Positions 1 through 64,000 of a stretch of DNA of 64,000 nucleotides are shown here, in pieces. This stretch comes from Leeuwenhoekiella palythoae (lineage in GTDB: Bacteria > Bacteroidota > Bacteroidia > Flavobacteriales > Flavobacteriaceae), in assembly GCF_900130045.1 (NCBI RefSeq), contig NZ_FQXT01000001.1:1-64000 (forward strand), written 5' to 3'. How positions within the stretch are numbered: position 1 is the first letter of the stretch; every line of letters starts with the position of its first letter. The translations under genes and the position numbers were made by a program. The notes under the pieces are model-generated. The model made no database searches, was not told the DNA's origin, and was given only the letters and a program-made list of their open reading frames with translations.

Positions 1-57
1 TGTAGGCTCTTGCCCTACGTTTCCGATTAACTGAACTTGATTTCTTAGTGTACTCAT
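1..57 (-). CDS. ssb: Single-stranded DNA-binding protein, N-terminal fragment (cut by window edge)
   Basis: Only the first 19 codons lie inside the window, reading leftwards off the edge. They translate to MSTLRNQVQLIGNVGQEPT, which matches the first beta strand of the OB fold in Bacteroidota SSB proteins. The protein should bind single-stranded DNA during replication or transfer. SSB copies starting this way are often found on Bacteroidota conjugative elements and plasmids, but 19 residues cannot separate an element copy from the housekeeping gene. The same frame stays open upstream to an ATG at 219, so a longer product cannot be excluded. The start at 57 is chosen because it fits the family. 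Confidence 0.75.
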   Translation of the reverse strand, partial: MSTLRNQVQLIGNVGQEPT

Positions 58-603
58 AACTCTAAAATTTAGATGATTAAAAATGCTGCCCAAACCCTTT
101 GGACAATTTGCGTTTATACCTTTAAAAAATGATTTACTTATGTTATCCTGAGCGTTTGCCTTTTTTGTTTTTAAGGTTTTTGATTCCGCTTCTTTTTGTA
201 TGTTTTGAACTGATTTCATAAGATTTCTTTTTGATTTACTTCCATTTAATGCCTATCGCTGTTCCCCTTTTTGTTGCTGATATGTTTTTAAGAGTTTGAA
301 TTAGTATGGACATATAAATGCGGTTATGCTGTCCGGCTAATTTCAAACTATTGATATTTTGCTTTCAAAAAAAGAGAAGTACAGCGATGCTGCTTAAGGG
401 AATTCAAAAAGCTAACGAGGGAGGTTTTAAAACTTAAGAAGGCGAGCAAAATATTGGAACCCAAAACTTAAAAGTAGAGAACGATTTCTAAGGAGTCCGT
501 ATTAAATTTAATGGAATAATAAAATGAATTAGCACATCATAAATTGCTTCCTTCCTATATTGAGGTAAACTTCTTACTAGTTATAGTATATCAAAATGTT
601 ATT
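58..603. other. Intergenic stretch without a convincing gene
   Basis: AT-rich sequence between the ssb fragment and the small membrane protein gene. The ssb frame is open through it from 255 to 58 on the minus strand, with a possible ATG at 219, but the peptide (rich in Lys, Ser and Asn) resembles no family I know. The part from 256 to 603 shows only very short open frames. No clear terminator, RNA gene or repeat was seen. Confidence 0.5.
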
Positions 604-861
604 ATGGAATATATAGGTTGGATTGGCGCATTACTATTTATTATCTCCTACTTACTTTTAAGTCTTGATTACCTCTCTGCTCAAAAATACTTGTATCACA
701 TTTTAAATGCTCTTGGGGCTTTATGCCTAGTGATAAATGCATTGGTTATTGATGATTACCCAAACATATTTGTGAATGCTGTTTGGGGATTGATTGCATT
801 AGTTGCTGTAATAAAGAGAATGCAACCTACTATAAAAGGAAAATCACGTGGTAAAATTTAG
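604..861 (+). CDS. Small CBU_0592-like integral membrane protein
   Basis: An 85-residue protein made almost entirely of three hydrophobic segments (residues about 2-22, 27-45 and 52-72) with a short basic tail. The pattern GALLFIISYLLLS, then LSAQKYLYHILNALGA, then NAVWGLIALVA is typical of the CBU_0592-like membrane family, whose function is unknown. The frame is open upstream to a TTG at 544, but the ATG at 604 is preferred because the family starts directly with the first membrane segment. Its 3' end overlaps the tail of the convergent TetR gene by 18 bases. Confidence 0.7.
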   Translation: MEYIGWIGALLFIISYLLLSLDYLSAQKYLYHILNALGALCLVINALVIDDYPNIFVNAVWGLIALVAVIKRMQPTIKGKSRGKI

Positions 862-1446
862 CAACTCAAGGCTATATTTTGTGTAGATAGCTACTTGTTT
901 TTTATATCTCGCTTCAGACTCTTCGAACATTCCTAAGTAGTAATAGGCACCATCAATTAGGGCAAAAATAACTTCAGTTACCTCTTTCAAATTAGTATTA
1001 TTTATAACACTGTTTGATTTAGCTTCAAGTAATCTTTGATATAATACTTGGTGTAATTCAAGTAGGTATGATTTAAAACTGTTTTTAAATTCAGGTACTC
1101 GATAGATAAGTGCATAACAGCTATAAAAAACACCATCATCAAAATAGCTATTCCAGGCTCTGGTAAATAAATTTTCAATAAAAAGCACTAAATGTTCTTT
1201 AGTGTTCATCACACCTATATCCTCAGAAATCATTACGTTAAGATGCTGTTCTAGGATATATTCATTTAATCCAATCAAGAGTTCCTCCCTATTCTCAAAG
1301 TAGTGTAGAACTAATCCTTTGCTGATATCCATATGCTGGGCAAGCTTAGCTATAGAGGCATTCTCCAGTCCCAATTGACGCGATACTTCATAAAACGCAA
1401 TGATAATTTCTTTCCTTCTTTGCTCGCTAATATTTTTTCTACCCAT
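844..1446 (-). CDS. TetR/AcrR family transcriptional regulator (BetI-like)
   Basis: A 200-residue one-component repressor. The N-terminal helix-turn-helix (about residues 10-55) carries the family pattern, with ISKGLVLHYFENREELL forming the recognition helix and the following turn. The remainder is an all-helical ligand-binding and dimer domain that cannot be assigned a ligand. The start at 1446 (MGRKNISEQRR) is chosen over an upstream ATG at 1509, because TetR proteins begin close to the HTH. The gene is divergent from the phosphodiesterase-SusC-SusD operon, and an imperfect palindrome at 1539-1556 lies between them, so it probably controls that operon and itself. A TetR regulator over a Sus-type pair is uncommon. 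Confidence 0.88.
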   Translation of the reverse strand: MGRKNISEQRRKEIIIAFYEVSRQLGLENASIAKLAQHMDISKGLVLHYFENREELLIGLNEYILEQHLNVMISEDIGVMNTKEHLVLFIENLFTRAWNSYFDDGVFYSCYALIYRVPEFKNSFKSYLLELHQVLYQRLLEAKSNSVINNTNLKEVTEVIFALIDGAYYYLGMFEESEARYKKQVAIYTKYSLELLNFTT

Positions 1447-1538
1447 ACTAAAATTTATCAAAAATAGACTTTTCAATTTTTTATTGAATTCTGTAAAACA
1501 TAATAACACAAAGACAACATTTAAGTAATCATTATTTA

Positions 1539-1556
1539 ATTGAACGATTGGTCAAT
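1539..1556. promoter_or_regulatory. Probable TetR operator
   Basis: The 18-base sequence ATTGAACGATTGGTCAAT is an imperfect palindrome (7 of 9 pairs match). Palindromes with outer ATTGA and inner C/G pairs of this sort are typical TetR-family targets. It lies between the TetR start (1446) and the phosphodiesterase start (1602), the usual place for a shared operator. Confidence 0.55.
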
Positions 1557-1601
1557 CTATTTTTCTTGTCTGCTACTTTTGATGCCATCAAATCAAAAAA
1601 T

Positions 1602-2861
1602 ATGCATCTCAAAAAAACAGTATTACTTATTACGTTATTCGCCTCAATTATAAACTTGAATGCTCAGTTGCAAAAAACTACTTCAATTAAGCAAAAAGTA
1701 GTCTTCATTATAGTTGATGGCATTGCTTACGACATGATCGTGAACAACCCCTCACCTCGATTGGATGAAATTGCTGGCGAAGGATCGATAACCCAAGCAT
1801 ATGTTGGAGGTTTAAAAGAAGGATATTCTGAAACGCCTACAATTTCTGCTGTTGGTTATAATAGCCTACTTACAGGGGTATGGGCAAATAAACACAATGT
1901 TTGGGGCAACAGTATTAAAGATCCTAATTATAATTATCCTACAATTTTTAGACTATTCAAAGATCAATATCCGAATGGCAAAACCGCTGTATTCTCTACT
2001 TGGTTGGACAATCGCACAAAACTTATAGGAGAAGGCTTAGATCAGACAAGAGCGGTTGAAGTTGATTATAAATTTGATGGATACGAACTTGATACTATTA
2101 GGTTCCCACACGATGCCAAACGTGAGTACATTAAAAATATAGATGCGCTAGTGGCTAAAGAAGCTGCATTTACTATAAAAACACAGGCTCCGGATCTTTC
2201 TTGGGTTTATCTAGAATATTCGGATGATATGGGCCACGGCTATGGAGATAGTCCACAACTTACTGCAGCCATTAAATACGAAGATAGTTTAATTGGTTCC
2301 ATCTACGATGCAGTGAAATTTCGAGAACAAAGCCACCAAGAAGACTGGCTGTTTCTAGTAACAACAGATCACGGACGATCGCCTAAGGATGGAAAACATC
2401 ACGGAGGACAGACAGATAGAGAACGTAGTACCTGGATTGTTACTAACAGTAAAAACACCAACACTTATTTCGACACGCAAATACCCGCTATCGTAGATCT
2501 GCTGCCTACAATGACTAGTTTTTTAAACCTAGATGTAGCCAAAGATATACGTTCAGAGTGGGATGGGGTTTCTCTTATTGATCCTGTTGATTTCATAAAT
2601 GTTCAAGCTGAAGTGTTAGATAATCGACTGCATTTAGAATGGGAAACTTTAGGAAACAAGAATACCCAAGTCAGCATTTTGATAACCAACACTAATGATA
2701 AGAAGTTGGGTGGAAAAGATAACTATACCAAAATCGGTCAAACTTCCTTGGGATCAGAACGGTTTGATATTGTTCTAAAAAAAGGTAAAAAACTTCCGGT
2801 TAAAATTCTTCTACAGACGGAAAACACCACTCAAAATGTTTGGATTATCTCAAATAATTAA
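1602..2861 (+). CDS. Exported nucleotide pyrophosphatase/phosphodiesterase-like hydrolase (alkaline phosphatase superfamily)
   Basis: A 419-residue protein with a Sec signal peptide (LKKTVLLITLFASIINLNAQ) and no lipobox cysteine, so probably periplasmic. It has the metal-site motifs of the alkaline phosphatase superfamily: VVFIIVDGIAYD near residue 39, the nucleophile loop SAVGYNSLLTG, DDMGHGYG, and TTDHGRSPKDGKHHGG. These match the type I phosphodiesterase/nucleotide pyrophosphatase branch, which cuts phosphoester or pyrophosphate bonds with two metal ions. The last 80 residues form an added beta-rich domain. The start at 1602 is chosen because it begins the signal peptide; an upstream GTG/ATG-like extension to 1548 lacks that logic. 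It is first in an operon with SusC and SusD, suggesting that its product, or an organophosphate, is imported. Confidence 0.85.
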   Translation: MHLKKTVLLITLFASIINLNAQLQKTTSIKQKVVFIIVDGIAYDMIVNNPSPRLDEIAGEGSITQAYVGGLKEGYSETPTISAVGYNSLLTGVWANKHNVWGNSIKDPNYNYPTIFRLFKDQYPNGKTAVFSTWLDNRTKLIGEGLDQTRAVEVDYKFDGYELDTIRFPHDAKREYIKNIDALVAKEAAFTIKTQAPDLSWVYLEYSDDMGHGYGDSPQLTAAIKYEDSLIGSIYDAVKFREQSHQEDWLFLVTTDHGRSPKDGKHHGGQTDRERSTWIVTNSKNTNTYFDTQIPAIVDLLPTMTSFLNLDVAKDIRSEWDGVSLIDPVDFINVQAEVLDNRLHLEWETLGNKNTQVSILITNTNDKKLGGKDNYTKIGQTSLGSERFDIVLKKGKKLPVKILLQTENTTQNVWIISNN

Positions 2862-2892
2862 TCAACAAAAAAGCAATTAATTTCAAAATGAC

Positions 2893-5800
2893 ATGAAGAA
2901 AATCTTTACCCTTTTTATCCTTTTAGTATCTCTGGTCTCGTTTGCTCAGCAGACAGTTAAAGGTATAGTCAAAGACCCTAACGGGGTGCCCTTGGGAGGC
3001 GTTACTGTTATGATCCCTGATAGTTCTCGAGGGACAGTAACTGATTTCGATGGAAATTTCAGTATTGAAGTGAATAGTGGCGAGACCTTACAATTTTCCT
3101 ACGTTGGTTTTACAAAGCAAGAAGTAGTTATCTCAAATCAATCGGTTCTTGAAATTATTATGGCAGAAGATGCGCAAGCTCTTGATGCTGTAGTTGTAAC
3201 AGCCTTAGGAATCAAAAAAGAGAAAAAAGCGCTGGGATACGCAGTTCAAGAAGTTGAAGGCGATAATCTAGAAAAAGCTAAAGAACCCAATTTTGTCAAT
3301 CAACTTTCAGGTCGCGTTGCTGGGTTGAATATTAAGAACTCGACTGATCTGTTTCAAAATCCCACCATCGAGTTACGTGGCGCTACTCCCCTACTAGTAA
3401 TTGATGGAATTCCTGATCGCACGTTAGATATCTGGAAAATTAATTCGGACGATATTGAAAGTATAAGTGTTTTAAAAGGTGCTACTGCTTCTGCACTTTA
3501 CGGTTCTGTAGGAAGAAATGGGGCAATTATGATTACAACAAAACGAGGTAAAAAAGGTAAACTCAATGTAAGCTTCAATAATTCTACCTTATTTCAGACA
3601 GATTTCATCCGGGTGCCTGATGTTCAAACGACCTACGGAAACGGAAATCGAGGCGTTTATGCTTATGTGAATGGAAGTGGATCCGGTACTGAAGGTGGAG
3701 GATGGATCTGGGGACCACGCCTAGATCAGCAGGATCCTACTACTACAAGCGGTTTTTATGAAACCACGCAGTACAACAGTCCAATAGATCCCAACACAGG
3801 AGAATTAATTCCAATACCCTTCACATCTAGAGGTAAAGATAATATCAAAAATTTCTTCGAAACAGGAATTATACAGTCCAACAATGTAAGTGTTGGTTGG
3901 GGTAATGATAAGGCTGACGTTCGTCTCTCTTTATCTAACAATTATCAGAAAGGAATTGTTCCTAATACAGATTTGAAAAACACATCATTCAACCTTGCTG
4001 GTACCATAAGACCTACTGATAAACTTACATTAAATGGCTCTTTAACCTACAATAAGCAATTCACTAGTAACTTTCCTGAAGTTGGTTATGGCCCTACTAA
4101 CTATCTCTATAACCTGATATTATGGACAGGTACAGATGTTGATATTAGAGATTTAAAAAATTACTGGCGCGAAGGTCAAGAAGGCATACAGCAACGTCAT
4201 TTTAATATATCCTATTATAACAACCCCTACTTTCAGGCATATGAATATGAAAGAGGTTATAATAAGACCAACATTTATGGTAATGCTTCCTTCAACTATG
4301 AAATCAACGATGCCTTAAGTCTAAGAGGACGTACAGGGGTAAATGAATACAGTCTTTATCGAACTTATAAAGAACCTAAAAGTTATATCGGTTATGGTAA
4401 TAAATCCAGAGGAAACTTTTCAATTGCACAAACGGAGTATTTCGATATCACTTCAGATTTAGCACTACACTTTGAAAAGAAAATTTCAGATAATTTTGGG
4501 ATCACAGCAGAAGGAGCATATGTCAATTATTATAGAAATTCAAAAAACACGTCTCAGTCTACTGACGGATTGAATGTCCCCGGTTTTTACAATTTAGCAA
4601 ATAATGCTGGCGCTACATTATTAGGTTCCAATCGTGAAGAAAAAGAAACCATCAACAGCTTTTACGGTTTTATTGATCTTGAGTTCTATAACGCATTTTA
4701 TCTATCATTAACAGGACGTAACGATAAAGTCTCAACATTACCTGAGGGTAACAATTCATTCTTTTATCCGTCTGTTTCCGGTTCGGTTGTACTAAGCAGT
4801 CTATTTGAAATGCCACAGTGGATAAGTTTTGCCAAACTTAGAGGTTCTTGGTCTCGAGTTTCTGAGGGTAAAATTGGCAGTGATCCTTATGATTATATTT
4901 TAGCGTATGAAAAAGGAACGATTTGGAATGGTACACCGTCAACCTACTTTGGCAGTAATTTACTTTCTCCAAATTTAGAACCAGAAACCTCAGACACTTG
5001 GGAAGTTGGTGCAAATATAAGAACCTTAAATAATCGACTTGGATTGGATATTGCTTACTACCAAGCTAGAGATTATAATAATTTAATATATAGCCCCATT
5101 TCTGATGCTTCTGGGTATAGTAGTATTTTATTGAATGGAAATGAATTTCAAAGAAAAGGTATAGAATTAACGCTAGATGCGACACCTATTAAAAATGAAA
5201 ACTTTAGCTGGAACACTCAGATAAATTTAAGTCATTACCGCAGATACCAAGAAGAAATCTATGGCGATCGTGAGCAAACTGAAGGATATATTCGTGTTGG
5301 TGATAGAACTGACAAAATATATACTGGAGTCTATCAAACTAATGCTGAAGGAGATGTAATTTTTGAAAATGGATTACCAGTTTCAGATCCATATGATCGA
5401 TTCATTGGCTATGATGAACCTGACTTAACTTATGGAATTTCTAATAGTTTACAGTATGAAAACATCTCCTTATCATTCTTATTTGATGGTCGCTTAGGTG
5501 GTTTGATGTATTCAAATACAAACCAGAAAATGTGGTGGGGAGGTACTTCTAAAGGAACAGTAAATCAGTTTAGAGAAGATGCTGTAAATGGTGAAAATAC
5601 ATATATAGGAAATGGTGTTGTGGTCACAGGTGGTTCGGTTAGCTACGATGTTAATGGAACCATTACAGAAGATACGCGTACTTACGCTCCTAATGATGTA
5701 CCTGTAAACTATATCAGTTTTATGCAGAGCACTAGTAATTACCACAATAAGAATTACCATTATTACAAAGAAACCTTTATAAAGCTAAGAGAAGTAACGC

Positions 5801-5985
5801 TAACCTACCAATTCAATGAAGCGTTCTTAGAACGAACACCATTTAAAAGCTTAGACGTTTCCCTTGTAGGCCGTAATCTATGGTTAGCATCCGATATTCC
5901 TAATGTTGATCCTGACTCAGGAGTAGATAATCTTCAAGCTCCGGCGACCCGCAATATTGGATTTAACATCAATGCAAAATTTTAA
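2893..5985 (+). CDS. SusC/RagA-type TonB-dependent outer membrane transporter
   Basis: A 1030-residue protein with a signal peptide (MKKIFTLFILLVSLVSFAQ), a carboxypeptidase-D-like regulatory domain at about 20-100 (VKGIVKDPNGVPLGGVTV, GTVTDFDGNFSI), a plug domain at about 110-220 (VLKGATASALYGSVGRNGAI), and a long C-terminal beta barrel ending in aromatic-rich strands (NIGFNINAKF). SusC proteins form the channel through which nutrients held by SusD enter the periplasm, powered by TonB-ExbBD. It follows the phosphodiesterase by 31 bases and precedes SusD by 12 bases, so the three are surely co-transcribed. The substrate cannot be read from sequence; the phosphodiesterase neighbour points to a phosphate-bearing compound. 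Confidence 0.93.
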   Translation: MKKIFTLFILLVSLVSFAQQTVKGIVKDPNGVPLGGVTVMIPDSSRGTVTDFDGNFSIEVNSGETLQFSYVGFTKQEVVISNQSVLEIIMAEDAQALDAVVVTALGIKKEKKALGYAVQEVEGDNLEKAKEPNFVNQLSGRVAGLNIKNSTDLFQNPTIELRGATPLLVIDGIPDRTLDIWKINSDDIESISVLKGATASALYGSVGRNGAIMITTKRGKKGKLNVSFNNSTLFQTDFIRVPDVQTTYGNGNRGVYAYVNGSGSGTEGGGWIWGPRLDQQDPTTTSGFYETTQYNSPIDPNTGELIPIPFTSRGKDNIKNFFETGIIQSNNVSVGWGNDKADVRLSLSNNYQKGIVPNTDLKNTSFNLAGTIRPTDKLTLNGSLTYNKQFTSNFPEVGYGPTNYLYNLILWTGTDVDIRDLKNYWREGQEGIQQRHFNISYYNNPYFQAYEYERGYNKTNIYGNASFNYEINDALSLRGRTGVNEYSLYRTYKEPKSYIGYGNKSRGNFSIAQTEYFDITSDLALHFEKKISDNFGITAEGAYVNYYRNSKNTSQSTDGLNVPGFYNLANNAGATLLGSNREEKETINSFYGFIDLEFYNAFYLSLTGRNDKVSTLPEGNNSFFYPSVSGSVVLSSLFEMPQWISFAKLRGSWSRVSEGKIGSDPYDYILAYEKGTIWNGTPSTYFGSNLLSPNLEPETSDTWEVGANIRTLNNRLGLDIAYYQARDYNNLIYSPISDASGYSSILLNGNEFQRKGIELTLDATPIKNENFSWNTQINLSHYRRYQEEIYGDREQTEGYIRVGDRTDKIYTGVYQTNAEGDVIFENGLPVSDPYDRFIGYDEPDLTYGISNSLQYENISLSFLFDGRLGGLMYSNTNQKMWWGGTSKGTVNQFREDAVNGENTYIGNGVVVTGGSVSYDVNGTITEDTRTYAPNDVPVNYISFMQSTSNYHNKNYHYYKETFIKLREVTLTYQFNEAFLERTPFKSLDVSLVGRNLWLASDIPNVDPDSGVDNLQAPATRNIGFNINAKF

Positions 5986-5997
5986 TACACCAAATTA

Positions 5998-7443
5998 ATG
6001 ATGATGAAAAAGTATCTAATTATATTCTCTCTACTACTGCTTGCTGGATGTTCTAAAGTTGAAGATTTACAAAACGACCCTAACCGGGCCACTCAAGTAA
6101 GTCCAGATTTACTCCTAACCACAATTGAGACTACAGCCTTTAATAATGTAAGTCTTAATGCTGCATTAGCTAGTAGACAATTAACATTTACAGATGGCAC
6201 CAATCAATATCAGTATTATAACTGGCAACGAGCTGGTTTTGGTCAATACGATGATCTAAAACAAGTTTATAAAATGATTCAAGAATCTCAACGTACAGAT
6301 TCACAGGTGTATCAAATTTTGGCAAAGTTTTTCAATGCTTATTACGCTATTGAACTAACCCGTGTATTTGGCGACGTACCTTATACAGAAGCTGTAGGTG
6401 CTGAGATAGGAATTTATACTCCTTCTTATGACCGTCAAGAGCTAATTTATGCATCAGCCCTTGATTCTCTTAGGGCTGCTGGTTTAGAATTAGCTCAAAA
6501 CACTGAAACTATTCGTGGTGATGTTATTTATGAGGGAAATAAAAAACAATGGCAAAAACTAATAAATAGTTATAGTCTTAGAGTTCTAATGAGCCTATCC
6601 AATAAAGTTGATCAGACCGATATTGATATTGTTGGCCGGTTTAATGAAATCTTGAATAATTTTGATCAATTCCCAATATTTGAATCTAATTCAGATAATG
6701 CATCTTTAGTTTATGTAGATATTCAAGACAATCGCTATCCGTTATTTAATGATAATTCGCTTCAAACAGCCTATTATATGGAACAAACCTTTGTAGAAAG
6801 GCTTCAAAACTATGAAGATCCTAGATTGTTTATGATGGCGGACAAAAAGCCAAATGCATCAAATTTAAACGTGGAGGATTTTTCAGCATATGGTGGTTTG
6901 TATGGTAGCGCACCTTTAAGCGATAACGGATCTAAAGCCGTTAGTGGAGAGGCCTCTCGAATTAAGCCGCGATATTATAACAATCCTGTAAATGAGCCTT
7001 CAATACTTATGAGCTATGCTGAACTTCAATTTACACTAGCAGAAGCAGCTGCGCGCGGTTGGATTTCAGAACCAAGTGAACCGTATTATAAGTCAGGAAT
7101 AGCTGCATCTTTAGCTTTCTATGGTATATCGGAGGCTGAAGATTACTTAAATAATCCTACAATTCAATTAAATAGTAATGAAGACCTAGAGTCTATACTT
7201 ACTCAAAAGCACATTGCCTTGTTTTTGAATACTGGTTGGCAGAGTTTTTATGATCAAAGAAGAACAGGTTTTCCCGAATTTAATGTAGATGGTGGTGGAA
7301 TTTTAAATAATGGTTTGATCCCAAAACGCTTTATGTATCCTCAAAATGAAAGCATCAACAACCCGGAAAATCTAAACGAAGCGATTAATCGACAATTCCC
7401 TTCGGGTGACAATATAAACGCTTCGATGTGGCTCATTGATTAA
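5998..7443 (+). CDS. SusD/RagB-family nutrient-binding outer membrane lipoprotein
   Basis: A 481-residue lipoprotein with a lipobox (LLLLAGC) near residue 18 followed by KVEDLQNDPNRA, a start seen in the SusD-like_2 branch of the family. The body contains the helical TPR-like scaffold that caps the SusC channel, with IIe/Tyr-rich motifs such as FNAYYAIELTRVFGDVPYTEA and the C-terminal FLNTGWQSFYDQRRTGFPEF. It should sit on the cell surface and deliver ligand to the SusC encoded 12 bases upstream. Three Met codons run in tandem at the start, so 5998 and 6004 are equally possible. A strong hairpin follows the stop. Confidence 0.92.
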   Translation: MMMKKYLIIFSLLLLAGCSKVEDLQNDPNRATQVSPDLLLTTIETTAFNNVSLNAALASRQLTFTDGTNQYQYYNWQRAGFGQYDDLKQVYKMIQESQRTDSQVYQILAKFFNAYYAIELTRVFGDVPYTEAVGAEIGIYTPSYDRQELIYASALDSLRAAGLELAQNTETIRGDVIYEGNKKQWQKLINSYSLRVLMSLSNKVDQTDIDIVGRFNEILNNFDQFPIFESNSDNASLVYVDIQDNRYPLFNDNSLQTAYYMEQTFVERLQNYEDPRLFMMADKKPNASNLNVEDFSAYGGLYGSAPLSDNGSKAVSGEASRIKPRYYNNPVNEPSILMSYAELQFTLAEAAARGWISEPSEPYYKSGIAASLAFYGISEAEDYLNNPTIQLNSNEDLESILTQKHIALFLNTGWQSFYDQRRTGFPEFNVDGGGILNNGLIPKRFMYPQNESINNPENLNEAINRQFPSGDNINASMWLID

Positions 7444-7461
7444 ATTGCATCTGCTTAACAA

Positions 7462-7501
7462 ATTTAAAAAGCTATGATTTTAAAATCATAGCTTTTTAAA
7501 T
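7462..7501. terminator. Hairpin terminator after the first SusD
   Basis: A perfect 40-base palindrome 18 bases after the SusD stop. The core stem is AAAAAGCTATGATTTT and its exact complement, which ends in a T run on the plus strand. By symmetry it can also stop transcription from the other side. Confidence 0.75.
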
Positions 7502-7819
7502 AATTATTCAATTACGAGCTGTTGGAATTAAGATTATTAAATCACTATATCCTTTAACGGGTCTTCATTTAAGGTTTTAATTCTAGCCTATAATCATTAT
7601 TGAATGCTAGTTCAACAGTGTAGCAAACAAAATTTTCTAAGTACTTCTGCTTTTATAGTAATTGAAAGTCCAAGAGTGTATCTTATCCAACGAATCTTAA
7701 ACTCTTATCAATGATTATTACCTTGTACTTGCCACAAAGAATCTTCTTTGATTCTACTAATTTTGGAAGTAATAAAAAATCTCTGAATTGTGCATTTTAT
7801 GGAGTAAAATAGTCAAAAA
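7502..7819. other. Intergenic stretch, possible eroded coding remnant on the minus strand
   Basis: No intact gene. On the minus strand between about 7790 and 7570, short protein-like pieces appear in different frames: one containing FRDFLLLPKLVESKK and GKYKVIIIDKSLRFVG, then one containing KYLENFVCYTVELAFNNDYR and ending in LELKP. Stops and frame changes separate them. This could be the decayed end of a gene, or chance in AT-rich DNA; I do not recognise a family. Confidence 0.25.
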
Positions 7820-9187
7820 CTAGAATTTAACCTTATACTCCGCTTTCATCCAATCATAAGGAGCTCGTGCAACCCATTGACCTCGTGTAAAATCAGGAAA
7901 CTCCTGCGGTTCACCATTATTTTCAATGGAAGCTTCTGAAAGCGGGGTTATCGCACTCCAAGCTGCAGCATCATATGCATCAATTGGTGGAGCAATATTA
8001 GCAATAGCAGATTCGACAAAAGCTTTCATTACAAAGTAGTCCATTCCTCCATGACCCGCACCAGTGGCTTCTTCTCCATATTTTTTCCAGACTGGATGGT
8101 CATATTTTTTCAACCACTCTTGTGAGTCATCCCAACGATGTGGTTGTGATTCTCCTTCAATATAGATACGATCTCCATCCTTCTCCCAAAGTCCGTTTGC
8201 GCCTTGCACTCGAAATCCTAGAGAATACGGTCTAGGTAAATTAGTGTCGTGAGTTACAATTATGGTTTCTCCATTAGCACATTCTATGGTTGAGGTGATT
8301 ATATCACCTTGTTTAAATTTAATCTTGGCATTGGGATGATCTTTACCTCCCTGATCTACAACATACTTGTGTAACCCCACCGCTTTAGTTGCATTGGCTG
8401 TCATACTGGTAAACCGATTCCCCCTATTAATATCCGCCATTGCCGCAATTGGTCCAACCCCGTGTGTTGGATACGTATCGCCGTTACGGTACACTGAATG
8501 TTTAGTGCGCCATTTTGCTTCAGAAAGTCCCTTTTCTCCAAATTCAACCCCACCTCCATAAGGCTGCTTACCATCATTAAATTTTACTGCTCTAAGATCG
8601 TGTTGGTATCCACAACGATAGTGTAGCATTTCACCAAAAACATTTTGTTTTACCATGTTTAGGACAGCCATAACATCTCTACGAAAGTTCACATTCTCCA
8701 AAAACATCATATGCGTTCCAGTAGCTTCGTGTGTATTCACTAAGTCCCAGCACTCTTCTATCGTTTGGGAAGCTGAAACTTCAAGTCCGGCATAAACACC
8801 TGCTTTCATAGCCGCCACTGCCATTTTAGTATGCCATAACCAAGGGGTAGCAATGATCACTGCATCTACTTCTTTGGAATCCAAAAGATTCAAATAGTCG
8901 TTTTCATTGTTACCAAATACCAAAGGTTTCCGTCTTCCGTCTTTTTCAATCAAATCTAAGGCGATCTCAATACGTTTGGGATCGATATCACAAATAGCAG
9001 TAATTTCAGTGTCCTTACGATGAATCGCATTATTAAGGTGATTGGTTCCTCGTAAACCAACTCCAATAAATGCAATCTTCAATTTTTCAGAGCTGTATTT
9101 AGTATTAGGAAAAACTAAATTGGGTGCAAGGGTTATCCCTGCTCCAACAATAGCTGATCCTTTAATAAAGTTTCTTCTTGAGTTCAT
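7820..9187 (-). CDS. GH109-like Gfo/Idh/MocA protein, probable alpha-N-acetylgalactosaminidase, Tat-exported
   Basis: A 455-residue protein starting with a twin-arginine signal (NSRRNFIKGSAIVGAGITLA), so it is folded with its cofactor before export. A Rossmann NAD-binding domain follows (AFIGVGLRGTNHL), then the Gfo/Idh/MocA C-terminal domain. Signatures THGVGPIAAMADINRGNRF and GHGGMDYFV match glycoside hydrolase family 109, whose members use NAD+ in an oxidation-elimination mechanism to remove alpha-linked GalNAc. Many related Tat-type oxidoreductases have no proven activity, so the substrate is inferred. It is the last gene of the SusC-SusD-DUF3472 operon, and the GalNAc-type kinase and epimerase genes upstream support the assignment. 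Confidence 0.8.
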   Translation of the reverse strand: MNSRRNFIKGSAIVGAGITLAPNLVFPNTKYSSEKLKIAFIGVGLRGTNHLNNAIHRKDTEITAICDIDPKRIEIALDLIEKDGRRKPLVFGNNENDYLNLLDSKEVDAVIIATPWLWHTKMAVAAMKAGVYAGLEVSASQTIEECWDLVNTHEATGTHMMFLENVNFRRDVMAVLNMVKQNVFGEMLHYRCGYQHDLRAVKFNDGKQPYGGGVEFGEKGLSEAKWRTKHSVYRNGDTYPTHGVGPIAAMADINRGNRFTSMTANATKAVGLHKYVVDQGGKDHPNAKIKFKQGDIITSTIECANGETIIVTHDTNLPRPYSLGFRVQGANGLWEKDGDRIYIEGESQPHRWDDSQEWLKKYDHPVWKKYGEEATGAGHGGMDYFVMKAFVESAIANIAPPIDAYDAAAWSAITPLSEASIENNGEPQEFPDFTRGQWVARAPYDWMKAEYKVKF

Positions 9188-9270
9188 AATCTAATTCTTA
9201 AATAATATGATTTTAATTTTTATTACAGTAGTATTTTGAAGGAGGTAAATATATTATCTACATTCAGCTT

Positions 9271-10617
9271 TTAGTTAAGAAGCTTGTCAAGAACTTCAAA
9301 ATCAATACTAGGCTTATTATTTGATGAGGTTCTGGTAAAAAGTGTATCAGGATTTATATTATCTGAGAAAAATCCACAATTTCTAAGAAAAAAAATTTCT
9401 TCATCACTTCCCCCTGAATAATCGAGTCGGCGTCCAGCTCTAGCTGTCGCATCTACAGTGAATTTGGCTTCCGTTACTTCGGTCCAAGTATCTGAGGTGT
9501 CATATACCCATTGGTTCTTATATAGCGCTTCTCGTTCTTGATTCCCAGTACTAGGACTGAAATTCTCTAAAAATGAATAAAAGCGTTTGAGATAACTCGT
9601 AGTTTTAGGTCTTCTAAAAGAAGCAATTAATTGCCATTCACCGGTTTCCGGGGCATAAAACCAAGCTGTATAATCTGAAGAATCGTTGACCGAAGGCTCT
9701 CCTTTCAATAAAAATTTATACGTAGTGCCTGCCTTCCAATTGTAAACTAAATGACTGTGTCCTCCTGACCCTTCGTTACCAAACTCTCCTGCATTTACAA
9801 CAGCACCTTTATCGAGAAGAATTATTTTCTGATCTTCAGGTATTTCTGAAGGATCATCAGTACTGTAGGGACTCCAAACAGAAAAAATCACACGTCGCTC
9901 GGTCTCGCTATTTACCTGAATTCCAAAATATCCAAAATTAAAACCATTGGCCGTAAAATAAGATCCAATCTTATCTTGCCCTTCAGGAACTTCTATTTCA
10001 CTATAGAAATAAGTAAGGTCCTTTTCTTCAGGAATAGAAAAATTCAGATGATCGGAAGGGCCACGACGACCGAAATAAAAATGTTCGGTATTTTTTATAT
10101 ATGTTATTTTCGAATCTGTTGCACTACCTCCTAATAAAATTTCTTTTAAATCGGCAATATATGCTCCCGTTTTTCCGAGTGCTCTAAATTCTAATTTGTG
10201 ATATCCTATAGGGATATCCTTAAATTCAGTAACTGCTATATCTTGATATGAAGAATTTGACAATTGGATATCTGTAACATTTCCATCTAGACTCACTTCA
10301 AGATTAGTTATACCGTCAGGTACTTTAACAACAAGCCCCACTTGCAAATCACCTTTTTGAGATGTTGCAAAATATGACTCAACTACATCCTCTGTTGATA
10401 TCCAATTATGAACACCTGTATCAAACACCAGACCTTGTGTTCTTTCGGCACTATTTTGAATCCAAGAATTTCCACCTGCGGGAATCCGGATCGTAAAATT
10501 ATATACCACATTTTCTTCGATCTCATTTTCTTTACAAGAGAATAAGGACACCAAAGTCATCAGCAAGAAAATCATTTTTGGTAATTTTTCTTTTAAGCTT
10601 TGGTATGTATTAGTCAT
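9271..10617 (-). CDS. DUF5077/DUF3472 surface lipoprotein
   Basis: A 448-residue lipoprotein (MTLVSLFSC lipobox, Cys near 28). The N-terminal half starts IRIPAGGNSWIQN and resembles the DUF5077 beta-sandwich; the C-terminal half, with YKFLLKGEP, WQLIASFRRPKT and LKRFYSFLENF, resembles DUF3472. Such proteins recur next to SusC/SusD pairs, but no biochemical role is known to me; glycan binding or cleavage is a guess. The start at 10617 is supported by translational coupling: its ATG overlaps the SusD stop by 8 bases (ATGACTAA). An alternative Met 14 codons later would still keep the lipobox. Confidence 0.8.
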   Translation of the reverse strand: MTNTYQSLKEKLPKMIFLLMTLVSLFSCKENEIEENVVYNFTIRIPAGGNSWIQNSAERTQGLVFDTGVHNWISTEDVVESYFATSQKGDLQVGLVVKVPDGITNLEVSLDGNVTDIQLSNSSYQDIAVTEFKDIPIGYHKLEFRALGKTGAYIADLKEILLGGSATDSKITYIKNTEHFYFGRRGPSDHLNFSIPEEKDLTYFYSEIEVPEGQDKIGSYFTANGFNFGYFGIQVNSETERRVIFSVWSPYSTDDPSEIPEDQKIILLDKGAVVNAGEFGNEGSGGHSHLVYNWKAGTTYKFLLKGEPSVNDSSDYTAWFYAPETGEWQLIASFRRPKTTSYLKRFYSFLENFSPSTGNQEREALYKNQWVYDTSDTWTEVTEAKFTVDATARAGRRLDYSGGSDEEIFFLRNCGFFSDNINPDTLFTRTSSNNKPSIDFEVLDKLLN

Positions 10618-12259
10618 TTTGAATTAAGCTTGGCTGAACATTAATTTGTGCCTCAGGGATGTACTCAATCACACGATCTTCTGATGGTTGGATTTCATAA
10701 TATGGATTATTTCCATTTAAATGCGTTCCTGGATAGCGTCTATTCATGGTTCTTCCGTTACGGAATACATCAAACTTACGATGCCCTTCATATGCCAATT
10801 CCATTCTCCTCTCCTGCAACACAATATCAAGAATAGTCATTCCTTCAGGAAACTCTGATGCATCATTGTAAGTTGTAATACCTGCTCGTGTGCGAATAGT
10901 GTTTATATCATTTAATGCATTCCCGACCTGATTTAATTTAGCATAAGCTTCTGCACGATTAAGATACATTTCCGCTAAGCGAGAAACCACGGGTGACCAT
11001 AATTGAGGTACATCATCTTGAAGCGAACATTTTAGTATAAAGAATTTGGGATATCCATTACGCTTTACCATATCGAAGTCTTTTATTACGTATTGTTTAT
11101 CTCCTGCAATAGTGGTGAAATAATACAGTGTTTGTGGACCAATTACTTCGGAAGAAATTAGATAATCGTTACCGTTGTCTGTAAAATAAGTTTCATTGCC
11201 TTGTTCAAAGGTTTGTCTAAACACATATTGATAATTCTCATTCACCCAATATACTGCCGGAATTAAATCTCCGTTAGCATCTGTGCTGTATTGAGGATCT
11301 ATAAATTCTAATCGTTTGTCAGTAGGATTTTTTCTGAGTAAGTCTAAAAAGTCATTTGAAGCATACATTTCACCCCATCCACTTCCTAATATATTTGCAT
11401 ACAATGAACCCACAGTATAATATCCATGATTATAGTCTGACTCTTCTAAAAATTTAAAACAGAAAATAGTTTCTGAATTATCATCTGGATTTATTCTTGT
11501 ATAATTAGGTAGTTCATCTGTGGAAAGTAAACTGTATCGCCCAGAAGCTATAACCTTTTCAGCATAATCAATTGCTTCTTGATTTTCCTCCATATATAAA
11601 TAAACACGGGATAGCAATGCTTGAGCGGCTTCTTTAGTTGCATAACTGTTGGATTTATTGACTGTCATCAATGATTCCGCCTTAAGCAAATCGGAAACTA
11701 CTTGATCATAAATTTCACCTACAGTAGCACGGTCTGGTAAATCATCTATCAGAGAAGTCAATTTCAAAGGTACTCCTAGGTTATCCCGTCCTTGATTGTA
11801 AGGGCGACCGAAAACATTTACCAATTGAAAATAAGCATATGCTCTTAAGTAATAATTCTCACCAATAAGTTGATCTGTTTCTTCAGATTCCCCTTCTGTG
11901 GTAAGCTCAATCATTTTATTACAGCCTACAATAGCCTGATAACCGGAGGTCCAAAAATTATTCACACGACCACTTGTAGCTAAGTTATTGTAATTGTAGG
12001 AATAAAATAATGCATCAGTTGTCGTCCCACTCAGAGCGACATTATCTCCAGGGTACTCTGCTATTCTATGAAATTGCGGAGCAAATCCATTTCCATCTGC
12101 ATCTCCCTTTAAGATCGCATAATTACCAAGCGTTGCTGCTTCTATTCCTCCTTCGCCAGATAATAATTCTTCTGAAGCAATAGAGTCATAAGGAAATCGC
12201 TCTACCTCACAACTTACAAGTATAACAGTGATGAATAATAGTTTAAATATAGTTTTCAT
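10610..12259 (-). CDS. SusD/RagB-family starch-binding-like outer membrane lipoprotein
   Basis: A 549-residue lipoprotein (MKTIFKLLFITVILVSCEVE, lipid on the Cys near 17). It carries the classic SusD pattern: YYLRAYAYFQLVNVFGRPYNQG near 140, EAAQALLSRVYLYMEENQEA near 210, LAEMYLNRAEAYAKLNQ, DINTIRTRAGI, and the C-terminal IVLQERRMELAYEGHRKFDVFR. It should form a lid on the SusC encoded 18 bases upstream and bind the target glycan at the cell surface. Its stop overlaps the next gene by 8 bases. The operon context suggests a ligand containing N-acetylhexosamine. Confidence 0.94.
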   Translation of the reverse strand: MKTIFKLLFITVILVSCEVERFPYDSIASEELLSGEGGIEAATLGNYAILKGDADGNGFAPQFHRIAEYPGDNVALSGTTTDALFYSYNYNNLATSGRVNNFWTSGYQAIVGCNKMIELTTEGESEETDQLIGENYYLRAYAYFQLVNVFGRPYNQGRDNLGVPLKLTSLIDDLPDRATVGEIYDQVVSDLLKAESLMTVNKSNSYATKEAAQALLSRVYLYMEENQEAIDYAEKVIASGRYSLLSTDELPNYTRINPDDNSETIFCFKFLEESDYNHGYYTVGSLYANILGSGWGEMYASNDFLDLLRKNPTDKRLEFIDPQYSTDANGDLIPAVYWVNENYQYVFRQTFEQGNETYFTDNGNDYLISSEVIGPQTLYYFTTIAGDKQYVIKDFDMVKRNGYPKFFILKCSLQDDVPQLWSPVVSRLAEMYLNRAEAYAKLNQVGNALNDINTIRTRAGITTYNDASEFPEGMTILDIVLQERRMELAYEGHRKFDVFRNGRTMNRRYPGTHLNGNNPYYEIQPSEDRVIEYIPEAQINVQPSLIQND

Positions 12260-12277
12260 TTCGCTATTTATTTTTGA

Positions 12278-15205
12278 TTAAAATGACAGATTAAGTCCAA
12301 ACGCAATACGCTTAGAAATAGGATATTGGGAGCTAGCATACCCATCAATTCCTACTTCAGGATCAGTTCCCGAAAAATCAGTAATGGTGAGTAAATTATC
12401 TCCAGTTAAGTACACTTCAAAATTACTCATGTGAAGATCGCTCAACCATTTTTGAGAGAAAGTATAGCCTAAACGAATATTACGCATTCTGAGATAGCTT
12501 GCATCTTCTAAATAACGTGAAGATGTTTTGTTAGAAAGGTTATTCCCTCCATAAAGAGCTCGTGGATGCGTGGCTATATCTCCTGGCTCCTCCCATCTAC
12601 TCCAACCATCCTGTAAAACCTGTTGATTATAGGTAGGATATGCTCCATCTGCGTCATATAGCTCTCTACTAGAATGATAAATCTGACCTCCTTGAGAAAA
12701 ATTAAAGTTTGCGCTAAGTGAGAATCCTTTATAAAGCATCATCGAACTGAAACCTCCATAAAAATCAGGAGTTGAACTACCTACAATCTGTTTTGTGGCT
12801 GCATTATAATCCGTTGTTTCTGAACGCTCTCCAGTATTAGGATCAACCGTTTCCCATAAAGGGTTTCCAGTCTCAGAATCTACTCCTAACCATTTACGCA
12901 TAAACCAAGTGTTATAATCCTCTCCTACACGAGACAGTTTAGTACCTCTGTCTATATCTTCACCCTCAAAAAGCTCGGTAACTTCATTGCTATTGGTTCC
13001 AATATTCCCAGTTATAGTCCAGCCAAAGCCGCTTTGGTTTTCCTGAAAAATATCTACAGAAAGATTGGCTTCAAAACCAGTATTAACCACTCCTCCAATA
13101 TTTTCATAATATCCATTATAACCACTTGTAGAGGGCAGAATCACATAGTACAATAAGTCTGAGGTATCCTTATTATAATATTCTAAAGAAAAACTTGCAC
13201 GATCAAAGAAGCGGCTATCTAAGCCTATATTAGTCTGATATGAAATTTCCCAAGCTAAATCATCATTTCCATATTGATATGGAGATGGCGCTGGCAAACC
13301 ATTGTATGTACTCTGTAAACTATATAGATCATACTGTGGATAGAGTGCCGCTGGTCTGTTTCCTACTGCGCCATAACTGGCTCGTAGCTTAAGTTGATTT
13401 ATTTCCTTTACTTTAAAAAAGCTTTCATTATGTATATTCCAACCTAAGCTACCAGAGTAAAAGGTACCGTACTGATTGTCTTTTCCAAAATTTGAGGCTC
13501 CATCCCTACGTATAGAGAACTGTGCTAAATAGCGATTATCATACCCGTAATCAGCATTAAACAATACAGACTGAAGAGCAGAATCATTTGTAGTCCCTGA
13601 TACCGCTCCTGGTGTAGCAGCATTATCCAAAATTGTGGTACCCGATACAATCCCATAGCCAGTAGCACCACTAGAGGTATATTTATAATCCTGATATTCA
13701 TAACCTAAAAGTGCATTTATACGATGCGCACCCATTGATTTTGAATACTTCAACATCTGATTTGTAAAGTTGGTTATACGTTTAGTGTTGTACTTATATA
13801 GTTGACCATTATTAGCAAGACCACTAGTTGATTTGGGGTCTGTATAAGTCATACCATCAGCATAGTAAAAAGTTACACTATTAGTAGAAATAAATTTTAA
13901 ATCAGGAAGAATCTGATATTCTAAATCCATATTAGAAAAAAGATTTAGCTCCCTACTATTGCTATAGTTATATTGTAAGTTATAGAGATAATTTGCATTA
14001 TCTCTCCCGTACCAAATCTGACCACTTTCTAGATCCTGAGGATTTATAATAGTTCCATTAATATCAGTAGGGGTATCCCAAGGCATATAAGTATACAGAG
14101 CATAAAGAGAATGTTGCCGATTATTTCGCTTATTGTAGTTTACAGCCACCTTTGGTTTTAGCGTAAGCCTTTCTCCAATTTTGTAGTCGTGATTCAAACG
14201 AGCACTTACTCTATCATATTTGTATCCTTTGAGTGTTCCTGTCTCATTATAGTATCCTAATGACAGGAATGTTTTTGACTTTTCATTGCCGCCGGTAAAT
14301 GTTAGATTATGATCCTGAATCACTCCTGTTTGAGTACCATTCTCAAACCAATCAAAATCATTAGCCAATACGCTTTCATCAATTCCTTCAGGAATATTAT
14401 CTTGATTTCCAAAAGATTGATAGTAATCATAGAGTTGCTGTGAATTCATCGTTTCAAAATTGCCATTGTTAAAATAACTGTAACCCAATCTTGAGGAAAT
14501 AGTGAGTGTATTTTGATCTAGTTTAGCTTGCTTGGTAGTCACCACAACGACACCATTTGCACCGCGAGAACCGTATAATGCTGTTGCTGAAGCATCTTTT
14601 AAAACAGATATACCTTCGACATCATTTGGATTTAAATTGGGGGTTCCGTGTACAATTACTCCATCAAGTACCCAAAGCGGATTTGTACCTCCATTAATTG
14701 AAGTTAAACCTCGAATCCGTACCGATGGCAAAGAACCCGGTTGTCCTGATCCCTGCACCACTTGTACTCCGGCAGCTTTACCCTGAAGCATTGTAGAAAC
14801 ATCTGAAGTGGTAACATCGGTAAGCTCTTTAGACTTGACTTCTGATACAGCCGAAGTAACACTTGATTTTTTTTGTTCGGTATAGCCTACTACCACAATT
14901 TCATCTAATTCTGAGGTAGATGATTCGAGACTCACATTAACTGTAGTCATTGTAGATACTATAACTTCTTTTGGCTTAAAACCTAAGTAAGTAAAAACAA
15001 GGATTTGACCTGATTCTGCTGATATACTATAGTTTCCATCAAAATCGGTTACCACTCCTGTAGAAGTTCCTTTTATCTGAACATTAGCTCCAGGAATAGG
15101 CGATCCGGATTTTGAATCAGTCACTATTCCCGTAATTGCGCTTTGTGCGAAAACTGCGCTTGCAGTACACAAAACGAAAAAAATTGTGCTTAAAATTTTA
15201 ATCAT
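12278..15205 (-). CDS. SusC/RagA-type TonB-dependent outer membrane transporter
   Basis: A 975-residue protein with signal peptide (MIKILSTIFFVLCTASAVFA), a carboxypeptidase-D-like domain at about 22-98, the family hallmark DEIVVVGYTEQKK near 105, a plug domain (VRIRGLTSINGG, LKDASATALYGSRGANGVV), and the beta barrel up to YPISKRIAFGLNLSF. It opens the operon SusC, SusD, DUF3472 lipoprotein and GH109-like enzyme. Its 270-base leader contains a LacI-type operator at 15284-15309 and other palindromes, so it should be induced by an amino sugar together with the catabolic operon. Confidence 0.94.
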   Translation of the reverse strand: MIKILSTIFFVLCTASAVFAQSAITGIVTDSKSGSPIPGANVQIKGTSTGVVTDFDGNYSISAESGQILVFTYLGFKPKEVIVSTMTTVNVSLESSTSELDEIVVVGYTEQKKSSVTSAVSEVKSKELTDVTTSDVSTMLQGKAAGVQVVQGSGQPGSLPSVRIRGLTSINGGTNPLWVLDGVIVHGTPNLNPNDVEGISVLKDASATALYGSRGANGVVVVTTKQAKLDQNTLTISSRLGYSYFNNGNFETMNSQQLYDYYQSFGNQDNIPEGIDESVLANDFDWFENGTQTGVIQDHNLTFTGGNEKSKTFLSLGYYNETGTLKGYKYDRVSARLNHDYKIGERLTLKPKVAVNYNKRNNRQHSLYALYTYMPWDTPTDINGTIINPQDLESGQIWYGRDNANYLYNLQYNYSNSRELNLFSNMDLEYQILPDLKFISTNSVTFYYADGMTYTDPKSTSGLANNGQLYKYNTKRITNFTNQMLKYSKSMGAHRINALLGYEYQDYKYTSSGATGYGIVSGTTILDNAATPGAVSGTTNDSALQSVLFNADYGYDNRYLAQFSIRRDGASNFGKDNQYGTFYSGSLGWNIHNESFFKVKEINQLKLRASYGAVGNRPAALYPQYDLYSLQSTYNGLPAPSPYQYGNDDLAWEISYQTNIGLDSRFFDRASFSLEYYNKDTSDLLYYVILPSTSGYNGYYENIGGVVNTGFEANLSVDIFQENQSGFGWTITGNIGTNSNEVTELFEGEDIDRGTKLSRVGEDYNTWFMRKWLGVDSETGNPLWETVDPNTGERSETTDYNAATKQIVGSSTPDFYGGFSSMMLYKGFSLSANFNFSQGGQIYHSSRELYDADGAYPTYNQQVLQDGWSRWEEPGDIATHPRALYGGNNLSNKTSSRYLEDASYLRMRNIRLGYTFSQKWLSDLHMSNFEVYLTGDNLLTITDFSGTDPEVGIDGYASSQYPISKRIAFGLNLSF

Positions 15206-15283
15206 AATTAATGTTGTTTGATTATTTGATTGATTTTAAAAAGTTTTCTGCTTGTCTGATTCTTTAAATCCACTCAGGTACTA

Positions 15284-15309
15284 TAAAAGTGTTCTCGAGC
15301 ACACTTTTA
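15284..15309. promoter_or_regulatory. LacI-type operator in front of the SusC operon
   Basis: A 26-base palindrome with 12 of 13 pairs matching, centred on TGTTCTCGAGCACA. The central CG and the CGAGCACA arm are shared with the sites at 15443-15478, 23345-23362 and 23369-23382. It lies about 80 bases upstream of the susC start, within the leader or promoter, where binding of the LacI regulator encoded at 23424 would block transcription. Confidence 0.7.
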
Positions 15310-15314
15310 GTTAA

Positions 15315-15336
15315 AAAAATAGTTGTAACTATTTTT
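15315..15336. promoter_or_regulatory. Second palindrome in the SusC leader
   Basis: Arms AAAAATAGTT and AACTATTTTT are exact complements around a two-base centre. It sits five bases from the LacI-type operator. It may bind another regulator or form a leader hairpin; nothing more can be said from sequence. Confidence 0.4.
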
Positions 15337-15442
15337 AAATCTAATATAGATTGCCTAAAATCAATTTAATTATACCATTACTCAAAAAAATAATATTCAA
15401 AAATCATCATTCTTTGTTAAGATTTTACTAATCTAATACATT

Positions 15443-15478
15443 TAAATTAATTATGTGCACGAGCACATAATTAATTTA
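15443..15478. promoter_or_regulatory. LacI-type operator / palindrome between the two amino-sugar operons
   Basis: A 36-base palindrome (17 of 18 pairs) whose core ATGTGCACGAGCACAT matches the LacI-type operator consensus except for one central base. It overlaps the stop codon of the phosphomutase gene and lies about 240 bases upstream of susC. It may be an upstream operator for DNA looping, and in RNA it could also act as a terminator for the upstream operon. Confidence 0.6.
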
Positions 15479-16867
15479 TGTTAAAATAAAAGAATTCAAT
15501 GTTTCTTTTACTTTCATTGTCAGGAGTCTAGCCTTCTTTAATGATGTACTCTCTGCATAAATGCGTACAATAGGTTCCGTATTAGATTTACGGATATGCA
15601 CCCACTCTTTATTTTTAAAGATTATCTTAGTCCCATCGATTGTATTAACTTCTTCGTTGGCGTAGACCTTTTGTATCTGCATTAATAATGCATCAATATC
15701 TGTAGCTGTAGGTAACTCTAATTTCTCTTTGGCTATAAAAAATGCAGGATAAGAATTACGTAATTCTTTACAGCTTTTTCTGGTTTCGGCGAGATGCGAT
15801 AAAAACAGAGCAATACCTACCAAAGCATCACGTCCGTAATGTGACTCCGGGTAAATAATACCTCCATTCCCCTCTCCACCTATTACCGCTTCTACTTCTT
15901 TCATCTTGGTAACCACATTTACTTCACCTACTGCGCTGGCAAAATAAGCTTGGTCATAGCCTATAGTTACATCATTAAGTACGCGTGTTGAAGACAAATT
16001 GGATACTGTAGTTCCCGGCGTTTTACCTAAAATATAATCAGCACAAGCTACGAGTGTATATTCTTCCCCAAACATAGTCCCGTCTTCATTTACAATAGCC
16101 AGCCTATCTACATCTGGATCTACCACAAATCCTAAATCTGCCTGCTCCTCAACTACACGTTTAGAAATAGCAGTTAAATGTTCTGCAAGGGGCTCAGGAT
16201 TATGTGGAAAATGTCCTGTAGGTTCACAGTATAATGGTATACAGATCACGCCTAATCGTTCTAATAATGCAGGAATAGTGATTCCTCCTGTAGAATTAAC
16301 GGCATCGACCACAACCTTAAAACCTTTTGCTTTTATTGCTTCAACTGCAACGTGTTCTAATGCTAATACTTCATCGATATGCGCTTCAATAGCATTCGTA
16401 TTTACAAAATAACTACCTAAATTATCTACTTCAGCAAAATCGTAAGCCTCTTTCTCAGCGAGTGCTATAATTTTACTTCCTTCTTCAGCATTTAAAAATT
16501 CGCCTTTATGATTAAGTAATTTTAAGGCATTCCATTGTTTGGGATTATGACTTGCGGTTACAATTATTCCCCCATGAACCGCTTCTCTTACGACCGCTAG
16601 TTCTACTGTAGGTGTGGTAGATAGTTCTAAATCTATCACATCTATTCCCAGCCCTAGTAATGTGTTGCTGATTAATCCGCTTACCATACTACCCGACAAA
16701 CGGGCGTCACGACCTATTACTATTTTTAGTTTTTGGTTTGTATTCTCAGCTTTTAACCAGGTACCGTAAGCTGCTGCAAATTTTACAGTGTCTAAGGGTG
16801 TTAAATTATCACCCGTAGCACCACCTATTGTACCCCGTATTCCCGATATTGATTTTATTAATGTCAT
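15476..16867 (-). CDS. glmM: Phosphoglucosamine mutase / phosphohexomutase family enzyme
   Basis: A 463-residue alpha-D-phosphohexomutase. The phosphoserine loop is TASHNP (Ser106), the Mg loop is DPDVDRLAIV, the sugar loop GGEGNGG, and the phosphate-binding loop RKSNTEPIVRIYAES near the C-terminus. This layout matches the GlmM type common in Bacteroidota. In this operon it would run as GlcNAc-1-P to GlcNAc-6-P, linking the nucleotide-sugar steps to NagB, rather than in the usual biosynthetic direction; that is an inference. It is the last gene of the operon, 10 bases after the NagB fusion. A housekeeping role in peptidoglycan synthesis is possible if no other copy exists. Confidence 0.85.
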   Translation of the reverse strand: MTLIKSISGIRGTIGGATGDNLTPLDTVKFAAAYGTWLKAENTNQKLKIVIGRDARLSGSMVSGLISNTLLGLGIDVIDLELSTTPTVELAVVREAVHGGIIVTASHNPKQWNALKLLNHKGEFLNAEEGSKIIALAEKEAYDFAEVDNLGSYFVNTNAIEAHIDEVLALEHVAVEAIKAKGFKVVVDAVNSTGGITIPALLERLGVICIPLYCEPTGHFPHNPEPLAEHLTAISKRVVEEQADLGFVVDPDVDRLAIVNEDGTMFGEEYTLVACADYILGKTPGTTVSNLSSTRVLNDVTIGYDQAYFASAVGEVNVVTKMKEVEAVIGGEGNGGIIYPESHYGRDALVGIALFLSHLAETRKSCKELRNSYPAFFIAKEKLELPTATDIDALLMQIQKVYANEEVNTIDGTKIIFKNKEWVHIRKSNTEPIVRIYAESTSLKKARLLTMKVKETLNSFILT

Positions 16868-16877
16868 TGTTATTCTA

Positions 16878-18806
16878 TTAATATTCCCATTTTACAAAAG
16901 CTTCCATTGCTGCATAATGCGCAAGTCCGAGCTTGTCATACAACTCTGCGGTCTCGCGGTTACGATCTTCTGCACGTTGCCAAAACTCTCTACTGTCTGA
17001 TCCTTGAAAAACAACTCCGTCTTTTTGAGACTGGTGTTTAAATATTCCAAAACGCTTTTCTATTACCTGATCTGGTCCCATAGGCACCGCCATATCAATT
17101 TCATCGATACCCCATTCTTGCCATGCACCTCGGTATAACCACAACCAGCAGTCTTTCATAAAATCTTTATGCTTGATTTGTTTTAAAGCCTCAAAAACAG
17201 CATCAAGGCACACTTTGTGGGTTCCGTGCGGATCAGCAAGATCTCCAGCTGCGTAAATTTGATGTGGCTTAACTTGCTCTATAAGATCAATTGTAAGTGC
17301 AATATCTTCAGCTCCTAATGGATTTTTTTCAATTGCTCCTGTTTCGTAAAACGGCAAATTCATAAAATGAATCTGACTATCGGGTAAGCCCACAAAATGG
17401 CTGGTAGCTCGAGCTTCTCCACGACGAATAATTCCTTTGATTTGTCGAAGTTCTGGAATGTCTATACCTCCTATTTCTTTGGTTTTTAAAAAATCAAAAC
17501 TCTTATTATATATACGTTGAGCTTCGTCACAAGAAATACCGAATGCCTCATTATAATCTGTAATAAATTTTGCAAAACGTATCGCCTCATCATCGGCAAC
17601 TGCAATATTTCCTGATGTTTGGTAAGCCACGTGCACTTCATGTCCCTGCTCGTGTAATCTCTTAAACGTGCCCCCCATACTTATAATATCGTCATCAGGA
17701 TGCGGACTAAAAATTAACACCCGTTTTTTAGCTGGCAGTGCTCGCTCTGGTCGCTTGTTATCATCTGCACCCGGTTTTCCTCCTGGCCAGCCCGTTATGG
17801 TATTTTGTAGTTTATTAAATATACGTATGTTGATATCGTATGCCGGGCCCATTTGTGCCAGCAAATCGCTCATTCCGTTCTCAATATAATCTGCATCGGT
17901 AAGCATTAAAATGGGTTTTTCTAAGCTTATGGCCAAATCTAAAACCGCTTTACTAATCAGTTTATCTGTCCAATTTACTTCTTCTACTAACCACGGTTTG
18001 TTAATACGGGTAAGCTTAGACGCAGCCTCTTTATCCAACACAAAATCTACATGTTGATGCTCTTGTAAAAAAGATGCCGGCACAAGATTAGTAAGTCCTT
18101 CTTCTACTGCTTTTGCAATAATTGCAGATTTACTTTCGCCCCAGGCTAAAAGAATAACCCGCTTAGCTTCCATTATTTTATGAACGCCAAGTGTAATTGC
18201 CGTACGGGGGGTGTGTTTTAAACCTTCAAACTCTTTACTTGCAGCAATACGAGTACTGTGGTCTAGCGCTACCAGTCGTGTTTTAGAATTTTGCAAAGAT
18301 CCAGATTCATTAAAGCCTATATGACCGTTACCTCCTATTCCTAAGATTTGTAAATCAATCCCTCCTGCTTTTTCGATTTGATCCTCATATTGAGTACAAA
18401 AACCAGCAATCTCATTTTTTGCAAGCGTTCCATCGGGTATATGAATATTTACTTTTAAAATATCTATATGATCAAAAAGCTGCTCATTCATAAATCGTAC
18501 ATAACTGTGTATCGATTCTGCCTTCATTGGGTAATACTCATCCAGATTGAAGGTAATTACATTTTTAAAGCTCAACTGTTCTTCTCGATGTAATCGCACC
18601 AGTTCTGCATACAAGCTCTTGGGCGACGAGCCCGTTGCTAATCCTAATACACAAGTTTTATTTTGGCTTTGCTTTTCTTTAATAAGTGCAGCTATTTGTT
18701 GAGCTACTGCTTTTGACGCATTCGCGGAATTATCAAAAACATGAGTATTGATTTTCTCAAAACGTTTTTCAAATTCGGTAGCAGTGTCTATTGTACTAGT
18801 GAACAT
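16878..18806 (-). CDS. nagB: Glucosamine-6-phosphate deaminase fused to a PIG-L (LmbE-like) deacetylase domain
   Basis: A 642-residue two-domain enzyme. Residues about 15-290 are NagB: phosphate loop TGSSPKSL near 60, FNLDEYYP near 90, and GIGGNGHIGFNE near 160. The second domain starts near 360 with FSPHPDDDIISMGG, and the late motif DPHGTHK gives the remaining zinc ligand, as in LmbE/PIG-L N-acetylglucosamine deacetylases. NagB turns glucosamine-6-P into fructose-6-P and ammonia. Fused proteins of this type are widespread in Bacteroidota, but the role of the second domain is not settled. No nagA lies nearby, so it might remove the acetyl group from GlcNAc-6-P; that is a hypothesis. A 22-base gap separates it from the permease gene. 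Confidence 0.9.
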   Translation of the reverse strand: MFTSTIDTATEFEKRFEKINTHVFDNSANASKAVAQQIAALIKEKQSQNKTCVLGLATGSSPKSLYAELVRLHREEQLSFKNVITFNLDEYYPMKAESIHSYVRFMNEQLFDHIDILKVNIHIPDGTLAKNEIAGFCTQYEDQIEKAGGIDLQILGIGGNGHIGFNESGSLQNSKTRLVALDHSTRIAASKEFEGLKHTPRTAITLGVHKIMEAKRVILLAWGESKSAIIAKAVEEGLTNLVPASFLQEHQHVDFVLDKEAASKLTRINKPWLVEEVNWTDKLISKAVLDLAISLEKPILMLTDADYIENGMSDLLAQMGPAYDINIRIFNKLQNTITGWPGGKPGADDNKRPERALPAKKRVLIFSPHPDDDIISMGGTFKRLHEQGHEVHVAYQTSGNIAVADDEAIRFAKFITDYNEAFGISCDEAQRIYNKSFDFLKTKEIGGIDIPELRQIKGIIRRGEARATSHFVGLPDSQIHFMNLPFYETGAIEKNPLGAEDIALTIDLIEQVKPHQIYAAGDLADPHGTHKVCLDAVFEALKQIKHKDFMKDCWLWLYRGAWQEWGIDEIDMAVPMGPDQVIEKRFGIFKHQSQKDGVVFQGSDSREFWQRAEDRNRETAELYDKLGLAHYAAMEAFVKWEY

Positions 18807-18828
18807 TCTTGTTTTCTTTTTATTGTTT

Positions 18829-20157
18829 TTATTTTGACCAACTTTTTATGCGACATCCCCATATTGCAAATAACAGGATGATAAGGTAACAAGGGATTAA
18901 TAAGATGTAACCTGAGTTTGCTGCTTCTCCCGCAGCAACTGCAGCGGTAGTTCCTTCTTGCATTAAATCTGCTTTATTGACATCTACAAGTCTACCGTAT
19001 AACGGTGGAATTAACGCACCACCAGAAATACCCATTACCAGCAATGCAGAACCTGTTTTTGTATGTTTTCCTAGATTACTAAGTGATAAAGGCCATATTG
19101 CAGGCCACACCATTGCATTTGCAATACCTAATGCCGCAATTAGTAATACCGAAGTAAATCCTGTGGTATTGATGATTAATACACTTAAAACAATTCCTAA
19201 TGTGGCACTTATAATTAATGCATTGCGCTGCTCTATGTACTTAGGTATTAAAAATATTCCTAATGCATAAGAGCAAACCATTGCAAGCAACGTATAAGAG
19301 GTAAAAAACTTAGATTGTTCTGCAGGAAACCCCTGTGCCAAACCGTAAGAAATGATACTATCACCAGCAATAACCTCAACTCCTACGTAAACAAAAAGTG
19401 CTAAAACCCCAAATAGCAAATGCGGATAATGAAGTACCGTTTTTTTTGAATCTTCTGCTCCCGATTCATCAGATTCGGTAGCTTCTAGCTCAGGTAATGG
19501 TGCTTTACGTATAAGCAGAGCAAAAATAAACAGGCATATAGCCATAATAATATAAGGCCATACCACGCTATCTGCCATTTGATCTAGTAATACATTTTTA
19601 TTACTAGTTTCAGCAAGCTTAATTTTATCTTGAGTTGCTTCAATCCCTGAGAGTAATAATGCACCAAATATCAGGGATCCCAGAGCTCCTGCAACTTTAT
19701 TAGAAATCCCCATAATTGCAATGCGTTTTGCAGCACTCTTAATTGGACCCAAAATGGTGATGTAAGGATTTACCGCTGTTTGTAACAACGTCATTCCTGC
19801 TCCCTGAATAAATATACCTATGAGAAAATAAGAATATGTACGTGCTTCTGCGGCCGGCACAAAAACCAATGCTCCTAACCCCATAATAAATAAACCCAGT
19901 GACATCCCTTTGCAGTAGCCTATTCGTTTTAATATGGCAGATGCTGGAAGTGCCATTACCACAAACGAGATGTAAGATGCAGATGCAACCAGATACGACT
20001 GCTGGTCGGTGAGCTCATTAATAGCCTTCATAAATGGTATAAGCGCCCCATTTATCCAGGTTACAAATCCCAGTATAAAAAACATTCCGGCTATAATAGC
20101 AATCGAAACATTTTTTGAATCCTGTGGTTCTTTTATTTGTATTGCAGTATCGGCCAT
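18829..20157 (-). CDS. FHS-type sugar MFS permease, probable N-acetylhexosamine transporter
   Basis: A 442-residue inner membrane protein with about 12 hydrophobic segments. The opening GFVTWINGALIPFMK is characteristic of the fucose/glucose/GlcNAc permease group of the major facilitator family (FucP and NagP relatives). It should import the monosaccharide by proton symport. Its ATG overlaps the epimerase stop by one base (TAATG), showing tight coupling. The operon suggests GalNAc or GlcNAc as substrate, but specificity cannot be read from the sequence. Confidence 0.87.
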   Translation of the reverse strand: MADTAIQIKEPQDSKNVSIAIIAGMFFILGFVTWINGALIPFMKAINELTDQQSYLVASASYISFVVMALPASAILKRIGYCKGMSLGLFIMGLGALVFVPAAEARTYSYFLIGIFIQGAGMTLLQTAVNPYITILGPIKSAAKRIAIMGISNKVAGALGSLIFGALLLSGIEATQDKIKLAETSNKNVLLDQMADSVVWPYIIMAICLFIFALLIRKAPLPELEATESDESGAEDSKKTVLHYPHLLFGVLALFVYVGVEVIAGDSIISYGLAQGFPAEQSKFFTSYTLLAMVCSYALGIFLIPKYIEQRNALIISATLGIVLSVLIINTTGFTSVLLIAALGIANAMVWPAIWPLSLSNLGKHTKTGSALLVMGISGGALIPPLYGRLVDVNKADLMQEGTTAAVAAGEAANSGYILLIPCYLIILLFAIWGCRIKSWSK

Positions 20158-21095
20158 TATGCTTCTTTTACTTGTGCCAGCAATTCACTTTCATAAAATG
20201 CTACAGTTTCTTTTAAACCTTCTTCTATAGAATACTTTGGTTCAAACCCTTCTTTCTGAAATTTTTCTGGATTTGCCTGAGAGTGCTTTATATCACCAGC
20301 TCTCGTTTCTTTAAATAGTATTTCAGACTTTGAATTGGTGATTTTGATAATAAATTCTGCCAGTTCCAGTACCGAAGTACTGTTTCCTAATGCCACGTTA
20401 TAAACCCCTTTACCTGTTTGTGATGCGAGTAAATTTGCTGCTACAACATCTTTTACATAGATAAAATCACGCGTTTGCTGCCCATCACCATAAATTATAA
20501 GTGGCTTGTTTTGCAATGCATTTAAAATAAAAATAGGAACTACTGCAGCATAAGCCGACTTGGGGTTTTGACGCGGACCAAATACATTAAAATAGCGCAA
20601 AGAGGTGGTAGGTACATCAAACTGATTGCGGTACATATCGAGGTAATACTCCCCATCAAGCTTAGTAATAGAATAGGGTGTTAAAGGTTCTGGTGTCATC
20701 GCTTCTACTTTGGGAGAAACCGGATTATCACCATAATTTGCCGCAGAAGAAGATAGGATTACTTTACATTTTCCTGCCCTTTTTGCCGCTTCGAGAATAT
20801 TAATTGTTCCCTGAGCATTAATTGCATTACACTCGGCTATTTTACTTATAGATTCTGGCACACTAACTAATGCCGCAAGATGAAAAATCGCTGATGCACC
20901 GGAAACTAATTTATTTACAGTATCGATATTTCTAATATCGCCTTGCTCAAATTTTAAATTAAAAGGATCGATATTTTTTTGAAATCCAGTGCGTAAACTA
21001 TCCAATACAACAACCTCATGACCTTCTCCCACAAGATGTTCTGCAATGTGACTTCCTATAAAACCAGCCCCACCCGTTATTACATATTTTTTCAT
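20157..21095 (-). CDS. NAD-dependent UDP-sugar 4-epimerase-like SDR enzyme
   Basis: A 312-residue extended short-chain dehydrogenase. It shows the Rossmann motif GGAGFIGSH at residue 8, the catalytic Ser in SSSAANYG, and the YSITK Tyr-Lys pair. The segments RYFNVFGPRQNP and YGDGQQTRDFIYVKDV are typical of UDP-glucose/UDP-GlcNAc 4-epimerases. Between a sugar 1-kinase and a nucleotidyltransferase, the most sensible job is interconversion of UDP-GalNAc and UDP-GlcNAc, as LnpD does in bifidobacteria. It overlaps the kinase gene by 4 bases and the permease by one. Other UDP-sugar epimerase roles are possible. Confidence 0.85.
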   Translation of the reverse strand: MKKYVITGGAGFIGSHIAEHLVGEGHEVVVLDSLRTGFQKNIDPFNLKFEQGDIRNIDTVNKLVSGASAIFHLAALVSVPESISKIAECNAINAQGTINILEAAKRAGKCKVILSSSAANYGDNPVSPKVEAMTPEPLTPYSITKLDGEYYLDMYRNQFDVPTTSLRYFNVFGPRQNPKSAYAAVVPIFILNALQNKPLIIYGDGQQTRDFIYVKDVVAANLLASQTGKGVYNVALGNSTSVLELAEFIIKITNSKSEILFKETRAGDIKHSQANPEKFQKEGFEPKYSIEEGLKETVAFYESELLAQVKEA

Positions 21096-22207
21096 AGCTG
21101 TTTTACTTTTACAATAGATTTACTCAGTTTTAAAATCTCGTTATATTGATCTTCAAAACTTTCGATAAGTTTAAATTGATTTTTAGCCCGATCTAGATTG
21201 TGCTCGTCATACGAGGTTTTATAATACACATCGCCCGCCAGATAATCTGTTAGAAATCGTAAACCCATTATGAAGATTATAGTTTTTGCGCCTAGCGGCA
21301 AAAATTGGATTTCAACTTCTGATAATGAGTCTCGTAATTCCTCTAAAAACCCCTTGAGATATGCCTCATAGTAATCTACATTAAAGGATACCAGACTTAG
21401 GTCTTTTTGATCCTCTTCGGCTGTATTGCAAATGGTGCGTATTGCATCTCCAAAGTCATTATGCACAATACCGGGCATCACTGTATCTGTATCGATAACA
21501 CATAAACCCTTATTATTTGCGTCAAACAGCGCATTCGAAATTTTTGTGTCGTTATGAGTTACTCGAGTTGGAATTTTACCTTCATCCTTTAACTGCTGTA
21601 ACAAGACCATTTCTTCTTGTAATGCCGCTACCTTTTCAATTTGATAAGCTGCACATTCTAAGCGCATTGCAGATGCGTTTTTCTTTGCCTGCTCAAATTG
21701 CAATAACCGTCTGGGAACATCATGAAATCCCGGAATTATTTCTACCAATTGGCACGCATCAAAGTCACTAGTCTGACTGATAAATTTACCAAAGAGCTTT
21801 CCGCCTTCATAAGCAATTTCTTTATTTGTAACAGTATCAAACGAAACACTCTTTGCTATGTAGTAAGTTAAATTCCAATATTTATTGAAAGCATCCTGAT
21901 AATAATAAGCACCCGTTTTGGCAGGTAAAAAAGTAAGAACACGTCTGTATTTTTCTTCGGTATCTAATTCTGGAATTTTTGCAGCAAGATGCTTACTCAC
22001 CTTAACTTTATTGTTAACCAGCTCTTCTACATTATTAAAAACCTCATCATTTATACGCTGCAATACAAATTGTTGTCCTTCGGCAGTGCTTATAAAATAG
22101 GTATCATTAATGTGACCACTAGAAAATTCTTCTATATCAGTAATTGTGCAGTTATGATTAAACGCATTAAAAACTGAAGCTATTAATTCGTTTGTATTTA
22201 ATCCCAT
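21092..22207 (-). CDS. nahK: N-acetylhexosamine 1-kinase-like phosphotransferase
   Basis: A 371-residue protein of the aminoglycoside phosphotransferase (APH) fold. SSGHINDTYFI near residue 30 is the nucleotide loop, VTHNDTKISNALFD the catalytic loop, and CVIDTDTVMPG the metal-binding Asp. These follow NahK/LnpB, which makes GlcNAc-1-P or GalNAc-1-P with ATP. Its ATG overlaps the end of the nucleotidyltransferase gene by 10 bases, and its stop overlaps the epimerase gene by 4. Kinase, uridylyltransferase and epimerase in a row reproduce the bifidobacterial lnpBCD order of functions, although no lnpA phosphorylase gene is present. Confidence 0.82.
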   Translation of the reverse strand: MGLNTNELIASVFNAFNHNCTITDIEEFSSGHINDTYFISTAEGQQFVLQRINDEVFNNVEELVNNKVKVSKHLAAKIPELDTEEKYRRVLTFLPAKTGAYYYQDAFNKYWNLTYYIAKSVSFDTVTNKEIAYEGGKLFGKFISQTSDFDACQLVEIIPGFHDVPRRLLQFEQAKKNASAMRLECAAYQIEKVAALQEEMVLLQQLKDEGKIPTRVTHNDTKISNALFDANNKGLCVIDTDTVMPGIVHNDFGDAIRTICNTAEEDQKDLSLVSFNVDYYEAYLKGFLEELRDSLSEVEIQFLPLGAKTIIFIMGLRFLTDYLAGDVYYKTSYDEHNLDRAKNQFKLIESFEDQYNEILKLSKSIVKVKQL

Positions 22208-23139
22208 AAGTGCACCGGGTAAACTGCGTTATCTTTTAATTTTTTAATTTCTGTTTGCGCAATGGCTTTATCTTCTTTATAGGTTACTCCAAACCATTTT
22301 TCGGGAGTACTTAATACTTCTACACTCACTTTATCAGATTGTAACATCTCATTTACTACAGTAGGTATAAAAAATTCGGCTTTTATATTGCCTTTACTAC
22401 GCTCCAGAAATTCATTAAAAAGCTCCCATCCAAATTCAAAACATTTAGGCGTAAAACCCCAAAAGTTCATAGAAACAAATGTTTCCGGATCAATAAGCTC
22501 TAGGTCGCCACTCTCGTTTTCTACTAAAATTTTATCCCCTTGTTTCTCAATATGTGTACGTTCGGTAACATCCTCGAGATAGCCATCTTGAGAGACTTTA
22601 CATTCTCCACGAGAGACATACCCGTGATCTGACACTGTATTCTTAAGTTGAAAAGCAACCATATTAAAATGATAAGAATCACTATCTATATCATTTAGAG
22701 CGTTTGCCATTATTATAAAAGACTCACGCCCATAAAAGTCATCTGCATTAATGATTGCAAAATTTTCTTTTACTACATCCTTAGTTAGCAATAAGGCGTG
22801 TCCTGTTCCCCAAGGTTTAGTGCGATTAGAATCTACAAAGGCATCTGGCACACGATCTAATTCCTGAAATACATAATCTACCTCAGCTTTACCTTTTAAT
22901 TTAGGTTCAAAAACCTCCTTAAACTCTTCTAATAAATTCTCTCTTATGATGAATACAATTTTTTTAAACCCAGCCTCAATCGCATCATAGATCGAAAAAT
23001 CAATTATAGTATCCCCTTGCGGCGAAAATGTATCTAGCTGTTTTAAACCACCATATCTACTCCCTATTCCGGCAGCAAGTATAACAAGTGTAGGTCCTTT
23101 AGAATTTTGCATTTCTGTTGACATAAATGTGTTTTTCAA
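22198..23139 (-). CDS. Sugar-1-phosphate nucleotidyltransferase
   Basis: A 313-residue enzyme with the nucleotidyltransferase signature LVILAAGIGSRYGGLKQ near residue 18 and a catalytic-type NADDFYG near 130. It should join a sugar-1-phosphate to UTP (or another NTP). With the kinase and epimerase behind it, the expected reaction is HexNAc-1-P plus UTP to UDP-HexNAc. It is the first gene of the operon, preceded by a leader of about 200 bases carrying two LacI-type operators. Starts at 23139 and 23124 are both possible; the longer form is listed. Confidence 0.84.
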   Translation of the reverse strand: MKNTFMSTEMQNSKGPTLVILAAGIGSRYGGLKQLDTFSPQGDTIIDFSIYDAIEAGFKKIVFIIRENLLEEFKEVFEPKLKGKAEVDYVFQELDRVPDAFVDSNRTKPWGTGHALLLTKDVVKENFAIINADDFYGRESFIIMANALNDIDSDSYHFNMVAFQLKNTVSDHGYVSRGECKVSQDGYLEDVTERTHIEKQGDKILVENESGDLELIDPETFVSMNFWGFTPKCFEFGWELFNEFLERSKGNIKAEFFIPTVVNEMLQSDKVSVEVLSTPEKWFGVTYKEDKAIAQTEIKKLKDNAVYPVHLWD

Positions 23140-23344
23140 AAATTTTGGTTGATTGTTAATAGTTTTCTAAACCTGAGTTTGAAAACCTGTATTAACACAA
23201 TTTGATTTCTTATTAATTTAAAAATTACAAAGCACTGTAAATCAGTTTTTTATTTAAAAGATTATTTGCTCTCACACGTTATTAATCTTTAAATCTGGTA
23301 CAATTTATCTAAAAAGAATCTGAAAAAAAAGCAATTTTGACAAA

Positions 23345-23362
23345 AATGTGCTCGAACACATT
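23345..23362. promoter_or_regulatory. LacI-type operator, regulator-side copy 1
   Basis: AATGTGCTCGAACACATT is an 18-base palindrome with one mismatched pair and the central CG step typical of LacI-family sites. It lies between the divergent nucleotidyltransferase operon and the LacI gene, 61 bases before the LacI start. Confidence 0.7.
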
Positions 23363-23368
23363 AAAAAA

Positions 23369-23382
23369 TGTTATCGAGCACA
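23369..23382. promoter_or_regulatory. LacI-type operator, regulator-side copy 2
   Basis: TGTTATCGAGCACA has a perfect right half and a weaker left half of the shared consensus. Its centre is 22 bases, about two helical turns, from the centre of the copy at 23345-23362, so two dimers could bind side by side on the same face of the DNA. Confidence 0.6.
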
Positions 23383-23410
23383 CATTAGTCTGATAATTCA
23401 TATAGATTAT

Positions 23411-23418
23411 TATCTTTG
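23411..23418 (+). promoter_or_regulatory. -7 promoter box of the lacI gene
   Basis: TATCTTTG fits the Bacteroidota -7 consensus TAnnTTTG. It ends only five bases before the ATG at 23424, so the transcript would be leaderless or nearly so. Confidence 0.5.
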
Positions 23419-23423
23419 TTTTA

Positions 23424-24470
23424 ATGAAAGAAAATTACACCATTAAAGATATCGCAGAATTAGCTGGCGTATCTAAAGGCACTGTAGATCGTGTAATTCA
23501 TAAGCGCGGAAAAGTATCTCCTAAAGCTTTGGAACAGGTAAATAAAGTACTTGATAAAATTGAGTATAAACCCAATCCTATTGCAAAGAGTCTTAAAAAT
23601 AATAAGATCTATAATATTGCCATATTATTACCCGATGCTGATGCAGACCCCTACTGGCTTCCCTGTTATGAAGCTATAAAGCAGATTGAGCAGGAATTTA
23701 GTCATTTTGGTATCAAAATAAATAAAGGTGTATTTAAACCAAAGTCTACAAAATCATTTACCAAAGCTGCAGATCTAGTCATAGCCGAAAAACCAGATGC
23801 TGTATTAATGGTTCCGTTATTTTATAAGGAAGCAGAGCATGTTGCGAAAATGTGTGTAGCTGCAGGTATTAAAATCGCCACGTTTAATAACTATATTAAA
23901 GAACCACAAATTAATCTCGAGATTGGTCAGGATTTGTTTCAAAGTGGACGTGTAGCGGCAAAGTTGTTTAATATGCTATTAGGAAATAAAGCAACGCTAG
24001 CTGTTTTGCATATAGATGAAGCCTTTCAAAATGCCTCGCATATGCAGGAAAAGGAACGCGGCTTTAAAGATTATTTTGCTCAAAAAGAATTAGCTTATAC
24101 CATTAACGTTCACAACATTAAAAAGGAATCTAAAATTCCATTTGACCAGACTATAGAAAACTTTTTAAAATCTCTTGATGCCGTTGACGGATTATTTGTT
24201 ACAACTTCTAAAGCCTATTTACTAGCAAATCATATTGCAGCTTATTTACCAAAAAGTTTTATTATAGGTTATGACCTCGTGGCCGAAAATATCAAATACT
24301 TAGAAGAAGACAAAATTGCCTTTTTAATACATCAAGATCCTAAAAAACAAGTGTATTTAAGTTTAACTAATCTGATTGAGTTTTTCCTATTTGATAAGCC
24401 TTTACAAGAATCCTTAACGCTTCCTATTGATATTATCAATACCGAAAATTACCCACAATACTTAAATTAA
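23424..24470 (+). CDS. LacI-family transcriptional regulator of the amino-sugar locus
   Basis: A 348-residue regulator. The N-terminal LacI helix-turn-helix (YTIKDIAELAGVSKGTVDRV, residues 5-24) and hinge helix region (NPIAKSLKNN) are clear. The remainder is a periplasmic-binding-protein-like sugar sensor domain (IAILLPDADADPYW and following), of the type that binds a sugar or sugar phosphate and releases DNA. It is divergent from the nucleotidyltransferase operon, and four matching palindromes lie at both operon fronts. Its 3' end overlaps the convergent CBM9-like gene by 4 bases. The inducer is probably an N-acetylhexosamine or one of its phosphates. Confidence 0.92.
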   Translation: MKENYTIKDIAELAGVSKGTVDRVIHKRGKVSPKALEQVNKVLDKIEYKPNPIAKSLKNNKIYNIAILLPDADADPYWLPCYEAIKQIEQEFSHFGIKINKGVFKPKSTKSFTKAADLVIAEKPDAVLMVPLFYKEAEHVAKMCVAAGIKIATFNNYIKEPQINLEIGQDLFQSGRVAAKLFNMLLGNKATLAVLHIDEAFQNASHMQEKERGFKDYFAQKELAYTINVHNIKKESKIPFDQTIENFLKSLDAVDGLFVTTSKAYLLANHIAAYLPKSFIIGYDLVAENIKYLEEDKIAFLIHQDPKKQVYLSLTNLIEFFLFDKPLQESLTLPIDIINTENYPQYLN

Positions 24471-25123
24471 GATTCAAAGCGAAAAATTCCAAAAGAGGCT
24501 GCTATATGAAACTCAGGTTCTGGAGTTTTAGGATCTGTCCAGGTAATCCAGGTGGCTTGTTTGTTACCCATCTCGTCATGATTATATTTAGCTCTGTAAA
24601 CACCAATTTCCATAAAGGTACCCCGAGCATCCTGTTTTAAGAGATTAAGTGCTTTTAGCGATTTTAGACTGATTTTTCCTTCTACCTTAAAGTGATCTTT
24701 TAATACAGAAGATTTTACATCAATTTCGCCTTCTGGCCAATTCCAACTTAAGTCAAAATTTCGATTAGGCATTGCTTTGAAATCCATAATACGTGGCTGC
24801 GTATCAATCTCCAAGCAGTAATATGGACACATTTGCGCATCTGCTCTTATAAACAGTTCTACGCGATCTGATTGCGCTATGCTGGATTTAGAATCGTCTT
24901 TTAATTCGGTGAATACCGAGTCGTCTTCAACACTAAAACTAAAATAGAAATAGTCTGTGTCATATAACGCTTTAAATGTAATAGGTTTTATAGGCTGCTT
25001 ATCCCAAGGTGATACAAAATTGGTGAGTTCATTGGCACTGTCCCAGAGATTGGTTTCTTCCCTTTTTCTCAAATCGGAAGAACCGTTTTGTATTCGCCCA
25101 ACTATATATTTTGTATTATTCAT
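24467..25123 (-). CDS. Family 9-like carbohydrate-binding protein
   Basis: A 218-residue beta-rich protein with no signal peptide visible in the chosen form. The pattern ITFKALYDTDYFYFSFSVED, SDRVELFIRAD, YYCLEIDT and ARGTFMEIGVYRA fits the CBM9-like sugar-binding fold seen in exported xylanases and in stand-alone Bacteroidota proteins. The start at 25123 (MNNTKYIVGRIQ) is preferred to 25153. It is convergent with the LacI gene with a 4-base overlap. A role in binding an amino sugar or glycan is suggested only by location. Confidence 0.68.
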   Translation of the reverse strand: MNNTKYIVGRIQNGSSDLRKREETNLWDSANELTNFVSPWDKQPIKPITFKALYDTDYFYFSFSVEDDSVFTELKDDSKSSIAQSDRVELFIRADAQMCPYYCLEIDTQPRIMDFKAMPNRNFDLSWNWPEGEIDVKSSVLKDHFKVEGKISLKSLKALNLLKQDARGTFMEIGVYRAKYNHDEMGNKQATWITWTDPKTPEPEFHIAASFGIFRFES

Positions 25124-25271
25124 TGAAACCTCAATTTTTAAAAGTAATAGCAAATATTAGATTCATAATATATCACAATAAGCCAGTATATAAAATTAAA
25201 ATTACCAAACCAATCTCAAATGAAGCTTCTAATTTTTCTGTCTACTAAGGATAACCTTATTGAGAAACCCT

Positions 25272-26514
25272 CTATCTTACAATTCTTAAACCCTTATCAA
25301 TCTTTAGTTCCAAGCGTTCCATATCCTGCTTAACTTTCTGGTCAATAACGCGAGCATAAATTTGAGTTGTGGCGAGCTTGGTATGTCCTAACAAATTTTG
25401 ACACAGTTTCAATAGGAACCCCATTTGTAAGTGTTACTGTAGTTGCAAAAGTATGCCTGGCCACGTGAAAAGTGAGGTTTTTCTTTATCCCGCAGAAATC
25501 AGAAATCTCCTTGAGATAGCTGTTCGTCTTTTGATTCGATAACGTGGGCAGTAACCTGTTCATATCAGAAACCCGTGGATGATCTTGATATTTCAAAAGA
25601 ATCCTTCTCGCTTTATTCAGCAATGGTATTATAAGCTCTATGCTTGTTTTTTGTCGCTTGGTCTTGATCCATTGCTGACCATCTAAATCGGTTTCAATTT
25701 TATCTTTATTCAATTTGGCTACATCTATATAGGACAAGCCCGTATAACAAGCAAATAGAAAAATATCTTTAACGATATCCAGACGCTCTAAGAAAGACGA
25801 AAAATCTTCTAGTTGTTCAAGTTCATACTGAGCTAGAAACTCTCTTCTATTTTTTACATATAAGCTTTTAAAACGAATAAAAGGATCTTTATCTATCCAT
25901 TCGTGGTGGTATGCCATCGTAAGCATTTTACGTAATCTTTGTAAATTCTTCATCGCCGTATTATGCCCCATCTTTTTTTGATGATCTTTCGGCTCATAGG
26001 ATTTTAAAAAGAACTCAAAATTCTTGATGAAGGAATAGTCAAGCTTATTAAGATAAATATCATCTGATTTATACTTATCTATAAGAAACTTGTTTAAGTA
26101 GCGCTGCGTAACCTTATAATGACGCAGCGTGTGATTGGAGAGTGAAGTAACAGAAATGGAGTTGTGATATTCAAATAATTCTGATAGGGTATTATTACGC
26201 TTATCCTCACCTAAAAATTTATTTTTTATAGCTGAGGCGGTAATAAGGTTCCCTTCGTTCAGTAAGTCTTCATAAGATTGATAGATAAGTGAACGTATTT
26301 GATCTAAATATTTATTCAGGGATTTCGCAAATGGTTTGGATCCACGAACCAATCCTTTACTACTATCCCAACTTTCCACAGGCACTTTTCGCTTTAAGCT
26401 AATATTTGCTCGTTTCCCATTAACAGTGATGCGAGCATAGATTATTGCTTCTTCATTTTCAGCTCTACAACCGTTAATCCAGAAGTTTAAACTAAACGTT
26501 AACCGAGTTCTCAT
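25272..26514 (-). pseudogene. int: Tyrosine recombinase (integrase), frameshifted before the catalytic tyrosine
   Basis: The first frame (26514 to about 25395) encodes an arm-type DNA-binding domain (ARITVNGKRANISLKRKVP), a SAM-like core-binding domain at about 100-200, and most of the catalytic domain, including TGLSYIDVAKL and HVARHTFAT. The usual box I Arg is a Ser, as in IntDOT-type integrases. Near 25388-25400 the frame slips by one base: frame 1 runs into a nonsense tail that stops at 25342, while the other frame continues with LLGHTKLATTQIYARV, holding the last His and the nucleophile Tyr, and ends at 25272. One extra T in an AAAATTT run explains it. Either the gene is dead or the base is a sequencing error. 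It reads away from tRNA-Arg, as expected for a tRNA-targeting element. Confidence 0.85.
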
Positions 26515-26686
26515 AATATTCGTCTTTAAATGAAACATTTTTCAAGACGAAAGCCAAACGTAAGTACTTAAATTTAAGCATTTTAAACCTTAATTCGGTC
26601 AACAAAATAAAAGTTTAAATTTGTTGACCGATTTGTGGTATTTTTTATTGAATTTAAAGCTATTTAAATAAATCCATAAAAAACAT

Positions 26687-26720
26687 AAAACCCTGTAAAT
26701 CATACAATTTACAGGGTTTT
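26687..26720. terminator. Hairpin terminator between tRNA-Arg and the integrase
   Basis: Perfect 14-base arms AAAACCCTGTAAAT and ATTTACAGGGTTTT around a six-base loop. On the minus strand the stem is followed by a T-rich run, so it should end the tRNA transcript; it may also work from the other side. Confidence 0.75.
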
Positions 26721-26744
26721 GATCCAATTTGAATGCTTAAAAAG

Positions 26745-26818
26745 TGATCGCGACAGGATTCGAACCTGTGACCGTCTGCTTAGAAGGCAGATGCTCTATC
26801 CAGCTGAGCTACGCGACC
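26745..26818 (-). tRNA. tRNA-Arg (anticodon TCT)
   Basis: The 74-base minus-strand sequence folds into a full cloverleaf. The acceptor arm pairs GGTCGCG with CGCGATC, the D arm contains GCTCAGCTGGATAGAGC, the anticodon stem-loop CTGCCTTCTAAGCAG shows TCT, and the T arm is CAGGTTCGAATCCTG. CCA is not encoded. It reads AGA codons. Its 3' end faces the integrase gene, making it a candidate attachment site. Confidence 0.96.
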
Positions 26819-27169
26819 TTTTTGCGGGTGCAAATATAATGCTTTAACTAAAATTTGAAAGCATAACCATTCAGAAAATTAATAAATTTTATCTTTTGAA
26901 AAGTATACCGCTCATTTACTGAATATTATAATCCTTTCAATCCACTTAACTGAATAGAAAGTCCTTCTACAAAATGAAAAACCCGCGCTTGCGCAACGGG
27001 CCTTTCTCCCAACTTAAACTCTTATTCAACTATGATTTGGGGGAATCGTAAGTGTAATTTCATCGTTACCGTCAACTTATGATTTGGGGTTGAAGTATTA
27101 CGGCAATTAGAAAATCGGGTGTGTTGTAATTAAATCAATTATGACTTGGGGAAATCTTAATTTGGGGAA
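26819..27169. other. Gene-free stretch with terminator and repeated motif
   Basis: The part near the tRNA (26819-26970) shows nothing. From 26977 on it holds a minus-strand terminator and then, as the 3' untranslated region of the small secreted protein gene, three imperfect copies of a CCCCAAATCATA-TTGA motif. No open frame of note. Confidence 0.6.
26977..27003 (-). terminator. Terminator of the small secreted protein gene
   Basis: Read on the minus strand: GGCCCGTTGCGCAAGCGCGGG followed directly by a run of T. The CCCG/CGGG stem closes over a GC-rich loop. It lies about 170 bases after the stop of the gene at 27170-27445. Confidence 0.75.
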
Positions 27170-27171
27170 TT
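27026..27171 (-). repeat. Three to four imperfect copies of a CCCCAAATCAT motif
   Basis: On the plus strand the copies read TCAACTATGATTTGGGGG (27026), TCAACTTATGATTTGGGG (27072) and TCAATTATGACTTGGGGA (27135), followed by a partial TTAATTTGGGGAATT (27157). A related ATGATTTGGG overlaps the start codon of the neighbouring gene at 27443-27452. Spacing is irregular (46 and 63 bases), so this is not CRISPR-like. Purpose unknown. Confidence 0.6.
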
Positions 27172-27445
27172 AAGCTGTTTTAACGGGATTCTTAATATTT
27201 GCTAATTCTAAAGGCTTATGTGTATAAATCATTCTGTCTGTAAATTTAACCTTCTCCAATTGGTAAAGTCTCAATATGGCATCAGGTAAATCCTCACTAG
27301 CTAAAGACTCATCTTGCTGAGCAACTACTAAATCAAGAGAGCTAGTAAAAATGATTTTTTCAGAAACGGGCTTCACTTCATCTGTGTTAGCTGAAGCAAG
27401 TGCACTAAGAAAAAGAGCACAAATAAGAGTAAAAGTTTTAAGCAT
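27170..27445 (-). CDS. Small secreted protein of unknown function
   Basis: A 91-residue protein with a clear Sec signal peptide (MLKTFTLICALFLSALASA). The mature part is about 70 residues, mixed charged and hydrophobic, with no cysteine or recognised domain. I do not recognise the family. The start at 27445 begins the signal peptide. Its untranslated flanks carry the repeated CCCAAATCAT motif, including one copy over the start codon. Confidence 0.72.
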   Translation of the reverse strand: MLKTFTLICALFLSALASANTDEVKPVSEKIIFTSSLDLVVAQQDESLASEDLPDAILRLYQLEKVKFTDRMIYTHKPLELANIKNPVKTA

Positions 27446-27645
27446 GATTTGGGTTTTGTTGTATTACACCCCAAATATATAACCGTTAATCTATAAAAGT
27501 CAATTTTTTTCGACGAAATACACAATTTTTGGAATTGTTTAAGATTTTCTAAGTAATTAACCGCTATATAAGCACTTAAAATTGCAAGAGCAAGAGAATA
27601 TCTGAGCAAAATAAATTATCGCAAGAAATAAATGTAAGTTTTTAC

Positions 27646-28203
27646 TTACGATGTGTGCTTTGAGTTCTGATATAGATACACCTCAGTAGCACCCAAACCA
27701 TATTTTTGATAATCCGCATCATAAAATTTAACGGTATCGTATCGCGAAAAAAGATATTCTAATTCTGCACGCAATACGCCCTCTCCTACACCGTGTATAA
27801 AAACCACGCGTTGAATGCGTTTAAGAATTGCATATTCAAGTTTTCTTCTTGCAGTATCGACCTGCAGATTAAGCTTATCATGCGCAGACATCCCGCTCTC
27901 AGATTTCGTCAAGTGATGTATGTGTAAATCGACTTCCATTGGAGGAAGAACGCCTTTATTTTTTATAGGTTGCTTTTTTCTCTTTGAGTACGCTTTCTCC
28001 TTTTCATTAATCATATCATCGAAATCGTCATCAAATTCTAGATCCAGCATTTTATTAGGAACAATTTCTTTGATAGATACCTCAAACTCAAAACCATCTT
28101 TTGAAATAATCAAAATCTTTTCACCTTCAATTTTTGTAATTACTCCAGACAAATCATCATCTAAAAGTGTAACTCCCTGACCTATTTTGTATTGAGAACT
28201 CAT
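27646..28203 (-). CDS. Smr-domain protein (MutS2 C-terminal-like)
   Basis: A 185-residue soluble protein. The N-terminal part (IGQGVTLLDDDLSGVITKIE) is a small beta domain like that found before Smr in Bacteroidota proteins. After a charged linker comes the Smr domain at about 90-180, with EVDLHIHHL, VVFIHGVGEGVLRAELE and GLGATEVYL, the signature of Smr nucleases that nick branched DNA or cut RNA. Its start is 93 bases from the divergent T9SS protein gene. Its cellular role in this family is not established. Confidence 0.88.
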   Translation of the reverse strand: MSSQYKIGQGVTLLDDDLSGVITKIEGEKILIISKDGFEFEVSIKEIVPNKMLDLEFDDDFDDMINEKEKAYSKRKKQPIKNKGVLPPMEVDLHIHHLTKSESGMSAHDKLNLQVDTARRKLEYAILKRIQRVVFIHGVGEGVLRAELEYLFSRYDTVKFYDADYQKYGLGATEVYLYQNSKHTS

Positions 28204-28273
28204 AAAATTGGTTTTAACTCGATAAAAAGCTTCAAATCTTCTTTGAATTACGCAAACGGATTGGTAATTTTAG

Positions 28274-28281
28274 TATCTTCG
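28274..28281 (+). promoter_or_regulatory. -7-like promoter box of the T9SS protein gene
   Basis: TATCTTCG is one base from the TAnnTTTG consensus and is followed by CAAAA. The box lies 16 bases before the ATG at 28297. The same TTCGCAAAA context occurs at 36399-36406. Confidence 0.4.
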
Positions 28282-28296
28282 CAAAAATATTTCAAT

Positions 28297-30288
28297 ATGA
28301 GAAATTTTTACTCCAAATTATTCTTTTTATTACTCCCGGCTTTGTCTGTAGGACAACTACATATTAAATCATCGACAGGTGGCTCTAATGCGTATGTGTT
28401 TAACAATGGAGAAATTATATATGTCAATCAGGAAATTGGTATGGATGGAAATCCTGATCAGACAGGTGGTAATCTCTATTTAAGAAATGAAGGTCAGCTT
28501 ATCCAAGGAGAGAATAGCTCAAATTCAGGAACAGGAATTGTCTCGGTTTATCAAGAAAATACAAGAAATGCCTGGGATTATCATATGTGGGCTTCTCCTG
28601 TGGGTGACCCCAATGAAAGTAATCCTAATAATGGAAACGCTGGAAATGCTAGATTTTATTTAGATTCTGGAAATGGCGGTGGAGTTTATCAAGTAATTGA
28701 TGAATTGGATAGCGACGCTGCTACTTTTTCTGCTAGTTATAACGGTATAGCTGCTCCTTTAACACTTTCAACAACTTGGTTGTACAAATATATTGCCACT
28801 CAAGGATATTCTGGTTGGTCAAAAATAAGCTCTGGAAATCCTTTACTTCCGGGAGAAGGTTTTTCAATGAAAGGAGTAGGAAGTGGTACAACTCCCACAA
28901 GTACTGCATTTGATTTTAGAGGAATACCTAATAATGGGAATATTGAAGTTGATGTTAAACCTACGCAAAGAACTTTAGTAGGTAACCCCTACCCTTCTGC
29001 TTTAAACTTAAGTTATTATTTATTATATAATAGTGGGCAATCTGTTGCAAATTGTTTGGGTACGTACTCGGGAACCCCTTCCACCGGAACTGAAGTGATC
29101 ACTGGAGAAGCTTTTTTTTGGGAGTCAGACCCTAATGTACAATCGCATTACCTTGCAGATTATTTAGGAGGCTATGGAACATTTACTCCATTAATGGACT
29201 GTACATCTCTAGGAGAGTACACTTCTCCTACATATGTAATGTATAATGAAGACGGAACAGTACGTTCTGATGGGCCTTCAATTGATACTGACGATCCTTT
29301 GGTGAATGAAATTGAACGTAAAATAGCTCCTATTGGCCAAGGATTTTTTGTTTTAGGACGAGATTTAACTGCCTCTGAACAAACTGCTGTTGACGGAGGA
29401 GCTCCGCTACCTACTCTACAAGTAACTATGAAAAATGATTTCAGGGTTTTTATAAAAGAGACGAATGCTGTTTATGATCCGGAATTTAAAAATAATTCAT
29501 CAAGTAAAGGTGCTAAGACAGCCCAAAAAAATGGAAGTAATAGCTCACTTAATCCTGGAGGTCTAACGTATACGGAAGATGGGATTTTAATAATGCCCAA
29601 GTTTGTATTATCAACAGTTGTGAATCATCAATATGTAAGAACTTTAAAAGGTATTATGTATGAATCGGCAACATTAGGATTTGATCGTGCCGGTGATGGA
29701 GAAAATAGATCAAGCCTGCCGAGCGATATAAACTTTTTACTCGAGGATTCAGATAAATCTTATTTGATGAATATCTTTCCTTATCAAATTGAAAATAAAT
29801 TAGCTCTCAAATTATCGGGAGCAAATCCTACCAACACCTATGAAATAAAGGTTACAGATATTAATTTCACCCCAGACGAAAGCATCTACTTACACGATAA
29901 GCTCACTGACGAATATCACGATATTCTTGATGAATCTTATGAGTTTGAGCTAGAACAGGGCACGTATACTGATCGTTTTGAAATTGTATTTAAAGATTCT
30001 AAAACCCTAGATGTCGAAGAAGTTGAAGAGGTTAAACGTTCTTTTAATATTTATCAGAACAACGGTCGCGCTGAACTTACGGTACTAAATCCGTTGCAAA
30101 CAGAACTTAAAGAAGTCAATGTATTTGATATTAGCGGGCGTCTTTTAGTCTCAAAATTAAATGAGGGTACAAGCGAAAAAGTGATCATTCCTTCTAATGC
30201 GTGGAGCGACGGGGTTTATATTGTACGAGTGACCACGCGAGATAATATTGAGTATACTAAAAAAGTTTCTGTAAGAAATATTAAGTAA
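28297..30288 (+). CDS. Secreted protein with type IX secretion C-terminal sorting domain
   Basis: A 663-residue protein with signal peptide (MRNFYSKLFFLLLPALSVGQ). The last 80 residues (NIYQNNGRAELTVLNP, VFDISGRLLVSK, SDGVYIVRVTT, KKVSVRN) are a type A T9SS sorting domain, so the protein should pass the outer membrane and be anchored or released at the surface. The body resembles other large flavobacterial surface proteins rich in Gly, Asn and Ser, with WDYHMWASPVG and LVGNPYPSALNL motifs, but no enzyme domain is visible. The start at 28297 is chosen because it begins the signal peptide; the frame is open upstream to 28192. Confidence 0.88.
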   Translation: MRNFYSKLFFLLLPALSVGQLHIKSSTGGSNAYVFNNGEIIYVNQEIGMDGNPDQTGGNLYLRNEGQLIQGENSSNSGTGIVSVYQENTRNAWDYHMWASPVGDPNESNPNNGNAGNARFYLDSGNGGGVYQVIDELDSDAATFSASYNGIAAPLTLSTTWLYKYIATQGYSGWSKISSGNPLLPGEGFSMKGVGSGTTPTSTAFDFRGIPNNGNIEVDVKPTQRTLVGNPYPSALNLSYYLLYNSGQSVANCLGTYSGTPSTGTEVITGEAFFWESDPNVQSHYLADYLGGYGTFTPLMDCTSLGEYTSPTYVMYNEDGTVRSDGPSIDTDDPLVNEIERKIAPIGQGFFVLGRDLTASEQTAVDGGAPLPTLQVTMKNDFRVFIKETNAVYDPEFKNNSSSKGAKTAQKNGSNSSLNPGGLTYTEDGILIMPKFVLSTVVNHQYVRTLKGIMYESATLGFDRAGDGENRSSLPSDINFLLEDSDKSYLMNIFPYQIENKLALKLSGANPTNTYEIKVTDINFTPDESIYLHDKLTDEYHDILDESYEFELEQGTYTDRFEIVFKDSKTLDVEEVEEVKRSFNIYQNNGRAELTVLNPLQTELKEVNVFDISGRLLVSKLNEGTSEKVIIPSNAWSDGVYIVRVTTRDNIEYTKKVSVRNIK

Positions 30289-30291
30289 CCT

Positions 30292-30567
30292 ATGGAAGAA
30301 TACATGCTTCCTTGCCTGAATAAAAAATACTTAGGCTTTGAGTGTATGGGCTGTGGATTGCAGCGTTCTCTGGTTGCATTATTTCAAGGTGATTTTGTCA
30401 AAGCCTTTGAGCTATATCCCGCAATTTATCCTTTGGTCTTTCTGGGTGTTATGATCAGCCTGAATTATATGGTAGGCGTTAAATATGGTAGCAAAATCAT
30501 TTCAGTTTTGGCAATCTTATCTGTAACCACTATTATTGTAAGCTATATACTCAAACTAACATCCTGA
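30292..30567 (+). CDS. DUF2752 membrane protein
   Basis: A 91-residue protein with the family signature: two cysteine pairs in LPCLNKKYLGFECMGCGLQRSL, followed by two membrane segments (about 45-60 and 68-86). DUF2752 proteins are small inner membrane proteins of unknown role. It starts three bases after the T9SS protein gene and ends one base before the next gene, so the three are probably one transcript. Confidence 0.8.
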   Translation: MEEYMLPCLNKKYLGFECMGCGLQRSLVALFQGDFVKAFELYPAIYPLVFLGVMISLNYMVGVKYGSKIISVLAILSVTTIIVSYILKLTS

Positions 30568-30568
30568 T

Positions 30569-30895
30569 ATGGAACAACAAAAACTACCTAACGTAACCAT
30601 TTCCTTAATTCTAGGAATTGTATCATTTATTGCGTGCTGCTTCAGTTCTGGTTTTGGCGGACTCTTATTTTCTGGTATCGCGCTTTTTCTAGCGAATAAA
30701 GACAAAAAATTAGCAGCGCCTAATCCTGAACTTTATGAGAATTATGGTCAACTTAAAACTGCGCGTATTATCGCTATCATTGGTTTAATCTTAGCGGTTA
30801 TCGTTTCTATTTTCTGCATAATCTTGTTGATCATCTTCGGAAGCGCAGAAGCTATTCAGCAATGGGCTTTGGAGATGCAAAACGCACAAGCTTAG
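30569..30895 (+). CDS. CCC-motif membrane protein
   Basis: A 108-residue protein with two hydrophobic parts (about 10-42 and 65-92) around a loop containing NKDKKLAAPNPELYENYGQL. The cysteine pair near residue 23 and the loop with NPELY match the small Bacteroidota CCC-motif membrane family. Function unknown. It starts one base after the DUF2752 gene. Confidence 0.75.
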   Translation: MEQQKLPNVTISLILGIVSFIACCFSSGFGGLLFSGIALFLANKDKKLAAPNPELYENYGQLKTARIIAIIGLILAVIVSIFCIILLIIFGSAEAIQQWALEMQNAQA

Positions 30896-30969
30896 TTACT
30901 ATCTCGCGGCAAGCCTTTTCGGTTTTAGACCCTTTTGGCGACGCGTTTGAGGTAAAATCGTATTGTATG

Positions 30970-30996
30970 AAAGCCTGAGCGACTGCTCAGGCTTTT
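30970..30996 (+). terminator. Hairpin terminator after the CCC-motif gene
   Basis: AAAGCCTGAGC, a four-base loop, then GCTCAGGCTTTT with a continuing T-rich tail: a classic intrinsic terminator, 75 bases after the stop. Confidence 0.88.
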
Positions 30997-31058
30997 CTTT
31001 TATAGTTTAGTCTCAAAATCTTAATAATTTACTTAGATTATATTGAGATCTTTATCCT

Positions 31059-31066
31059 TAATTTTG
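31059..31066 (+). promoter_or_regulatory. -7 promoter box of the MscS-type channel gene
   Basis: TAATTTTG matches TAnnTTTG exactly and lies 18 bases before the ATG at 31085. Confidence 0.5.
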
Positions 31067-31084
31067 CGCCCCTAATTAATCCTC

Positions 31085-32371
31085 ATGGCCTACCAAATAG
31101 ATACGTATTTAAAAGATTTTAGCTCCTATGTAGAAGACTTAGGTGTCGTTCCCTTTTATGCTGAAATGCTTACGGTATTTATAAATGCGTTTATCTTCAT
31201 CCTGCTCATTGCCTTATTAGATAAACTTCTTAAAAAACTCATCGTCGAAGCATTCAAGGTTTTTAGCAATAAAACGAAAACCTCTTTTGACGACTTTTTG
31301 GTTCTTACCAATTTCCCTAGATATATTGGCCACATTATTCCGCTAGCCATTTTTAAATGGTTTTTTGTTGAGTTGCTTGAGGATTACCCCACCACGCTTT
31401 ATTGGCTTCTAAAGATTTTTGACCTTTACGTAATTCTGCTTATTCTAAAAATTATACGCAGCTTATTACGTACATCTCGCGATTACTTTCAGACCAAACA
31501 ACAGTTTCACGACAAGCCTTTACAGAGTTACCTACAGGTGACCATGCTCTTTTTATGGGGCATTGGGATTTTCTTTTTTATTCTGGAGCTTTTTGATAAA
31601 AACGCGATGAATTTTGTGCTTCAGTTGGGAGCAGCTTCGGCAGTTATACTTTTGATATTTAAAGATACGATACTCGGTTTTGTAGCTTCCATTCAGGTTT
31701 CTATCAATGATATTGTGCGTATTGGCGACTGGATCACCTTTAGCAAATATGGAGCAGATGGTACGGTCACTGAAATTAACCTTGCTACCGTTAAAGTGCA
31801 AAACTTTGATATGACCTATACCACAATCCCAACATACAGTTTGATTTCAGATTCTTTTCAAAACTGGCGTGGAATGCAAGAAAGCGGGGGGCGACGTATA
31901 AAAAGATCGGTCTTTATCAAACAAAATTCCGTTAAGTTTCTAACCGAAGCTGATTTAAAAGAACTTAAACGAATTCAACTTGTTGCTCCGTATATTGAAC
32001 ATATGGAAAAAGAAGTCCTGCGCACCAATAAAAAACAAGGCGTTGATCAAAGCTTAGCCATAAACGGATTGAATCAAACCAATTTAGGGGTATTTAGAAA
32101 ATACATTGACGCCTATTTGTATGAAAATCCGGCGATCAATAAGGACTTATTTTTGATGGTGCGCCACCTTCCTCCTACTGCTCAGGGAATTCCGCTTGAG
32201 ATCTTTTGTTTCAGCACTGATAAGCGCTGGGAGAACTATGAGCACATTCAAGCTGATATCTTTGATCACGTGATCGCTGCTGTACCGTTCTTTGGTCTTG
32301 AAATTTTTGAAGAACCTTCTTCTAAGGATATTACCAGTTTTTTAACGCAGAAAAACCAGTCAAAAGAGTAG
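31085..32371 (+). CDS. MscS-family mechanosensitive ion channel (YbdG-like)
   Basis: A 428-residue inner membrane protein. About five hydrophobic segments fill residues 20-205, followed by the MscS beta domain (INDIVRIGDWITF, TVTEINLATVKVQNFD, TTIPTYSLISDSFQNW) and a C-terminal alpha/beta part. The conserved NWRGMQESGGRRIKRS is typical of the YbdG group, which opens under mild osmotic downshock. It stands alone behind a terminator and has its own promoter box. Confidence 0.9.
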   Translation: MAYQIDTYLKDFSSYVEDLGVVPFYAEMLTVFINAFIFILLIALLDKLLKKLIVEAFKVFSNKTKTSFDDFLVLTNFPRYIGHIIPLAIFKWFFVELLEDYPTTLYWLLKIFDLYVILLILKIIRSLLRTSRDYFQTKQQFHDKPLQSYLQVTMLFLWGIGIFFFILELFDKNAMNFVLQLGAASAVILLIFKDTILGFVASIQVSINDIVRIGDWITFSKYGADGTVTEINLATVKVQNFDMTYTTIPTYSLISDSFQNWRGMQESGGRRIKRSVFIKQNSVKFLTEADLKELKRIQLVAPYIEHMEKEVLRTNKKQGVDQSLAINGLNQTNLGVFRKYIDAYLYENPAINKDLFLMVRHLPPTAQGIPLEIFCFSTDKRWENYEHIQADIFDHVIAAVPFFGLEIFEEPSSKDITSFLTQKNQSKE

Positions 32372-32432
32372 CTTACGGTTAAACTGCTTTCAAGTGCATT
32401 TTTAAGCTCGAAAGTCCCTAACCTAACCTAAA

Positions 32433-33527
32433 ATGACCTTTAAAAATGTACTCCAGATTATTGGAGGAATCGCTATTGTACTCACAATAGCACCGTTCAT
32501 TGCGGCTGATTATTGGTGGATACGCATTTTTGACTTTCCACATATGCAACTCACCATCTTTACCGCGGCGGCTACCTTAGCGTATTTTATAAAATTTGAT
32601 ATTAAATGGGCAAAAGATTATGCATTTATGAGCATAATGATTGCCTGTCTTGTTTTTCAGGTTGTCAAAATTTATCCCTATACGCCTCTTGCTGAAAAGG
32701 ACGTTTTAGACAGTACCATCACTGATCAAAACAGAACTTTTAAGCTTTTAGTAGCTAATGTTTTACAAAAGAATAAAAAGCACGAGGCGCTTTTAGAAGA
32801 AGTTGAAGCAAAAGATCCACACATTTTATTGCTTCTAGAAACCGATAAAGATTGGTTAAATGCCATTGCACCTACACTATCAAAAAACTACCCGCATTAT
32901 AAAGGAATTCCGTTAGACAATACCTACGGAATGTTACTGTATTCAAAATTTCCTTTAGAAGACCCAAAAATTCATTTTCAAATAGATGACAGCATACCTT
33001 CTATTGAGTCTGTGGTGCAACTTCCTTCTGGCGACAGGTTTGAGCTATATGCTATTCACCCTACCCCGCCGATGCCTCAACATAATCCTATGTCTACTGA
33101 TCGGGATGCTGAAATGATGAAAACTGCCTTCAAAAGCCGAAACAATACGTTACCTGTAATTGCGATTGGTGATTTTAATGATGTGGCGTGGTCAGAATCT
33201 ACAGAGCTTTTTAAAGAAGTAAGCGAGTTGCTTGATTTACGCATCGGGCGTGGGTTATTCAATACATTTAGTGCAAAAAGCAAAATTATGCGCTGGCCGC
33301 TGGATCATATTTTTGTTTCTGAACACTTTAGGGCAAAAACGGTTCTGCGTGGTAATGCCATTGGCTCTGATCATTTTCCTGCTTTCGCCGAACTTACACT
33401 TGAACCTGAAAACAAAGCAGAGCAAATGCCTAAACCTCCTCGTGAAGAACAATTAGAGCGAGCGTATGATATTATCAAAAAGGAAGCTACACAAAAGGAT
33501 ACGCGCAAACAATCTGACAATACCTAA
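32433..33527 (+). CDS. Membrane-anchored endonuclease/exonuclease/phosphatase (EEP) family hydrolase
   Basis: A 364-residue protein with two or three N-terminal membrane segments (residues about 8-85) and an EEP catalytic domain. The metal and catalytic motifs are LLLLETDKDW, AIGDFNDVAWS, RWPLDHIFVS and GSDHFPAFAEL. This is the YafD-like arrangement, likely facing the periplasm. The substrate, whether nucleic acid, phospholipid or other phosphodiester, is unknown. The 3' end overlaps the convergent gluconate permease gene by 4 bases. Confidence 0.87.
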   Translation: MTFKNVLQIIGGIAIVLTIAPFIAADYWWIRIFDFPHMQLTIFTAAATLAYFIKFDIKWAKDYAFMSIMIACLVFQVVKIYPYTPLAEKDVLDSTITDQNRTFKLLVANVLQKNKKHEALLEEVEAKDPHILLLLETDKDWLNAIAPTLSKNYPHYKGIPLDNTYGMLLYSKFPLEDPKIHFQIDDSIPSIESVVQLPSGDRFELYAIHPTPPMPQHNPMSTDRDAEMMKTAFKSRNNTLPVIAIGDFNDVAWSESTELFKEVSELLDLRIGRGLFNTFSAKSKIMRWPLDHIFVSEHFRAKTVLRGNAIGSDHFPAFAELTLEPENKAEQMPKPPREEQLERAYDIIKKEATQKDTRKQSDNT

Positions 33528-34870
33528 ACTACATACCAAAGCAGTGTAGAAACAACCAAACCTATACACGCGATTAAGCTTGTGAGTATAGACCAACTTT
33601 TAAAGGTCTGTTTTTCAGTTAAGCCTAAATACTGTTTTACAAGCCAGAATCCGCTATCGTTTACGTGTGAAAAAATTGAGGCTCCTGCTGCAATGGCGAT
33701 CACTAAAATAGCAAGTTTCATATCATTTAAATTATTCTGAACTACTAATGGCGCGGTGATTCCGGCGGCAGTGATCATTGCTACAGTTGAAGAACCTTGC
33801 ATTATGCGCACTAAAGCAGCAAGAATAAAACTGAAAATCACTGGTGGAAAATAATCGCTTTGCAGCGCATTAGCGATCATCTCGCCTACACCGGTATCGA
33901 TCAATATTTGTTTAAACGCACCACCGGCACCCGTTAATAGTATTATCACACCTGCCGGATATAATGCTTTCGTCGAAATTTCTAAGAGTTTTTCTTTAGA
34001 AACATTTCGGCGTACGCCTAAGATATACCAAGCGATTAAATTGGCTAAGATCAACGCTGTAAAGGGGTGTCCCAGCAATTGAATGATATCAAGAAAAGTT
34101 TCTGAAATTCCTATTCTTGCTCCAAGCGGACTGCTCAATACGGTGTTTAAAACGATCAGCAAGATGGGTAGAAAAATGATTAAAAGTATAGTTGCGGGTT
34201 TGGGCGCATTCGCGAACGATTCCTTTTCCTCTTCGATCTCCTCGGGTGCTTCAATATGAATTCGTTTTGCTATCCGTTTGGCAAAAAACGGTCCCGCAAT
34301 CGCCGCAGTGGGAATTCCTGTTATAAACCCAAATAGAATTACCCATCCCAGGTTTGCATTCAAAATATCTGCCACGGCAATGGGTCCCGGTGTAGGCGGT
34401 ATAAACGCGTGAGTTACTGCTAAACCAGCCAACAGCGGCAATGCATATAGCAAAAGTGATTTTTTTGTACTGCGCTGCAAAGCATAAATAAGAGGAATTA
34501 AGATAATAAAGGCAACATCAAAAAACACCGGGATCGCAACAAAAAATCCCGTTAGCATAATTGACCACGGAGCATTTTTAATTCCAAATTTTTTAAGAAG
34601 GTACTGAGCAATGGCCTGTGCCCCTCCTGAATGCTCAAGTAGCGCTCCAAATAAAGAACCCAATCCCACAACGGTTGCAACAAAACCAAGCGTACCGCCT
34701 ATTCCGTCTGTAACGGACTGAAGTACGCTTTCTGTTGGCAATCCGCTCAACACCCCTACAAAGATTGCGGAAAGTAACAGCGCTAAAAACGCTTGTAGCT
34801 TTAATCGCAAGATCAAAAACAATAATAATCCGATCCCTGCAAAGACTGCAAAAAGTAATTGTGCTTCCAT
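33524..34870 (-). CDS. gntP: GntP-family gluconate:proton symporter
   Basis: A 448-residue inner membrane protein with 12 or more hydrophobic segments. The family motif FIPPTPGPIAVADILNANLG near residue 160 and the late segment GASIFSHVNDSGFWLVKQYL are characteristic of GntP permeases. It takes up gluconate or a related aldonate. Its ATG overlaps the gluconokinase stop by one base (TAATG), so uptake and phosphorylation are coupled. Confidence 0.9.
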   Translation of the reverse strand: MEAQLLFAVFAGIGLLLFLILRLKLQAFLALLLSAIFVGVLSGLPTESVLQSVTDGIGGTLGFVATVVGLGSLFGALLEHSGGAQAIAQYLLKKFGIKNAPWSIMLTGFFVAIPVFFDVAFIILIPLIYALQRSTKKSLLLYALPLLAGLAVTHAFIPPTPGPIAVADILNANLGWVILFGFITGIPTAAIAGPFFAKRIAKRIHIEAPEEIEEEKESFANAPKPATILLIIFLPILLIVLNTVLSSPLGARIGISETFLDIIQLLGHPFTALILANLIAWYILGVRRNVSKEKLLEISTKALYPAGVIILLTGAGGAFKQILIDTGVGEMIANALQSDYFPPVIFSFILAALVRIMQGSSTVAMITAAGITAPLVVQNNLNDMKLAILVIAIAAGASIFSHVNDSGFWLVKQYLGLTEKQTFKSWSILTSLIACIGLVVSTLLWYVV

Positions 34871-35349
34871 TATAAGGCTTTCAAAATTTCATCTACTATT
34901 TCTTCGGGCGATGGTGCAATTGATACGTGTATCCCATAATCTGCGGGTTCAAGCGTGTCTAACTGAGATTGCAGCAATTCTGCTTTAAAGTAGTGGTTTT
35001 TACGAGCAGTCATTCGGGATTTTAGAAGTTCGTACGATCCGTCAAGAAAAACCCAAGTGACCTGCTTATTTACATCTAATCGTTTCCTATACGCTTCTTT
35101 TAGTGCGGAACAGGCCAAAACCGCACCGTCAGCTCTGCTCCACTCTTCGATCTTTTTTGCAAGTATAGCAAGCCAAGGAGCACGATCTTGATCATTTAGT
35201 GGAAGTCCCGATCTCATTTTTTCAACATTTGCAGCTGGGTGAAAATCATCTGCATCTTTAAAATCAAGGTCTAACTTCTCAGCTAATAATCTTCCTATAG
35301 TTGTTTTCCCGGATCCTGAAACACCGGCAACAATAATTACGTTACTCAT
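34870..35349 (-). CDS. gntK: Gluconokinase
   Basis: A 159-residue P-loop kinase with GVSGSGKTTIGRLLA at residue 9, DADDFHP near 36, and CSALKEAYR, the usual gluconokinase motifs and length. It makes 6-phosphogluconate from gluconate and ATP for the pentose phosphate or Entner-Doudoroff route. It overlaps the DUF72 gene by 4 bases and the permease gene by one. Confidence 0.92.
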   Translation of the reverse strand: MSNVIIVAGVSGSGKTTIGRLLAEKLDLDFKDADDFHPAANVEKMRSGLPLNDQDRAPWLAILAKKIEEWSRADGAVLACSALKEAYRKRLDVNKQVTWVFLDGSYELLKSRMTARKNHYFKAELLQSQLDTLEPADYGIHVSIAPSPEEIVDEILKAL

Positions 35350-36239
35350 AAATCTAAGGTTGGATTAGCATCATCTTTCCCCGGAAGGTGCAAATCAAAA
35401 TCATACTTCTCATTCATCTTCTTGATAAAATGAGTAGCTAGTAATGGAGATTCTTTTTCAACATTTTGATGAATAAAAAAATCAATTTTTGAGATTCCTT
35501 CTTCAATCCAAACGCCTAAACGCGCAACCCAATCATCTAGCCGCTCGTAATCAGTAGGATGATTTGCTCCTACAAAACGTATAAATGCTTCAGAATTGGT
35601 CATTCTCATATGCATAATATCACGCCGCCCCGCAGTGTCTACAAGCACATTTGCAATGTCGTTTGTTTCTAAAAGGTGATAAAGTTTCTGCGCAACAGGC
35701 TCTTCGTTAAACCAATCCGTATGTCTAAATTCGATCGCGAGAGGTACTTCTTTAGGCCAGGCGGCGACAAACTGCTCTACCCGATCCCAATTTTTAGGTT
35801 GAAAATTATTATGCATCTGTAAAAAAATGCATCCTAATTTTTCTTTCAGAAGCAAGGTATGATCTAAATATTCCGGCAATAATTCGGGGGCGTTAATGAG
35901 CCGTTTTAAATGACTTATGTTCTGAGTAACCTTCGGAAAGAATTTAAAATCTGCCGGTACCTTCTCATACCATTTTTCAAATTGGTCCTTCGGAAAAAGT
36001 CTGTAAAATGTCGCGTTCAATTCTATAGAATTAAACTGTCTAGAATAATAGCCCAGTTCATCTTTTGTTCCGCGGGGATAAAAATTCTTGAGATCCTGCT
36101 TATTCCATTTTGCGCACCCCACATACAATTGAGGTTTAGCTTTAGTCGCTTTGCTGTTAAGTATAATCTTTGTGTCTGGGTGATCAGGCGGAAGCGTAAA
36201 GTCTATACTTCCGGGATCGTTAACTTTTCCGAATTTCAT
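35346..36239 (-). CDS. DUF72 family protein
   Basis: A 297-residue protein with a TIM-barrel-like DUF72 pattern: LYVGCAKWNKQDLKNFYP near 45, FNSIELNATFYRLF, FKFFPKVTQNISH, GCIFLQMHNNF and PLAIEFRHTDWF. Members are widespread, related to YecE, and their role is not established. It heads the operon DUF72, gntK, gntP; the overlap with gntK suggests a link to gluconate use or mere convenience. Confidence 0.88.
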   Translation of the reverse strand: MKFGKVNDPGSIDFTLPPDHPDTKIILNSKATKAKPQLYVGCAKWNKQDLKNFYPRGTKDELGYYSRQFNSIELNATFYRLFPKDQFEKWYEKVPADFKFFPKVTQNISHLKRLINAPELLPEYLDHTLLLKEKLGCIFLQMHNNFQPKNWDRVEQFVAAWPKEVPLAIEFRHTDWFNEEPVAQKLYHLLETNDIANVLVDTAGRRDIMHMRMTNSEAFIRFVGANHPTDYERLDDWVARLGVWIEEGISKIDFFIHQNVEKESPLLATHFIKKMNEKYDFDLHLPGKDDANPTLDL

Positions 36240-36316
36240 AAGGAGTACAATTTATATTCCAATACATGCATTTTGCTTAAAGATATAATTTGCTTTGGTA
36301 TTTTTCCGTTCTAAGC

Positions 36317-36350
36317 CTGAAGTAAACATAAAATTAGCACTTTACTTCAG
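36317..36350. promoter_or_regulatory. Inverted repeat between the DUF72 and LolA-like genes
   Basis: CTGAAGTAAA and TTTACTTCAG are perfect 10-base arms 14 bases apart. A third, direct copy (TTAAGTAAA) lies at 36372-36380. Position between divergent genes suggests a protein-binding site. Confidence 0.4.
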
Positions 36351-36398
36351 TGCACATTATTTTGAAAGGAGTTAAGTAAAGTATACCGTTTTAATGCC

Positions 36399-36406
36399 TA
36401 TTTTCG
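36399..36406 (+). promoter_or_regulatory. -7-like promoter box of the LolA-like gene
   Basis: TATTTTCG, followed by CAAAAT, resembles the box at 28274. It is 36 bases before the ATG at 36442. Confidence 0.35.
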
Positions 36407-36441
36407 CAAAATACCAGTCTGTTACTTTTAGTATTATATCT

Positions 36442-37182
36442 ATGAAAACATTAGCGTTTTTATCTTTTTTATTGATTACGTTTTCTTCAGTGGCACAGGA
36501 AGAGCTAATTGAAACCATGTATAATCAAACTGCCGATGAGATCATAACAAAATATATTGACAGAACCGGTGGTATTGAAGCTTGGTCTGAAATTGATGCG
36601 ATTAAGACTAAAGGTTCATTTACTCAGGGTGATTTAAGCGTGCCAATTACCATTTACAATACCCGAAGCGGAAAACAAGCGGTTGTGTTTGAATACAACA
36701 AAAAAAAAGTGACGCAGATGGCTTTTGACGGGGCTACAATGTGGACCACCAACTTTTTAACGATGGAACCTGAGATCTCCTCTGATGATATGCGTAAAAA
36801 CATGTTACTGAAACGTAATGACTTTCCATCACCGCTCTTACATTACCGGGAAAATGGTTATAAAGCAGAATATATAAGTACTGTTGCTAAAAATGGGATT
36901 GTAGCATTTAAGATCAAACTTACTCAAGAACCAAAATTTGTAAATGGTGAAGAGGTCCCTAATGAAAGTTTTTACTTTTTTGATGCGCAAAACTACTACC
37001 CTATCGCTATTGAAACTACACAGCTAGGGCAACCGGTAAGTATTACTATGAGCGATTATCAAGAGGTTGAAGGACTTTATTTTCCGTTTACGATCAGCCA
37101 GGGCGGTCAACCAATTGATGTTAAAGAAATTATTTTAAACCCTGAAATTGATTATAGTATTTTTTCTTTTCCAGAGAATTAA
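36442..37182 (+). CDS. LolA-like / outer-membrane lipoprotein-sorting-type periplasmic protein
   Basis: A 246-residue protein with signal peptide (MKTLAFLSFLLITFSSVAQ). The mature part begins with a short helix (ADEIITKYIDRTGGIEAW) followed by alternating beta strands (IKTKGSFTQ, MAFDGATMWT, YYPIAIETTQLG, FPFTISQGGQP), the layout of the LolA/LolB-like half-barrel that carries lipids or lipoproteins. The exact cargo is unknown; many Bacteroidota paralogues exist. The start at 36442 begins the signal peptide. Confidence 0.72.
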   Translation: MKTLAFLSFLLITFSSVAQEELIETMYNQTADEIITKYIDRTGGIEAWSEIDAIKTKGSFTQGDLSVPITIYNTRSGKQAVVFEYNKKKVTQMAFDGATMWTTNFLTMEPEISSDDMRKNMLLKRNDFPSPLLHYRENGYKAEYISTVAKNGIVAFKIKLTQEPKFVNGEEVPNESFYFFDAQNYYPIAIETTQLGQPVSITMSDYQEVEGLYFPFTISQGGQPIDVKEIILNPEIDYSIFSFPEN

Positions 37183-37324
37183 ATACTTCACGTAGCGCGT
37201 GTAATCAGACCTACAATTTCCGCTAAAACCTTTAATTTTAAAATGTTAAGAGTCTAACCTCATTTGGAATTTTCTGGTGTTTTCTGTAATTTTTAAGAAA
37301 TTATAGATACAAAATCGTTCTATT

Positions 37325-37558
37325 ATGAGTTCTTTACAATTTAAAAACTACCTCAAAAACTATTCAAAACAACTGCTCGCAAGTAGCTTAGTTTGGTTTA
37401 TCGGGATGTTGTTAGTGGGTTATGCCATTAGTAATTCGGCTGCGCCAGATCAACTTTCTGAACTACGATATATACCGGTTTATGCCGTCGCCTTTTTATC
37501 AACGCTTTGTGTAGGCTTGTGCCATTATCTTTATTGGCAAGACGCCGCAATGGATTAG
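37325..37558 (+). CDS. Small two-segment membrane protein of unknown function
   Basis: A 77-residue protein with hydrophobic stretches at about 17-35 (LLASSLVWFIGMLLVGYAI) and 50-70 (VYAVAFLSTLCVGLCHYLYW). No family recognised. It is followed four bases later by the convergent pcm gene. Confidence 0.65.
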   Translation: MSSLQFKNYLKNYSKQLLASSLVWFIGMLLVGYAISNSAAPDQLSELRYIPVYAVAFLSTLCVGLCHYLYWQDAAMD

Positions 37559-37561
37559 ATT

Positions 37562-38203
37562 TTAATTTTTGTCTTCAAGTAAAGGAACAAACCTAAACTC
37601 CCCATATTCTTTCTTTTCAAAATCGGTTTGTGTTTTGCGTACGATGCGTATCATCGTTTGAACGTCATCGCCCACAGGAATCACGAGTTTACCACCAATC
37701 TTAAGTTGTGCTAAAAGAGGTTTAGGAATATAAGGAGCACCCGCAGTTACGATTATACCGTCAAAAGGTGCAAATTCAGGCATTCCTAAATAGCCATCAC
37801 CAAAAGTGAGTCGCTTAGGCCGATAACCCAATTTTGACAGAAAGTTTTTAGTCTTTCTAAAAAGCTCCTGTTGGCGTTCTATAGAATACACTTTGGCGCC
37901 TACTTCACAAAGAACAGCGGTTTGATAACCACTCCCCGTACCTATTTCTAAAATTTTATCACCTTTTTTTATTTCGAGTAATTCGGTTTGAAAACCTACG
38001 GTAAAGGGTTGAGAAATGGTTTGGTCTGCTGCAATCGGGAATGCTTTATCTTGATAGGCGTGATCTTCAAAACTACTATCCATAAAAAAATGCCTCGGAA
38101 TTTTTCTAATAGCATCTAAAACAGCGGTGTTAGAAACTCCTTTTTTTTCTACAATTTGTGCGAGCAATCTACGCTTCCCTTGGTGACGAGTAGTATCCTT
38201 CAT
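37562..38203 (-). CDS. pcm: Protein-L-isoaspartate O-methyltransferase
   Basis: A 213-residue SAM-dependent methyltransferase that repairs isoaspartyl damage in proteins. It shows AFPIAADQTISQPF near 55, the SAM loop LEIGTGSGYQTAVL near 85, and FDGIIVTAGAPYIP with the C-terminal GGKLVIPVGD, all typical of Pcm. The start at 38203 (MKDTTRHQGKRRLL) fits the flavobacterial family better than the upstream Met at 38233. Confidence 0.92.
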   Translation of the reverse strand: MKDTTRHQGKRRLLAQIVEKKGVSNTAVLDAIRKIPRHFFMDSSFEDHAYQDKAFPIAADQTISQPFTVGFQTELLEIKKGDKILEIGTGSGYQTAVLCEVGAKVYSIERQQELFRKTKNFLSKLGYRPKRLTFGDGYLGMPEFAPFDGIIVTAGAPYIPKPLLAQLKIGGKLVIPVGDDVQTMIRIVRKTQTDFEKKEYGEFRFVPLLEDKN

Positions 38204-38299
38204 ACCGCTAAAATACGCAAACCACAAGCCCACTTCCTAGACAAAAACCAGCATTTTTTCAACAACAGGTAGAATGGCAAAATTCTGCATAAGAAAACC

Positions 38300-38307
38300 T
38301 ATTTTTG
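38300..38307 (+). promoter_or_regulatory. -7 promoter box upstream of the oxidoreductase-gldFG genes
   Basis: TATTTTTG matches TAnnTTTG and lies 91 bases before the ATG at 38399, leaving a leader of about 85 bases. No good -33 TTG was found at the usual distance. Confidence 0.4.
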
Positions 38308-38398
38308 TAGAAGGTCTCAATAAGATTATACTATTTACGTTGACCTTATATTCTATAAATCAATCCTTCTTAATTAAAAAGGAAAAACAACATATACT

Positions 38399-39358
38399 AT
38401 GCTTAAAGCAGGCGTACTGGGTGCGGGACACTTGGGAAAAATTCACCTTAAACTTTTAAATCAGTCAGAACGCTATGAACTCGTAGGGTTTTACGATGAA
38501 TCTGAAACTACCGCAAAAGCTGTTGCTGAAGAATTTGGCTATCATCGTTTTGACAGTATTGCGCAGCTAATTGATGCTTGCGATATAGTTGATGTGGTGA
38601 CGCCAACAACGCATCATTTTGATTGCGCAGAACAAGTCATAAAAGCCGGTAAGCATCTCTTTATAGAAAAACCTATTGCTCAAACTGTTGAGCAAGCGGT
38701 GGCCATACGTGAGCTTGCCAAAAAACACGGCGTTCGTGGTCAGGTAGGTCACGTAGAACGTTTCAATCCGGCGTTTACAGCCGTCAATCATCTTATTGAA
38801 AACCCGATGTTTATCGAGGCGCATCGCTTAGCCGAATTTAATCCCAGAGGTACTGATGTGCCGGTGGTTTTGGATTTGATGATTCACGATATTGATGCCA
38901 TTTTAAGTGTGGTTAAAAGTGAGGTGAAACACATTTCTGCCTCGGGCGTTTCAGTGATAAGTGATACACCTGATATTGCCAATGCCCGTATTGAATTTGC
39001 AAACGGATGTGTGGCTAATCTTACTGCCAGCCGCATTTCAATGAAAAAAATGCGTAAGGCACGTTTCTTTCAAAAAGATGCCTACATCTCTGTAGACTTT
39101 TTAGAGAAGAAATGCGAAGTGGTACGTATGAAAGATGCGCCTGAACAGGCAGATGACTTTGCAATGATTCTTCAGAATGCTGAAGGAGTAAAAAAACAAA
39201 TCTATTTTGACAATCCTGAGGTGGAAGAGAATAATGCTATTTTAGACGAATTAGAAGCTTTTGCCGATGCTATTGAGCAAAATACCACACCTATTGTGAG
39301 CTTAGCAAATGGCACTGAAGCCTTACGCATCGCTATGAAAATTATTGCTGATCTATAA
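38399..39358 (+). CDS. Cytoplasmic Gfo/Idh/MocA-family oxidoreductase
   Basis: A 319-residue protein with an N-terminal NAD(P)-binding motif (AGVLGAGHLGKIHLKLL), the HLFIEKPIAQT motif near 88 holding the family's conserved EKP, and a C-terminal substrate domain (DLMIHDIDAILSVV). Unlike the GH109-like copy at 7820 it has no Tat signal. The substrate is unknown. It precedes gldF by 24 bases and is probably co-transcribed with gldFG; whether it has anything to do with gliding is unclear. Confidence 0.87.
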   Translation: MLKAGVLGAGHLGKIHLKLLNQSERYELVGFYDESETTAKAVAEEFGYHRFDSIAQLIDACDIVDVVTPTTHHFDCAEQVIKAGKHLFIEKPIAQTVEQAVAIRELAKKHGVRGQVGHVERFNPAFTAVNHLIENPMFIEAHRLAEFNPRGTDVPVVLDLMIHDIDAILSVVKSEVKHISASGVSVISDTPDIANARIEFANGCVANLTASRISMKKMRKARFFQKDAYISVDFLEKKCEVVRMKDAPEQADDFAMILQNAEGVKKQIYFDNPEVEENNAILDELEAFADAIEQNTTPIVSLANGTEALRIAMKIIADL

Positions 39359-39382
39359 TATTCTGAAAAGAACCTCAAGCCT

Positions 39383-40108
39383 ATGTTAGCAATTCTGAAA
39401 AAAGAATTCCATTCATTTTTCGCTTCTCCTGTTGGCTATTTAGTTATAGGACTATTCTTAATCCTAAACGGTCTTTTTCTGTGGGTTTTTGATAATGACT
39501 TTAATCTTTTTGATTACGGTTTTGCCGACTTAACGCCTTTTTTTCAGCTCGTACCTTGGATCTTTATTTTTCTAATTCCGGCGGTTACTATGCGTAGTTT
39601 TAGTGACGAACTACGTTTGGGGACTTTAGAGTTACTTCTTACCAGACCCATTACTACCCTACAGCTTGTTTTGGGTAAGTTTTTTGGTGCACTGCTGCTC
39701 TTGATTTTGGCTTTAATTCCTACTCTTGTATACGTCTATGCTATTGATCAACTTGGTAATCCTCAGGGTAATTATGATCAAGGTGTTTTGATCGGTTCGT
39801 ACTTGGGGCTTCTCTTTTTAGCTGCTACATATACTGCCATCGGCATTTTTGCATCTACGCTCTCTGAGAATCAAATTGTTGCTTTTTTAATTGCTGCGCT
39901 TTTATGCTTTCTATTTTACTTTGGATTCAATGGAATTGCAGACGCGCTGAATATCGAAATTTTAAAAAGTCTGAGTTTGCAAATGCACTTTGAAAGCATT
40001 GGCCGCGGAGTAATAGACAGTAGAGATCTTGTTTATTTTTTGAGCATAACTTCTGTTTTTGTTGGGCTTACCGTTTTAAAACTTGAATCAAAATCTGTGA
40101 AGGGATGA
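39383..40108 (+). CDS. gldF: Gliding motility ABC transporter permease GldF
   Basis: A 241-residue inner membrane protein with six hydrophobic segments. MLAILKKEFHSFFASPVGYL and MRSFSDELRLGTLELLLTRP are hallmarks of GldF-type ABC-2 permeases. With GldG and the ATPase GldA (encoded elsewhere) it forms an ABC transporter needed for gliding in some Flavobacteriia. Its stop overlaps the gldG ATG by 4 bases. Confidence 0.93.
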   Translation: MLAILKKEFHSFFASPVGYLVIGLFLILNGLFLWVFDNDFNLFDYGFADLTPFFQLVPWIFIFLIPAVTMRSFSDELRLGTLELLLTRPITTLQLVLGKFFGALLLLILALIPTLVYVYAIDQLGNPQGNYDQGVLIGSYLGLLFLAATYTAIGIFASTLSENQIVAFLIAALLCFLFYFGFNGIADALNIEILKSLSLQMHFESIGRGVIDSRDLVYFLSITSVFVGLTVLKLESKSVKG

Positions 40109-41784
40109 TCAAGTCAAACTCAAAAAATTTAATTTTTGTAGCGATCGTTCTGATCGTATTAGTTTTATCTCAGTCCTTCAATTTCAGACTTGATTTAACA
40201 GCTGACGGTCGTTATACGCTATCTGAAACATCAAAAAATATCATTGCTAAAGCACAGGATCAGATAGTTGTTGACGTATTTCTTTCAGGAAATGTGCCTG
40301 ATGCTTTTCAAAAATTACAAATTGAAACACGCCAACTGCTTGAGGAATATGCTTCTCAAAATACAAACATCAAATTTGCATTTGTAAATCCTGTTCCCGA
40401 CGGAGTTTCTCCAGAGCAAATCGCTCAGGATTTCAACAATCGCGGAATGCGCCCAGAGCAGGTACAGCTTAGAGATAATGGAAAAGTAAGTCAGGAGTTT
40501 ATATTTCCTTGGGCTTTGGTCTCATATAAAGGTAAAAGTATCCCTGTCCCGCTGTTGAAGAAAAGCCTGGGAGCCGCACCAGATCAACTCGTAAGCAGAT
40601 CGGTTCAAAATCTGGAGTATGCATTCTCTAACGGATTTTATAAAGCGCTCAACCCAAAAAGTAAGCGTATTGCTGTTTTAAAAGGAAACGGCGAACTTGA
40701 TGATAAATACATTGCCGACTTTTTCAAGACGCTTAGAGAACGGTATTTTATTGCGCCTTTCCCTTTAGATTCTATCGCGCAAACCCCGGATACTGTACTT
40801 ACTGCGCTTAATAAGTTTGATCTTGTAGTTGCTGCAAAACCAACTAAGGCTTTTAGTGATGCCGAAAAGTATGCGTTAGATCAATTTATTATGCACGGCG
40901 GAAAATCATTATTTCTGCTCGATCAAGTAGCGATGGAGACTGACAGTTTGTATCTGCGTGATGGTATGGCGCTGGCTACCGCAAGACAACTTAATCTAGA
41001 TGATTTTTTCTTTAAGTACGGCTTACGCATCAATCCTGTTTTAATTGAAGATCTCTACGCAGCACCCCTGGTATTAGCGAGTGGAGAAGCCGCAAATTCA
41101 CAATATACGCAACTCCCCTGGTTCTATTATCCGCTAGTGACGCCCGCTGAGAATCATCCTATAAACACCAATATTGATAATCCCATTGCATTTGAATACG
41201 CAAATCAAATTGATTTATTAAATACAGATTTACAACAAACCGTATTGCTTCAAAGCTCTGTACTTTCTAAGGTAAATGGAGTGCCTGCACCGGTAAGTCT
41301 AGAATCTATTACCACAGAACCCAGCCCCGAGCAATATGCCGCAGGAGCACAAAATCTGGCGGTTTTAGTTGAGGGGAAATTTACTTCGGCGTTTAAAAAT
41401 AGAATTCTTCCGTTAGAAAATCTGAGGGAACCTTTTCGCGAAAGCGCAATAAAAAATACCGCAATGATCGTGGTTGCTGATGGTGATCTTATTAAAAATG
41501 ATCTGGATCAAAACGGCAGACCTTTAGAATTAGGATTTGACAAATTCACATTTAAAGAGTACGGAAATAAAGAATTTTTACTCAATGCTGTCAATTACCT
41601 TCTTGACGATAATGGTCTTATTAACATTAGAAGCAAGAGTATAAATCTTCCTGCACTTGATATTCAAAAAATATCAAATGACCGCGCCACTTGGCAAGCC
41701 TTGACAATAGGGCTTCCGCTAGTGTTTCTCGCTGTGTTTGCTCTAATTTATACAGCGCTGAGACGGCGTAAATATCGGGCCTAA
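40105..41784 (+). CDS. gldG: Gliding motility ABC transporter auxiliary protein GldG
   Basis: A 559-residue protein with one N-terminal and one C-terminal membrane segment and a large periplasmic part. FRLDLTADGRYTLSETSK near 30 and VDVFLSGNVPDAFQKLQIETRQLL are family signatures. The DUF4350-like substrate domain continues to about 500, followed by the LVFLAVFALIYTALRRRKYR anchor. Partner of GldF, with a 4-base gene overlap. The gldF-gldG-dnaN order recurs in flavobacteria. Confidence 0.93.
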   Translation: MIKSNSKNLIFVAIVLIVLVLSQSFNFRLDLTADGRYTLSETSKNIIAKAQDQIVVDVFLSGNVPDAFQKLQIETRQLLEEYASQNTNIKFAFVNPVPDGVSPEQIAQDFNNRGMRPEQVQLRDNGKVSQEFIFPWALVSYKGKSIPVPLLKKSLGAAPDQLVSRSVQNLEYAFSNGFYKALNPKSKRIAVLKGNGELDDKYIADFFKTLRERYFIAPFPLDSIAQTPDTVLTALNKFDLVVAAKPTKAFSDAEKYALDQFIMHGGKSLFLLDQVAMETDSLYLRDGMALATARQLNLDDFFFKYGLRINPVLIEDLYAAPLVLASGEAANSQYTQLPWFYYPLVTPAENHPINTNIDNPIAFEYANQIDLLNTDLQQTVLLQSSVLSKVNGVPAPVSLESITTEPSPEQYAAGAQNLAVLVEGKFTSAFKNRILPLENLREPFRESAIKNTAMIVVADGDLIKNDLDQNGRPLELGFDKFTFKEYGNKEFLLNAVNYLLDDNGLINIRSKSINLPALDIQKISNDRATWQALTIGLPLVFLAVFALIYTALRRRKYRA

Positions 41785-41823
41785 GTGTTAATAAGTTTGT
41801 TTCGGCAAAAACGGCTATTACGA

Positions 41824-41831
41824 TATCTTTG
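41824..41831 (+). promoter_or_regulatory. -7 promoter box of dnaN
   Basis: TATCTTTG matches TAnnTTTG and lies 92 bases before the dnaN start, with a TTTG at 41796-41799 as a possible, slightly distant -33 element. Confidence 0.5.
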
Positions 41832-41922
41832 TGAGGCTGTGTGACAGCTAAAAAATAAAATTGTCAACCCATTTGAATTCTAGTTTTGACCTCGTGTCAA
41901 AGAGCATAAACAGCTTTTTCTT

Positions 41923-43041
41923 ATGAAATTTATTGTATCAAGTTCTTACCTTTTAAAGCAATTACAGGTTTTAGGCGGGGTAATCAATAACAGTAACACG
42001 CTTCCTATTTTAGATAACTTTTTGTTTGAATTAGAAGAAAGCACTTTAAAAGTTTCGGCTTCTGATTTAGAAACTACAATGATCGCAACCCTAGAGGTTG
42101 AGTCTGATGACAGCGGAAGTATTGCAGTACCGGCACGTTTACTGCTCGATACATTAAAGACCTTTCCAGAACAACCGCTTACGTTTGTTGCAGGTGATAA
42201 TAACACGATAGAAATTAGTTCTAATCACGGTAAGTATGCGTTAGCCTATGCCTCTGGAGAAGAGTTCCCTAATGCCGTTGAATTAGATGATCCTAGCAAA
42301 GTTAGCATTCCTGCAGGAGTGCTTGCAACCGCTGTAAGCAATACTATTTTTGCTACAGGAAATGACGACCTTAGACCGGTAATGAGCGGTGTTTTCTTTC
42401 AGTTTGATACCGAAGGATTAACCTTTGTAGCTACAGATGCGCACAAACTGGTTAAATACGGTCGTACTGATGTGCAGGCCAATCAAACCGCTGAATTCAT
42501 CATGCCTAAAAAACCTTTAAATCTTTTAAAAGGAATTTTAGCATCAAGTGATGATGACATCAGTGTTGAGTACAACGACTCAAATGCAAAATTTAGCTTT
42601 GATAATGTGCAACTACTTTGCCGCTTGATCGATGGAAAATACCCAAATTATGAGGCGGTAATTCCTAAGGAGAATCCTAATAAACTCGTGATTGATCGTA
42701 ACCAGTTTTTAAACTCGGTACGTAGGGTATCTATTTTCTCAAATAAGACAACACATCAAATCCGTTTAAAGATTGCGGGAGCAGAACTTAATATTTCTGC
42801 GGAAGATGTTGACTATAGCAATAAAGCCGAAGAGCGTTTAACCTGTGATTATCAAGGAGATGATATGCAAATAGGTTTTAACAGTAGATTTCTGGTAGAA
42901 ATGCTTAATAATTTAAATGCCAACGATGTTTCCTTAGAAATGTCGTTACCTAACCGCGCCGGGATTTTAACTCCGGTTGATGGTCTAGATGAAGGTGAAA
43001 AAGTAACGATGCTGGTGATGCCGGTTATGCTTAATAATTAA
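41923..43041 (+). CDS. dnaN: DNA polymerase III beta subunit (sliding clamp)
   Basis: A 372-residue clamp protein, the usual length, with three topologically similar domains. MKFIVSSSYLLKQLQVLGGV, TLPILDNFLFEL, FVATDAHKLVKYGRT and the closing VTMLVMPVMLNN are typical. It forms the ring that tethers the replicative polymerase to DNA. It stands alone with its own promoter box and a terminator after it, unlike the dnaA-dnaN arrangement of many bacteria. Confidence 0.97.
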   Translation: MKFIVSSSYLLKQLQVLGGVINNSNTLPILDNFLFELEESTLKVSASDLETTMIATLEVESDDSGSIAVPARLLLDTLKTFPEQPLTFVAGDNNTIEISSNHGKYALAYASGEEFPNAVELDDPSKVSIPAGVLATAVSNTIFATGNDDLRPVMSGVFFQFDTEGLTFVATDAHKLVKYGRTDVQANQTAEFIMPKKPLNLLKGILASSDDDISVEYNDSNAKFSFDNVQLLCRLIDGKYPNYEAVIPKENPNKLVIDRNQFLNSVRRVSIFSNKTTHQIRLKIAGAELNISAEDVDYSNKAEERLTCDYQGDDMQIGFNSRFLVEMLNNLNANDVSLEMSLPNRAGILTPVDGLDEGEKVTMLVMPVMLNN

Positions 43042-43076
43042 GAGTAAGAAGGATAAGTAAGTACCTTTTATTTTAG

Positions 43077-43115
43077 AAGCGTTCTTGTGAGCAATTACAA
43101 GAGCGCTTTGTTATT
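43077..43115 (+). terminator. Terminator after dnaN
   Basis: Arms AAGCGTTCTTGT and ACAAGAGCGCTT pair with a single G-T wobble over an eight-base loop, followed by a T-rich run. Confidence 0.75.
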
Positions 43116-43223
43116 TTATAAAAAACTGAAAAACAATAGATTATTGTTTTATTAAAAATTTCGCACTACATTTAAATACCCTTTGATCTCCTAGCAAATC
43201 CCCGATAATTAAATTCTTATACT

Positions 43224-43823
43224 ATGAGAAGAGATTTTTTATCTGGTTTAGCTTTAGGTATTTTGGTAGGTCTCATAATCGGGCTATCTATTGCACAAGT
43301 TACGGGCATTATTTTAGGAGCACTTACTTCTCTTTTAGCAGCTTTCTTTGGCTTGCGCCCCGATAAAGAAGGCGAAAGTGGCAATAAAATAATTATTGGC
43401 AGCTTTAGTCTAGGGTGCTTTACTGCTTTACTTTTGGGCATTTTCTTACGTACGCACGACGTTCTGGCCCCTTCCCTTCAAAATGAGATCGCCCTTTATA
43501 AATCGGTTAATTTTTCAGATGAGGAAATAAAAGAACTGATTTACTTCAAACATTTCGGACTTGTTGCTAATCAAAAGCTGTCTTTTAATAAAGAAGCTGC
43601 AAACGCAAATGCGCTCAAAAGCACACTACTGATGGCTGATGAAAATGATCTAGCGCTTTGCGCAGTAGAGGTCGAAGATTTATCACTCATAGAGATCGAA
43701 GAACTCTTTATTGCTTCCGGCGGAAAGTTTCTAAGACTGTTTAACCAACTTCAACAAAATAGTATGGATGATAGCGAATTAAAATCTTCCGTACTTCTAA
43801 TTAAGGAATTGCTATGCGAATAA
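43224..43823 (+). CDS. Membrane protein of unknown function preceding a trypsin-like protease
   Basis: A 199-residue protein with two N-terminal hydrophobic blocks (about 5-45, glycine-rich, and 58-75) and a soluble C-terminal domain rich in acidic residues and leucine. The glycine-rich first block resembles paired small membrane helices. No known family recognised. It overlaps the protease gene by 10 bases, so the two products are likely linked in function. Confidence 0.75.
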   Translation: MRRDFLSGLALGILVGLIIGLSIAQVTGIILGALTSLLAAFFGLRPDKEGESGNKIIIGSFSLGCFTALLLGIFLRTHDVLAPSLQNEIALYKSVNFSDEEIKELIYFKHFGLVANQKLSFNKEAANANALKSTLLMADENDLALCAVEVEDLSLIEIEELFIASGGKFLRLFNQLQQNSMDDSELKSSVLLIKELLCE

Positions 43824-44605
43824 TGCTATTACTCTTAAGCCTGTGCTGCTTAAATTCCGTTGTGTTTGGTGGTGTTAAAGAAGAGATCAGCAAAACTATT
43901 GTGCGGGTAAAATCAGGCAATAAATATTCTACCGGATTTTTCTACGGAAATGGCAATCAAATCATAGCTACTTTACATTCGATTGGTAACCCAGATCAGA
44001 TTGAAGTTTTTATTCCTTCTGAAAAATCGTGGTGCTCTGTGAGACTGAACCGAATTTCTAAAAAATCAGATTTGGTCTTGCTGAGTCTTTCGGAATGCAT
44101 TTCCGCAAACTATTTAAAACCTGAAAACATTACCACATCTACCATTGATACTAAAGTGTTCACCGTAGGTTATTATGGAAGTAACGACAAATACCAAGAT
44201 CGTGATTTTACTGTTGGTTTAATAGAAGGTAAACGCCTTAAAGACCTCTTAGAGCCGTCTGCAGAACAAGAGATCAGATCGCTTGGCTTTCCTTCCCTAG
44301 ACACCGAAATTGTTTATTTAAAAGGTCAGCTGCTACACGGATTTTCGGGTTCTCCCATTGTTGACTACCGCGGAAAACTGATAGGAATTGCAGACGGAGG
44401 TTTAGAAAATGGCGCTGCCGGAATCAGTTGGTGCATTACAGCTTCCGCCTTAAACGACCTCAAAAATGCAACCGATGCATTTCCCAGATCTAGTCTCAAA
44501 AAGGTAAATACCCTCTTCGCCGAAGAAATCCCCCCGTCAAACGCCAAAACTGTGAGTAATGGACAATTCTCATTTCAACTGATAAAATCCCGAACTTTTA
44601 AATAA
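43814..44605 (+). CDS. Secreted trypsin-like (HtrA-type) serine protease domain
   Basis: A 263-residue protein with signal peptide (MRIMLLLLSLCCLNSVVFG) and a chymotrypsin-fold domain. The catalytic triad can be read as His in ATLHSIG, Asp in SDLVLLSLS, and Ser in GFSGSPIVD. No PDZ domain follows. The stop at 44605 is followed in the same frame by well-formed coding sequence (LDATGNYTQYPEM) running into the gene at 44642, so this may be the front half of a longer protein of about 450 residues cut by a TAA codon. It overlaps the upstream membrane protein gene by 10 bases. Confidence 0.8.
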   Translation: MRIMLLLLSLCCLNSVVFGGVKEEISKTIVRVKSGNKYSTGFFYGNGNQIIATLHSIGNPDQIEVFIPSEKSWCSVRLNRISKKSDLVLLSLSECISANYLKPENITTSTIDTKVFTVGYYGSNDKYQDRDFTVGLIEGKRLKDLLEPSAEQEIRSLGFPSLDTEIVYLKGQLLHGFSGSPIVDYRGKLIGIADGGLENGAAGISWCITASALNDLKNATDAFPRSSLKKVNTLFAEEIPPSNAKTVSNGQFSFQLIKSRTFK

Positions 44606-45163
44606 CTAGATGCTACGGGCAATTATACACAATACCCTGAAATGGGTATGTATCAGATAATGCAAGCGCTTGATCAGGAAGGCATAGCGTATAACAATTT
44701 TAGTTTTGATATTTATCTCGAAGCTACAACCGGAGCCACAATAGCGCTCCCAAAAGGAATGGAATTAAAACAAGAAAACGGACTGTTTTACGCCACAACT
44801 TATGATAATCAAGTTGTGATCTTAATCGCGTTATATGAAACCTATGACGTTATGCAAATGTCTTTAGAGTTTGAAAATATGTTACAAGCAGCTACCGGCG
44901 TTTACACGTGGCAACTAGATTCACGTATGTCTTTTCTAATTCCTTATTACAGACCAGATAATGTGGTTATTAACAGGAAATCCTTTTTTAACTATCAACC
45001 TAATCGTTATCTTATAGAAGCGCTTGCAGCTAAAGAATTTACATTTTTTGGAGTGGCTACGGTTTTTAAAGAATCCTTCGATTTTAATACTTATGAATTT
45101 ACTGATCAAGATCTTGCCGCTCAATTTGTATTAGCGCTTCAGTTGACCACGTTCACTAACTAA
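44606..45163 (+). CDS. Protein of unknown function, possibly the detached C-terminal half of the upstream protease
   Basis: The frame is open from just after the protease stop to 45163. Met codons at 44642 and 44648 give about 173 residues, but the preceding 12 codons look coding and are in frame with the protease. No domain recognised; the text (MYQIMQALDQEGIAYNNFSF) suggests a small soluble alpha/beta domain. If the TAA at 44603-44605 is real, this part needs its own start; if it is an error, the two are one gene. A terminator follows. Confidence 0.6.
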   Translation, partial: LDATGNYTQYPEMGMYQIMQALDQEGIAYNNFSFDIYLEATTGATIALPKGMELKQENGLFYATTYDNQVVILIALYETYDVMQMSLEFENMLQAATGVYTWQLDSRMSFLIPYYRPDNVVINRKSFFNYQPNRYLIEALAAKEFTFFGVATVFKESFDFNTYEFTDQDLAAQFVLALQLTTFTN

Positions 45164-45198
45164 AAAAGGCTCAACATTCTGTTGAGTCTCTTTTTTTT
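45162..45198 (+). terminator. Terminator after the protease operon
   Basis: GGCTCAAC, five-base loop, GTTGAGTC, then a run of eight T. A-rich on the other side, so it may also serve the convergent lipoprotein gene. Confidence 0.85.
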
Positions 45199-45213
45199 AC
45201 TTCTGTATGAGCA

Positions 45214-45654
45214 TTATTCAAAGGTGTAATACAATCCTGGACCGTCACAACTTTGCCAAGTACTCTGCACACTATCTGAGGTGGTATACATAAGTAATTC
45301 TACTGAATCTCCGGTACAATTACCTACCAATTCGCCATCTGAATCGTGAGTAAATTGTAGATATTTATCACTGTTGATCATTACAATATCAAATGTACCT
45401 TCAGATTTTAAAGTTTGTCCATCACGCTCTCTAACCTTTGTAAAATGCATTTCAGGGCCTAAAATATAGTATTCCTGCCACGCCATTTCGGCTCCCGTGG
45501 TTTCAGAATTCCGAATCTGTCCGCTCATTTTAACTAAGTTAAGTCGAACCGTTGCGGTTTCTTGAACGAGGTTAGTTGTTGCAGTGTTATTATCATCAGT
45601 ACATGAGCTCAAACTCAATAGCATAAAACTGAAGAAAAGTAATCTAAACATCAT
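45214..45654 (-). CDS. Small lipoprotein of unknown function
   Basis: A 146-residue protein with a lipobox (LLSLSSCTDD, lipid on the Cys near 18) followed by a beta-rich domain with two later cysteines (GNCTGD, QSCDGPG) that may form a disulfide. No family recognised beyond generic Bacteroidota surface or periplasmic lipoproteins. It lies convergent to the protease operon and downstream of the gltD terminator. Confidence 0.75.
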   Translation of the reverse strand: MMFRLLFFSFMLLSLSSCTDDNNTATTNLVQETATVRLNLVKMSGQIRNSETTGAEMAWQEYYILGPEMHFTKVRERDGQTLKSEGTFDIVMINSDKYLQFTHDSDGELVGNCTGDSVELLMYTTSDSVQSTWQSCDGPGLYYTFE

Positions 45655-45710
45655 GGAGAATATTTTCTTTTAAGATGCTTAGAACTTAAAAAGGTTGCGT
45701 TTAGTATATA

Positions 45711-45743
45711 AAAAAAGCCTGAAGATTAATAACCTTCAGGCTT
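45711..45743. terminator. Terminator after gltD
   Basis: AAGCCTGAAG and CTTCAGGCTT pair over a loop, with an A run on the left that gives a T run on the minus strand: a terminator for gltBD. Confidence 0.85.
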
Positions 45744-45767
45744 ACAGAAAATTAAGTCTAAAAATAA

Positions 45768-47234
45768 TTATACTCTTGGTAAATCACCATCCCCTTTTAA
45801 CGGTAAATCAGAACTTCCCATAAGATACGTATCTACATGATGGGCCGCCTGTCTTCCTTCTGAAATCGCCCAAACAATAAGCGATTGTCCTCGTCTAGAG
45901 TCTCCCGCAGCAAACACTCCGGGCACATTAGTCATATAATTATCTATTGAAGCCTCGATGTTTGTTCGCGCATCCATTTTAATGCCCAATTGCTCAGCAA
46001 CTGTAGGTTCACTACCTGTAAACCCTAAAGCAAGAAATACCATATCTGCTTTCCATTCTTTTTCCGTTCCCGGAACTTCTGAAAGCGTAGGTCGTTCTCC
46101 CGGTTTGTGCGTCCATTCTACTTCAGCGGTAACAAGACCTGTTAGGTTTCCATTTTCGTCACCCACAAATTTTTTAGTAGAAATTGAAAAGAAACGCTCT
46201 GCTCCTTCTTTATGAGAAGTACTGGTGCGCAGACGCATTGGCCAATAGGGCCAAGGCTGATTCTCAGGACGTTCAGGAGTTCCCTTACTCATAATCTCAA
46301 AGTTTTTCACGCTGGTTGCTCCGTGACGAATTGAGGTACCAATACAGTCACTTCCTGTATCACCACCACCTATTACGATCACGTCTTTACCGGTAGCTTT
46401 GATCTCTTCGCCTTTCCATTCTAAACCATCTACACGACGGTTGTTTTGAGGCAAGAAATCCATCGCTTGATAAATTCCTTTTAAATCAGATCCCGGAATG
46501 GGTAAATTACGTCTCACCGTTGCTCCGGTGGAAAGTACTACAGCATCAAAATCATTTTTCAATGCATCAGCTTTAATATCCTTTCCTACGTGCACTCCAC
46601 ATTTAAAAACAATTCCTTCTTCTTCTAAAATGGCCAATCTACGATCGATGACGTGCTTTTCCATTTTAAAATCAGGAATTCCGTAGCGTAAAAGTCCGCC
46701 TGGTTTTTCGTCTCGCTCAAACACCGTTACTGAATGTCCGGCACGGTTTAACTGCTGTGCAGTAGCTAACCCTGCAGGTCCAGAACCAATAACTGCAACC
46801 GTTTTTCCTGTACGTTTTTCAGGTGCATTTGGCTTGACCCAACCATTTTTAAAAGCTTCTTCAGCTATATTTTTTTCGATATTTTCAATCGTAACAGGGT
46901 CTTCGTTGATCCCGAGTACACAAGCTTCTTCGCAAGGCGCAGGACATAATCTTCCTGTAAATTCAGGAAAATTATTCGTGCCGTGTAAGATGGACGCGGC
47001 CTCTTCCCAGCGCTCGCGATAAACAGCATCGTTAAAATCTGGAATCAAATTACCAAGCGGGCAACCACTATGGCAAAAGGGAATCCCACAATCCATACAA
47101 CGTGCTCCCTGGTTTTTTATCTCTGGTTTATCAAGCGGAATGGTAAACTCCTCATATTTCTGAATCCGTTCCTCAACAGGTTTGTACGGTTCATTTTTTC
47201 TATCATATTCTAAAAATCCGGTTACTTTTCCCAT
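45768..47234 (-). CDS. gltD: Glutamate synthase (NADPH) small subunit
   Basis: A 488-residue flavoprotein. The N-terminal cysteine clusters (CMDCGIPFCHSGCPLGN and CPAPCEEACVLG) hold iron-sulfur centres, followed by an FAD motif (GSGPAGLATAQQLNRAGH) and an NADPH motif (VIGGGDTGSDCIG). It passes electrons from NAD(P)H to the large subunit. It lies 7 bases after gltB. Confidence 0.96.
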   Translation of the reverse strand: MGKVTGFLEYDRKNEPYKPVEERIQKYEEFTIPLDKPEIKNQGARCMDCGIPFCHSGCPLGNLIPDFNDAVYRERWEEAASILHGTNNFPEFTGRLCPAPCEEACVLGINEDPVTIENIEKNIAEEAFKNGWVKPNAPEKRTGKTVAVIGSGPAGLATAQQLNRAGHSVTVFERDEKPGGLLRYGIPDFKMEKHVIDRRLAILEEEGIVFKCGVHVGKDIKADALKNDFDAVVLSTGATVRRNLPIPGSDLKGIYQAMDFLPQNNRRVDGLEWKGEEIKATGKDVIVIGGGDTGSDCIGTSIRHGATSVKNFEIMSKGTPERPENQPWPYWPMRLRTSTSHKEGAERFFSISTKKFVGDENGNLTGLVTAEVEWTHKPGERPTLSEVPGTEKEWKADMVFLALGFTGSEPTVAEQLGIKMDARTNIEASIDNYMTNVPGVFAAGDSRRGQSLIVWAISEGRQAAHHVDTYLMGSSDLPLKGDGDLPRV

Positions 47235-47241
47235 GATTCTA

Positions 47242-50200
47242 TTATTCCGTTAAATCTGTTAATTTTTCTTCTTCTTCCAATCGTATCAATGCCTGACGGT
47301 ATTCTTCTGGCAATACTTTAATGAACTTAGGCAAGTATGCATCCCAGTTCTCAAGAATACGCTGTGCCAACGCACTTTGCGTATAATTGTAATGATTGGT
47401 AATCAATTCTTTTAATTGTTGTTTATCATTCTCTTCGGTAACTGGATCTAAGTTAAGATCTGCAGCATTACACTTAGATTTGAACTTTTGATCCTCATCT
47501 AAAACGTAAGCGATACCGCCACTCATACCGGCACCAAAATTACGTCCTGTTTTACCAAGGATTACAGCAACACCACCGGTCATATACTCACAACCGTGAT
47601 CTCCTATACCTTCTACAACTGCGGTAGCGCCACTATTACGCACACAGAAACGCTCTCCGGCTACACCATTAAAATACGCTTCTCCACTAGTTGCACCATA
47701 AAGAGCTACGTTACCAATGATGATATTCTCATTAGCTTCAAAAGTAGCCTCCTCAGGAACTTTAATAATTAGTCGGGCACCAGAAAGTCCTTTACCTACA
47801 TAATCATTAGCGTTACCATCTATTTTAAGAGTAAGACCTTTTGTTGCGAAAGCACCAAAACTCTGACCAGCCGAACCTTTAAAGTTCACCTTTAAGGTAT
47901 TATCAGGTAAGCCTTGCTCACCATAGATCTTAGAAATTTCATTACTTAAAATCGCACCAACAGCACGGTTTAAGTTATTAATTTCAAGGTCTAGCGTTGT
48001 TTTTTCCTTACGGAATAATGCAGTATGCGCTAATTCTATAATTTCAAAATCAATAGATTTCTCTAAATGATGATTTTGTGATTCGGTATTGTAAATCTTT
48101 ACTCCTTCAGGAACTTGAATGTTATGTAGAATTGGTGAAAGATCAATACCTGCAGCTTTATAATGTTCAATTGCTTTGTTTCGGTCTAACTTATGCGCTT
48201 GACCTACCATTTCGTCAACAGTTCTGAATCCTAGTTGAGCCATAATCTCTCTCAACTCTTCAGCAATAAAGTACATGAAGTTAACTACGTGTTCTGGTTG
48301 TCCTTTGAACTTCTTACGCAATTCAGGATTCTGCGTTGCAATCCCTACAGGACAGGTATTTAGATGACATACGCGCATCATAATACATCCTGAAGCCACT
48401 AACGGTGCCGTTGCAAATCCAAATTCTTCGGCACCTAATAGACAAGCGACAGCAACGTCGCGTCCTGTTTTTAGCTGACCGTCACATTCTAAACGTATAC
48501 GACTACGCAGGTTATTAAGCACAAGAGTTTGTTGCGCTTCGGCAATTCCTAATTCCCACGGTAAACCGGCGTGACGTAAAGAAGTAAGTGGTGATGCACC
48601 GGTTCCTCCATCATAGCCAGAAACTAGAATGACATCAGCCATTGCTTTAGCAACCCCTGCAGCGACTGTACCTACACCTACTTCTGAAACAAGTTTGACG
48701 TTTACACGTGCTTCTCGGTTTGCAGATTTTAGGTCATAAATTAACTGCGCTAAATCTTCAATCGAATAGATATCGTGATGCGGTGGTGGAGAAATCAAAC
48801 CTACGTAAGGAGTACTCTTACGGGTTTTAGCAATGAATTTATTTACTTTCTCTCCTGGCAATTGACCGCCTTCCCCAGGTTTTGCACCCTGAGCCATTTT
48901 TATCTGAATTTCTTTTGCGCTGGTAAGGTAGTTACTCGTAACACCAAAACGTCCTGAAGCTACCTGTTTAATGGCAGAGTTTCTCCAATCACCATTAGGG
49001 CTTTTATAAAAACGCTCAGCGTCTTCTCCTCCTTCTCCACTATTACTCTTACCGCCAATACGGTTCATTGCAACAGCCAGATTTTCGTGCGCCTCCTTAC
49101 TGATCGAACCATACGACATTGCTCCCGTTTTAAAACGCTTTACAATTTCGGTCCAAGGTTCTACTTCTTCAATAGGAATAGGGTCATAATTTGAAAATTC
49201 AAAAAGACCACGAATAGTCATTAACTTTTTTGACTGCTCATTAATAAGCTTAGAATATTCTTTATAAGTTGAAGGATTATTGCGTCTTACAGCTTCCTGA
49301 AGTTTTGCAATGGTCAACGGATTGAACATATGGCGCTCGCCATTACGTCTCCAGCGATACTCTCCACCTGATTCGATCTCCAGCTTACCTGAAATGTGCT
49401 TACTTCCAAAACTACGGGTATGGCGTTTAGCAATCTCTTGCTCTACTTCATAAAGCCCTATACCTTCAATTCTACTTGGTGTATTTGGGAAATATTTTGA
49501 AATCAACTTGGAGTTCAAGCCTAAAGCTTCAAATAAACGAGAACCTCGATACGAGTTAAGCGTAGAGATTCCTATTTTATTCATCACCTTGATCACTCCT
49601 TTACCTATCGCTTTGTTGTAATTTTCTACTGCTGAAGTAAAGTCAATATCTCCTAGATTACCTGCTTCGATCTCCTTCTGAATGATCTCATTAACCATAT
49701 ATGGGTTGATCGCACTGGCTCCGTAACCAAATAATAATGCAAAGTGATGCACTTCTCGTGGTTCTGCCGACTCAACGATGATACTCATCTTAGAGCGCTG
49801 ACCGCTTCTAAATAATCCACTGTTCAAGTACGAGCACGCTAAAAGTGCAGGAATTGGTGCCATCTCATCATTAACCCCTCTATCTGAAAGAATCAAAATG
49901 GTATGCCCATCATCAATTCCTTTTGAAGCTTTAGCAACCATTTCATCTAAAGCATCTTCAAGACCATTTAATCCACGTTTAGCTTCATAAAGCATCGGGA
50001 TCGAAGTAACTTTAAAGTCTGGATTGTCAAAGTTTTTAATTTTATCAAGATCCTCTTTAGATATAACCGGGTTTTGGATTCTGATTTTCTTACAGTAATC
50101 AGGCGTGATTTCCATAAGGTTGGTATCAGGACCTAGTGTTAGACTTAAATCAGTAATAAGTTCTTCTCGAATACCATCGAGAGGCGGGTTAGTTACTTGT

Positions 50201-51750
50201 GCAAATAATTGCTTAAAATAGTTATATATAAGTTGTGGACGATCTGATAATACTGCTAGCGGGGTATCTGAACCCATAGACCCTATAGGCTCTTTACCTT
50301 TAGTAGCCATAGGTACAATTATCGTATTGATATCCTCTTTAGTATAACCAAAAGCGTTTTTACGCAGACCAAAATCAGTATCTTCTAATTTAAAATCAAC
50401 ATCACGGTAAGGTATATCTTTAAGATGTACACGATTTTTAGTTAACCATTCTTGATATGGTTTTTGTGTAACGATGCTTTCTTTAACTTCTTCATCATTA
50501 ACAATGCGACCGGCTTTCATATCAACTAAAAACATTTTCCCTGGCTCTAATCTACCGTGGAATGCAACGTTTTTTGGCTCAATATTTAAAACCCCGGTTT
50601 CAGATGACATGATTACATCACCAGTTTTGGTAACGGTGTAACGCGATGGTCTTAATCCGTTACGGTCCAATACAGCTCCAATATAATCCCCATCTGTAAA
50701 AGGAATAGAAGCAGGACCATCCCACGGTTCCATGATACAGCTATTAAACTCGTAGAACGCTTTTTTCTCAGGTGTCATATCTTGATGCTTTTCCCAAGCT
50801 TCTGGTACTAACATCATCATAATTTCCGGTAATGATCTTCCTGACATTAAGAGAAGTTCAACAACCATATCCATCGAAGCTGAATCTGATTTCCCCGGAA
50901 GAATAATTGGGAACAACTCTTTAATCTCTTCTCCAAACCAGTCACTTTTAAGAAGCTCTTCTCTACTACGCATACGCGAAACATTACCGCGCAGGGTATT
51001 GATCTCTCCGTTATGACACATATATCTAAACGGTTGCGCCAAATCCCAAGTTGGGAAGGTATTTGTTGAGAATCGCTGATGCACTAACGCAAGTCTTGTA
51101 GTCAGCTTAGGATCTAAAAGATCTACATAATAATACTTAATATCCTCAGGCATTAAAAGCCCTTTAAATATTAAGGTCTTATTAGATAGACTAGGCAGGT
51201 AAAAATAAGTACGTTCTGAAAGCTTACTATTTAATATAGTATGCTCTGTAATTTTTCTCGCAGAATAAAGTTTGATCATAAACTCTTGCTCCTGCATTTC
51301 ATCATTGGGCTTACCAATAAAAATTTGCTCTATGTGAGGTTCTACGCTTGCCGCGATCGCACCAAGATAACCGGTATCTACCGGTACGCGTCTCCAGCCT
51401 AAAAGCTTAAGTCCTTTAGCCTCGATTTGCTCTTCAAAAATCTTCTTACAATATGCTCGTTGATTTTCCTTTTGAGGAAGAAACACATTACCCATTGCAT
51501 ACGCTCGCGCTTCGGGAAGATCAAAGTCACAATTCTCTTTAAAGAAATCATAAGGTATATCTATAAGTATACCTGCACCGTCTCCCGTTTTTCCGTCACT
51601 ACTAACCGCTCCTCTGTGTTCTAGTTTTTCAAGAATTTCTAGCGCCTTATGAATAATTCCATTAGACTGTTTTCCTTCAAGACTACAAATGAACCCAGCA
51701 CCGCAATTTTCATGCTCCCATTCTGGTGAATATAATCCTTGTTTTTCCAT
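47242..51750 (-). CDS. gltB: Glutamate synthase (NADPH) large subunit
   Basis: A 1502-residue protein in the usual order: type-2 glutamine amidotransferase with the nucleophile Cys16 (ENCGAGF) after a short propeptide, central domain, FMN-binding synthase domain (GGEGGEDAERF, PGEGGQLPG, SGYDGGTGASPL), the 3Fe-4S ligands in CIMMRVCHLNTC, and the C-terminal GXGXG beta-helix. With GltD it makes two glutamates from glutamine and 2-oxoglutarate. The start at 51750 places the catalytic Cys correctly; the frame is open up to 51795. It is divergent from the ammonium uptake operon, across a long control region. Confidence 0.97.
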   Translation of the reverse strand: MEKQGLYSPEWEHENCGAGFICSLEGKQSNGIIHKALEILEKLEHRGAVSSDGKTGDGAGILIDIPYDFFKENCDFDLPEARAYAMGNVFLPQKENQRAYCKKIFEEQIEAKGLKLLGWRRVPVDTGYLGAIAASVEPHIEQIFIGKPNDEMQEQEFMIKLYSARKITEHTILNSKLSERTYFYLPSLSNKTLIFKGLLMPEDIKYYYVDLLDPKLTTRLALVHQRFSTNTFPTWDLAQPFRYMCHNGEINTLRGNVSRMRSREELLKSDWFGEEIKELFPIILPGKSDSASMDMVVELLLMSGRSLPEIMMMLVPEAWEKHQDMTPEKKAFYEFNSCIMEPWDGPASIPFTDGDYIGAVLDRNGLRPSRYTVTKTGDVIMSSETGVLNIEPKNVAFHGRLEPGKMFLVDMKAGRIVNDEEVKESIVTQKPYQEWLTKNRVHLKDIPYRDVDFKLEDTDFGLRKNAFGYTKEDINTIIVPMATKGKEPIGSMGSDTPLAVLSDRPQLIYNYFKQLFAQVTNPPLDGIREELITDLSLTLGPDTNLMEITPDYCKKIRIQNPVISKEDLDKIKNFDNPDFKVTSIPMLYEAKRGLNGLEDALDEMVAKASKGIDDGHTILILSDRGVNDEMAPIPALLACSYLNSGLFRSGQRSKMSIIVESAEPREVHHFALLFGYGASAINPYMVNEIIQKEIEAGNLGDIDFTSAVENYNKAIGKGVIKVMNKIGISTLNSYRGSRLFEALGLNSKLISKYFPNTPSRIEGIGLYEVEQEIAKRHTRSFGSKHISGKLEIESGGEYRWRRNGERHMFNPLTIAKLQEAVRRNNPSTYKEYSKLINEQSKKLMTIRGLFEFSNYDPIPIEEVEPWTEIVKRFKTGAMSYGSISKEAHENLAVAMNRIGGKSNSGEGGEDAERFYKSPNGDWRNSAIKQVASGRFGVTSNYLTSAKEIQIKMAQGAKPGEGGQLPGEKVNKFIAKTRKSTPYVGLISPPPHHDIYSIEDLAQLIYDLKSANREARVNVKLVSEVGVGTVAAGVAKAMADVILVSGYDGGTGASPLTSLRHAGLPWELGIAEAQQTLVLNNLRSRIRLECDGQLKTGRDVAVACLLGAEEFGFATAPLVASGCIMMRVCHLNTCPVGIATQNPELRKKFKGQPEHVVNFMYFIAEELREIMAQLGFRTVDEMVGQAHKLDRNKAIEHYKAAGIDLSPILHNIQVPEGVKIYNTESQNHHLEKSIDFEIIELAHTALFRKEKTTLDLEINNLNRAVGAILSNEISKIYGEQGLPDNTLKVNFKGSAGQSFGAFATKGLTLKIDGNANDYVGKGLSGARLIIKVPEEATFEANENIIIGNVALYGATSGEAYFNGVAGERFCVRNSGATAVVEGIGDHGCEYMTGGVAVILGKTGRNFGAGMSGGIAYVLDEDQKFKSKCNAADLNLDPVTEENDKQQLKELITNHYNYTQSALAQRILENWDAYLPKFIKVLPEEYRQALIRLEEEEKLTDLTE

Positions 51751-52222
51751 AAAATTTTTGCTCAATATTAAAGACAGAATGATAAAGCTATTCAATAAAC
51801 TGAAATGCCAATAATTTTAAAGAATAAGATTTTTATTATTTCGTAATTGTCAAAAAAAAGTCTTTTAAATAAAAAGTAATTAATAAAACAGAGGTCTTTT
51901 TATAGAAAATGAAATGCATTTTTGCCCAAAAACGGCTATTTCGGCAAATTCTAAAAATGCTATAAATCTTAAGCGAATGTTAACAATTGGCGTTTTTGAT
52001 ACTTTTTTACCCTAAAAATTACCATAAATTAACAAAAACAGCACATTCTCCATAATTAAATTCACAATTTAAAACTTCCGAAATCGCTTTCGGATAGCAT
52101 ACCCTAAAAATTTAGGGGGTATATTTACAAAAACAATAAAAATTTTCACTTACCCCCTATTTTTTTGGGGGTGGTTTTAAATAATACCTAGTTTAGCAGC
52201 TCACCAATTAATCAATTTAAAA
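51751..52222. promoter_or_regulatory. Long control region between gltBD and the porin-PII-Amt operon
   Basis: A 472-base gene-free, AT-rich region serving two divergent nitrogen operons. It holds several inverted repeats: TCCGAAA/TTTCGGA at 52077-52094 (perfect, four-base loop), CCCTAAAaaTTTAGGG at 52102-52117, an AGGGGGTA at 52114 repeated inverted at 52151, and ACCCCC/GGGGGT at 52152-52172. A possible promoter (TTG at 52165, TAGTTTAG at 52189, 21 bases apart) overlaps the last of these. No open frame was seen. Confidence 0.6.
52102..52172. promoter_or_regulatory. Palindrome cluster, probable regulator binding sites for the ammonium operon
   Basis: Contains the CCCTAAA palindrome, the AGGGGGTA inverted pair 29 bases apart, and the ACCCCC/GGGGGT stem that runs over the likely -33 region of the porin promoter. 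Such a layout fits a nitrogen-responsive transcription factor; the factor is unknown. Confidence 0.45.
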
Positions 52223-53341
52223 ATGAAAAAATTAATTTTACCTGTAATGCTATGCTTAGGTCTTTCAGCCTTTGCTCAAGAAGAAGAAACCTCTTGGACT
52301 GACGGATTCTCACTTTCAGGATCTATCGATGCGTATTTTAGACAGAATATCACTACGCTTAATAAGGTTACAGATGAAGGCTATCCTGCACCGGGTTCTT
52401 CATTTGCTAATCAGCCAGGATTTGCTTTAGGTATGGCAAACGCAGTTTTAAGCTATGAAAAAGGAAGTGTAGGAGCTGTAGCAGATCTTGTTTATGGCCC
52501 ACGTGGTACAGATGCTGTTTTTGGCTCTACTACTGCAAGTTCAAGCATCGTGAACCAATTGTATGTGTATTGGAACGTGAGCGAAAGTGTTACTTTAACC
52601 TTTGGTAACTGGAACACATTTTTAGGATATGAAGTTATTTCGCCTGCAGCGAACTTCAACTATTCTACTTCTTATATGTTCTCTTATGGACCATTCTCTC
52701 ACTCTGGTTTAAAAGCAGACTTTGCCCTTGATGATAACTGGAGCGCAATGCTTGCAGTAATGAACCCAACTGATTGGACAGATTTTAATCCAGCAGGAAG
52801 CTACACTTTTGGAGGTCAGTTAGGATACTCAACAGACAGTGGTAGTACTTTCTTAAACTTAATTTATGGAGATCAGGATGGAGATTATACTGATCAAGGC
52901 TTAGGAGAAGGAGCCGGTTCTACTTTTCAGGTTGACCTTACCACTGGTTATGACTTAAGTGACTCTTTCTATTTAGGCTTAAACGCTACTTATAACACTA
53001 CAGACGCTGGTGATATGGGCGGTGATGATTACGGATTTTACGGTGTAGCTCTTTATGCTCAAGCTGCTTTAAGCGATTCATTCTCTTTAGGATTACGTCC
53101 TGAATATTTTAGTGAGTTTGCTGGCGGTGCAGGTGCAATAGGTGGCTACGATGCTGCAGGAGATGCAAATGTATTTGCGGTAACCCTATCTGGTAATGCA
53201 AAAGTTGGTCCTTTAACTTTTATTCCCGAATTTAGATTAGATTCTGCAAGTGAAGATGTATTTCTTGACTCGTATGACGGGACACCTACTTATACAGGTA
53301 GCTTAGGTTCTTTCTTACTTGCAGCCGTATATTCATTTTAA
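52223..53341 (+). CDS. Outer membrane beta-barrel porin of the ammonium uptake operon
   Basis: A 372-residue protein with signal peptide (MKKLILPVMLCLGLSAFAQ) and a sequence of alternating amphipathic strands ending in Phe (FLLAAVYSF), as in BBP2-type Bacteroidota porins. SLSGSIDAYFRQNITT at the start of the barrel and LYVYWNVSESVTLTFGNWNTF are typical. It probably lets small nitrogen compounds through the outer membrane, an inference from its place 19 bases before the PII gene. Confidence 0.82.
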   Translation: MKKLILPVMLCLGLSAFAQEEETSWTDGFSLSGSIDAYFRQNITTLNKVTDEGYPAPGSSFANQPGFALGMANAVLSYEKGSVGAVADLVYGPRGTDAVFGSTTASSSIVNQLYVYWNVSESVTLTFGNWNTFLGYEVISPAANFNYSTSYMFSYGPFSHSGLKADFALDDNWSAMLAVMNPTDWTDFNPAGSYTFGGQLGYSTDSGSTFLNLIYGDQDGDYTDQGLGEGAGSTFQVDLTTGYDLSDSFYLGLNATYNTTDAGDMGGDDYGFYGVALYAQAALSDSFSLGLRPEYFSEFAGGAGAIGGYDAAGDANVFAVTLSGNAKVGPLTFIPEFRLDSASEDVFLDSYDGTPTYTGSLGSFLLAAVYSF

Positions 53342-53360
53342 CCTAAACTAAATTTTTACA

Positions 53361-53699
53361 ATGAAAAAAATTGAAGCAATTATTAGAAAATCTAAATTTT
53401 CAGCTGTTAAAAAAGCGCTACACGAAAAAGGAGTGAACTTCTTTTCTTACTGGGACGTAACCGGTCTTGGGAACGAGAAAGAAGGTCATGTTTATCGCGG
53501 TGTTTCTTATAGCACAAGTGATATTCAACGTAGATACCTTTCTATAGTTGTAAATGATGATTTTGAACAAGCCGCTATTGCAGCCATTTTAGATGCTGCT
53601 GCAACTGGTGAAGTAGGTGACGGTAAAATATTTGTTTCTGATGTTAAAGATGCATACCGCATTAGAACAGGAAAGAAAGGACCAGATACTTTAAACTAA
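53361..53699 (+). CDS. P-II family nitrogen regulatory protein
   Basis: A 112-residue trimeric signal protein. MKKIEAIIRKSKFSAVKKAL starts the first strand and helix; the T-loop YRGVSYSTSDIQRRYL contains a Tyr (Y50) at the place modified in enteric PII; the B-loop TGEVGDGKIFVSDV binds ATP. The T-loop end (IQRR) differs from the enteric LPKVK, as in other Bacteroidota PII proteins. Set between a porin and Amt, it should gate ammonium uptake like GlnK. Gaps of 19 and 24 bases show one operon. Confidence 0.93.
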   Translation: MKKIEAIIRKSKFSAVKKALHEKGVNFFSYWDVTGLGNEKEGHVYRGVSYSTSDIQRRYLSIVVNDDFEQAAIAAILDAAATGEVGDGKIFVSDVKDAYRIRTGKKGPDTLN

Positions 53700-53723
53700 A
53701 ACTAATCAAACTAAATAAATCAA

Positions 53724-55013
53724 ATGAATTTTATGGCTAATATGTTATTACAAGAACCGGCTGATGCAGTACAAGCTGCTGTTGACGCAGTTAATGCAGA
53801 TCTAGGTATTCTCTGGATCATCATCGCTGCCATTTTAGTATTCTTTATGCAAGCGGGTTTTACTTTAGTAGAAACCGGATTCACAAGTGCTAAAAACGCA
53901 GGTAACATTATTATGAAAAACTTTATGGACCTCGCAGTAGGATCTTTAATGTTCTGGGTAGTGGGTTACTCTATTATGTATGGTGGCGAAACCATTTTAG
54001 GTGGTTTTATGAGAGACCCTTCAGACTTAGCTTTCTTTAGCGAAGATGACTGGCACAACCTCTTTTTCCAAACTGTATTTTGTGCTACCGCAGCAACTAT
54101 TGTTTCCGGGGCAGTTGCAGGACGTTTTAAGTTCTCTTCTTACCTTATCATTTCTGCGGTTTTAACCACATTTATCTATCCGGTATCAGGAAGCTGGTTA
54201 TGGCCTTTTGATGATCAAGCTTGGTTAAACAATCTTGGATTTATTGATTTTGCAGGATCTACAATTGTTCACGCTGTAGGTGGTTTTGCCGCTTTAGTCG
54301 CAGCTAAACTAGTAGGACCTCGAATTGGTAAGTATGGCCCTGACGGAAAAGTTAATGCAATCCCTGGACATAACCTTGTTTTAGGTGCATTAGGGGTATT
54401 CATCCTTTGGTTAGGATGGTTTGGCTTTAACGGTGGATCTCAGTTAGCCTTTGGTGGAGACGATTCTATTGCCGTGGGTAGTGTGATCATAAATACCAAT
54501 CTTGCAGCAGCATTAGGTGGTATCGCTGCACTATTCTTTACTTGGATTAAATATGGTAAACCAGATATTTCTATGACTTTGAACGGCGCCTTAGCAGGAC
54601 TAGTAGGTATTACTGCAGGTTGTGGTAATGTAGACGCATTTGGCTCTGTAGCCATTGGTCTTATCAGTGGTATCGTTGTGGTATTATCTATTGAATTCAT
54701 CGACAAAAAACTTAAGATTGATGATCCAGTAGGTGCAATTTCAGTACACGGAGTATGCGGTTTCTTAGGAACTGTTTTAGTTGGTGTTTTTGCAACCGAA
54801 GGCGGTGTGCTTTACGGTGGTGGATTTGGCCAGCTAGGTGTTCAGTTCTTAGGTTCGATCTCTATGATCGCTTGGGCAATTGTTGCTACCTTTATCGTAT
54901 TGTTTATCGTTAAGAAAACAATTGGAATCCGCGTTTCTGAAAAAGAAGAGCTTGAAGGTCTTGATGCGCACGAGCACGGAACAACAGCTTACAACTTTGA
55001 AGTTGACGAATAA
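53724..55013 (+). CDS. amt: Ammonium transporter
   Basis: A 429-residue inner membrane protein with about 11 hydrophobic segments. AGFTLVETGFTSAKNAGNIIMKN near residue 40 and the two pore histidines in TIVHAVGG and ISVHGVCGFLG are the Amt hallmarks. It conducts ammonium into the cell and is expected to be blocked by the PII protein encoded just upstream. The N-terminus carries a short extra stretch (ANMLLQEPADAVQAAV) that could be a loop or weak signal. A strong terminator follows. Confidence 0.95.
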   Translation: MNFMANMLLQEPADAVQAAVDAVNADLGILWIIIAAILVFFMQAGFTLVETGFTSAKNAGNIIMKNFMDLAVGSLMFWVVGYSIMYGGETILGGFMRDPSDLAFFSEDDWHNLFFQTVFCATAATIVSGAVAGRFKFSSYLIISAVLTTFIYPVSGSWLWPFDDQAWLNNLGFIDFAGSTIVHAVGGFAALVAAKLVGPRIGKYGPDGKVNAIPGHNLVLGALGVFILWLGWFGFNGGSQLAFGGDDSIAVGSVIINTNLAAALGGIAALFFTWIKYGKPDISMTLNGALAGLVGITAGCGNVDAFGSVAIGLISGIVVVLSIEFIDKKLKIDDPVGAISVHGVCGFLGTVLVGVFATEGGVLYGGGFGQLGVQFLGSISMIAWAIVATFIVLFIVKKTIGIRVSEKEELEGLDAHEHGTTAYNFEVDE

Positions 55014-55051
55014 TTTTAGACTTATGAGTTAAACTCAAAACGCTATAATTT

Positions 55052-55088
55052 ATAAACCCTCAGCGAATGCTGAGGGTTTATTTTTTTT
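55052..55088 (+). terminator. Terminator after amt
   Basis: ATAAACCCTCAGC, GAAT loop, GCTGAGGGTTTAT and then a run of eight T: a strong intrinsic terminator. Confidence 0.92.
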
Positions 55089-55193
55089 AGACTATTGGGA
55101 TATTTCGAAGCAACATAGGAGATTCTCGTCTCTAGCAAATTTTCAAACTCGACTTTTAAGACTTCTCCTTTTGATTAGTGCCGAAATACTATT

Positions 55194-55538
55194 CTATTTT
55201 AAAAATTGTATAGATATTGGGTAATATGTAGCTTCACCATTTGCAGCTTTGATCGCGTTAATTATCGGAAAAATTAGAACTAGTAAGCCTAAAGCAATAA
55301 ACCCAAGAATTCCCAAGCCAAATAGCAAGATCAAAGGAATACAAATTATACTATATATAAAAGTACTGATCTGAAAATTGAGAATTTGTTTCCCGTGCTC
55401 GTCCATATTAAGCACTTTTTCGCGCTGTGTTAACCACAGCACTAGCGGCACAATAAAGCCACCTATTCCGGTTACAAAATCTAGCAATTGACTAAGGTGT
55501 GCAACTACCAGTAAATTCTTATCTTCTCTAAGCATCAT
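55194..55538 (-). CDS. DUF4870 membrane protein
   Basis: A 114-residue protein with three hydrophobic segments. LVVAHLSQLLDFVTGIGGFIVPLVLW, DEHGKQILNFQIS and the closing NAIKAANGEATYYPISIQF are characteristic of the DUF4870 family (Tic20-like fold), whose role is unknown. Two Met codons start the frame; either may be used. Confidence 0.87.
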   Translation of the reverse strand: MMLREDKNLLVVAHLSQLLDFVTGIGGFIVPLVLWLTQREKVLNMDEHGKQILNFQISTFIYSIICIPLILLFGLGILGFIALGLLVLIFPIINAIKAANGEATYYPISIQFLK

Positions 55539-55704
55539 AAATATGTTGATTTTTTGATTGTTTACCTATTAGTACTTCTGTTTTGATAAATGTTACAGTC
55601 GTGTGTTTTAACTACTCTGTCAAATTATGGCACGCTACTTGTATTTAACTAAACGTACCATCCAAGAAATAGTTCAGAGTACAAACAATCTAAATCTAGA
55701 AATT

Positions 55705-56988
55705 ATGAAAAACTTAATTTACCTTTTTATTGGTCTGCTTGCAGGAGTGTCTTCTGCAACCGCAGCAACCTTGGATGATACCTCAATTAATAGATATTAT
55801 GATGGTAGTCGCTACATATTTGTAGAAGGCGGTGTAGAATTTTCTATATATCCTGATGGTGAATTTGACTTTGTTTTACCTCAAATCGCTCAAGGCGTAA
55901 ATGTTAATGTAAATGCCGGTCCTGTAAATATTAGTTACAATTCAGGATACAACTATGATCCTTATGTGCAATATGATGATTATGGAGCTGTAATTCAGAT
56001 TGAAAATGTGCCAATTTACTATGATAACTGGGGTAGAATTATTCAAGCAGGTGACGTATTTATAAATTACCAAAATAACAGAATCGTAAACGTAGGTGGC
56101 TTAAACATTTTTTATCGTGGTAGTCGATTTTCACACGTAACGGGTTATATCAATGTATACAATCGAAGATATGTATATCATCCGTATCACAACTTCTTTT
56201 ACAGACCATTTTTTGACAGATGTTTAGTATACACAACACCGTATAGAAGATTTTATCATCCTGTAAGATATGATTATGCATACCACAGAAGTCACTATAT
56301 GCAAGGATACCGCAATGGCTATAGAAACGCTTATCATGATTTCAAACGACCTCAAGGACGTATTGCTCATAATAATGCAAGACGCGGCAGTTACAGCAAA
56401 GCCCGCGCACGAGTAAATACTGATAGTAGATCTTATGCTTCAAGATCAAGCACGTCTAGAGCTACTGCAAATAGCAGAACCTCTAGAAACACAGCAAACA
56501 CAAGACAATCGCGAAGCTCAAATAATGCTATTATCAATAACCGGTCAAGCCGAAATTCTGATGCCAGAAGAGCTACGAATAATACAAATGCTCGTGTTAC
56601 TCGTAATGTAAATACTGTATCTAGAAGCAGTAATGCTGATAGAAATACGATAAGAACCCAAAGAACTAGTACTGCTACACGTAATAATGCTGTTCAAAGA
56701 TCAAATCAACAGCGAACTATTGCTCAAAGAAGTACAAATAATCGTAATATTGCAAAGTCTAGAAACACAAGTAATCAGCGAAGCGTAGCACAACGCCCCA
56801 GCAATACGCAACGTGTTTCAAGAAACGTTCAAACACAGCGCACTGTAGCAAAGCGTTCAACCGCTCCTCAGCGCAGCGTTCAGCGTTCACAAAGCTCAAG
56901 AAGCAGCAATGCGGCAAGAGCATCAAATACTAGAAAAACAAGTTCTGCGAGAACATCTAGAAGTAGCTCTAGAGGTCGCGGAAACTAA
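55705..56988 (+). CDS. Secreted protein with a long Arg/Ser/Asn/Thr-rich low-complexity tail
   Basis: A 427-residue protein with signal peptide (MKNLIYLFIGLLAGVSSATA). Residues about 25-200 form a Tyr- and Asn-rich folded part with repeated strand-like units (GVEFSIYPDGEFDF, VPIYYDNWGRI, VFINYQNNRIVNVGGLNIF). The last 190 residues are almost only Arg, Ser, Asn, Thr, Ala and Gln, strongly basic, and likely disordered; such a tail could bind DNA, RNA, polysaccharide or other acidic polymers. No enzyme motif. Start at 55705 begins the signal peptide. Confidence 0.75.
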   Translation: MKNLIYLFIGLLAGVSSATAATLDDTSINRYYDGSRYIFVEGGVEFSIYPDGEFDFVLPQIAQGVNVNVNAGPVNISYNSGYNYDPYVQYDDYGAVIQIENVPIYYDNWGRIIQAGDVFINYQNNRIVNVGGLNIFYRGSRFSHVTGYINVYNRRYVYHPYHNFFYRPFFDRCLVYTTPYRRFYHPVRYDYAYHRSHYMQGYRNGYRNAYHDFKRPQGRIAHNNARRGSYSKARARVNTDSRSYASRSSTSRATANSRTSRNTANTRQSRSSNNAIINNRSSRNSDARRATNNTNARVTRNVNTVSRSSNADRNTIRTQRTSTATRNNAVQRSNQQRTIAQRSTNNRNIAKSRNTSNQRSVAQRPSNTQRVSRNVQTQRTVAKRSTAPQRSVQRSQSSRSSNAARASNTRKTSSARTSRSSSRGRGN

Positions 56989-57019
56989 ATAAAGATTTTT
57001 TGGTTGGTTAGTTGGAAGG

Positions 57020-57052
57020 TCCCGTATCTGATTTATTCAGATCGGGATTTTC
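57020..57052. terminator. Terminator shared with the 3' end of the flippase gene
   Basis: TCCCGTATCTGA and TCAGATCGGGA pair over a TTTAT loop and run into T residues. The stop codon of the minus-strand flippase gene (57033-57035) lies in the loop, and the last codons of that gene lie in the stem. It ends the plus-strand gene at 56988 and probably both strands. Confidence 0.75.
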
Positions 57053-58502
57053 TCGTTAATAGATAGGTGTTGATCCAGTGATTTATCTCAGTAGAAATTT
57101 TAAGTCGATAAATTAGGGTTAAATAAATCAGACCTAATATAACCGACTTCCCTCCTATTGCCAATACCGGATTCCACTTAAAATCCCAAAAGTAAAATCC
57201 TACTCCCAATAAGATAAGTACTATTGTTAAATACAATGATTCAGTAGTAAAAGGATGCATTTTAAATTTCTTCTGTACCACGTAAATCTTAGAAAGTGCA
57301 TAAACCACCGAAGCAACAAAGGTTGCTATTGCTGCCCCGCTAATTCCCAAAATGGGTATAAAAATCAGATTGAGTACTACAGCTATCACAACTAAAACAA
57401 TTCCTAATACTAAAACCAACCGGTAATAATCGCTGTTGTATAAAATAGCATTATTATTACCCATTACATTATCTATCAATTTAGCCAGCGCAATAAGCAA
57501 TACCACATATAAACCTTTACTATACGCCGGATCAAGCATCAAGTACAAAGTGTTTATGTTACAAACAATGAGCAAAAAAATGAGTCCGGAAACGGCATAA
57601 AGTGTTATGGAGCTTTTTTTATACAAATCCCTAAGTTCAAGATAACGCTGTGCATTAATATAAGTCGCGGTAAGCGGATACATAATTTGATGCATTGCTC
57701 TTGCAGGTACTGCAATAACGGCGGCAATGTAAATTCCTACGGAATAATAGGCTACGTTTTGAATAGGAATCAATTTACCTAGCATAAACATATCAATCTC
57801 TAAAATCATAACCGCTACAGAACCGGCAATGATGATCAGAATACTATATTTTAAAATAGACAACCATTCTGCGGGAATTGCAATTCTAAAGCGAGGCGCG
57901 CGCAATCTAAATGCGTAAAGCATCATCACCAGCATTCGCAGCGCATAAATAACCGCAACACCATACAAGAATCCTTCTGTGCTAAACAATTTGAGCGCAA
58001 AACCTACAAGTAAGAGCATAATGCAAAAGCGATGAAATACTTCATTCATCACATTTCCAAAAACACTTTGTAATTGTGTTTTAGCCCAAGCATAACTGAT
58101 CTCAAAATATGCCATTGAAAAGGCGATGATTGCAATCAAATAAGCATAAGGCCGAACAATATCATTTTTTGAAGCTAAAAAATCTACCAGCTCGCCGTAA
58201 AAACAATATACCAAAATCGAAGCCGGAAGGATTATAAGTAAAGGAAGCATTAGCATAAAACTCAAAAAATCATCTTGCTTCCTACCACTGTAAGAAGAGT
58301 AAAATTTAATGAGTGTATTCTGAACGCCGAGCGCTACAAATGGCATTGCTAAGGTAGAAGCGCTAAGTAAAAATCCCACAAGGCCATAATATTCAGCATC
58401 AAAAAACTGTACATATAACACCAGCGTATTGAGCGCACCTATACCAAAACCTATATAGGTTGTAACTAGGTTTTTAAAGGATTGCGATGCAACTATTCCC
58501 AT
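57033..58502 (-). CDS. Wzx-like polysaccharide flippase (MATE-type membrane protein)
   Basis: A 489-residue inner membrane protein with 12 to 14 hydrophobic segments. The opening VASQSFKNLVTTYIGFGIGALNTLVLY and the segment FDAEYYGLVGFLLSASTLAMPFVALG are typical of the polysaccharide export family that flips lipid-linked glycans across the membrane. Its ATG overlaps the glycosyltransferase stop by one base (TAATG). Which glycan it flips is unknown. Confidence 0.88.
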   Translation of the reverse strand: MGIVASQSFKNLVTTYIGFGIGALNTLVLYVQFFDAEYYGLVGFLLSASTLAMPFVALGVQNTLIKFYSSYSGRKQDDFLSFMLMLPLLIILPASILVYCFYGELVDFLASKNDIVRPYAYLIAIIAFSMAYFEISYAWAKTQLQSVFGNVMNEVFHRFCIMLLLVGFALKLFSTEGFLYGVAVIYALRMLVMMLYAFRLRAPRFRIAIPAEWLSILKYSILIIIAGSVAVMILEIDMFMLGKLIPIQNVAYYSVGIYIAAVIAVPARAMHQIMYPLTATYINAQRYLELRDLYKKSSITLYAVSGLIFLLIVCNINTLYLMLDPAYSKGLYVVLLIALAKLIDNVMGNNNAILYNSDYYRLVLVLGIVLVVIAVVLNLIFIPILGISGAAIATFVASVVYALSKIYVVQKKFKMHPFTTESLYLTIVLILLGVGFYFWDFKWNPVLAIGGKSVILGLIYLTLIYRLKISTEINHWINTYLLTRKSRSE

Positions 58503-59785
58503 TACAAGGTGTGGATTAATTCGGCTAGCTTAGCGGTCAATGATTTACGCGTGAATTGCTCTAAATTACCGTTAGTTTGCGAAATACCACCATTTTTATA
58601 CTCCTCATATTTTGTGAGAATAAATGCTTTTAATCGTTGTTTCTCATGGTATGTAAAATAGATTCCACCATCAGCTTTTTCTAAAATTGATGTTATATCT
58701 GAATTTACAGGACCAATAGCTAAAATAGGTCTTCGTGCTGCTAGATATTCAAACAGCTTACCCGGAATAATCGCTTGCGTTTCTATGGAATCAATTTCCA
58801 AAAGCAATAAAATTTGTGCGCTACGTTGTTTTATCAAAGCTTCTTGATGCGTGACATACCCTGGAATCATTAGATTGTCCACTAAGCCTTCGGCAATAAT
58901 TGTTTGTTTCACCGCTTCACCTACTCGGCCAATCAGTTCTATTTTTAAATCCTGGCCAAAAGTTGGTATTTCAGTCTTTATTTCTGAAAGAATTTCCCAC
59001 AAGATCTTAGGGTTTCGATCTTCTAATAGCGAACCAATATGAGCAAAAGAAAATACAGGATCTAATTCTGGCTGCATTACTTTTTCATCGTCAAAACCAT
59101 TAGTAATGCAAGTTACCGGAGTATTTGTAGTTTTCTCAAAATCACTCTTTGTTGTGGGACTTGTTACCAAAATTTGAGTGGCTTCATTTAAGATCTGAAA
59201 CTCGAGATCAGCATGCTTTCGCTGAGCGAATTTAGTTAATCGCAACTTTTTATGATAGCCAATACTCGTCCATGGATCTCTAAAGTCGGCGATCCAAGGT
59301 AGATTATGAAGCTTCTTAAGATCCCTTCCTACAAGATGCAAGCTGTGCGGCGGTCCTGTAGTAATTATGCAATCTACGGGGTGATCCTTTAAATAAGAAT
59401 TTAAAAACGCAACCGATGGTTTTACCCAAAATTTACGCGCATCAGGAATGAAGAAATTACCGCGAATGAACAGCATGAGTTTTTGAACTAGACTCTGTTT
59501 GCCTTCCTCTTTTATTATTCCAGAACTGATCTGTTTTGTATTTTTCTTTGAGAAAAATTGAGCCATTTTATAAGGCTCCCAAATAGGATGTTTGAGAATG
59601 CTTACATCATCCGGAATTTCATCAACTAAACTTTCATCAAGAATAGGGTAATCAGGATTTTCAGGAATATAAACAACGGGCTCAACTTCAAATTCCCGCA
59701 AGTATTTAACAAATTTCAGCCAGCGCTGTACACCAGGTCCTCCGGCAGGAGGCCAATAATAGCATATGATCAACGCTTTTTTCAC
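58502..59785 (-). CDS. Family 4-type glycosyltransferase
   Basis: A 427-residue GT-B enzyme. The N-terminal ICYYWPPAGGPGVQRWLKFVKYL is a common GT4 opening; the C-terminal domain has FAHIGSLLEDRNP, ELIGRVGEA, and the donor-site region IIPGKLFEYLAARRPILAIGP. It adds a sugar from an activated donor to a growing surface glycan. It sits in an operon between YfhO and the flippase, coupled to the latter. Confidence 0.9.
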   Translation of the reverse strand: MKKALIICYYWPPAGGPGVQRWLKFVKYLREFEVEPVVYIPENPDYPILDESLVDEIPDDVSILKHPIWEPYKMAQFFSKKNTKQISSGIIKEEGKQSLVQKLMLFIRGNFFIPDARKFWVKPSVAFLNSYLKDHPVDCIITTGPPHSLHLVGRDLKKLHNLPWIADFRDPWTSIGYHKKLRLTKFAQRKHADLEFQILNEATQILVTSPTTKSDFEKTTNTPVTCITNGFDDEKVMQPELDPVFSFAHIGSLLEDRNPKILWEILSEIKTEIPTFGQDLKIELIGRVGEAVKQTIIAEGLVDNLMIPGYVTHQEALIKQRSAQILLLLEIDSIETQAIIPGKLFEYLAARRPILAIGPVNSDITSILEKADGGIYFTYHEKQRLKAFILTKYEEYKNGGISQTNGNLEQFTRKSLTAKLAELIHTL

Positions 59786-59812
59786 AAAAATAATTTAGAA
59801 ACTTACTGTTAC

Positions 59813-62254
59813 TTACTCCGTTTTAGCGCTATTCAACTTTCGGTAGGTAAAAAAGACCCCACCAAAAATGATCAAAATGAGCAAGATATTACTAGCCAAA
59901 CTAATTGTACTTCCGGTCTTTACCACTTGAGGTTCAAATTTAAACTCGATGGTATGCTCACCTTCAGGAACCATCATTGCTCGCAAAATATAGTCTGCCT
60001 TAAAATAGGTTGAAGGTTTACCATCAATGTAAACATTCCACCCGTCAGGATAATACACCTCGCTAAACACAGCCAATTTTGCTTCTTGAGCACTAGATTG
60101 GTATTTTAAATAGTTAGGCTGATGTTCCACAAGAGAGATGTTATCTGTACTGTCTTGCGGAAAAATATTCCGTGGTAGATCATTTGCAAAGCGCTCTTGA
60201 ATCACAGCCGTCTGCAACGTATTTAAGCTATCAAGAGCTAAAATTTCTGCATCGGCATCAGGCACAACCTTTACATTTTGTACAAACCAAACATTTCCAT
60301 TTGCCTGCGGGTTTTGCTGCACTTGCTCAGCGCCCTCTTCATCTTGCGATATTATGTATTTCACGTTAAGCAAATTCAATGGCTGTATATTTCCTTGATA
60401 CAAATAAAACTCTGCCAATTCTTGCAAGCGTGCAGGTTTTGCACCGTGATAACCTCCTATTGAATTATGAAAATAACTTGTACGCGCTCCATTTAAACCA
60501 ATGCGTTGTTCAAAAACACGGTACCGCGAAGTGTCTTGCAAAATCTGCTTATCTGCTTCAGAAGCTTGAAAAGGTTGCTCTACCAATCGTGCCGCCATAA
60601 AGTTTTCGGTATTCACATAACGGCGATCAACTTGTACCAAATCAAAAACAATCAAAATTGCCATGACTAAAATCACTTGGATTTCAGATACTTTTTGTTT
60701 GATATAAAAACAAATTAACCCGGCCGCGATCAGTACTAAAATCAGCGTTTTGAGGGTGTCGTTTACCAGAAGTGATTTTCGGTCTTCTTTAACGGCACTT
60801 ATAAAATCCATTCCAAAATTCTGAATGTAATATGCGTCATTGCCGCCGGCAAAAGAAAATAGACTTCCGTTGAATAGCAGAATGATCAGAGATAGTCCTC
60901 CGGTAATTCCCGTGGTCCATTTTAAAGCTTTGAGCTTATCTTCTTTTGCTTCGGTTTTCTGTAAAATTTTATACAAGCCAAACACCGCCAGAACAGGTAC
61001 ACAAATCTCAGCGATCACCTGTATTGAAGTCACAGCCCTGAACTTATTATAGAGCGGAAAATAGTCAATCCATAGATCGGTAAACCAAGAAAGGTTACTT
61101 CCGAAGCTTAACAACAGCGAGAGTATCGTTCCGCCTAAAAGCCACCATTTCAGGCGTCCTTTTACCATAAAAATTCCTAAAACAAATAAAAATACGACAA
61201 CAGCCCCGAGATAAGCCGGACCTGAAACTCCAGGTTGACTTCCCCAATAATAGAGCCCGAATTGCCCAAAAATAGATTCAACCTGAGGAGGCGGAACTCC
61301 TTGTTGCAATAAAAACTGCGTAAAAGCACTGTCTTTATCATACGGCTCAGAATTTGAACCTCCATAGAGACCGGCGATAAAAAGGTCTAAAGTTTCAGAA
61401 ATCCCGTAGCTGTATTGATTGATGTATTCTTTATCTAAACCACCAACATCAGTTTTAGGAGTTCCATCAGGATTGATGGTCAGATCGCTTTTTCCGCGTG
61501 TACTAAAAGCGCTATACTCTGAAGTTGCCATCAAACTCGCCGCATTAGTACCTATAGCAAGCACAACAGCCAAAACTAAAATCCCTACACTTTTAAAGAA
61601 ATGTGGTAATTCATTTTTTCGGAAAGCATCTATTAAATAAGCGACCCCAAGCACAAGAACCAATAACATCAGGTAATAGGTCATCTGCACGTGATTGGCG
61701 ACAATTTCTAACGCCATTGCAACCGTAGTGAGAATAAAACCCCAGATATACTTTTTTCTAAACGTAAGAAGGATTCCACTCAAAACCAGCGGCATATAGG
61801 CGATCGCGTGGGCTTTTGCATTATGGCCAACACCTAAAATAATAATGAGATAACTAGAAAACCCAAAGGCTAAGGCTCCAAGACCGGCATATTTCCAATC
61901 GAGTTTCAGCACAAGAAGCAGCACATAAAAACCTATAAAATAGAGAAATAAATAATCTGCGGGTCGCGGCAAAAACCTGATGCTAAGATCTAAACTTTTG
62001 ATCCAGTTATATGGATATTTAGCTCCCAATTGATACGTAGGCATTCCGCCAAAAGCTGCATCGGTCCAATATGGTTCTTCACCGGTAGCGGCTCTAAAAT
62101 CCATTTGTTCCTTAGCCATCCCGCGATATTGCTGAATGTCACTCTGAAACATCTTTTTCCCAGAAAGCACGGGACTAAAATAAAGTAATGCAGTAATTAT
62201 AAATATCAAAACCACAACAAGGTGTGGCGCGATCTTTTTAAAGGAAAATGTCAT
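59813..62254 (-). CDS. YfhO-family membrane glycosyltransferase-like protein
   Basis: An 813-residue protein with about 12-13 membrane segments and a large soluble part near 500-750. The N-terminal FSPVLSGKKMFQSDIQQYRGMAKEQ, the early WTDAAFGGMPTYQLGA and GVGHNAKAHAIAYMPLVL are YfhO signatures, related to lipid-linked-sugar glycosyltransferases of the GT-C type. Its role is inferred as glycan or lipid modification, as in Gram-positive YfhO. The last helix is followed by a short basic tail. 27 bases separate it from the glycosyltransferase gene. Confidence 0.86.
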   Translation of the reverse strand: MTFSFKKIAPHLVVVLIFIITALLYFSPVLSGKKMFQSDIQQYRGMAKEQMDFRAATGEEPYWTDAAFGGMPTYQLGAKYPYNWIKSLDLSIRFLPRPADYLFLYFIGFYVLLLVLKLDWKYAGLGALAFGFSSYLIIILGVGHNAKAHAIAYMPLVLSGILLTFRKKYIWGFILTTVAMALEIVANHVQMTYYLMLLVLVLGVAYLIDAFRKNELPHFFKSVGILVLAVVLAIGTNAASLMATSEYSAFSTRGKSDLTINPDGTPKTDVGGLDKEYINQYSYGISETLDLFIAGLYGGSNSEPYDKDSAFTQFLLQQGVPPPQVESIFGQFGLYYWGSQPGVSGPAYLGAVVVFLFVLGIFMVKGRLKWWLLGGTILSLLLSFGSNLSWFTDLWIDYFPLYNKFRAVTSIQVIAEICVPVLAVFGLYKILQKTEAKEDKLKALKWTTGITGGLSLIILLFNGSLFSFAGGNDAYYIQNFGMDFISAVKEDRKSLLVNDTLKTLILVLIAAGLICFYIKQKVSEIQVILVMAILIVFDLVQVDRRYVNTENFMAARLVEQPFQASEADKQILQDTSRYRVFEQRIGLNGARTSYFHNSIGGYHGAKPARLQELAEFYLYQGNIQPLNLLNVKYIISQDEEGAEQVQQNPQANGNVWFVQNVKVVPDADAEILALDSLNTLQTAVIQERFANDLPRNIFPQDSTDNISLVEHQPNYLKYQSSAQEAKLAVFSEVYYPDGWNVYIDGKPSTYFKADYILRAMMVPEGEHTIEFKFEPQVVKTGSTISLASNILLILIIFGGVFFTYRKLNSAKTE

Positions 62255-62282
62255 ATAAGTTAGCTATACTAAAGCGTGGAAA

Positions 62283-62543
62283 TTAGTCAATTTCTTCATA
62301 ATCGATATATTCTCCCACAGTTTTATTTGAAGTCTGGTCGCGATGCGGAACACGGTCTATAACCGTCTCTCCTTCTTTTTTAGCTGCAGGTTCTTTATAG
62401 CCGGGACCTTGGGCCATATTCTGAAAACGCTCTCCTACCTTTTTGGCCAAGTAACGCATAATATAAGGAGATAAAAATCTAAAAAGGATTCGCAATCCAA
62501 AGAAGATTAATAAGATGATAAGCAATGTTTGAATAAACTTCAT
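62283..62543 (-). CDS. DUF4834 small membrane protein
   Basis: An 86-residue protein with one N-terminal membrane helix (IQTLLIILLIFFGLRILFRF) and a charged cytoplasmic tail ending GEYIDYEEID, the family pattern in Flavobacteriia. Function unknown. The start at 62543 (MKFIQTLL) is preferred over 62579 because the family starts at the helix. It precedes YfhO by 28 bases. Confidence 0.82.
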   Translation of the reverse strand: MKFIQTLLIILLIFFGLRILFRFLSPYIMRYLAKKVGERFQNMAQGPGYKEPAAKKEGETVIDRVPHRDQTSNKTVGEYIDYEEID

Positions 62544-62704
62544 CAGCACAATATTTGCGACAAAATTAACCATTACCACACGTTTTCACCTTAAAAAAAG
62601 AATAAAACCTAGCCTGTTGGGTTGTATGTTAACTTTAGGCTATCTCTTATTTTTACACTATGTTTGTCAGATTGCAGGTCAAAAAAATCCTTAGTTCCAG
62701 TTTT

Positions 62705-63610
62705 ATGAAATTCAGTGTTATGCCGAATAAATTGATTTTTAGTTTATCGCTGTTGTTGTGTGCATTTGTTCAACAAGCTAAAGCTCAATACACTGAAACC
62801 CTAAACTCTAACAGGCCGGGACAATCTCAAGGAGCCTTTGCCGTGGGCCGTGGCGTTTTTCAGGCAGAATTAGGAGCGACAATGGGTAAAGAATCGCATA
62901 ATTTACTCTACACAGAAACTGACAATATTGGGGCGGAATTTCAGTTGAGATACGGTGCCATTCGTGAGCAGTTAGAATTTAACTTCAGCGGAACTTATTT
63001 ATACGAAGACATCGTTCCTACAGCTGGTGCAGCAGAACCATACAGCCATAGTGGTTTTCCCATTATTACGCTAGGAGCAAAATACTTGCTGTACGATCCT
63101 TATAAGAATTACGAAGAAAAAATTAATCTGTACAGTTACCACGCCAATCGTGCATTTAAGTGGCGTACACTAATTCCTGCAGTTTCTATTTACTCAGCCG
63201 CAAATTATGTGTACGAAGACGATAACCCGTTTTTACCTAGTAGTCAGGCTGGTTTTACTCCAAAAGTCGTCGCGATCACACAGCACAACTGGGGCCGTTG
63301 GGTTTGGGTCAATAACTTTATCTATGATCAATTTTTAACTGATTTTCCTACCAAAGCCTGGATCACCACAATGACGCATTCGTTCAATTCTAAAATTGCA
63401 GCTTTTGCAGAGTTTCAAGTGATTATAAGCGACATTTATGCTGATGACCTATTTCGCTTTGGCGGTGCTTATTTGATTACTAAAGATCTTCAGGTTGATG
63501 TAAGTGCCCTCATCAATTTTAAAGAGACTCCTAAACGCCAGCAATTGGGTTTAGGATTATCTTACCGACTGGATTTTCATAGCCACGATGAATTGCTTCC
63601 GCAGAAATAA
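62705..63610 (+). CDS. Outer membrane beta-barrel protein, transporter-like (phenol MetA degradation family type)
   Basis: A 301-residue protein with signal peptide (MPNKLIFSLSLLLCAFVQQ, cut near AKAQ). LNSNRPGQSQGAFAVGRGVFQAELG at the start of the mature chain and a C-terminal set of aromatic strands (VDVSALINF, LGLGLSYRL) fit the MetA-pathway/transporter-type outer membrane barrels common in Flavobacteriia. The substrate is unknown. Starts at 62705 and 62720 are both possible. Confidence 0.75.
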   Translation: MKFSVMPNKLIFSLSLLLCAFVQQAKAQYTETLNSNRPGQSQGAFAVGRGVFQAELGATMGKESHNLLYTETDNIGAEFQLRYGAIREQLEFNFSGTYLYEDIVPTAGAAEPYSHSGFPIITLGAKYLLYDPYKNYEEKINLYSYHANRAFKWRTLIPAVSIYSAANYVYEDDNPFLPSSQAGFTPKVVAITQHNWGRWVWVNNFIYDQFLTDFPTKAWITTMTHSFNSKIAAFAEFQVIISDIYADDLFRFGGAYLITKDLQVDVSALINFKETPKRQQLGLGLSYRLDFHSHDELLPQK

Positions 63611-63650
63611 AAAATACGGTTACCTTTACAAGCTATATTATTAGAGTAGA

Positions 63651-64000
63651 ATGATTACAATAAAAGAAATGAAAACAAAACAGGAACTGACAAAATTTGT
63701 CAAGTTTCCGTTTTCACTTTATGATAAGAACAGTAACTGGGTTCCTCCGTTAGTCAATGACGAGCTTGAAAGTATGGATCCTGAAAAGAATCCTGTTTTT
63801 AAAAATGCCGAGGCCCGCTTCTTTTTAGCTTATAAAAACAACAAACCGGTTGGAAGGATCGCAGCGATCATCAATCATATTGAGATCAATGAACAAGGTA
63901 AACCTAAAATGCGTTTTGGGTGGTTTGACGCCATTGATGACCTTGAAGTAACTAAAGCACTCATTGCTCAAGTAGAAGAAATTGGCCGCGCTAATAACTT
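63651..64000 (+). CDS. N-acetyltransferase-like protein, N-terminal part (cut by window edge)
   Basis: The first 116 codons of a gene that runs off the right edge. MITIKEMKTKQELTKFVKFP, WVPPLVNDELESMDPEKNP and FFLAYKNNKPVGRIAAIIN match a Bacteroidota family with a GNAT-like fold that is often annotated loosely as a GTP cyclohydrolase or hypothetical protein. The VGRIAAI strand is the usual place of the acetyl-CoA side. The substrate is unknown. The ATG at 63651 lies 40 bases after the preceding gene. Confidence 0.75.
   Translation, partial: MITIKEMKTKQELTKFVKFPFSLYDKNSNWVPPLVNDELESMDPEKNPVFKNAEARFFLAYKNNKPVGRIAAIINHIEINEQGKPKMRFGWFDAIDDLEVTKALIAQVEEIGRANN

Follow-up and report, generated by a model that had tools for sequence, protein, structure and literature searches.

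The genes at positions 7820-24470 of the window, a stretch of 64,000 nucleotides from the marine flavobacterium Leeuwenhoekiella palythoae, probably form a dedicated GalNAc-scavenging regulon, in which GalNAc would be routed through UDP-sugars to fructose-6-P. The first-pass annotation had described two operons and a regulator leading by such a route to NagB. All of the amino-sugar genes it named are present, and the route finds support as a hypothesis in the group-3 pocket of the epimerase, the co-occurrence of kinase and transferase, the operator shared with the GH109 gene, and the lack of an AgaS match.

Operon 1 lies on the minus strand and contains six genes separated by -10 to +22 bp: a nucleotidyltransferase (22198-23139), a NahK-like kinase (21092-22207), a 4-epimerase (20157-21095), an FHS permease (18829-20157), a NagB+PIG-L fusion (16878-18806), and a GlmM paralogue (15476-16867). 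Operon 2, 270 bp away on the same strand and with gaps of -8 to +83 bp, encodes a SusC-like TonB-dependent transporter (12278-15205; TIGR04056, 822 bits), a SusD-like protein (10610-12259) and a DUF5077-DUF3472 protein (9271-10617), and a protein of the alpha-N-acetylgalactosaminidase family GH109 with a Tat signal (7820-9187). Given that a SusC/SusD pair and a glycoside hydrolase share one operon, the locus is a Sus-type PUL. A LacI-family regulator gene (23424-24470, plus strand) diverges from operon 1, and beside it stands the gene of a CBM9-like protein (24467-25153, minus strand), a recurrent neighbour with homologues in loci L040, L041, L043, L092, L094 and L109.

A LacI-type palindrome, which the first-pass annotation had overlooked, occurs twice ahead of each operon: at 23347-23360 (TGTGTTCGAGCACA) and 23369-23382 (TGTGCTCGATAACA) between the LacI gene and operon 1, and at 15454-15467 (TGTGCTCGTGCACA) and 15290-15303 (TGTGCTCGAGAACA) before the SusC gene. 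Three of these four putative operators match on both strands, the exception being the second, which has one mismatch on one strand and two on the other. Seven motif matches are observed in the window against 0.13 expected, a comparison that is partly circular because the operator was spotted by inspection. Only three both-strand matches with at most one mismatch exist in the 4.03-Mb genome, all at this locus; overall genome-wide counts are 12 for the motif and 26 for a reversed control pattern, i.e., the control is commoner. Among the scanned relatives with the operon or a short form of it, six of seven carry the motif between LacI and transferase genes (L040, L041, L042, L092, L093 and L094), and it recurs in the mutase-SusC gap of L092, L040 and L041, the gaps of the latter two having played no part in defining it. 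No such sites were seen in L043, L109, L117 and L160. LacI is the predicted binder of these operator-like sites, and an operator common to both operons would tie the GalNAc-releasing GH109 to the cytoplasmic genes.

The nucleotidyltransferase (PF00483), a proposed UTP:HexNAc-1-P uridylyltransferase, belongs with 3PNN of P. gingivalis to one family (E 9.1e-88; 47% identity; first in Foldseek, E 8.7e-37), and the folds that follow are those of RmlA, GalU and GlmU, at 13-18% identity. The PDB titles of 3pnn speak only of a conserved domain protein or a glycosyltransferase and give no substrate; base and sugar specificity are not readable from the sequence. The kinase (APH family) is 37% identical to B. 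longum NahK (4wh1, E 1.8e-68) and keeps the active-site positions 31, 208, 306 and 317. Asp208, Arg306 and Tyr317 are kept in 48 of 48 rows (the window and 47 homologues), and His31 in 34 of 48, the window included. Only NahK appears among its full-length PDB relatives, the other matches being 30-residue stretches of repeat proteins. Phosphorylation of GalNAc or GlcNAc at C1 is predicted. The UDP-GlcNAc/UDP-GalNAc epimerase has a Ser at the E. coli Y299 position, an Ala at the N199 position and the catalytic S-Y-K, i.e., the Ser/Ala pocket pattern of WbpP and the opposite of the Tyr/Asn of E. coli GalE, which assigns it to group 3 under the pocket-residue rule given in PMC6668579. The permease scores 410 bits against NagP_SO3503, below that profile's cut-off of 625, and 265 bits against gluP, above its cut-off of 202.55.

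What had been annotated simply as NagB is indeed a NagB, yet one fused to a C-terminal PIG-L/LmbE deacetylase domain in a protein of 642 aa (NF002557, 1049 bits), whose folds match NagB and diacetylchitobiose deacetylase. The fusion is the sole recognised NagB of the genome, the other PF01182 protein being a 6-phosphogluconolactonase. Its residues H369/D372/H530, the metal triad of the HPDD...HxxH motif of PIG-L/LmbE enzymes, are invariant in 26 of 26 fusions, across which the E. coli D141 position of the NagB half is occupied by N (10), T (9), S (6) or V (1). No NagA scores over the cut-off in the genome, and this PIG-L domain is the best candidate for the deacetylase and a proposed stand-in for NagA. 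The mutase scores over the Arch_GlmM cut-off and is the second GlmM-like phosphohexosamine mutase of the genome, with its paralogue at C8:67313-68671. A candidate separate GlcNAc kinase is weak (PF01869, 33.7 bits against a cut-off of 31.5; NagK_SO3507, 29.7 bits against 370).

In the sample of 296 Bacteroidota genomes, 98 of the 121 with the fusion have no NagA over the cut-off. Among the 26 genomes whose NagB is presumed to be unfused (NF002557 best E 1e-110 to 1e-55), 16 carry NagA, against 23 of the 121 that have the fusion (Fisher 3e-5, with post hoc thresholds and phylogeny uncorrected), whereas over all 296 genomes fusion and NagA show a weak association in the positive direction (odds ratio 1.9 and p 0.06, phylogeny likewise uncorrected). 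The fusion and NagA do not exclude each other, and NagA is also present in 15 of the 38 genomes that combine transferase, kinase and fusion. AgaS, the enzyme of the classical route, gives no match in the host genome, and none of the 296 genomes has one over the cut-off (weaker matches, 28).

The GH109 protein yields 297 bits for the C-terminal domain of the family (cut-off 27), and its best PDB match is 2ixa (E 7.2e-159). The exact GGHGG, named in a reference title as the acid/base loop of GH109, is absent, and GAGHGG (within GAGHGGMD) is present, with the same letters as the 2ixa row. In 13 of the 52 sample loci and 3 of the 80 named ones, the transferase has a GH109 homologue no more than about 10 kb away.

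Kinase and transferase occur together in 45 of the 296 genomes, transferase only in 7, kinase only in 1, and neither in 243, so 45 of 46 kinase genomes also carry the transferase; the two genes are direct neighbours in the same orientation in 22 of the 52 sample loci and in 21 of the 80 named ones. The six operon-1 homologues recur in the same order in two of the 52 sample loci (L040, L041) and two of the 80 named loci (L092, Leeuwenhoekiella polynyae; L094, Flavicella marina), and because of this the arrangement is more than chance. L042, L043 and L093 lack the operon epimerase and mutase; the short-form locus L043 adjoins GH20 and GH2. With another gene order, L109 and L122 hold transferase, kinase, mutase, permease, GalE and a NagB-like gene, and L117 holds transferase, kinase, mutase and permease with GH109 and SusC/D, epimerase and NagB not being seen there. 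Lacrimispora L160 has transferase-kinase-GalE. The GalE proteins of L109, L122 and L160 are all over the galE cut-off, and an Ile at the pocket position leaves those of L109 and L122 ambiguous. Of the 45 genomes that hold both kinase and transferase, 7 lack the fusion. No kinase is present in 7 of the 52 transferase genomes, and 3 of these 7 carry an AgaS-like gene, which is also found in 2 of the 45; the transferase may therefore serve a different purpose.

In the proposed pathway, SusC/SusD would take up GalNAc-bearing glycans or glycopeptides, and in the periplasm the Tat-exported GH109 would free GalNAc for import by the FHS permease. In the cytoplasm, the kinase would form GalNAc-1-P, the 3PNN-type transferase UDP-GalNAc, and the epimerase UDP-GlcNAc, from which the same transferase (or GlmU), running in reverse with PPi, would release GlcNAc-1-P, with UTP and PPi merely being cycled. 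The GlmM paralogue would then yield GlcNAc-6-P, the PIG-L domain GlcN-6-P, and the NagB domain fructose-6-P, with LacI keeping both operons repressed in the absence of the presumed inducer, either GalNAc or an intermediate of the pathway. The scheme given earlier reached NagB as well, but without a deacetylation step, as the PIG-L domain had been missed. We infer all substrates, the reverse pyrophosphorolysis, and the order of mutase and deacetylase from the sequence. The weakest steps are that from UDP-GlcNAc to GlcNAc-1-P and the substrate of the deacetylase; pyrophosphorolysis is unfavourable where PPi is hydrolysed.

UDP-GalNAc and UDP-GlcNAc are biosynthetic precursors, and kinase, transferase and epimerase might instead feed UDP-HexNAc to the cell envelope, with NagB and GlmM only balancing the pool. 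The 7 kinase-free transferase genomes fit this, as does the presence near the transferase (about 10 kb) of the kinase in 23 of 52 sample loci but of the NagB fusion in only 5. We nevertheless consider it unlikely, given that operon 1 holds a second mutase, the only recognised NagB and a permease, that the Sus/GH109 operon has the same operator, and that deletion of the NahK-like kinase of B. theta blocks growth on GalNAc (PMC11992087). Scarcely more probable is an entry by the same UDP-GlcNAc in which PIG-L would deacetylate GlcNAc-1-P, or some other intermediate, and GlcN-1-P would be the substrate of the GlmM paralogue. Phosphoglucosamine mutase, which the mutase resembles by its Arch_GlmM score, has an unacetylated canonical substrate, and the PIG-L half resembles diacetylchitobiose deacetylase, an enzyme that does not act on sugar phosphates; fusion to NagB, however, favours consecutive 6-phosphate steps, and in the 77 of 121 fusion genomes without a strong transferase match, GlcNAc-6-P from a GlcNAc kinase would be the likely substrate.

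That the locus serves GlcNAc, with the kinase forming GlcNAc-1-P, mutase and fusion finishing the route, and transferase and epimerase in side functions, is much less probable. Although B. longum NahK accepts both sugars (PMC11992087; PMC8106489) and the permease is NagP-like, such a route does not need the transferase and epimerase that the operon holds and, for the transferase, that nearly every kinase genome carries; GH109 belongs to the regulon, BT4240 favours GalNAc about 275-fold (PMC11992087), and a separate GlcNAc kinase is possible, if weakly supported. Recycling of peptidoglycan sugars by AmgK/MurU likewise pairs an APH-type anomeric kinase with a nucleotidyltransferase, but it leaves no place for GH109, the Sus genes, the epimerase or NagB, and with NahK as the kinase's only full-length PDB relative we give it hardly any weight.

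In comparison with known systems, the preferred GalNAc route resembles in its chemistry the bifidobacterial GNB/LNB route and appears to start like BT4240, with transferase, epimerase and deacetylase of other families. In the B. theta PUL BT4240-50, as described in PMC11992087 (2025), BT4240 is a GalNAc 1-kinase of the APH family encoded with SusC/SusD, GH109 and an MFS permease, all shared with the present locus; GH2 and an M60-like protease, also part of that PUL, are not among the locus proteins scanned. Term searches of the paper's main text found epimerase, nucleotidyl, UDP and nagB unmentioned and no following enzyme described, whereas the present locus packages candidate downstream steps. 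The B. longum lnp pathway converts GalNAc to UDP-GlcNAc by NahK, uridylyl transfer and 4-epimerase (PMC6668579, PMC8106489). The likeness noted at the outset holds for the kinase and fails for the transferase, which has the pyrophosphorylase fold of PF00483/3PNN where B. longum uses GalT (EC 2.7.7.12); the epimerase there is a group-2 GalE. As had also been stated, an lnpA-type phosphorylase (GLNBP) is missing, no such family being found among the ten locus proteins scanned, nor is an ABC transporter among them, and the route is proposed to begin with free GalNAc that GH109 has released. The classical Aga pathway also degrades GalNAc, but by 6-phosphate chemistry with AgaS/AgaA and tagatose-6-P (PMC5583593), and NagK-NagA-NagB shares the end in GlcN-6-P deaminase. 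The distinct HexNAc route proposed at first differs in enzyme families, packaging and starting point, but its chemistry is not new, having precedents in bifidobacteria and in the GalNAc 1-kinase of B. theta.

A 2017 reconstruction of human-gut genomes, as described in PMC5583593, had one GalNAc route (tagatose-6-P), only in Actinobacteria, Firmicutes and Proteobacteria, although each of two Bacteroides genomes encoded 17 enzymes that release GalNAc. The locus is a testable candidate answer to how flavobacteria use GalNAc without the textbook enzymes: one operon packages candidates for the steps after GalNAc 1-kinase, so that the question can be tested enzyme by enzyme, and it supplies a function hypothesis for the uncharacterised 3PNN family. 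With a little less than even confidence, we suggest that many Bacteroidota may run an AgaS-free UDP-sugar shunt, in which one broad pyrophosphorylase would charge GalNAc-1-P and discharge UDP-GlcNAc, UTP and PPi cycling so that GalNAc-1-P would in sum become GlcNAc-1-P, and the tasks of NagA and NagB would fall to one polypeptide, a fused deacetylase-deaminase.

The gene inventory proposed in the first-pass annotation for 7820-24470 is borne out by family assignments from profile and structure-database comparisons. On the minus strand, ten genes follow one another in head-to-tail orientation and form two compact groups. The first is ordered nucleotidyltransferase (the transferase), kinase, epimerase, FHS permease, NagB fusion and GlmM paralogue (the mutase), with gaps of -10 to 22 bp. 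After 270 bp the second follows, ordered SusC, SusD, a DUF5077-DUF3472 protein (9271-10617, within the GH109 operon) and GH109, with gaps of -8 to 83 bp. The first group is flanked by a divergently oriented gene of the LacI family. Two features go beyond the earlier inventory: the NagB gene encodes a fusion protein of 642 residues whose C-terminal part is a PIG-L deacetylase domain (NF002557, 1049 bits), and the same operator-like sites precede both operons. A scan for sigma-70 promoters and terminators gave a signal at or below that of shuffled sequences. The host genome has 4.03 Mb and is 99.99% complete, and the closest relative of the transferase among the matches listed (the best 80 of 589) is in Leeuwenhoekiella polynyae, with 88% identity, which makes a marine flavobacterium akin to Leeuwenhoekiella the probable host.

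The surroundings of the locus include a second SusC/SusD-like pair (1548-7443), placed after a phosphodiesterase-type protein and divergent from a TetR-like gene; no operator copy was found in that region. A tyrosine recombinase (Arm-DNA-bind_5, phage integrase; 25342-26538) adjoins the locus with a partial C-terminal match, and is possibly a mobile-element remnant. A CBM9-like protein (24467-25153) recurs beside the LacI gene or beside the kinase cluster in the related loci L040, L041, L043, L092, L094 and L109, and has 211-228 residues in the loci read.

The closest solved relative of the GH109 protein is the alpha-N-acetylgalactosaminidase 2ixa, and the protein carries a Tat signal and a GAGHGG loop. 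Among the relatives, GH20 and GH2 enzymes adjoin locus L043 and a GH88-like protein adjoins L094 (Flavicella marina), which are hints of GalNAc-bearing substrates.

Across 350 positions, the kinase shares 37% identity with B. longum NahK. Of the active-site positions of NahK, D208, R306 and Y317 are conserved in all 48 rows of an alignment that joins the window kinase with 47 homologues; H31 is conserved in 34 of the 48, the window among them. In the epimerase, the residues at the positions of E. coli Y299 and N199 are Ser and Ala, as in WbpP, a pocket common to the window, L040, L092 (L. polynyae) and L094. PMC6668579 names a small residue at the first of these positions, Cys or Ser, as the main determinant for N-acetyl sugars, and gives WbpP a small Ala209 in its second pocket. 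The transferase model has a pyrophosphorylase fold (pLDDT 89), with 3pnn as the first structural match, followed by RmlA, GalU and GlmU; enzymes of this type are in principle reversible.

The fusion model (mean pLDDT 85, pTM 0.73) matches NagB and, lower in the list, diacetylchitobiose deacetylase. Across a set of 26 fusions, made up of the one in the window, five of the operon loci and 20 hand-picked for spread, the PIG-L metal triad H369, D372 and H530 is invariant. At the position of E. coli Asp141, the window fusion has Asn, as does 2bkv, and the residue across the 26 is N (10 fusions), T (9), S (6) or V (1); with this variation, some fusions may be poor deaminases. The fusion loci L173-L192 vary at catalytic positions of the NagB half while the triad stays invariant, the NagB half of L177 having FNMYEY and GRVGNIAFNE. 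PMC5127042 reports that expression of NagB from the F. johnsoniae chitin locus failed, that deletion of its gene left chitin use unaffected, and that a NagA is predicted elsewhere. These results are neutral for the present locus.

A classical GalNAc route elsewhere in the host genome, the alternative which the first-pass annotation had set against its own pathway, is rejected, given AgaS was not matched. A separate NagB is rejected as well, since the only other PF01182 protein is a 6-phosphogluconolactonase (pgl 193.8 bits, cut-off 124.45), as is a separate NagA, whose best match of 31 bits leaves none above the cut-off. In a sample of 296 Bacteroidota genomes, AgaS-like genes above 150 bits occur in 17. 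They are found in 2 of 45 genomes with both kinase and transferase, versus 3 of the 7 with the transferase only (G064, G119, G158, G190, G238, G249 and G273 of the sample), a hint of another transferase role.

Regarding NagA, the fusion is above its cut-off in 121 of the 296 genomes, NagA in 42, and both in 23. NagA is present in 16 of 26 genomes with a presumed unfused NagB versus 23 of the 121 with the fusion, a lower share that would fit the PIG-L domain as a stand-in for NagA. Over all 296 genomes, however, fusion and NagA show a weakly positive association (odds ratio 1.9, p 0.06), NagA is clearly positively associated with the transferase (18 of 52 genomes, versus 24 of 244 without it), and it is retained in 15 of the 38 genomes having transferase, kinase and fusion. 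Hence, the absence of NagA is a strong argument in this genome, but for the phylum it is no more than suggestive.

Strong transferase matches (E < 1e-40) were obtained in 52 of the 64 matched genomes of the sample, the 12 weak ones being left out. The kinase is present in 46 genomes and both genes in 45 (Fisher 1.5e-44, phylogeny ignored). In the 52 sample loci, which represent the 51 other strong-transferase genomes, one of them twice, the kinase lies within about 10 kb of the transferase in 23, with the two genes adjacent on one strand in 22 of these, and 13 loci have a GH109 homologue within about 10 kb. The corresponding values for the named loci (the best 80 of 589 confirmed matches, many ending at contig ends) are 24, 21 and 3.

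The search for the same gene order in relatives, proposed in the first-pass annotation, recovered the six-gene order in L040, L041, L092 and L094, with an extra ORF ahead of the mutase in L094; the permeases of L040 and L041 are 43% identical. A short form without epimerase and mutase is found in L042, L043 and L093, L042 also being without the permease. Loci L109 (Labilibaculum euxinus) and L122 (Plebeiobacterium marinum) have transferase, kinase, mutase, permease, GalE and a NagB-like gene in a different order, with no GH109 in either locus; their GalE is canonical (above the galE cut-off) and their NagB-like protein divergent (188-190 bits versus the fusion cut-off of 384). In L117 (Draconibacterium mangrovi), transferase, kinase, mutase and permease adjoin GH109 and SusC/D, with no epimerase or NagB in the stretch. 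L160 (Lacrimispora celerecrescens) has transferase, kinase and GalE in a row (9998-13106), the GalE having Cys at the pocket position, like GalE enzymes that accept UDP-Glc as well as UDP-GlcNAc. L160 has another transferase at 3069-3998.

The operator-like palindrome, TGTGYTCGARCACA, was scanned for with the pattern TGTGYTCGAVMACA. Two sites lie between LacI and the transferase and two between the mutase and SusC. The window has 7 matches with at most one mismatch, versus 0.13 expected, and 10 with at most two, versus 2.64 expected. The whole genome has 12 matches at 9 places; matches on both strands occur at three places, all at this locus, whose fourth site is a one-strand match. Given the reversed control pattern yielded 26 genome matches, the genome total is not in excess, and the weight rests on the clustering and the two-strand matches.

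Since the motif was defined by inspecting these same upstream regions, the relatives weigh more as a test. Of the 11 related loci scanned, L040, L041, L042, L092, L093 and L094 have it between LacI and the transferase; it also precedes SusC in L092 and in L040 and L041, these last two not having been used to define it. None was found in L043, L109, L117 or L160, and L122 has one site inside a GalE reading frame. This distribution suggests a small, local regulon, and the LacI protein is the putative binder, given its gene adjoins the sites. A further pair of sites lies past the CBM9 gene in L040 (14883-14973) and L041 (5323-5414), in L040 upstream of a 627-residue secreted protein (12641-14524) with a Pfam match to the sorting tail only, a possible extra regulon member.

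The overall chemistry is already known from bifidobacteria, and the first step from B. theta, as PMC11992087 describes. PMC6668579 and PMC8106489 give GalT (EC 2.7.7.12) as the bifidobacterial enzyme of uridylyl transfer, whereas the window transferase has a pyrophosphorylase fold. Among the papers listed in searches of the PMC open library, we found no combination of a pyrophosphorylase-type transferase, group-3 epimerase, mutase paralogue and fusion in a Sus-linked regulon. Nor did those listings show work on this operon, on a UDP-GalNAc route in Bacteroidetes, or on GlcNAc-6-P deacetylation by the fusion.

The most likely scheme for the locus as a whole leads from GalNAc through UDP-sugars to fructose-6-P, with reverse pyrophosphorolysis and the PIG-L substrate as its least certain steps. 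GH109 would free GalNAc in the periplasm and the FHS permease would import it, after which the sugar would be phosphorylated at the 1-position, uridylylated and, as the UDP-sugar, 4-epimerised. GlcNAc-1-P would then be freed through reverse pyrophosphorolysis and converted to GlcNAc-6-P, whose deacetylation and subsequent deamination would give fructose-6-P. As read from the sequence, the common operator ties GH109 and the Sus pair to these cytoplasmic enzymes.
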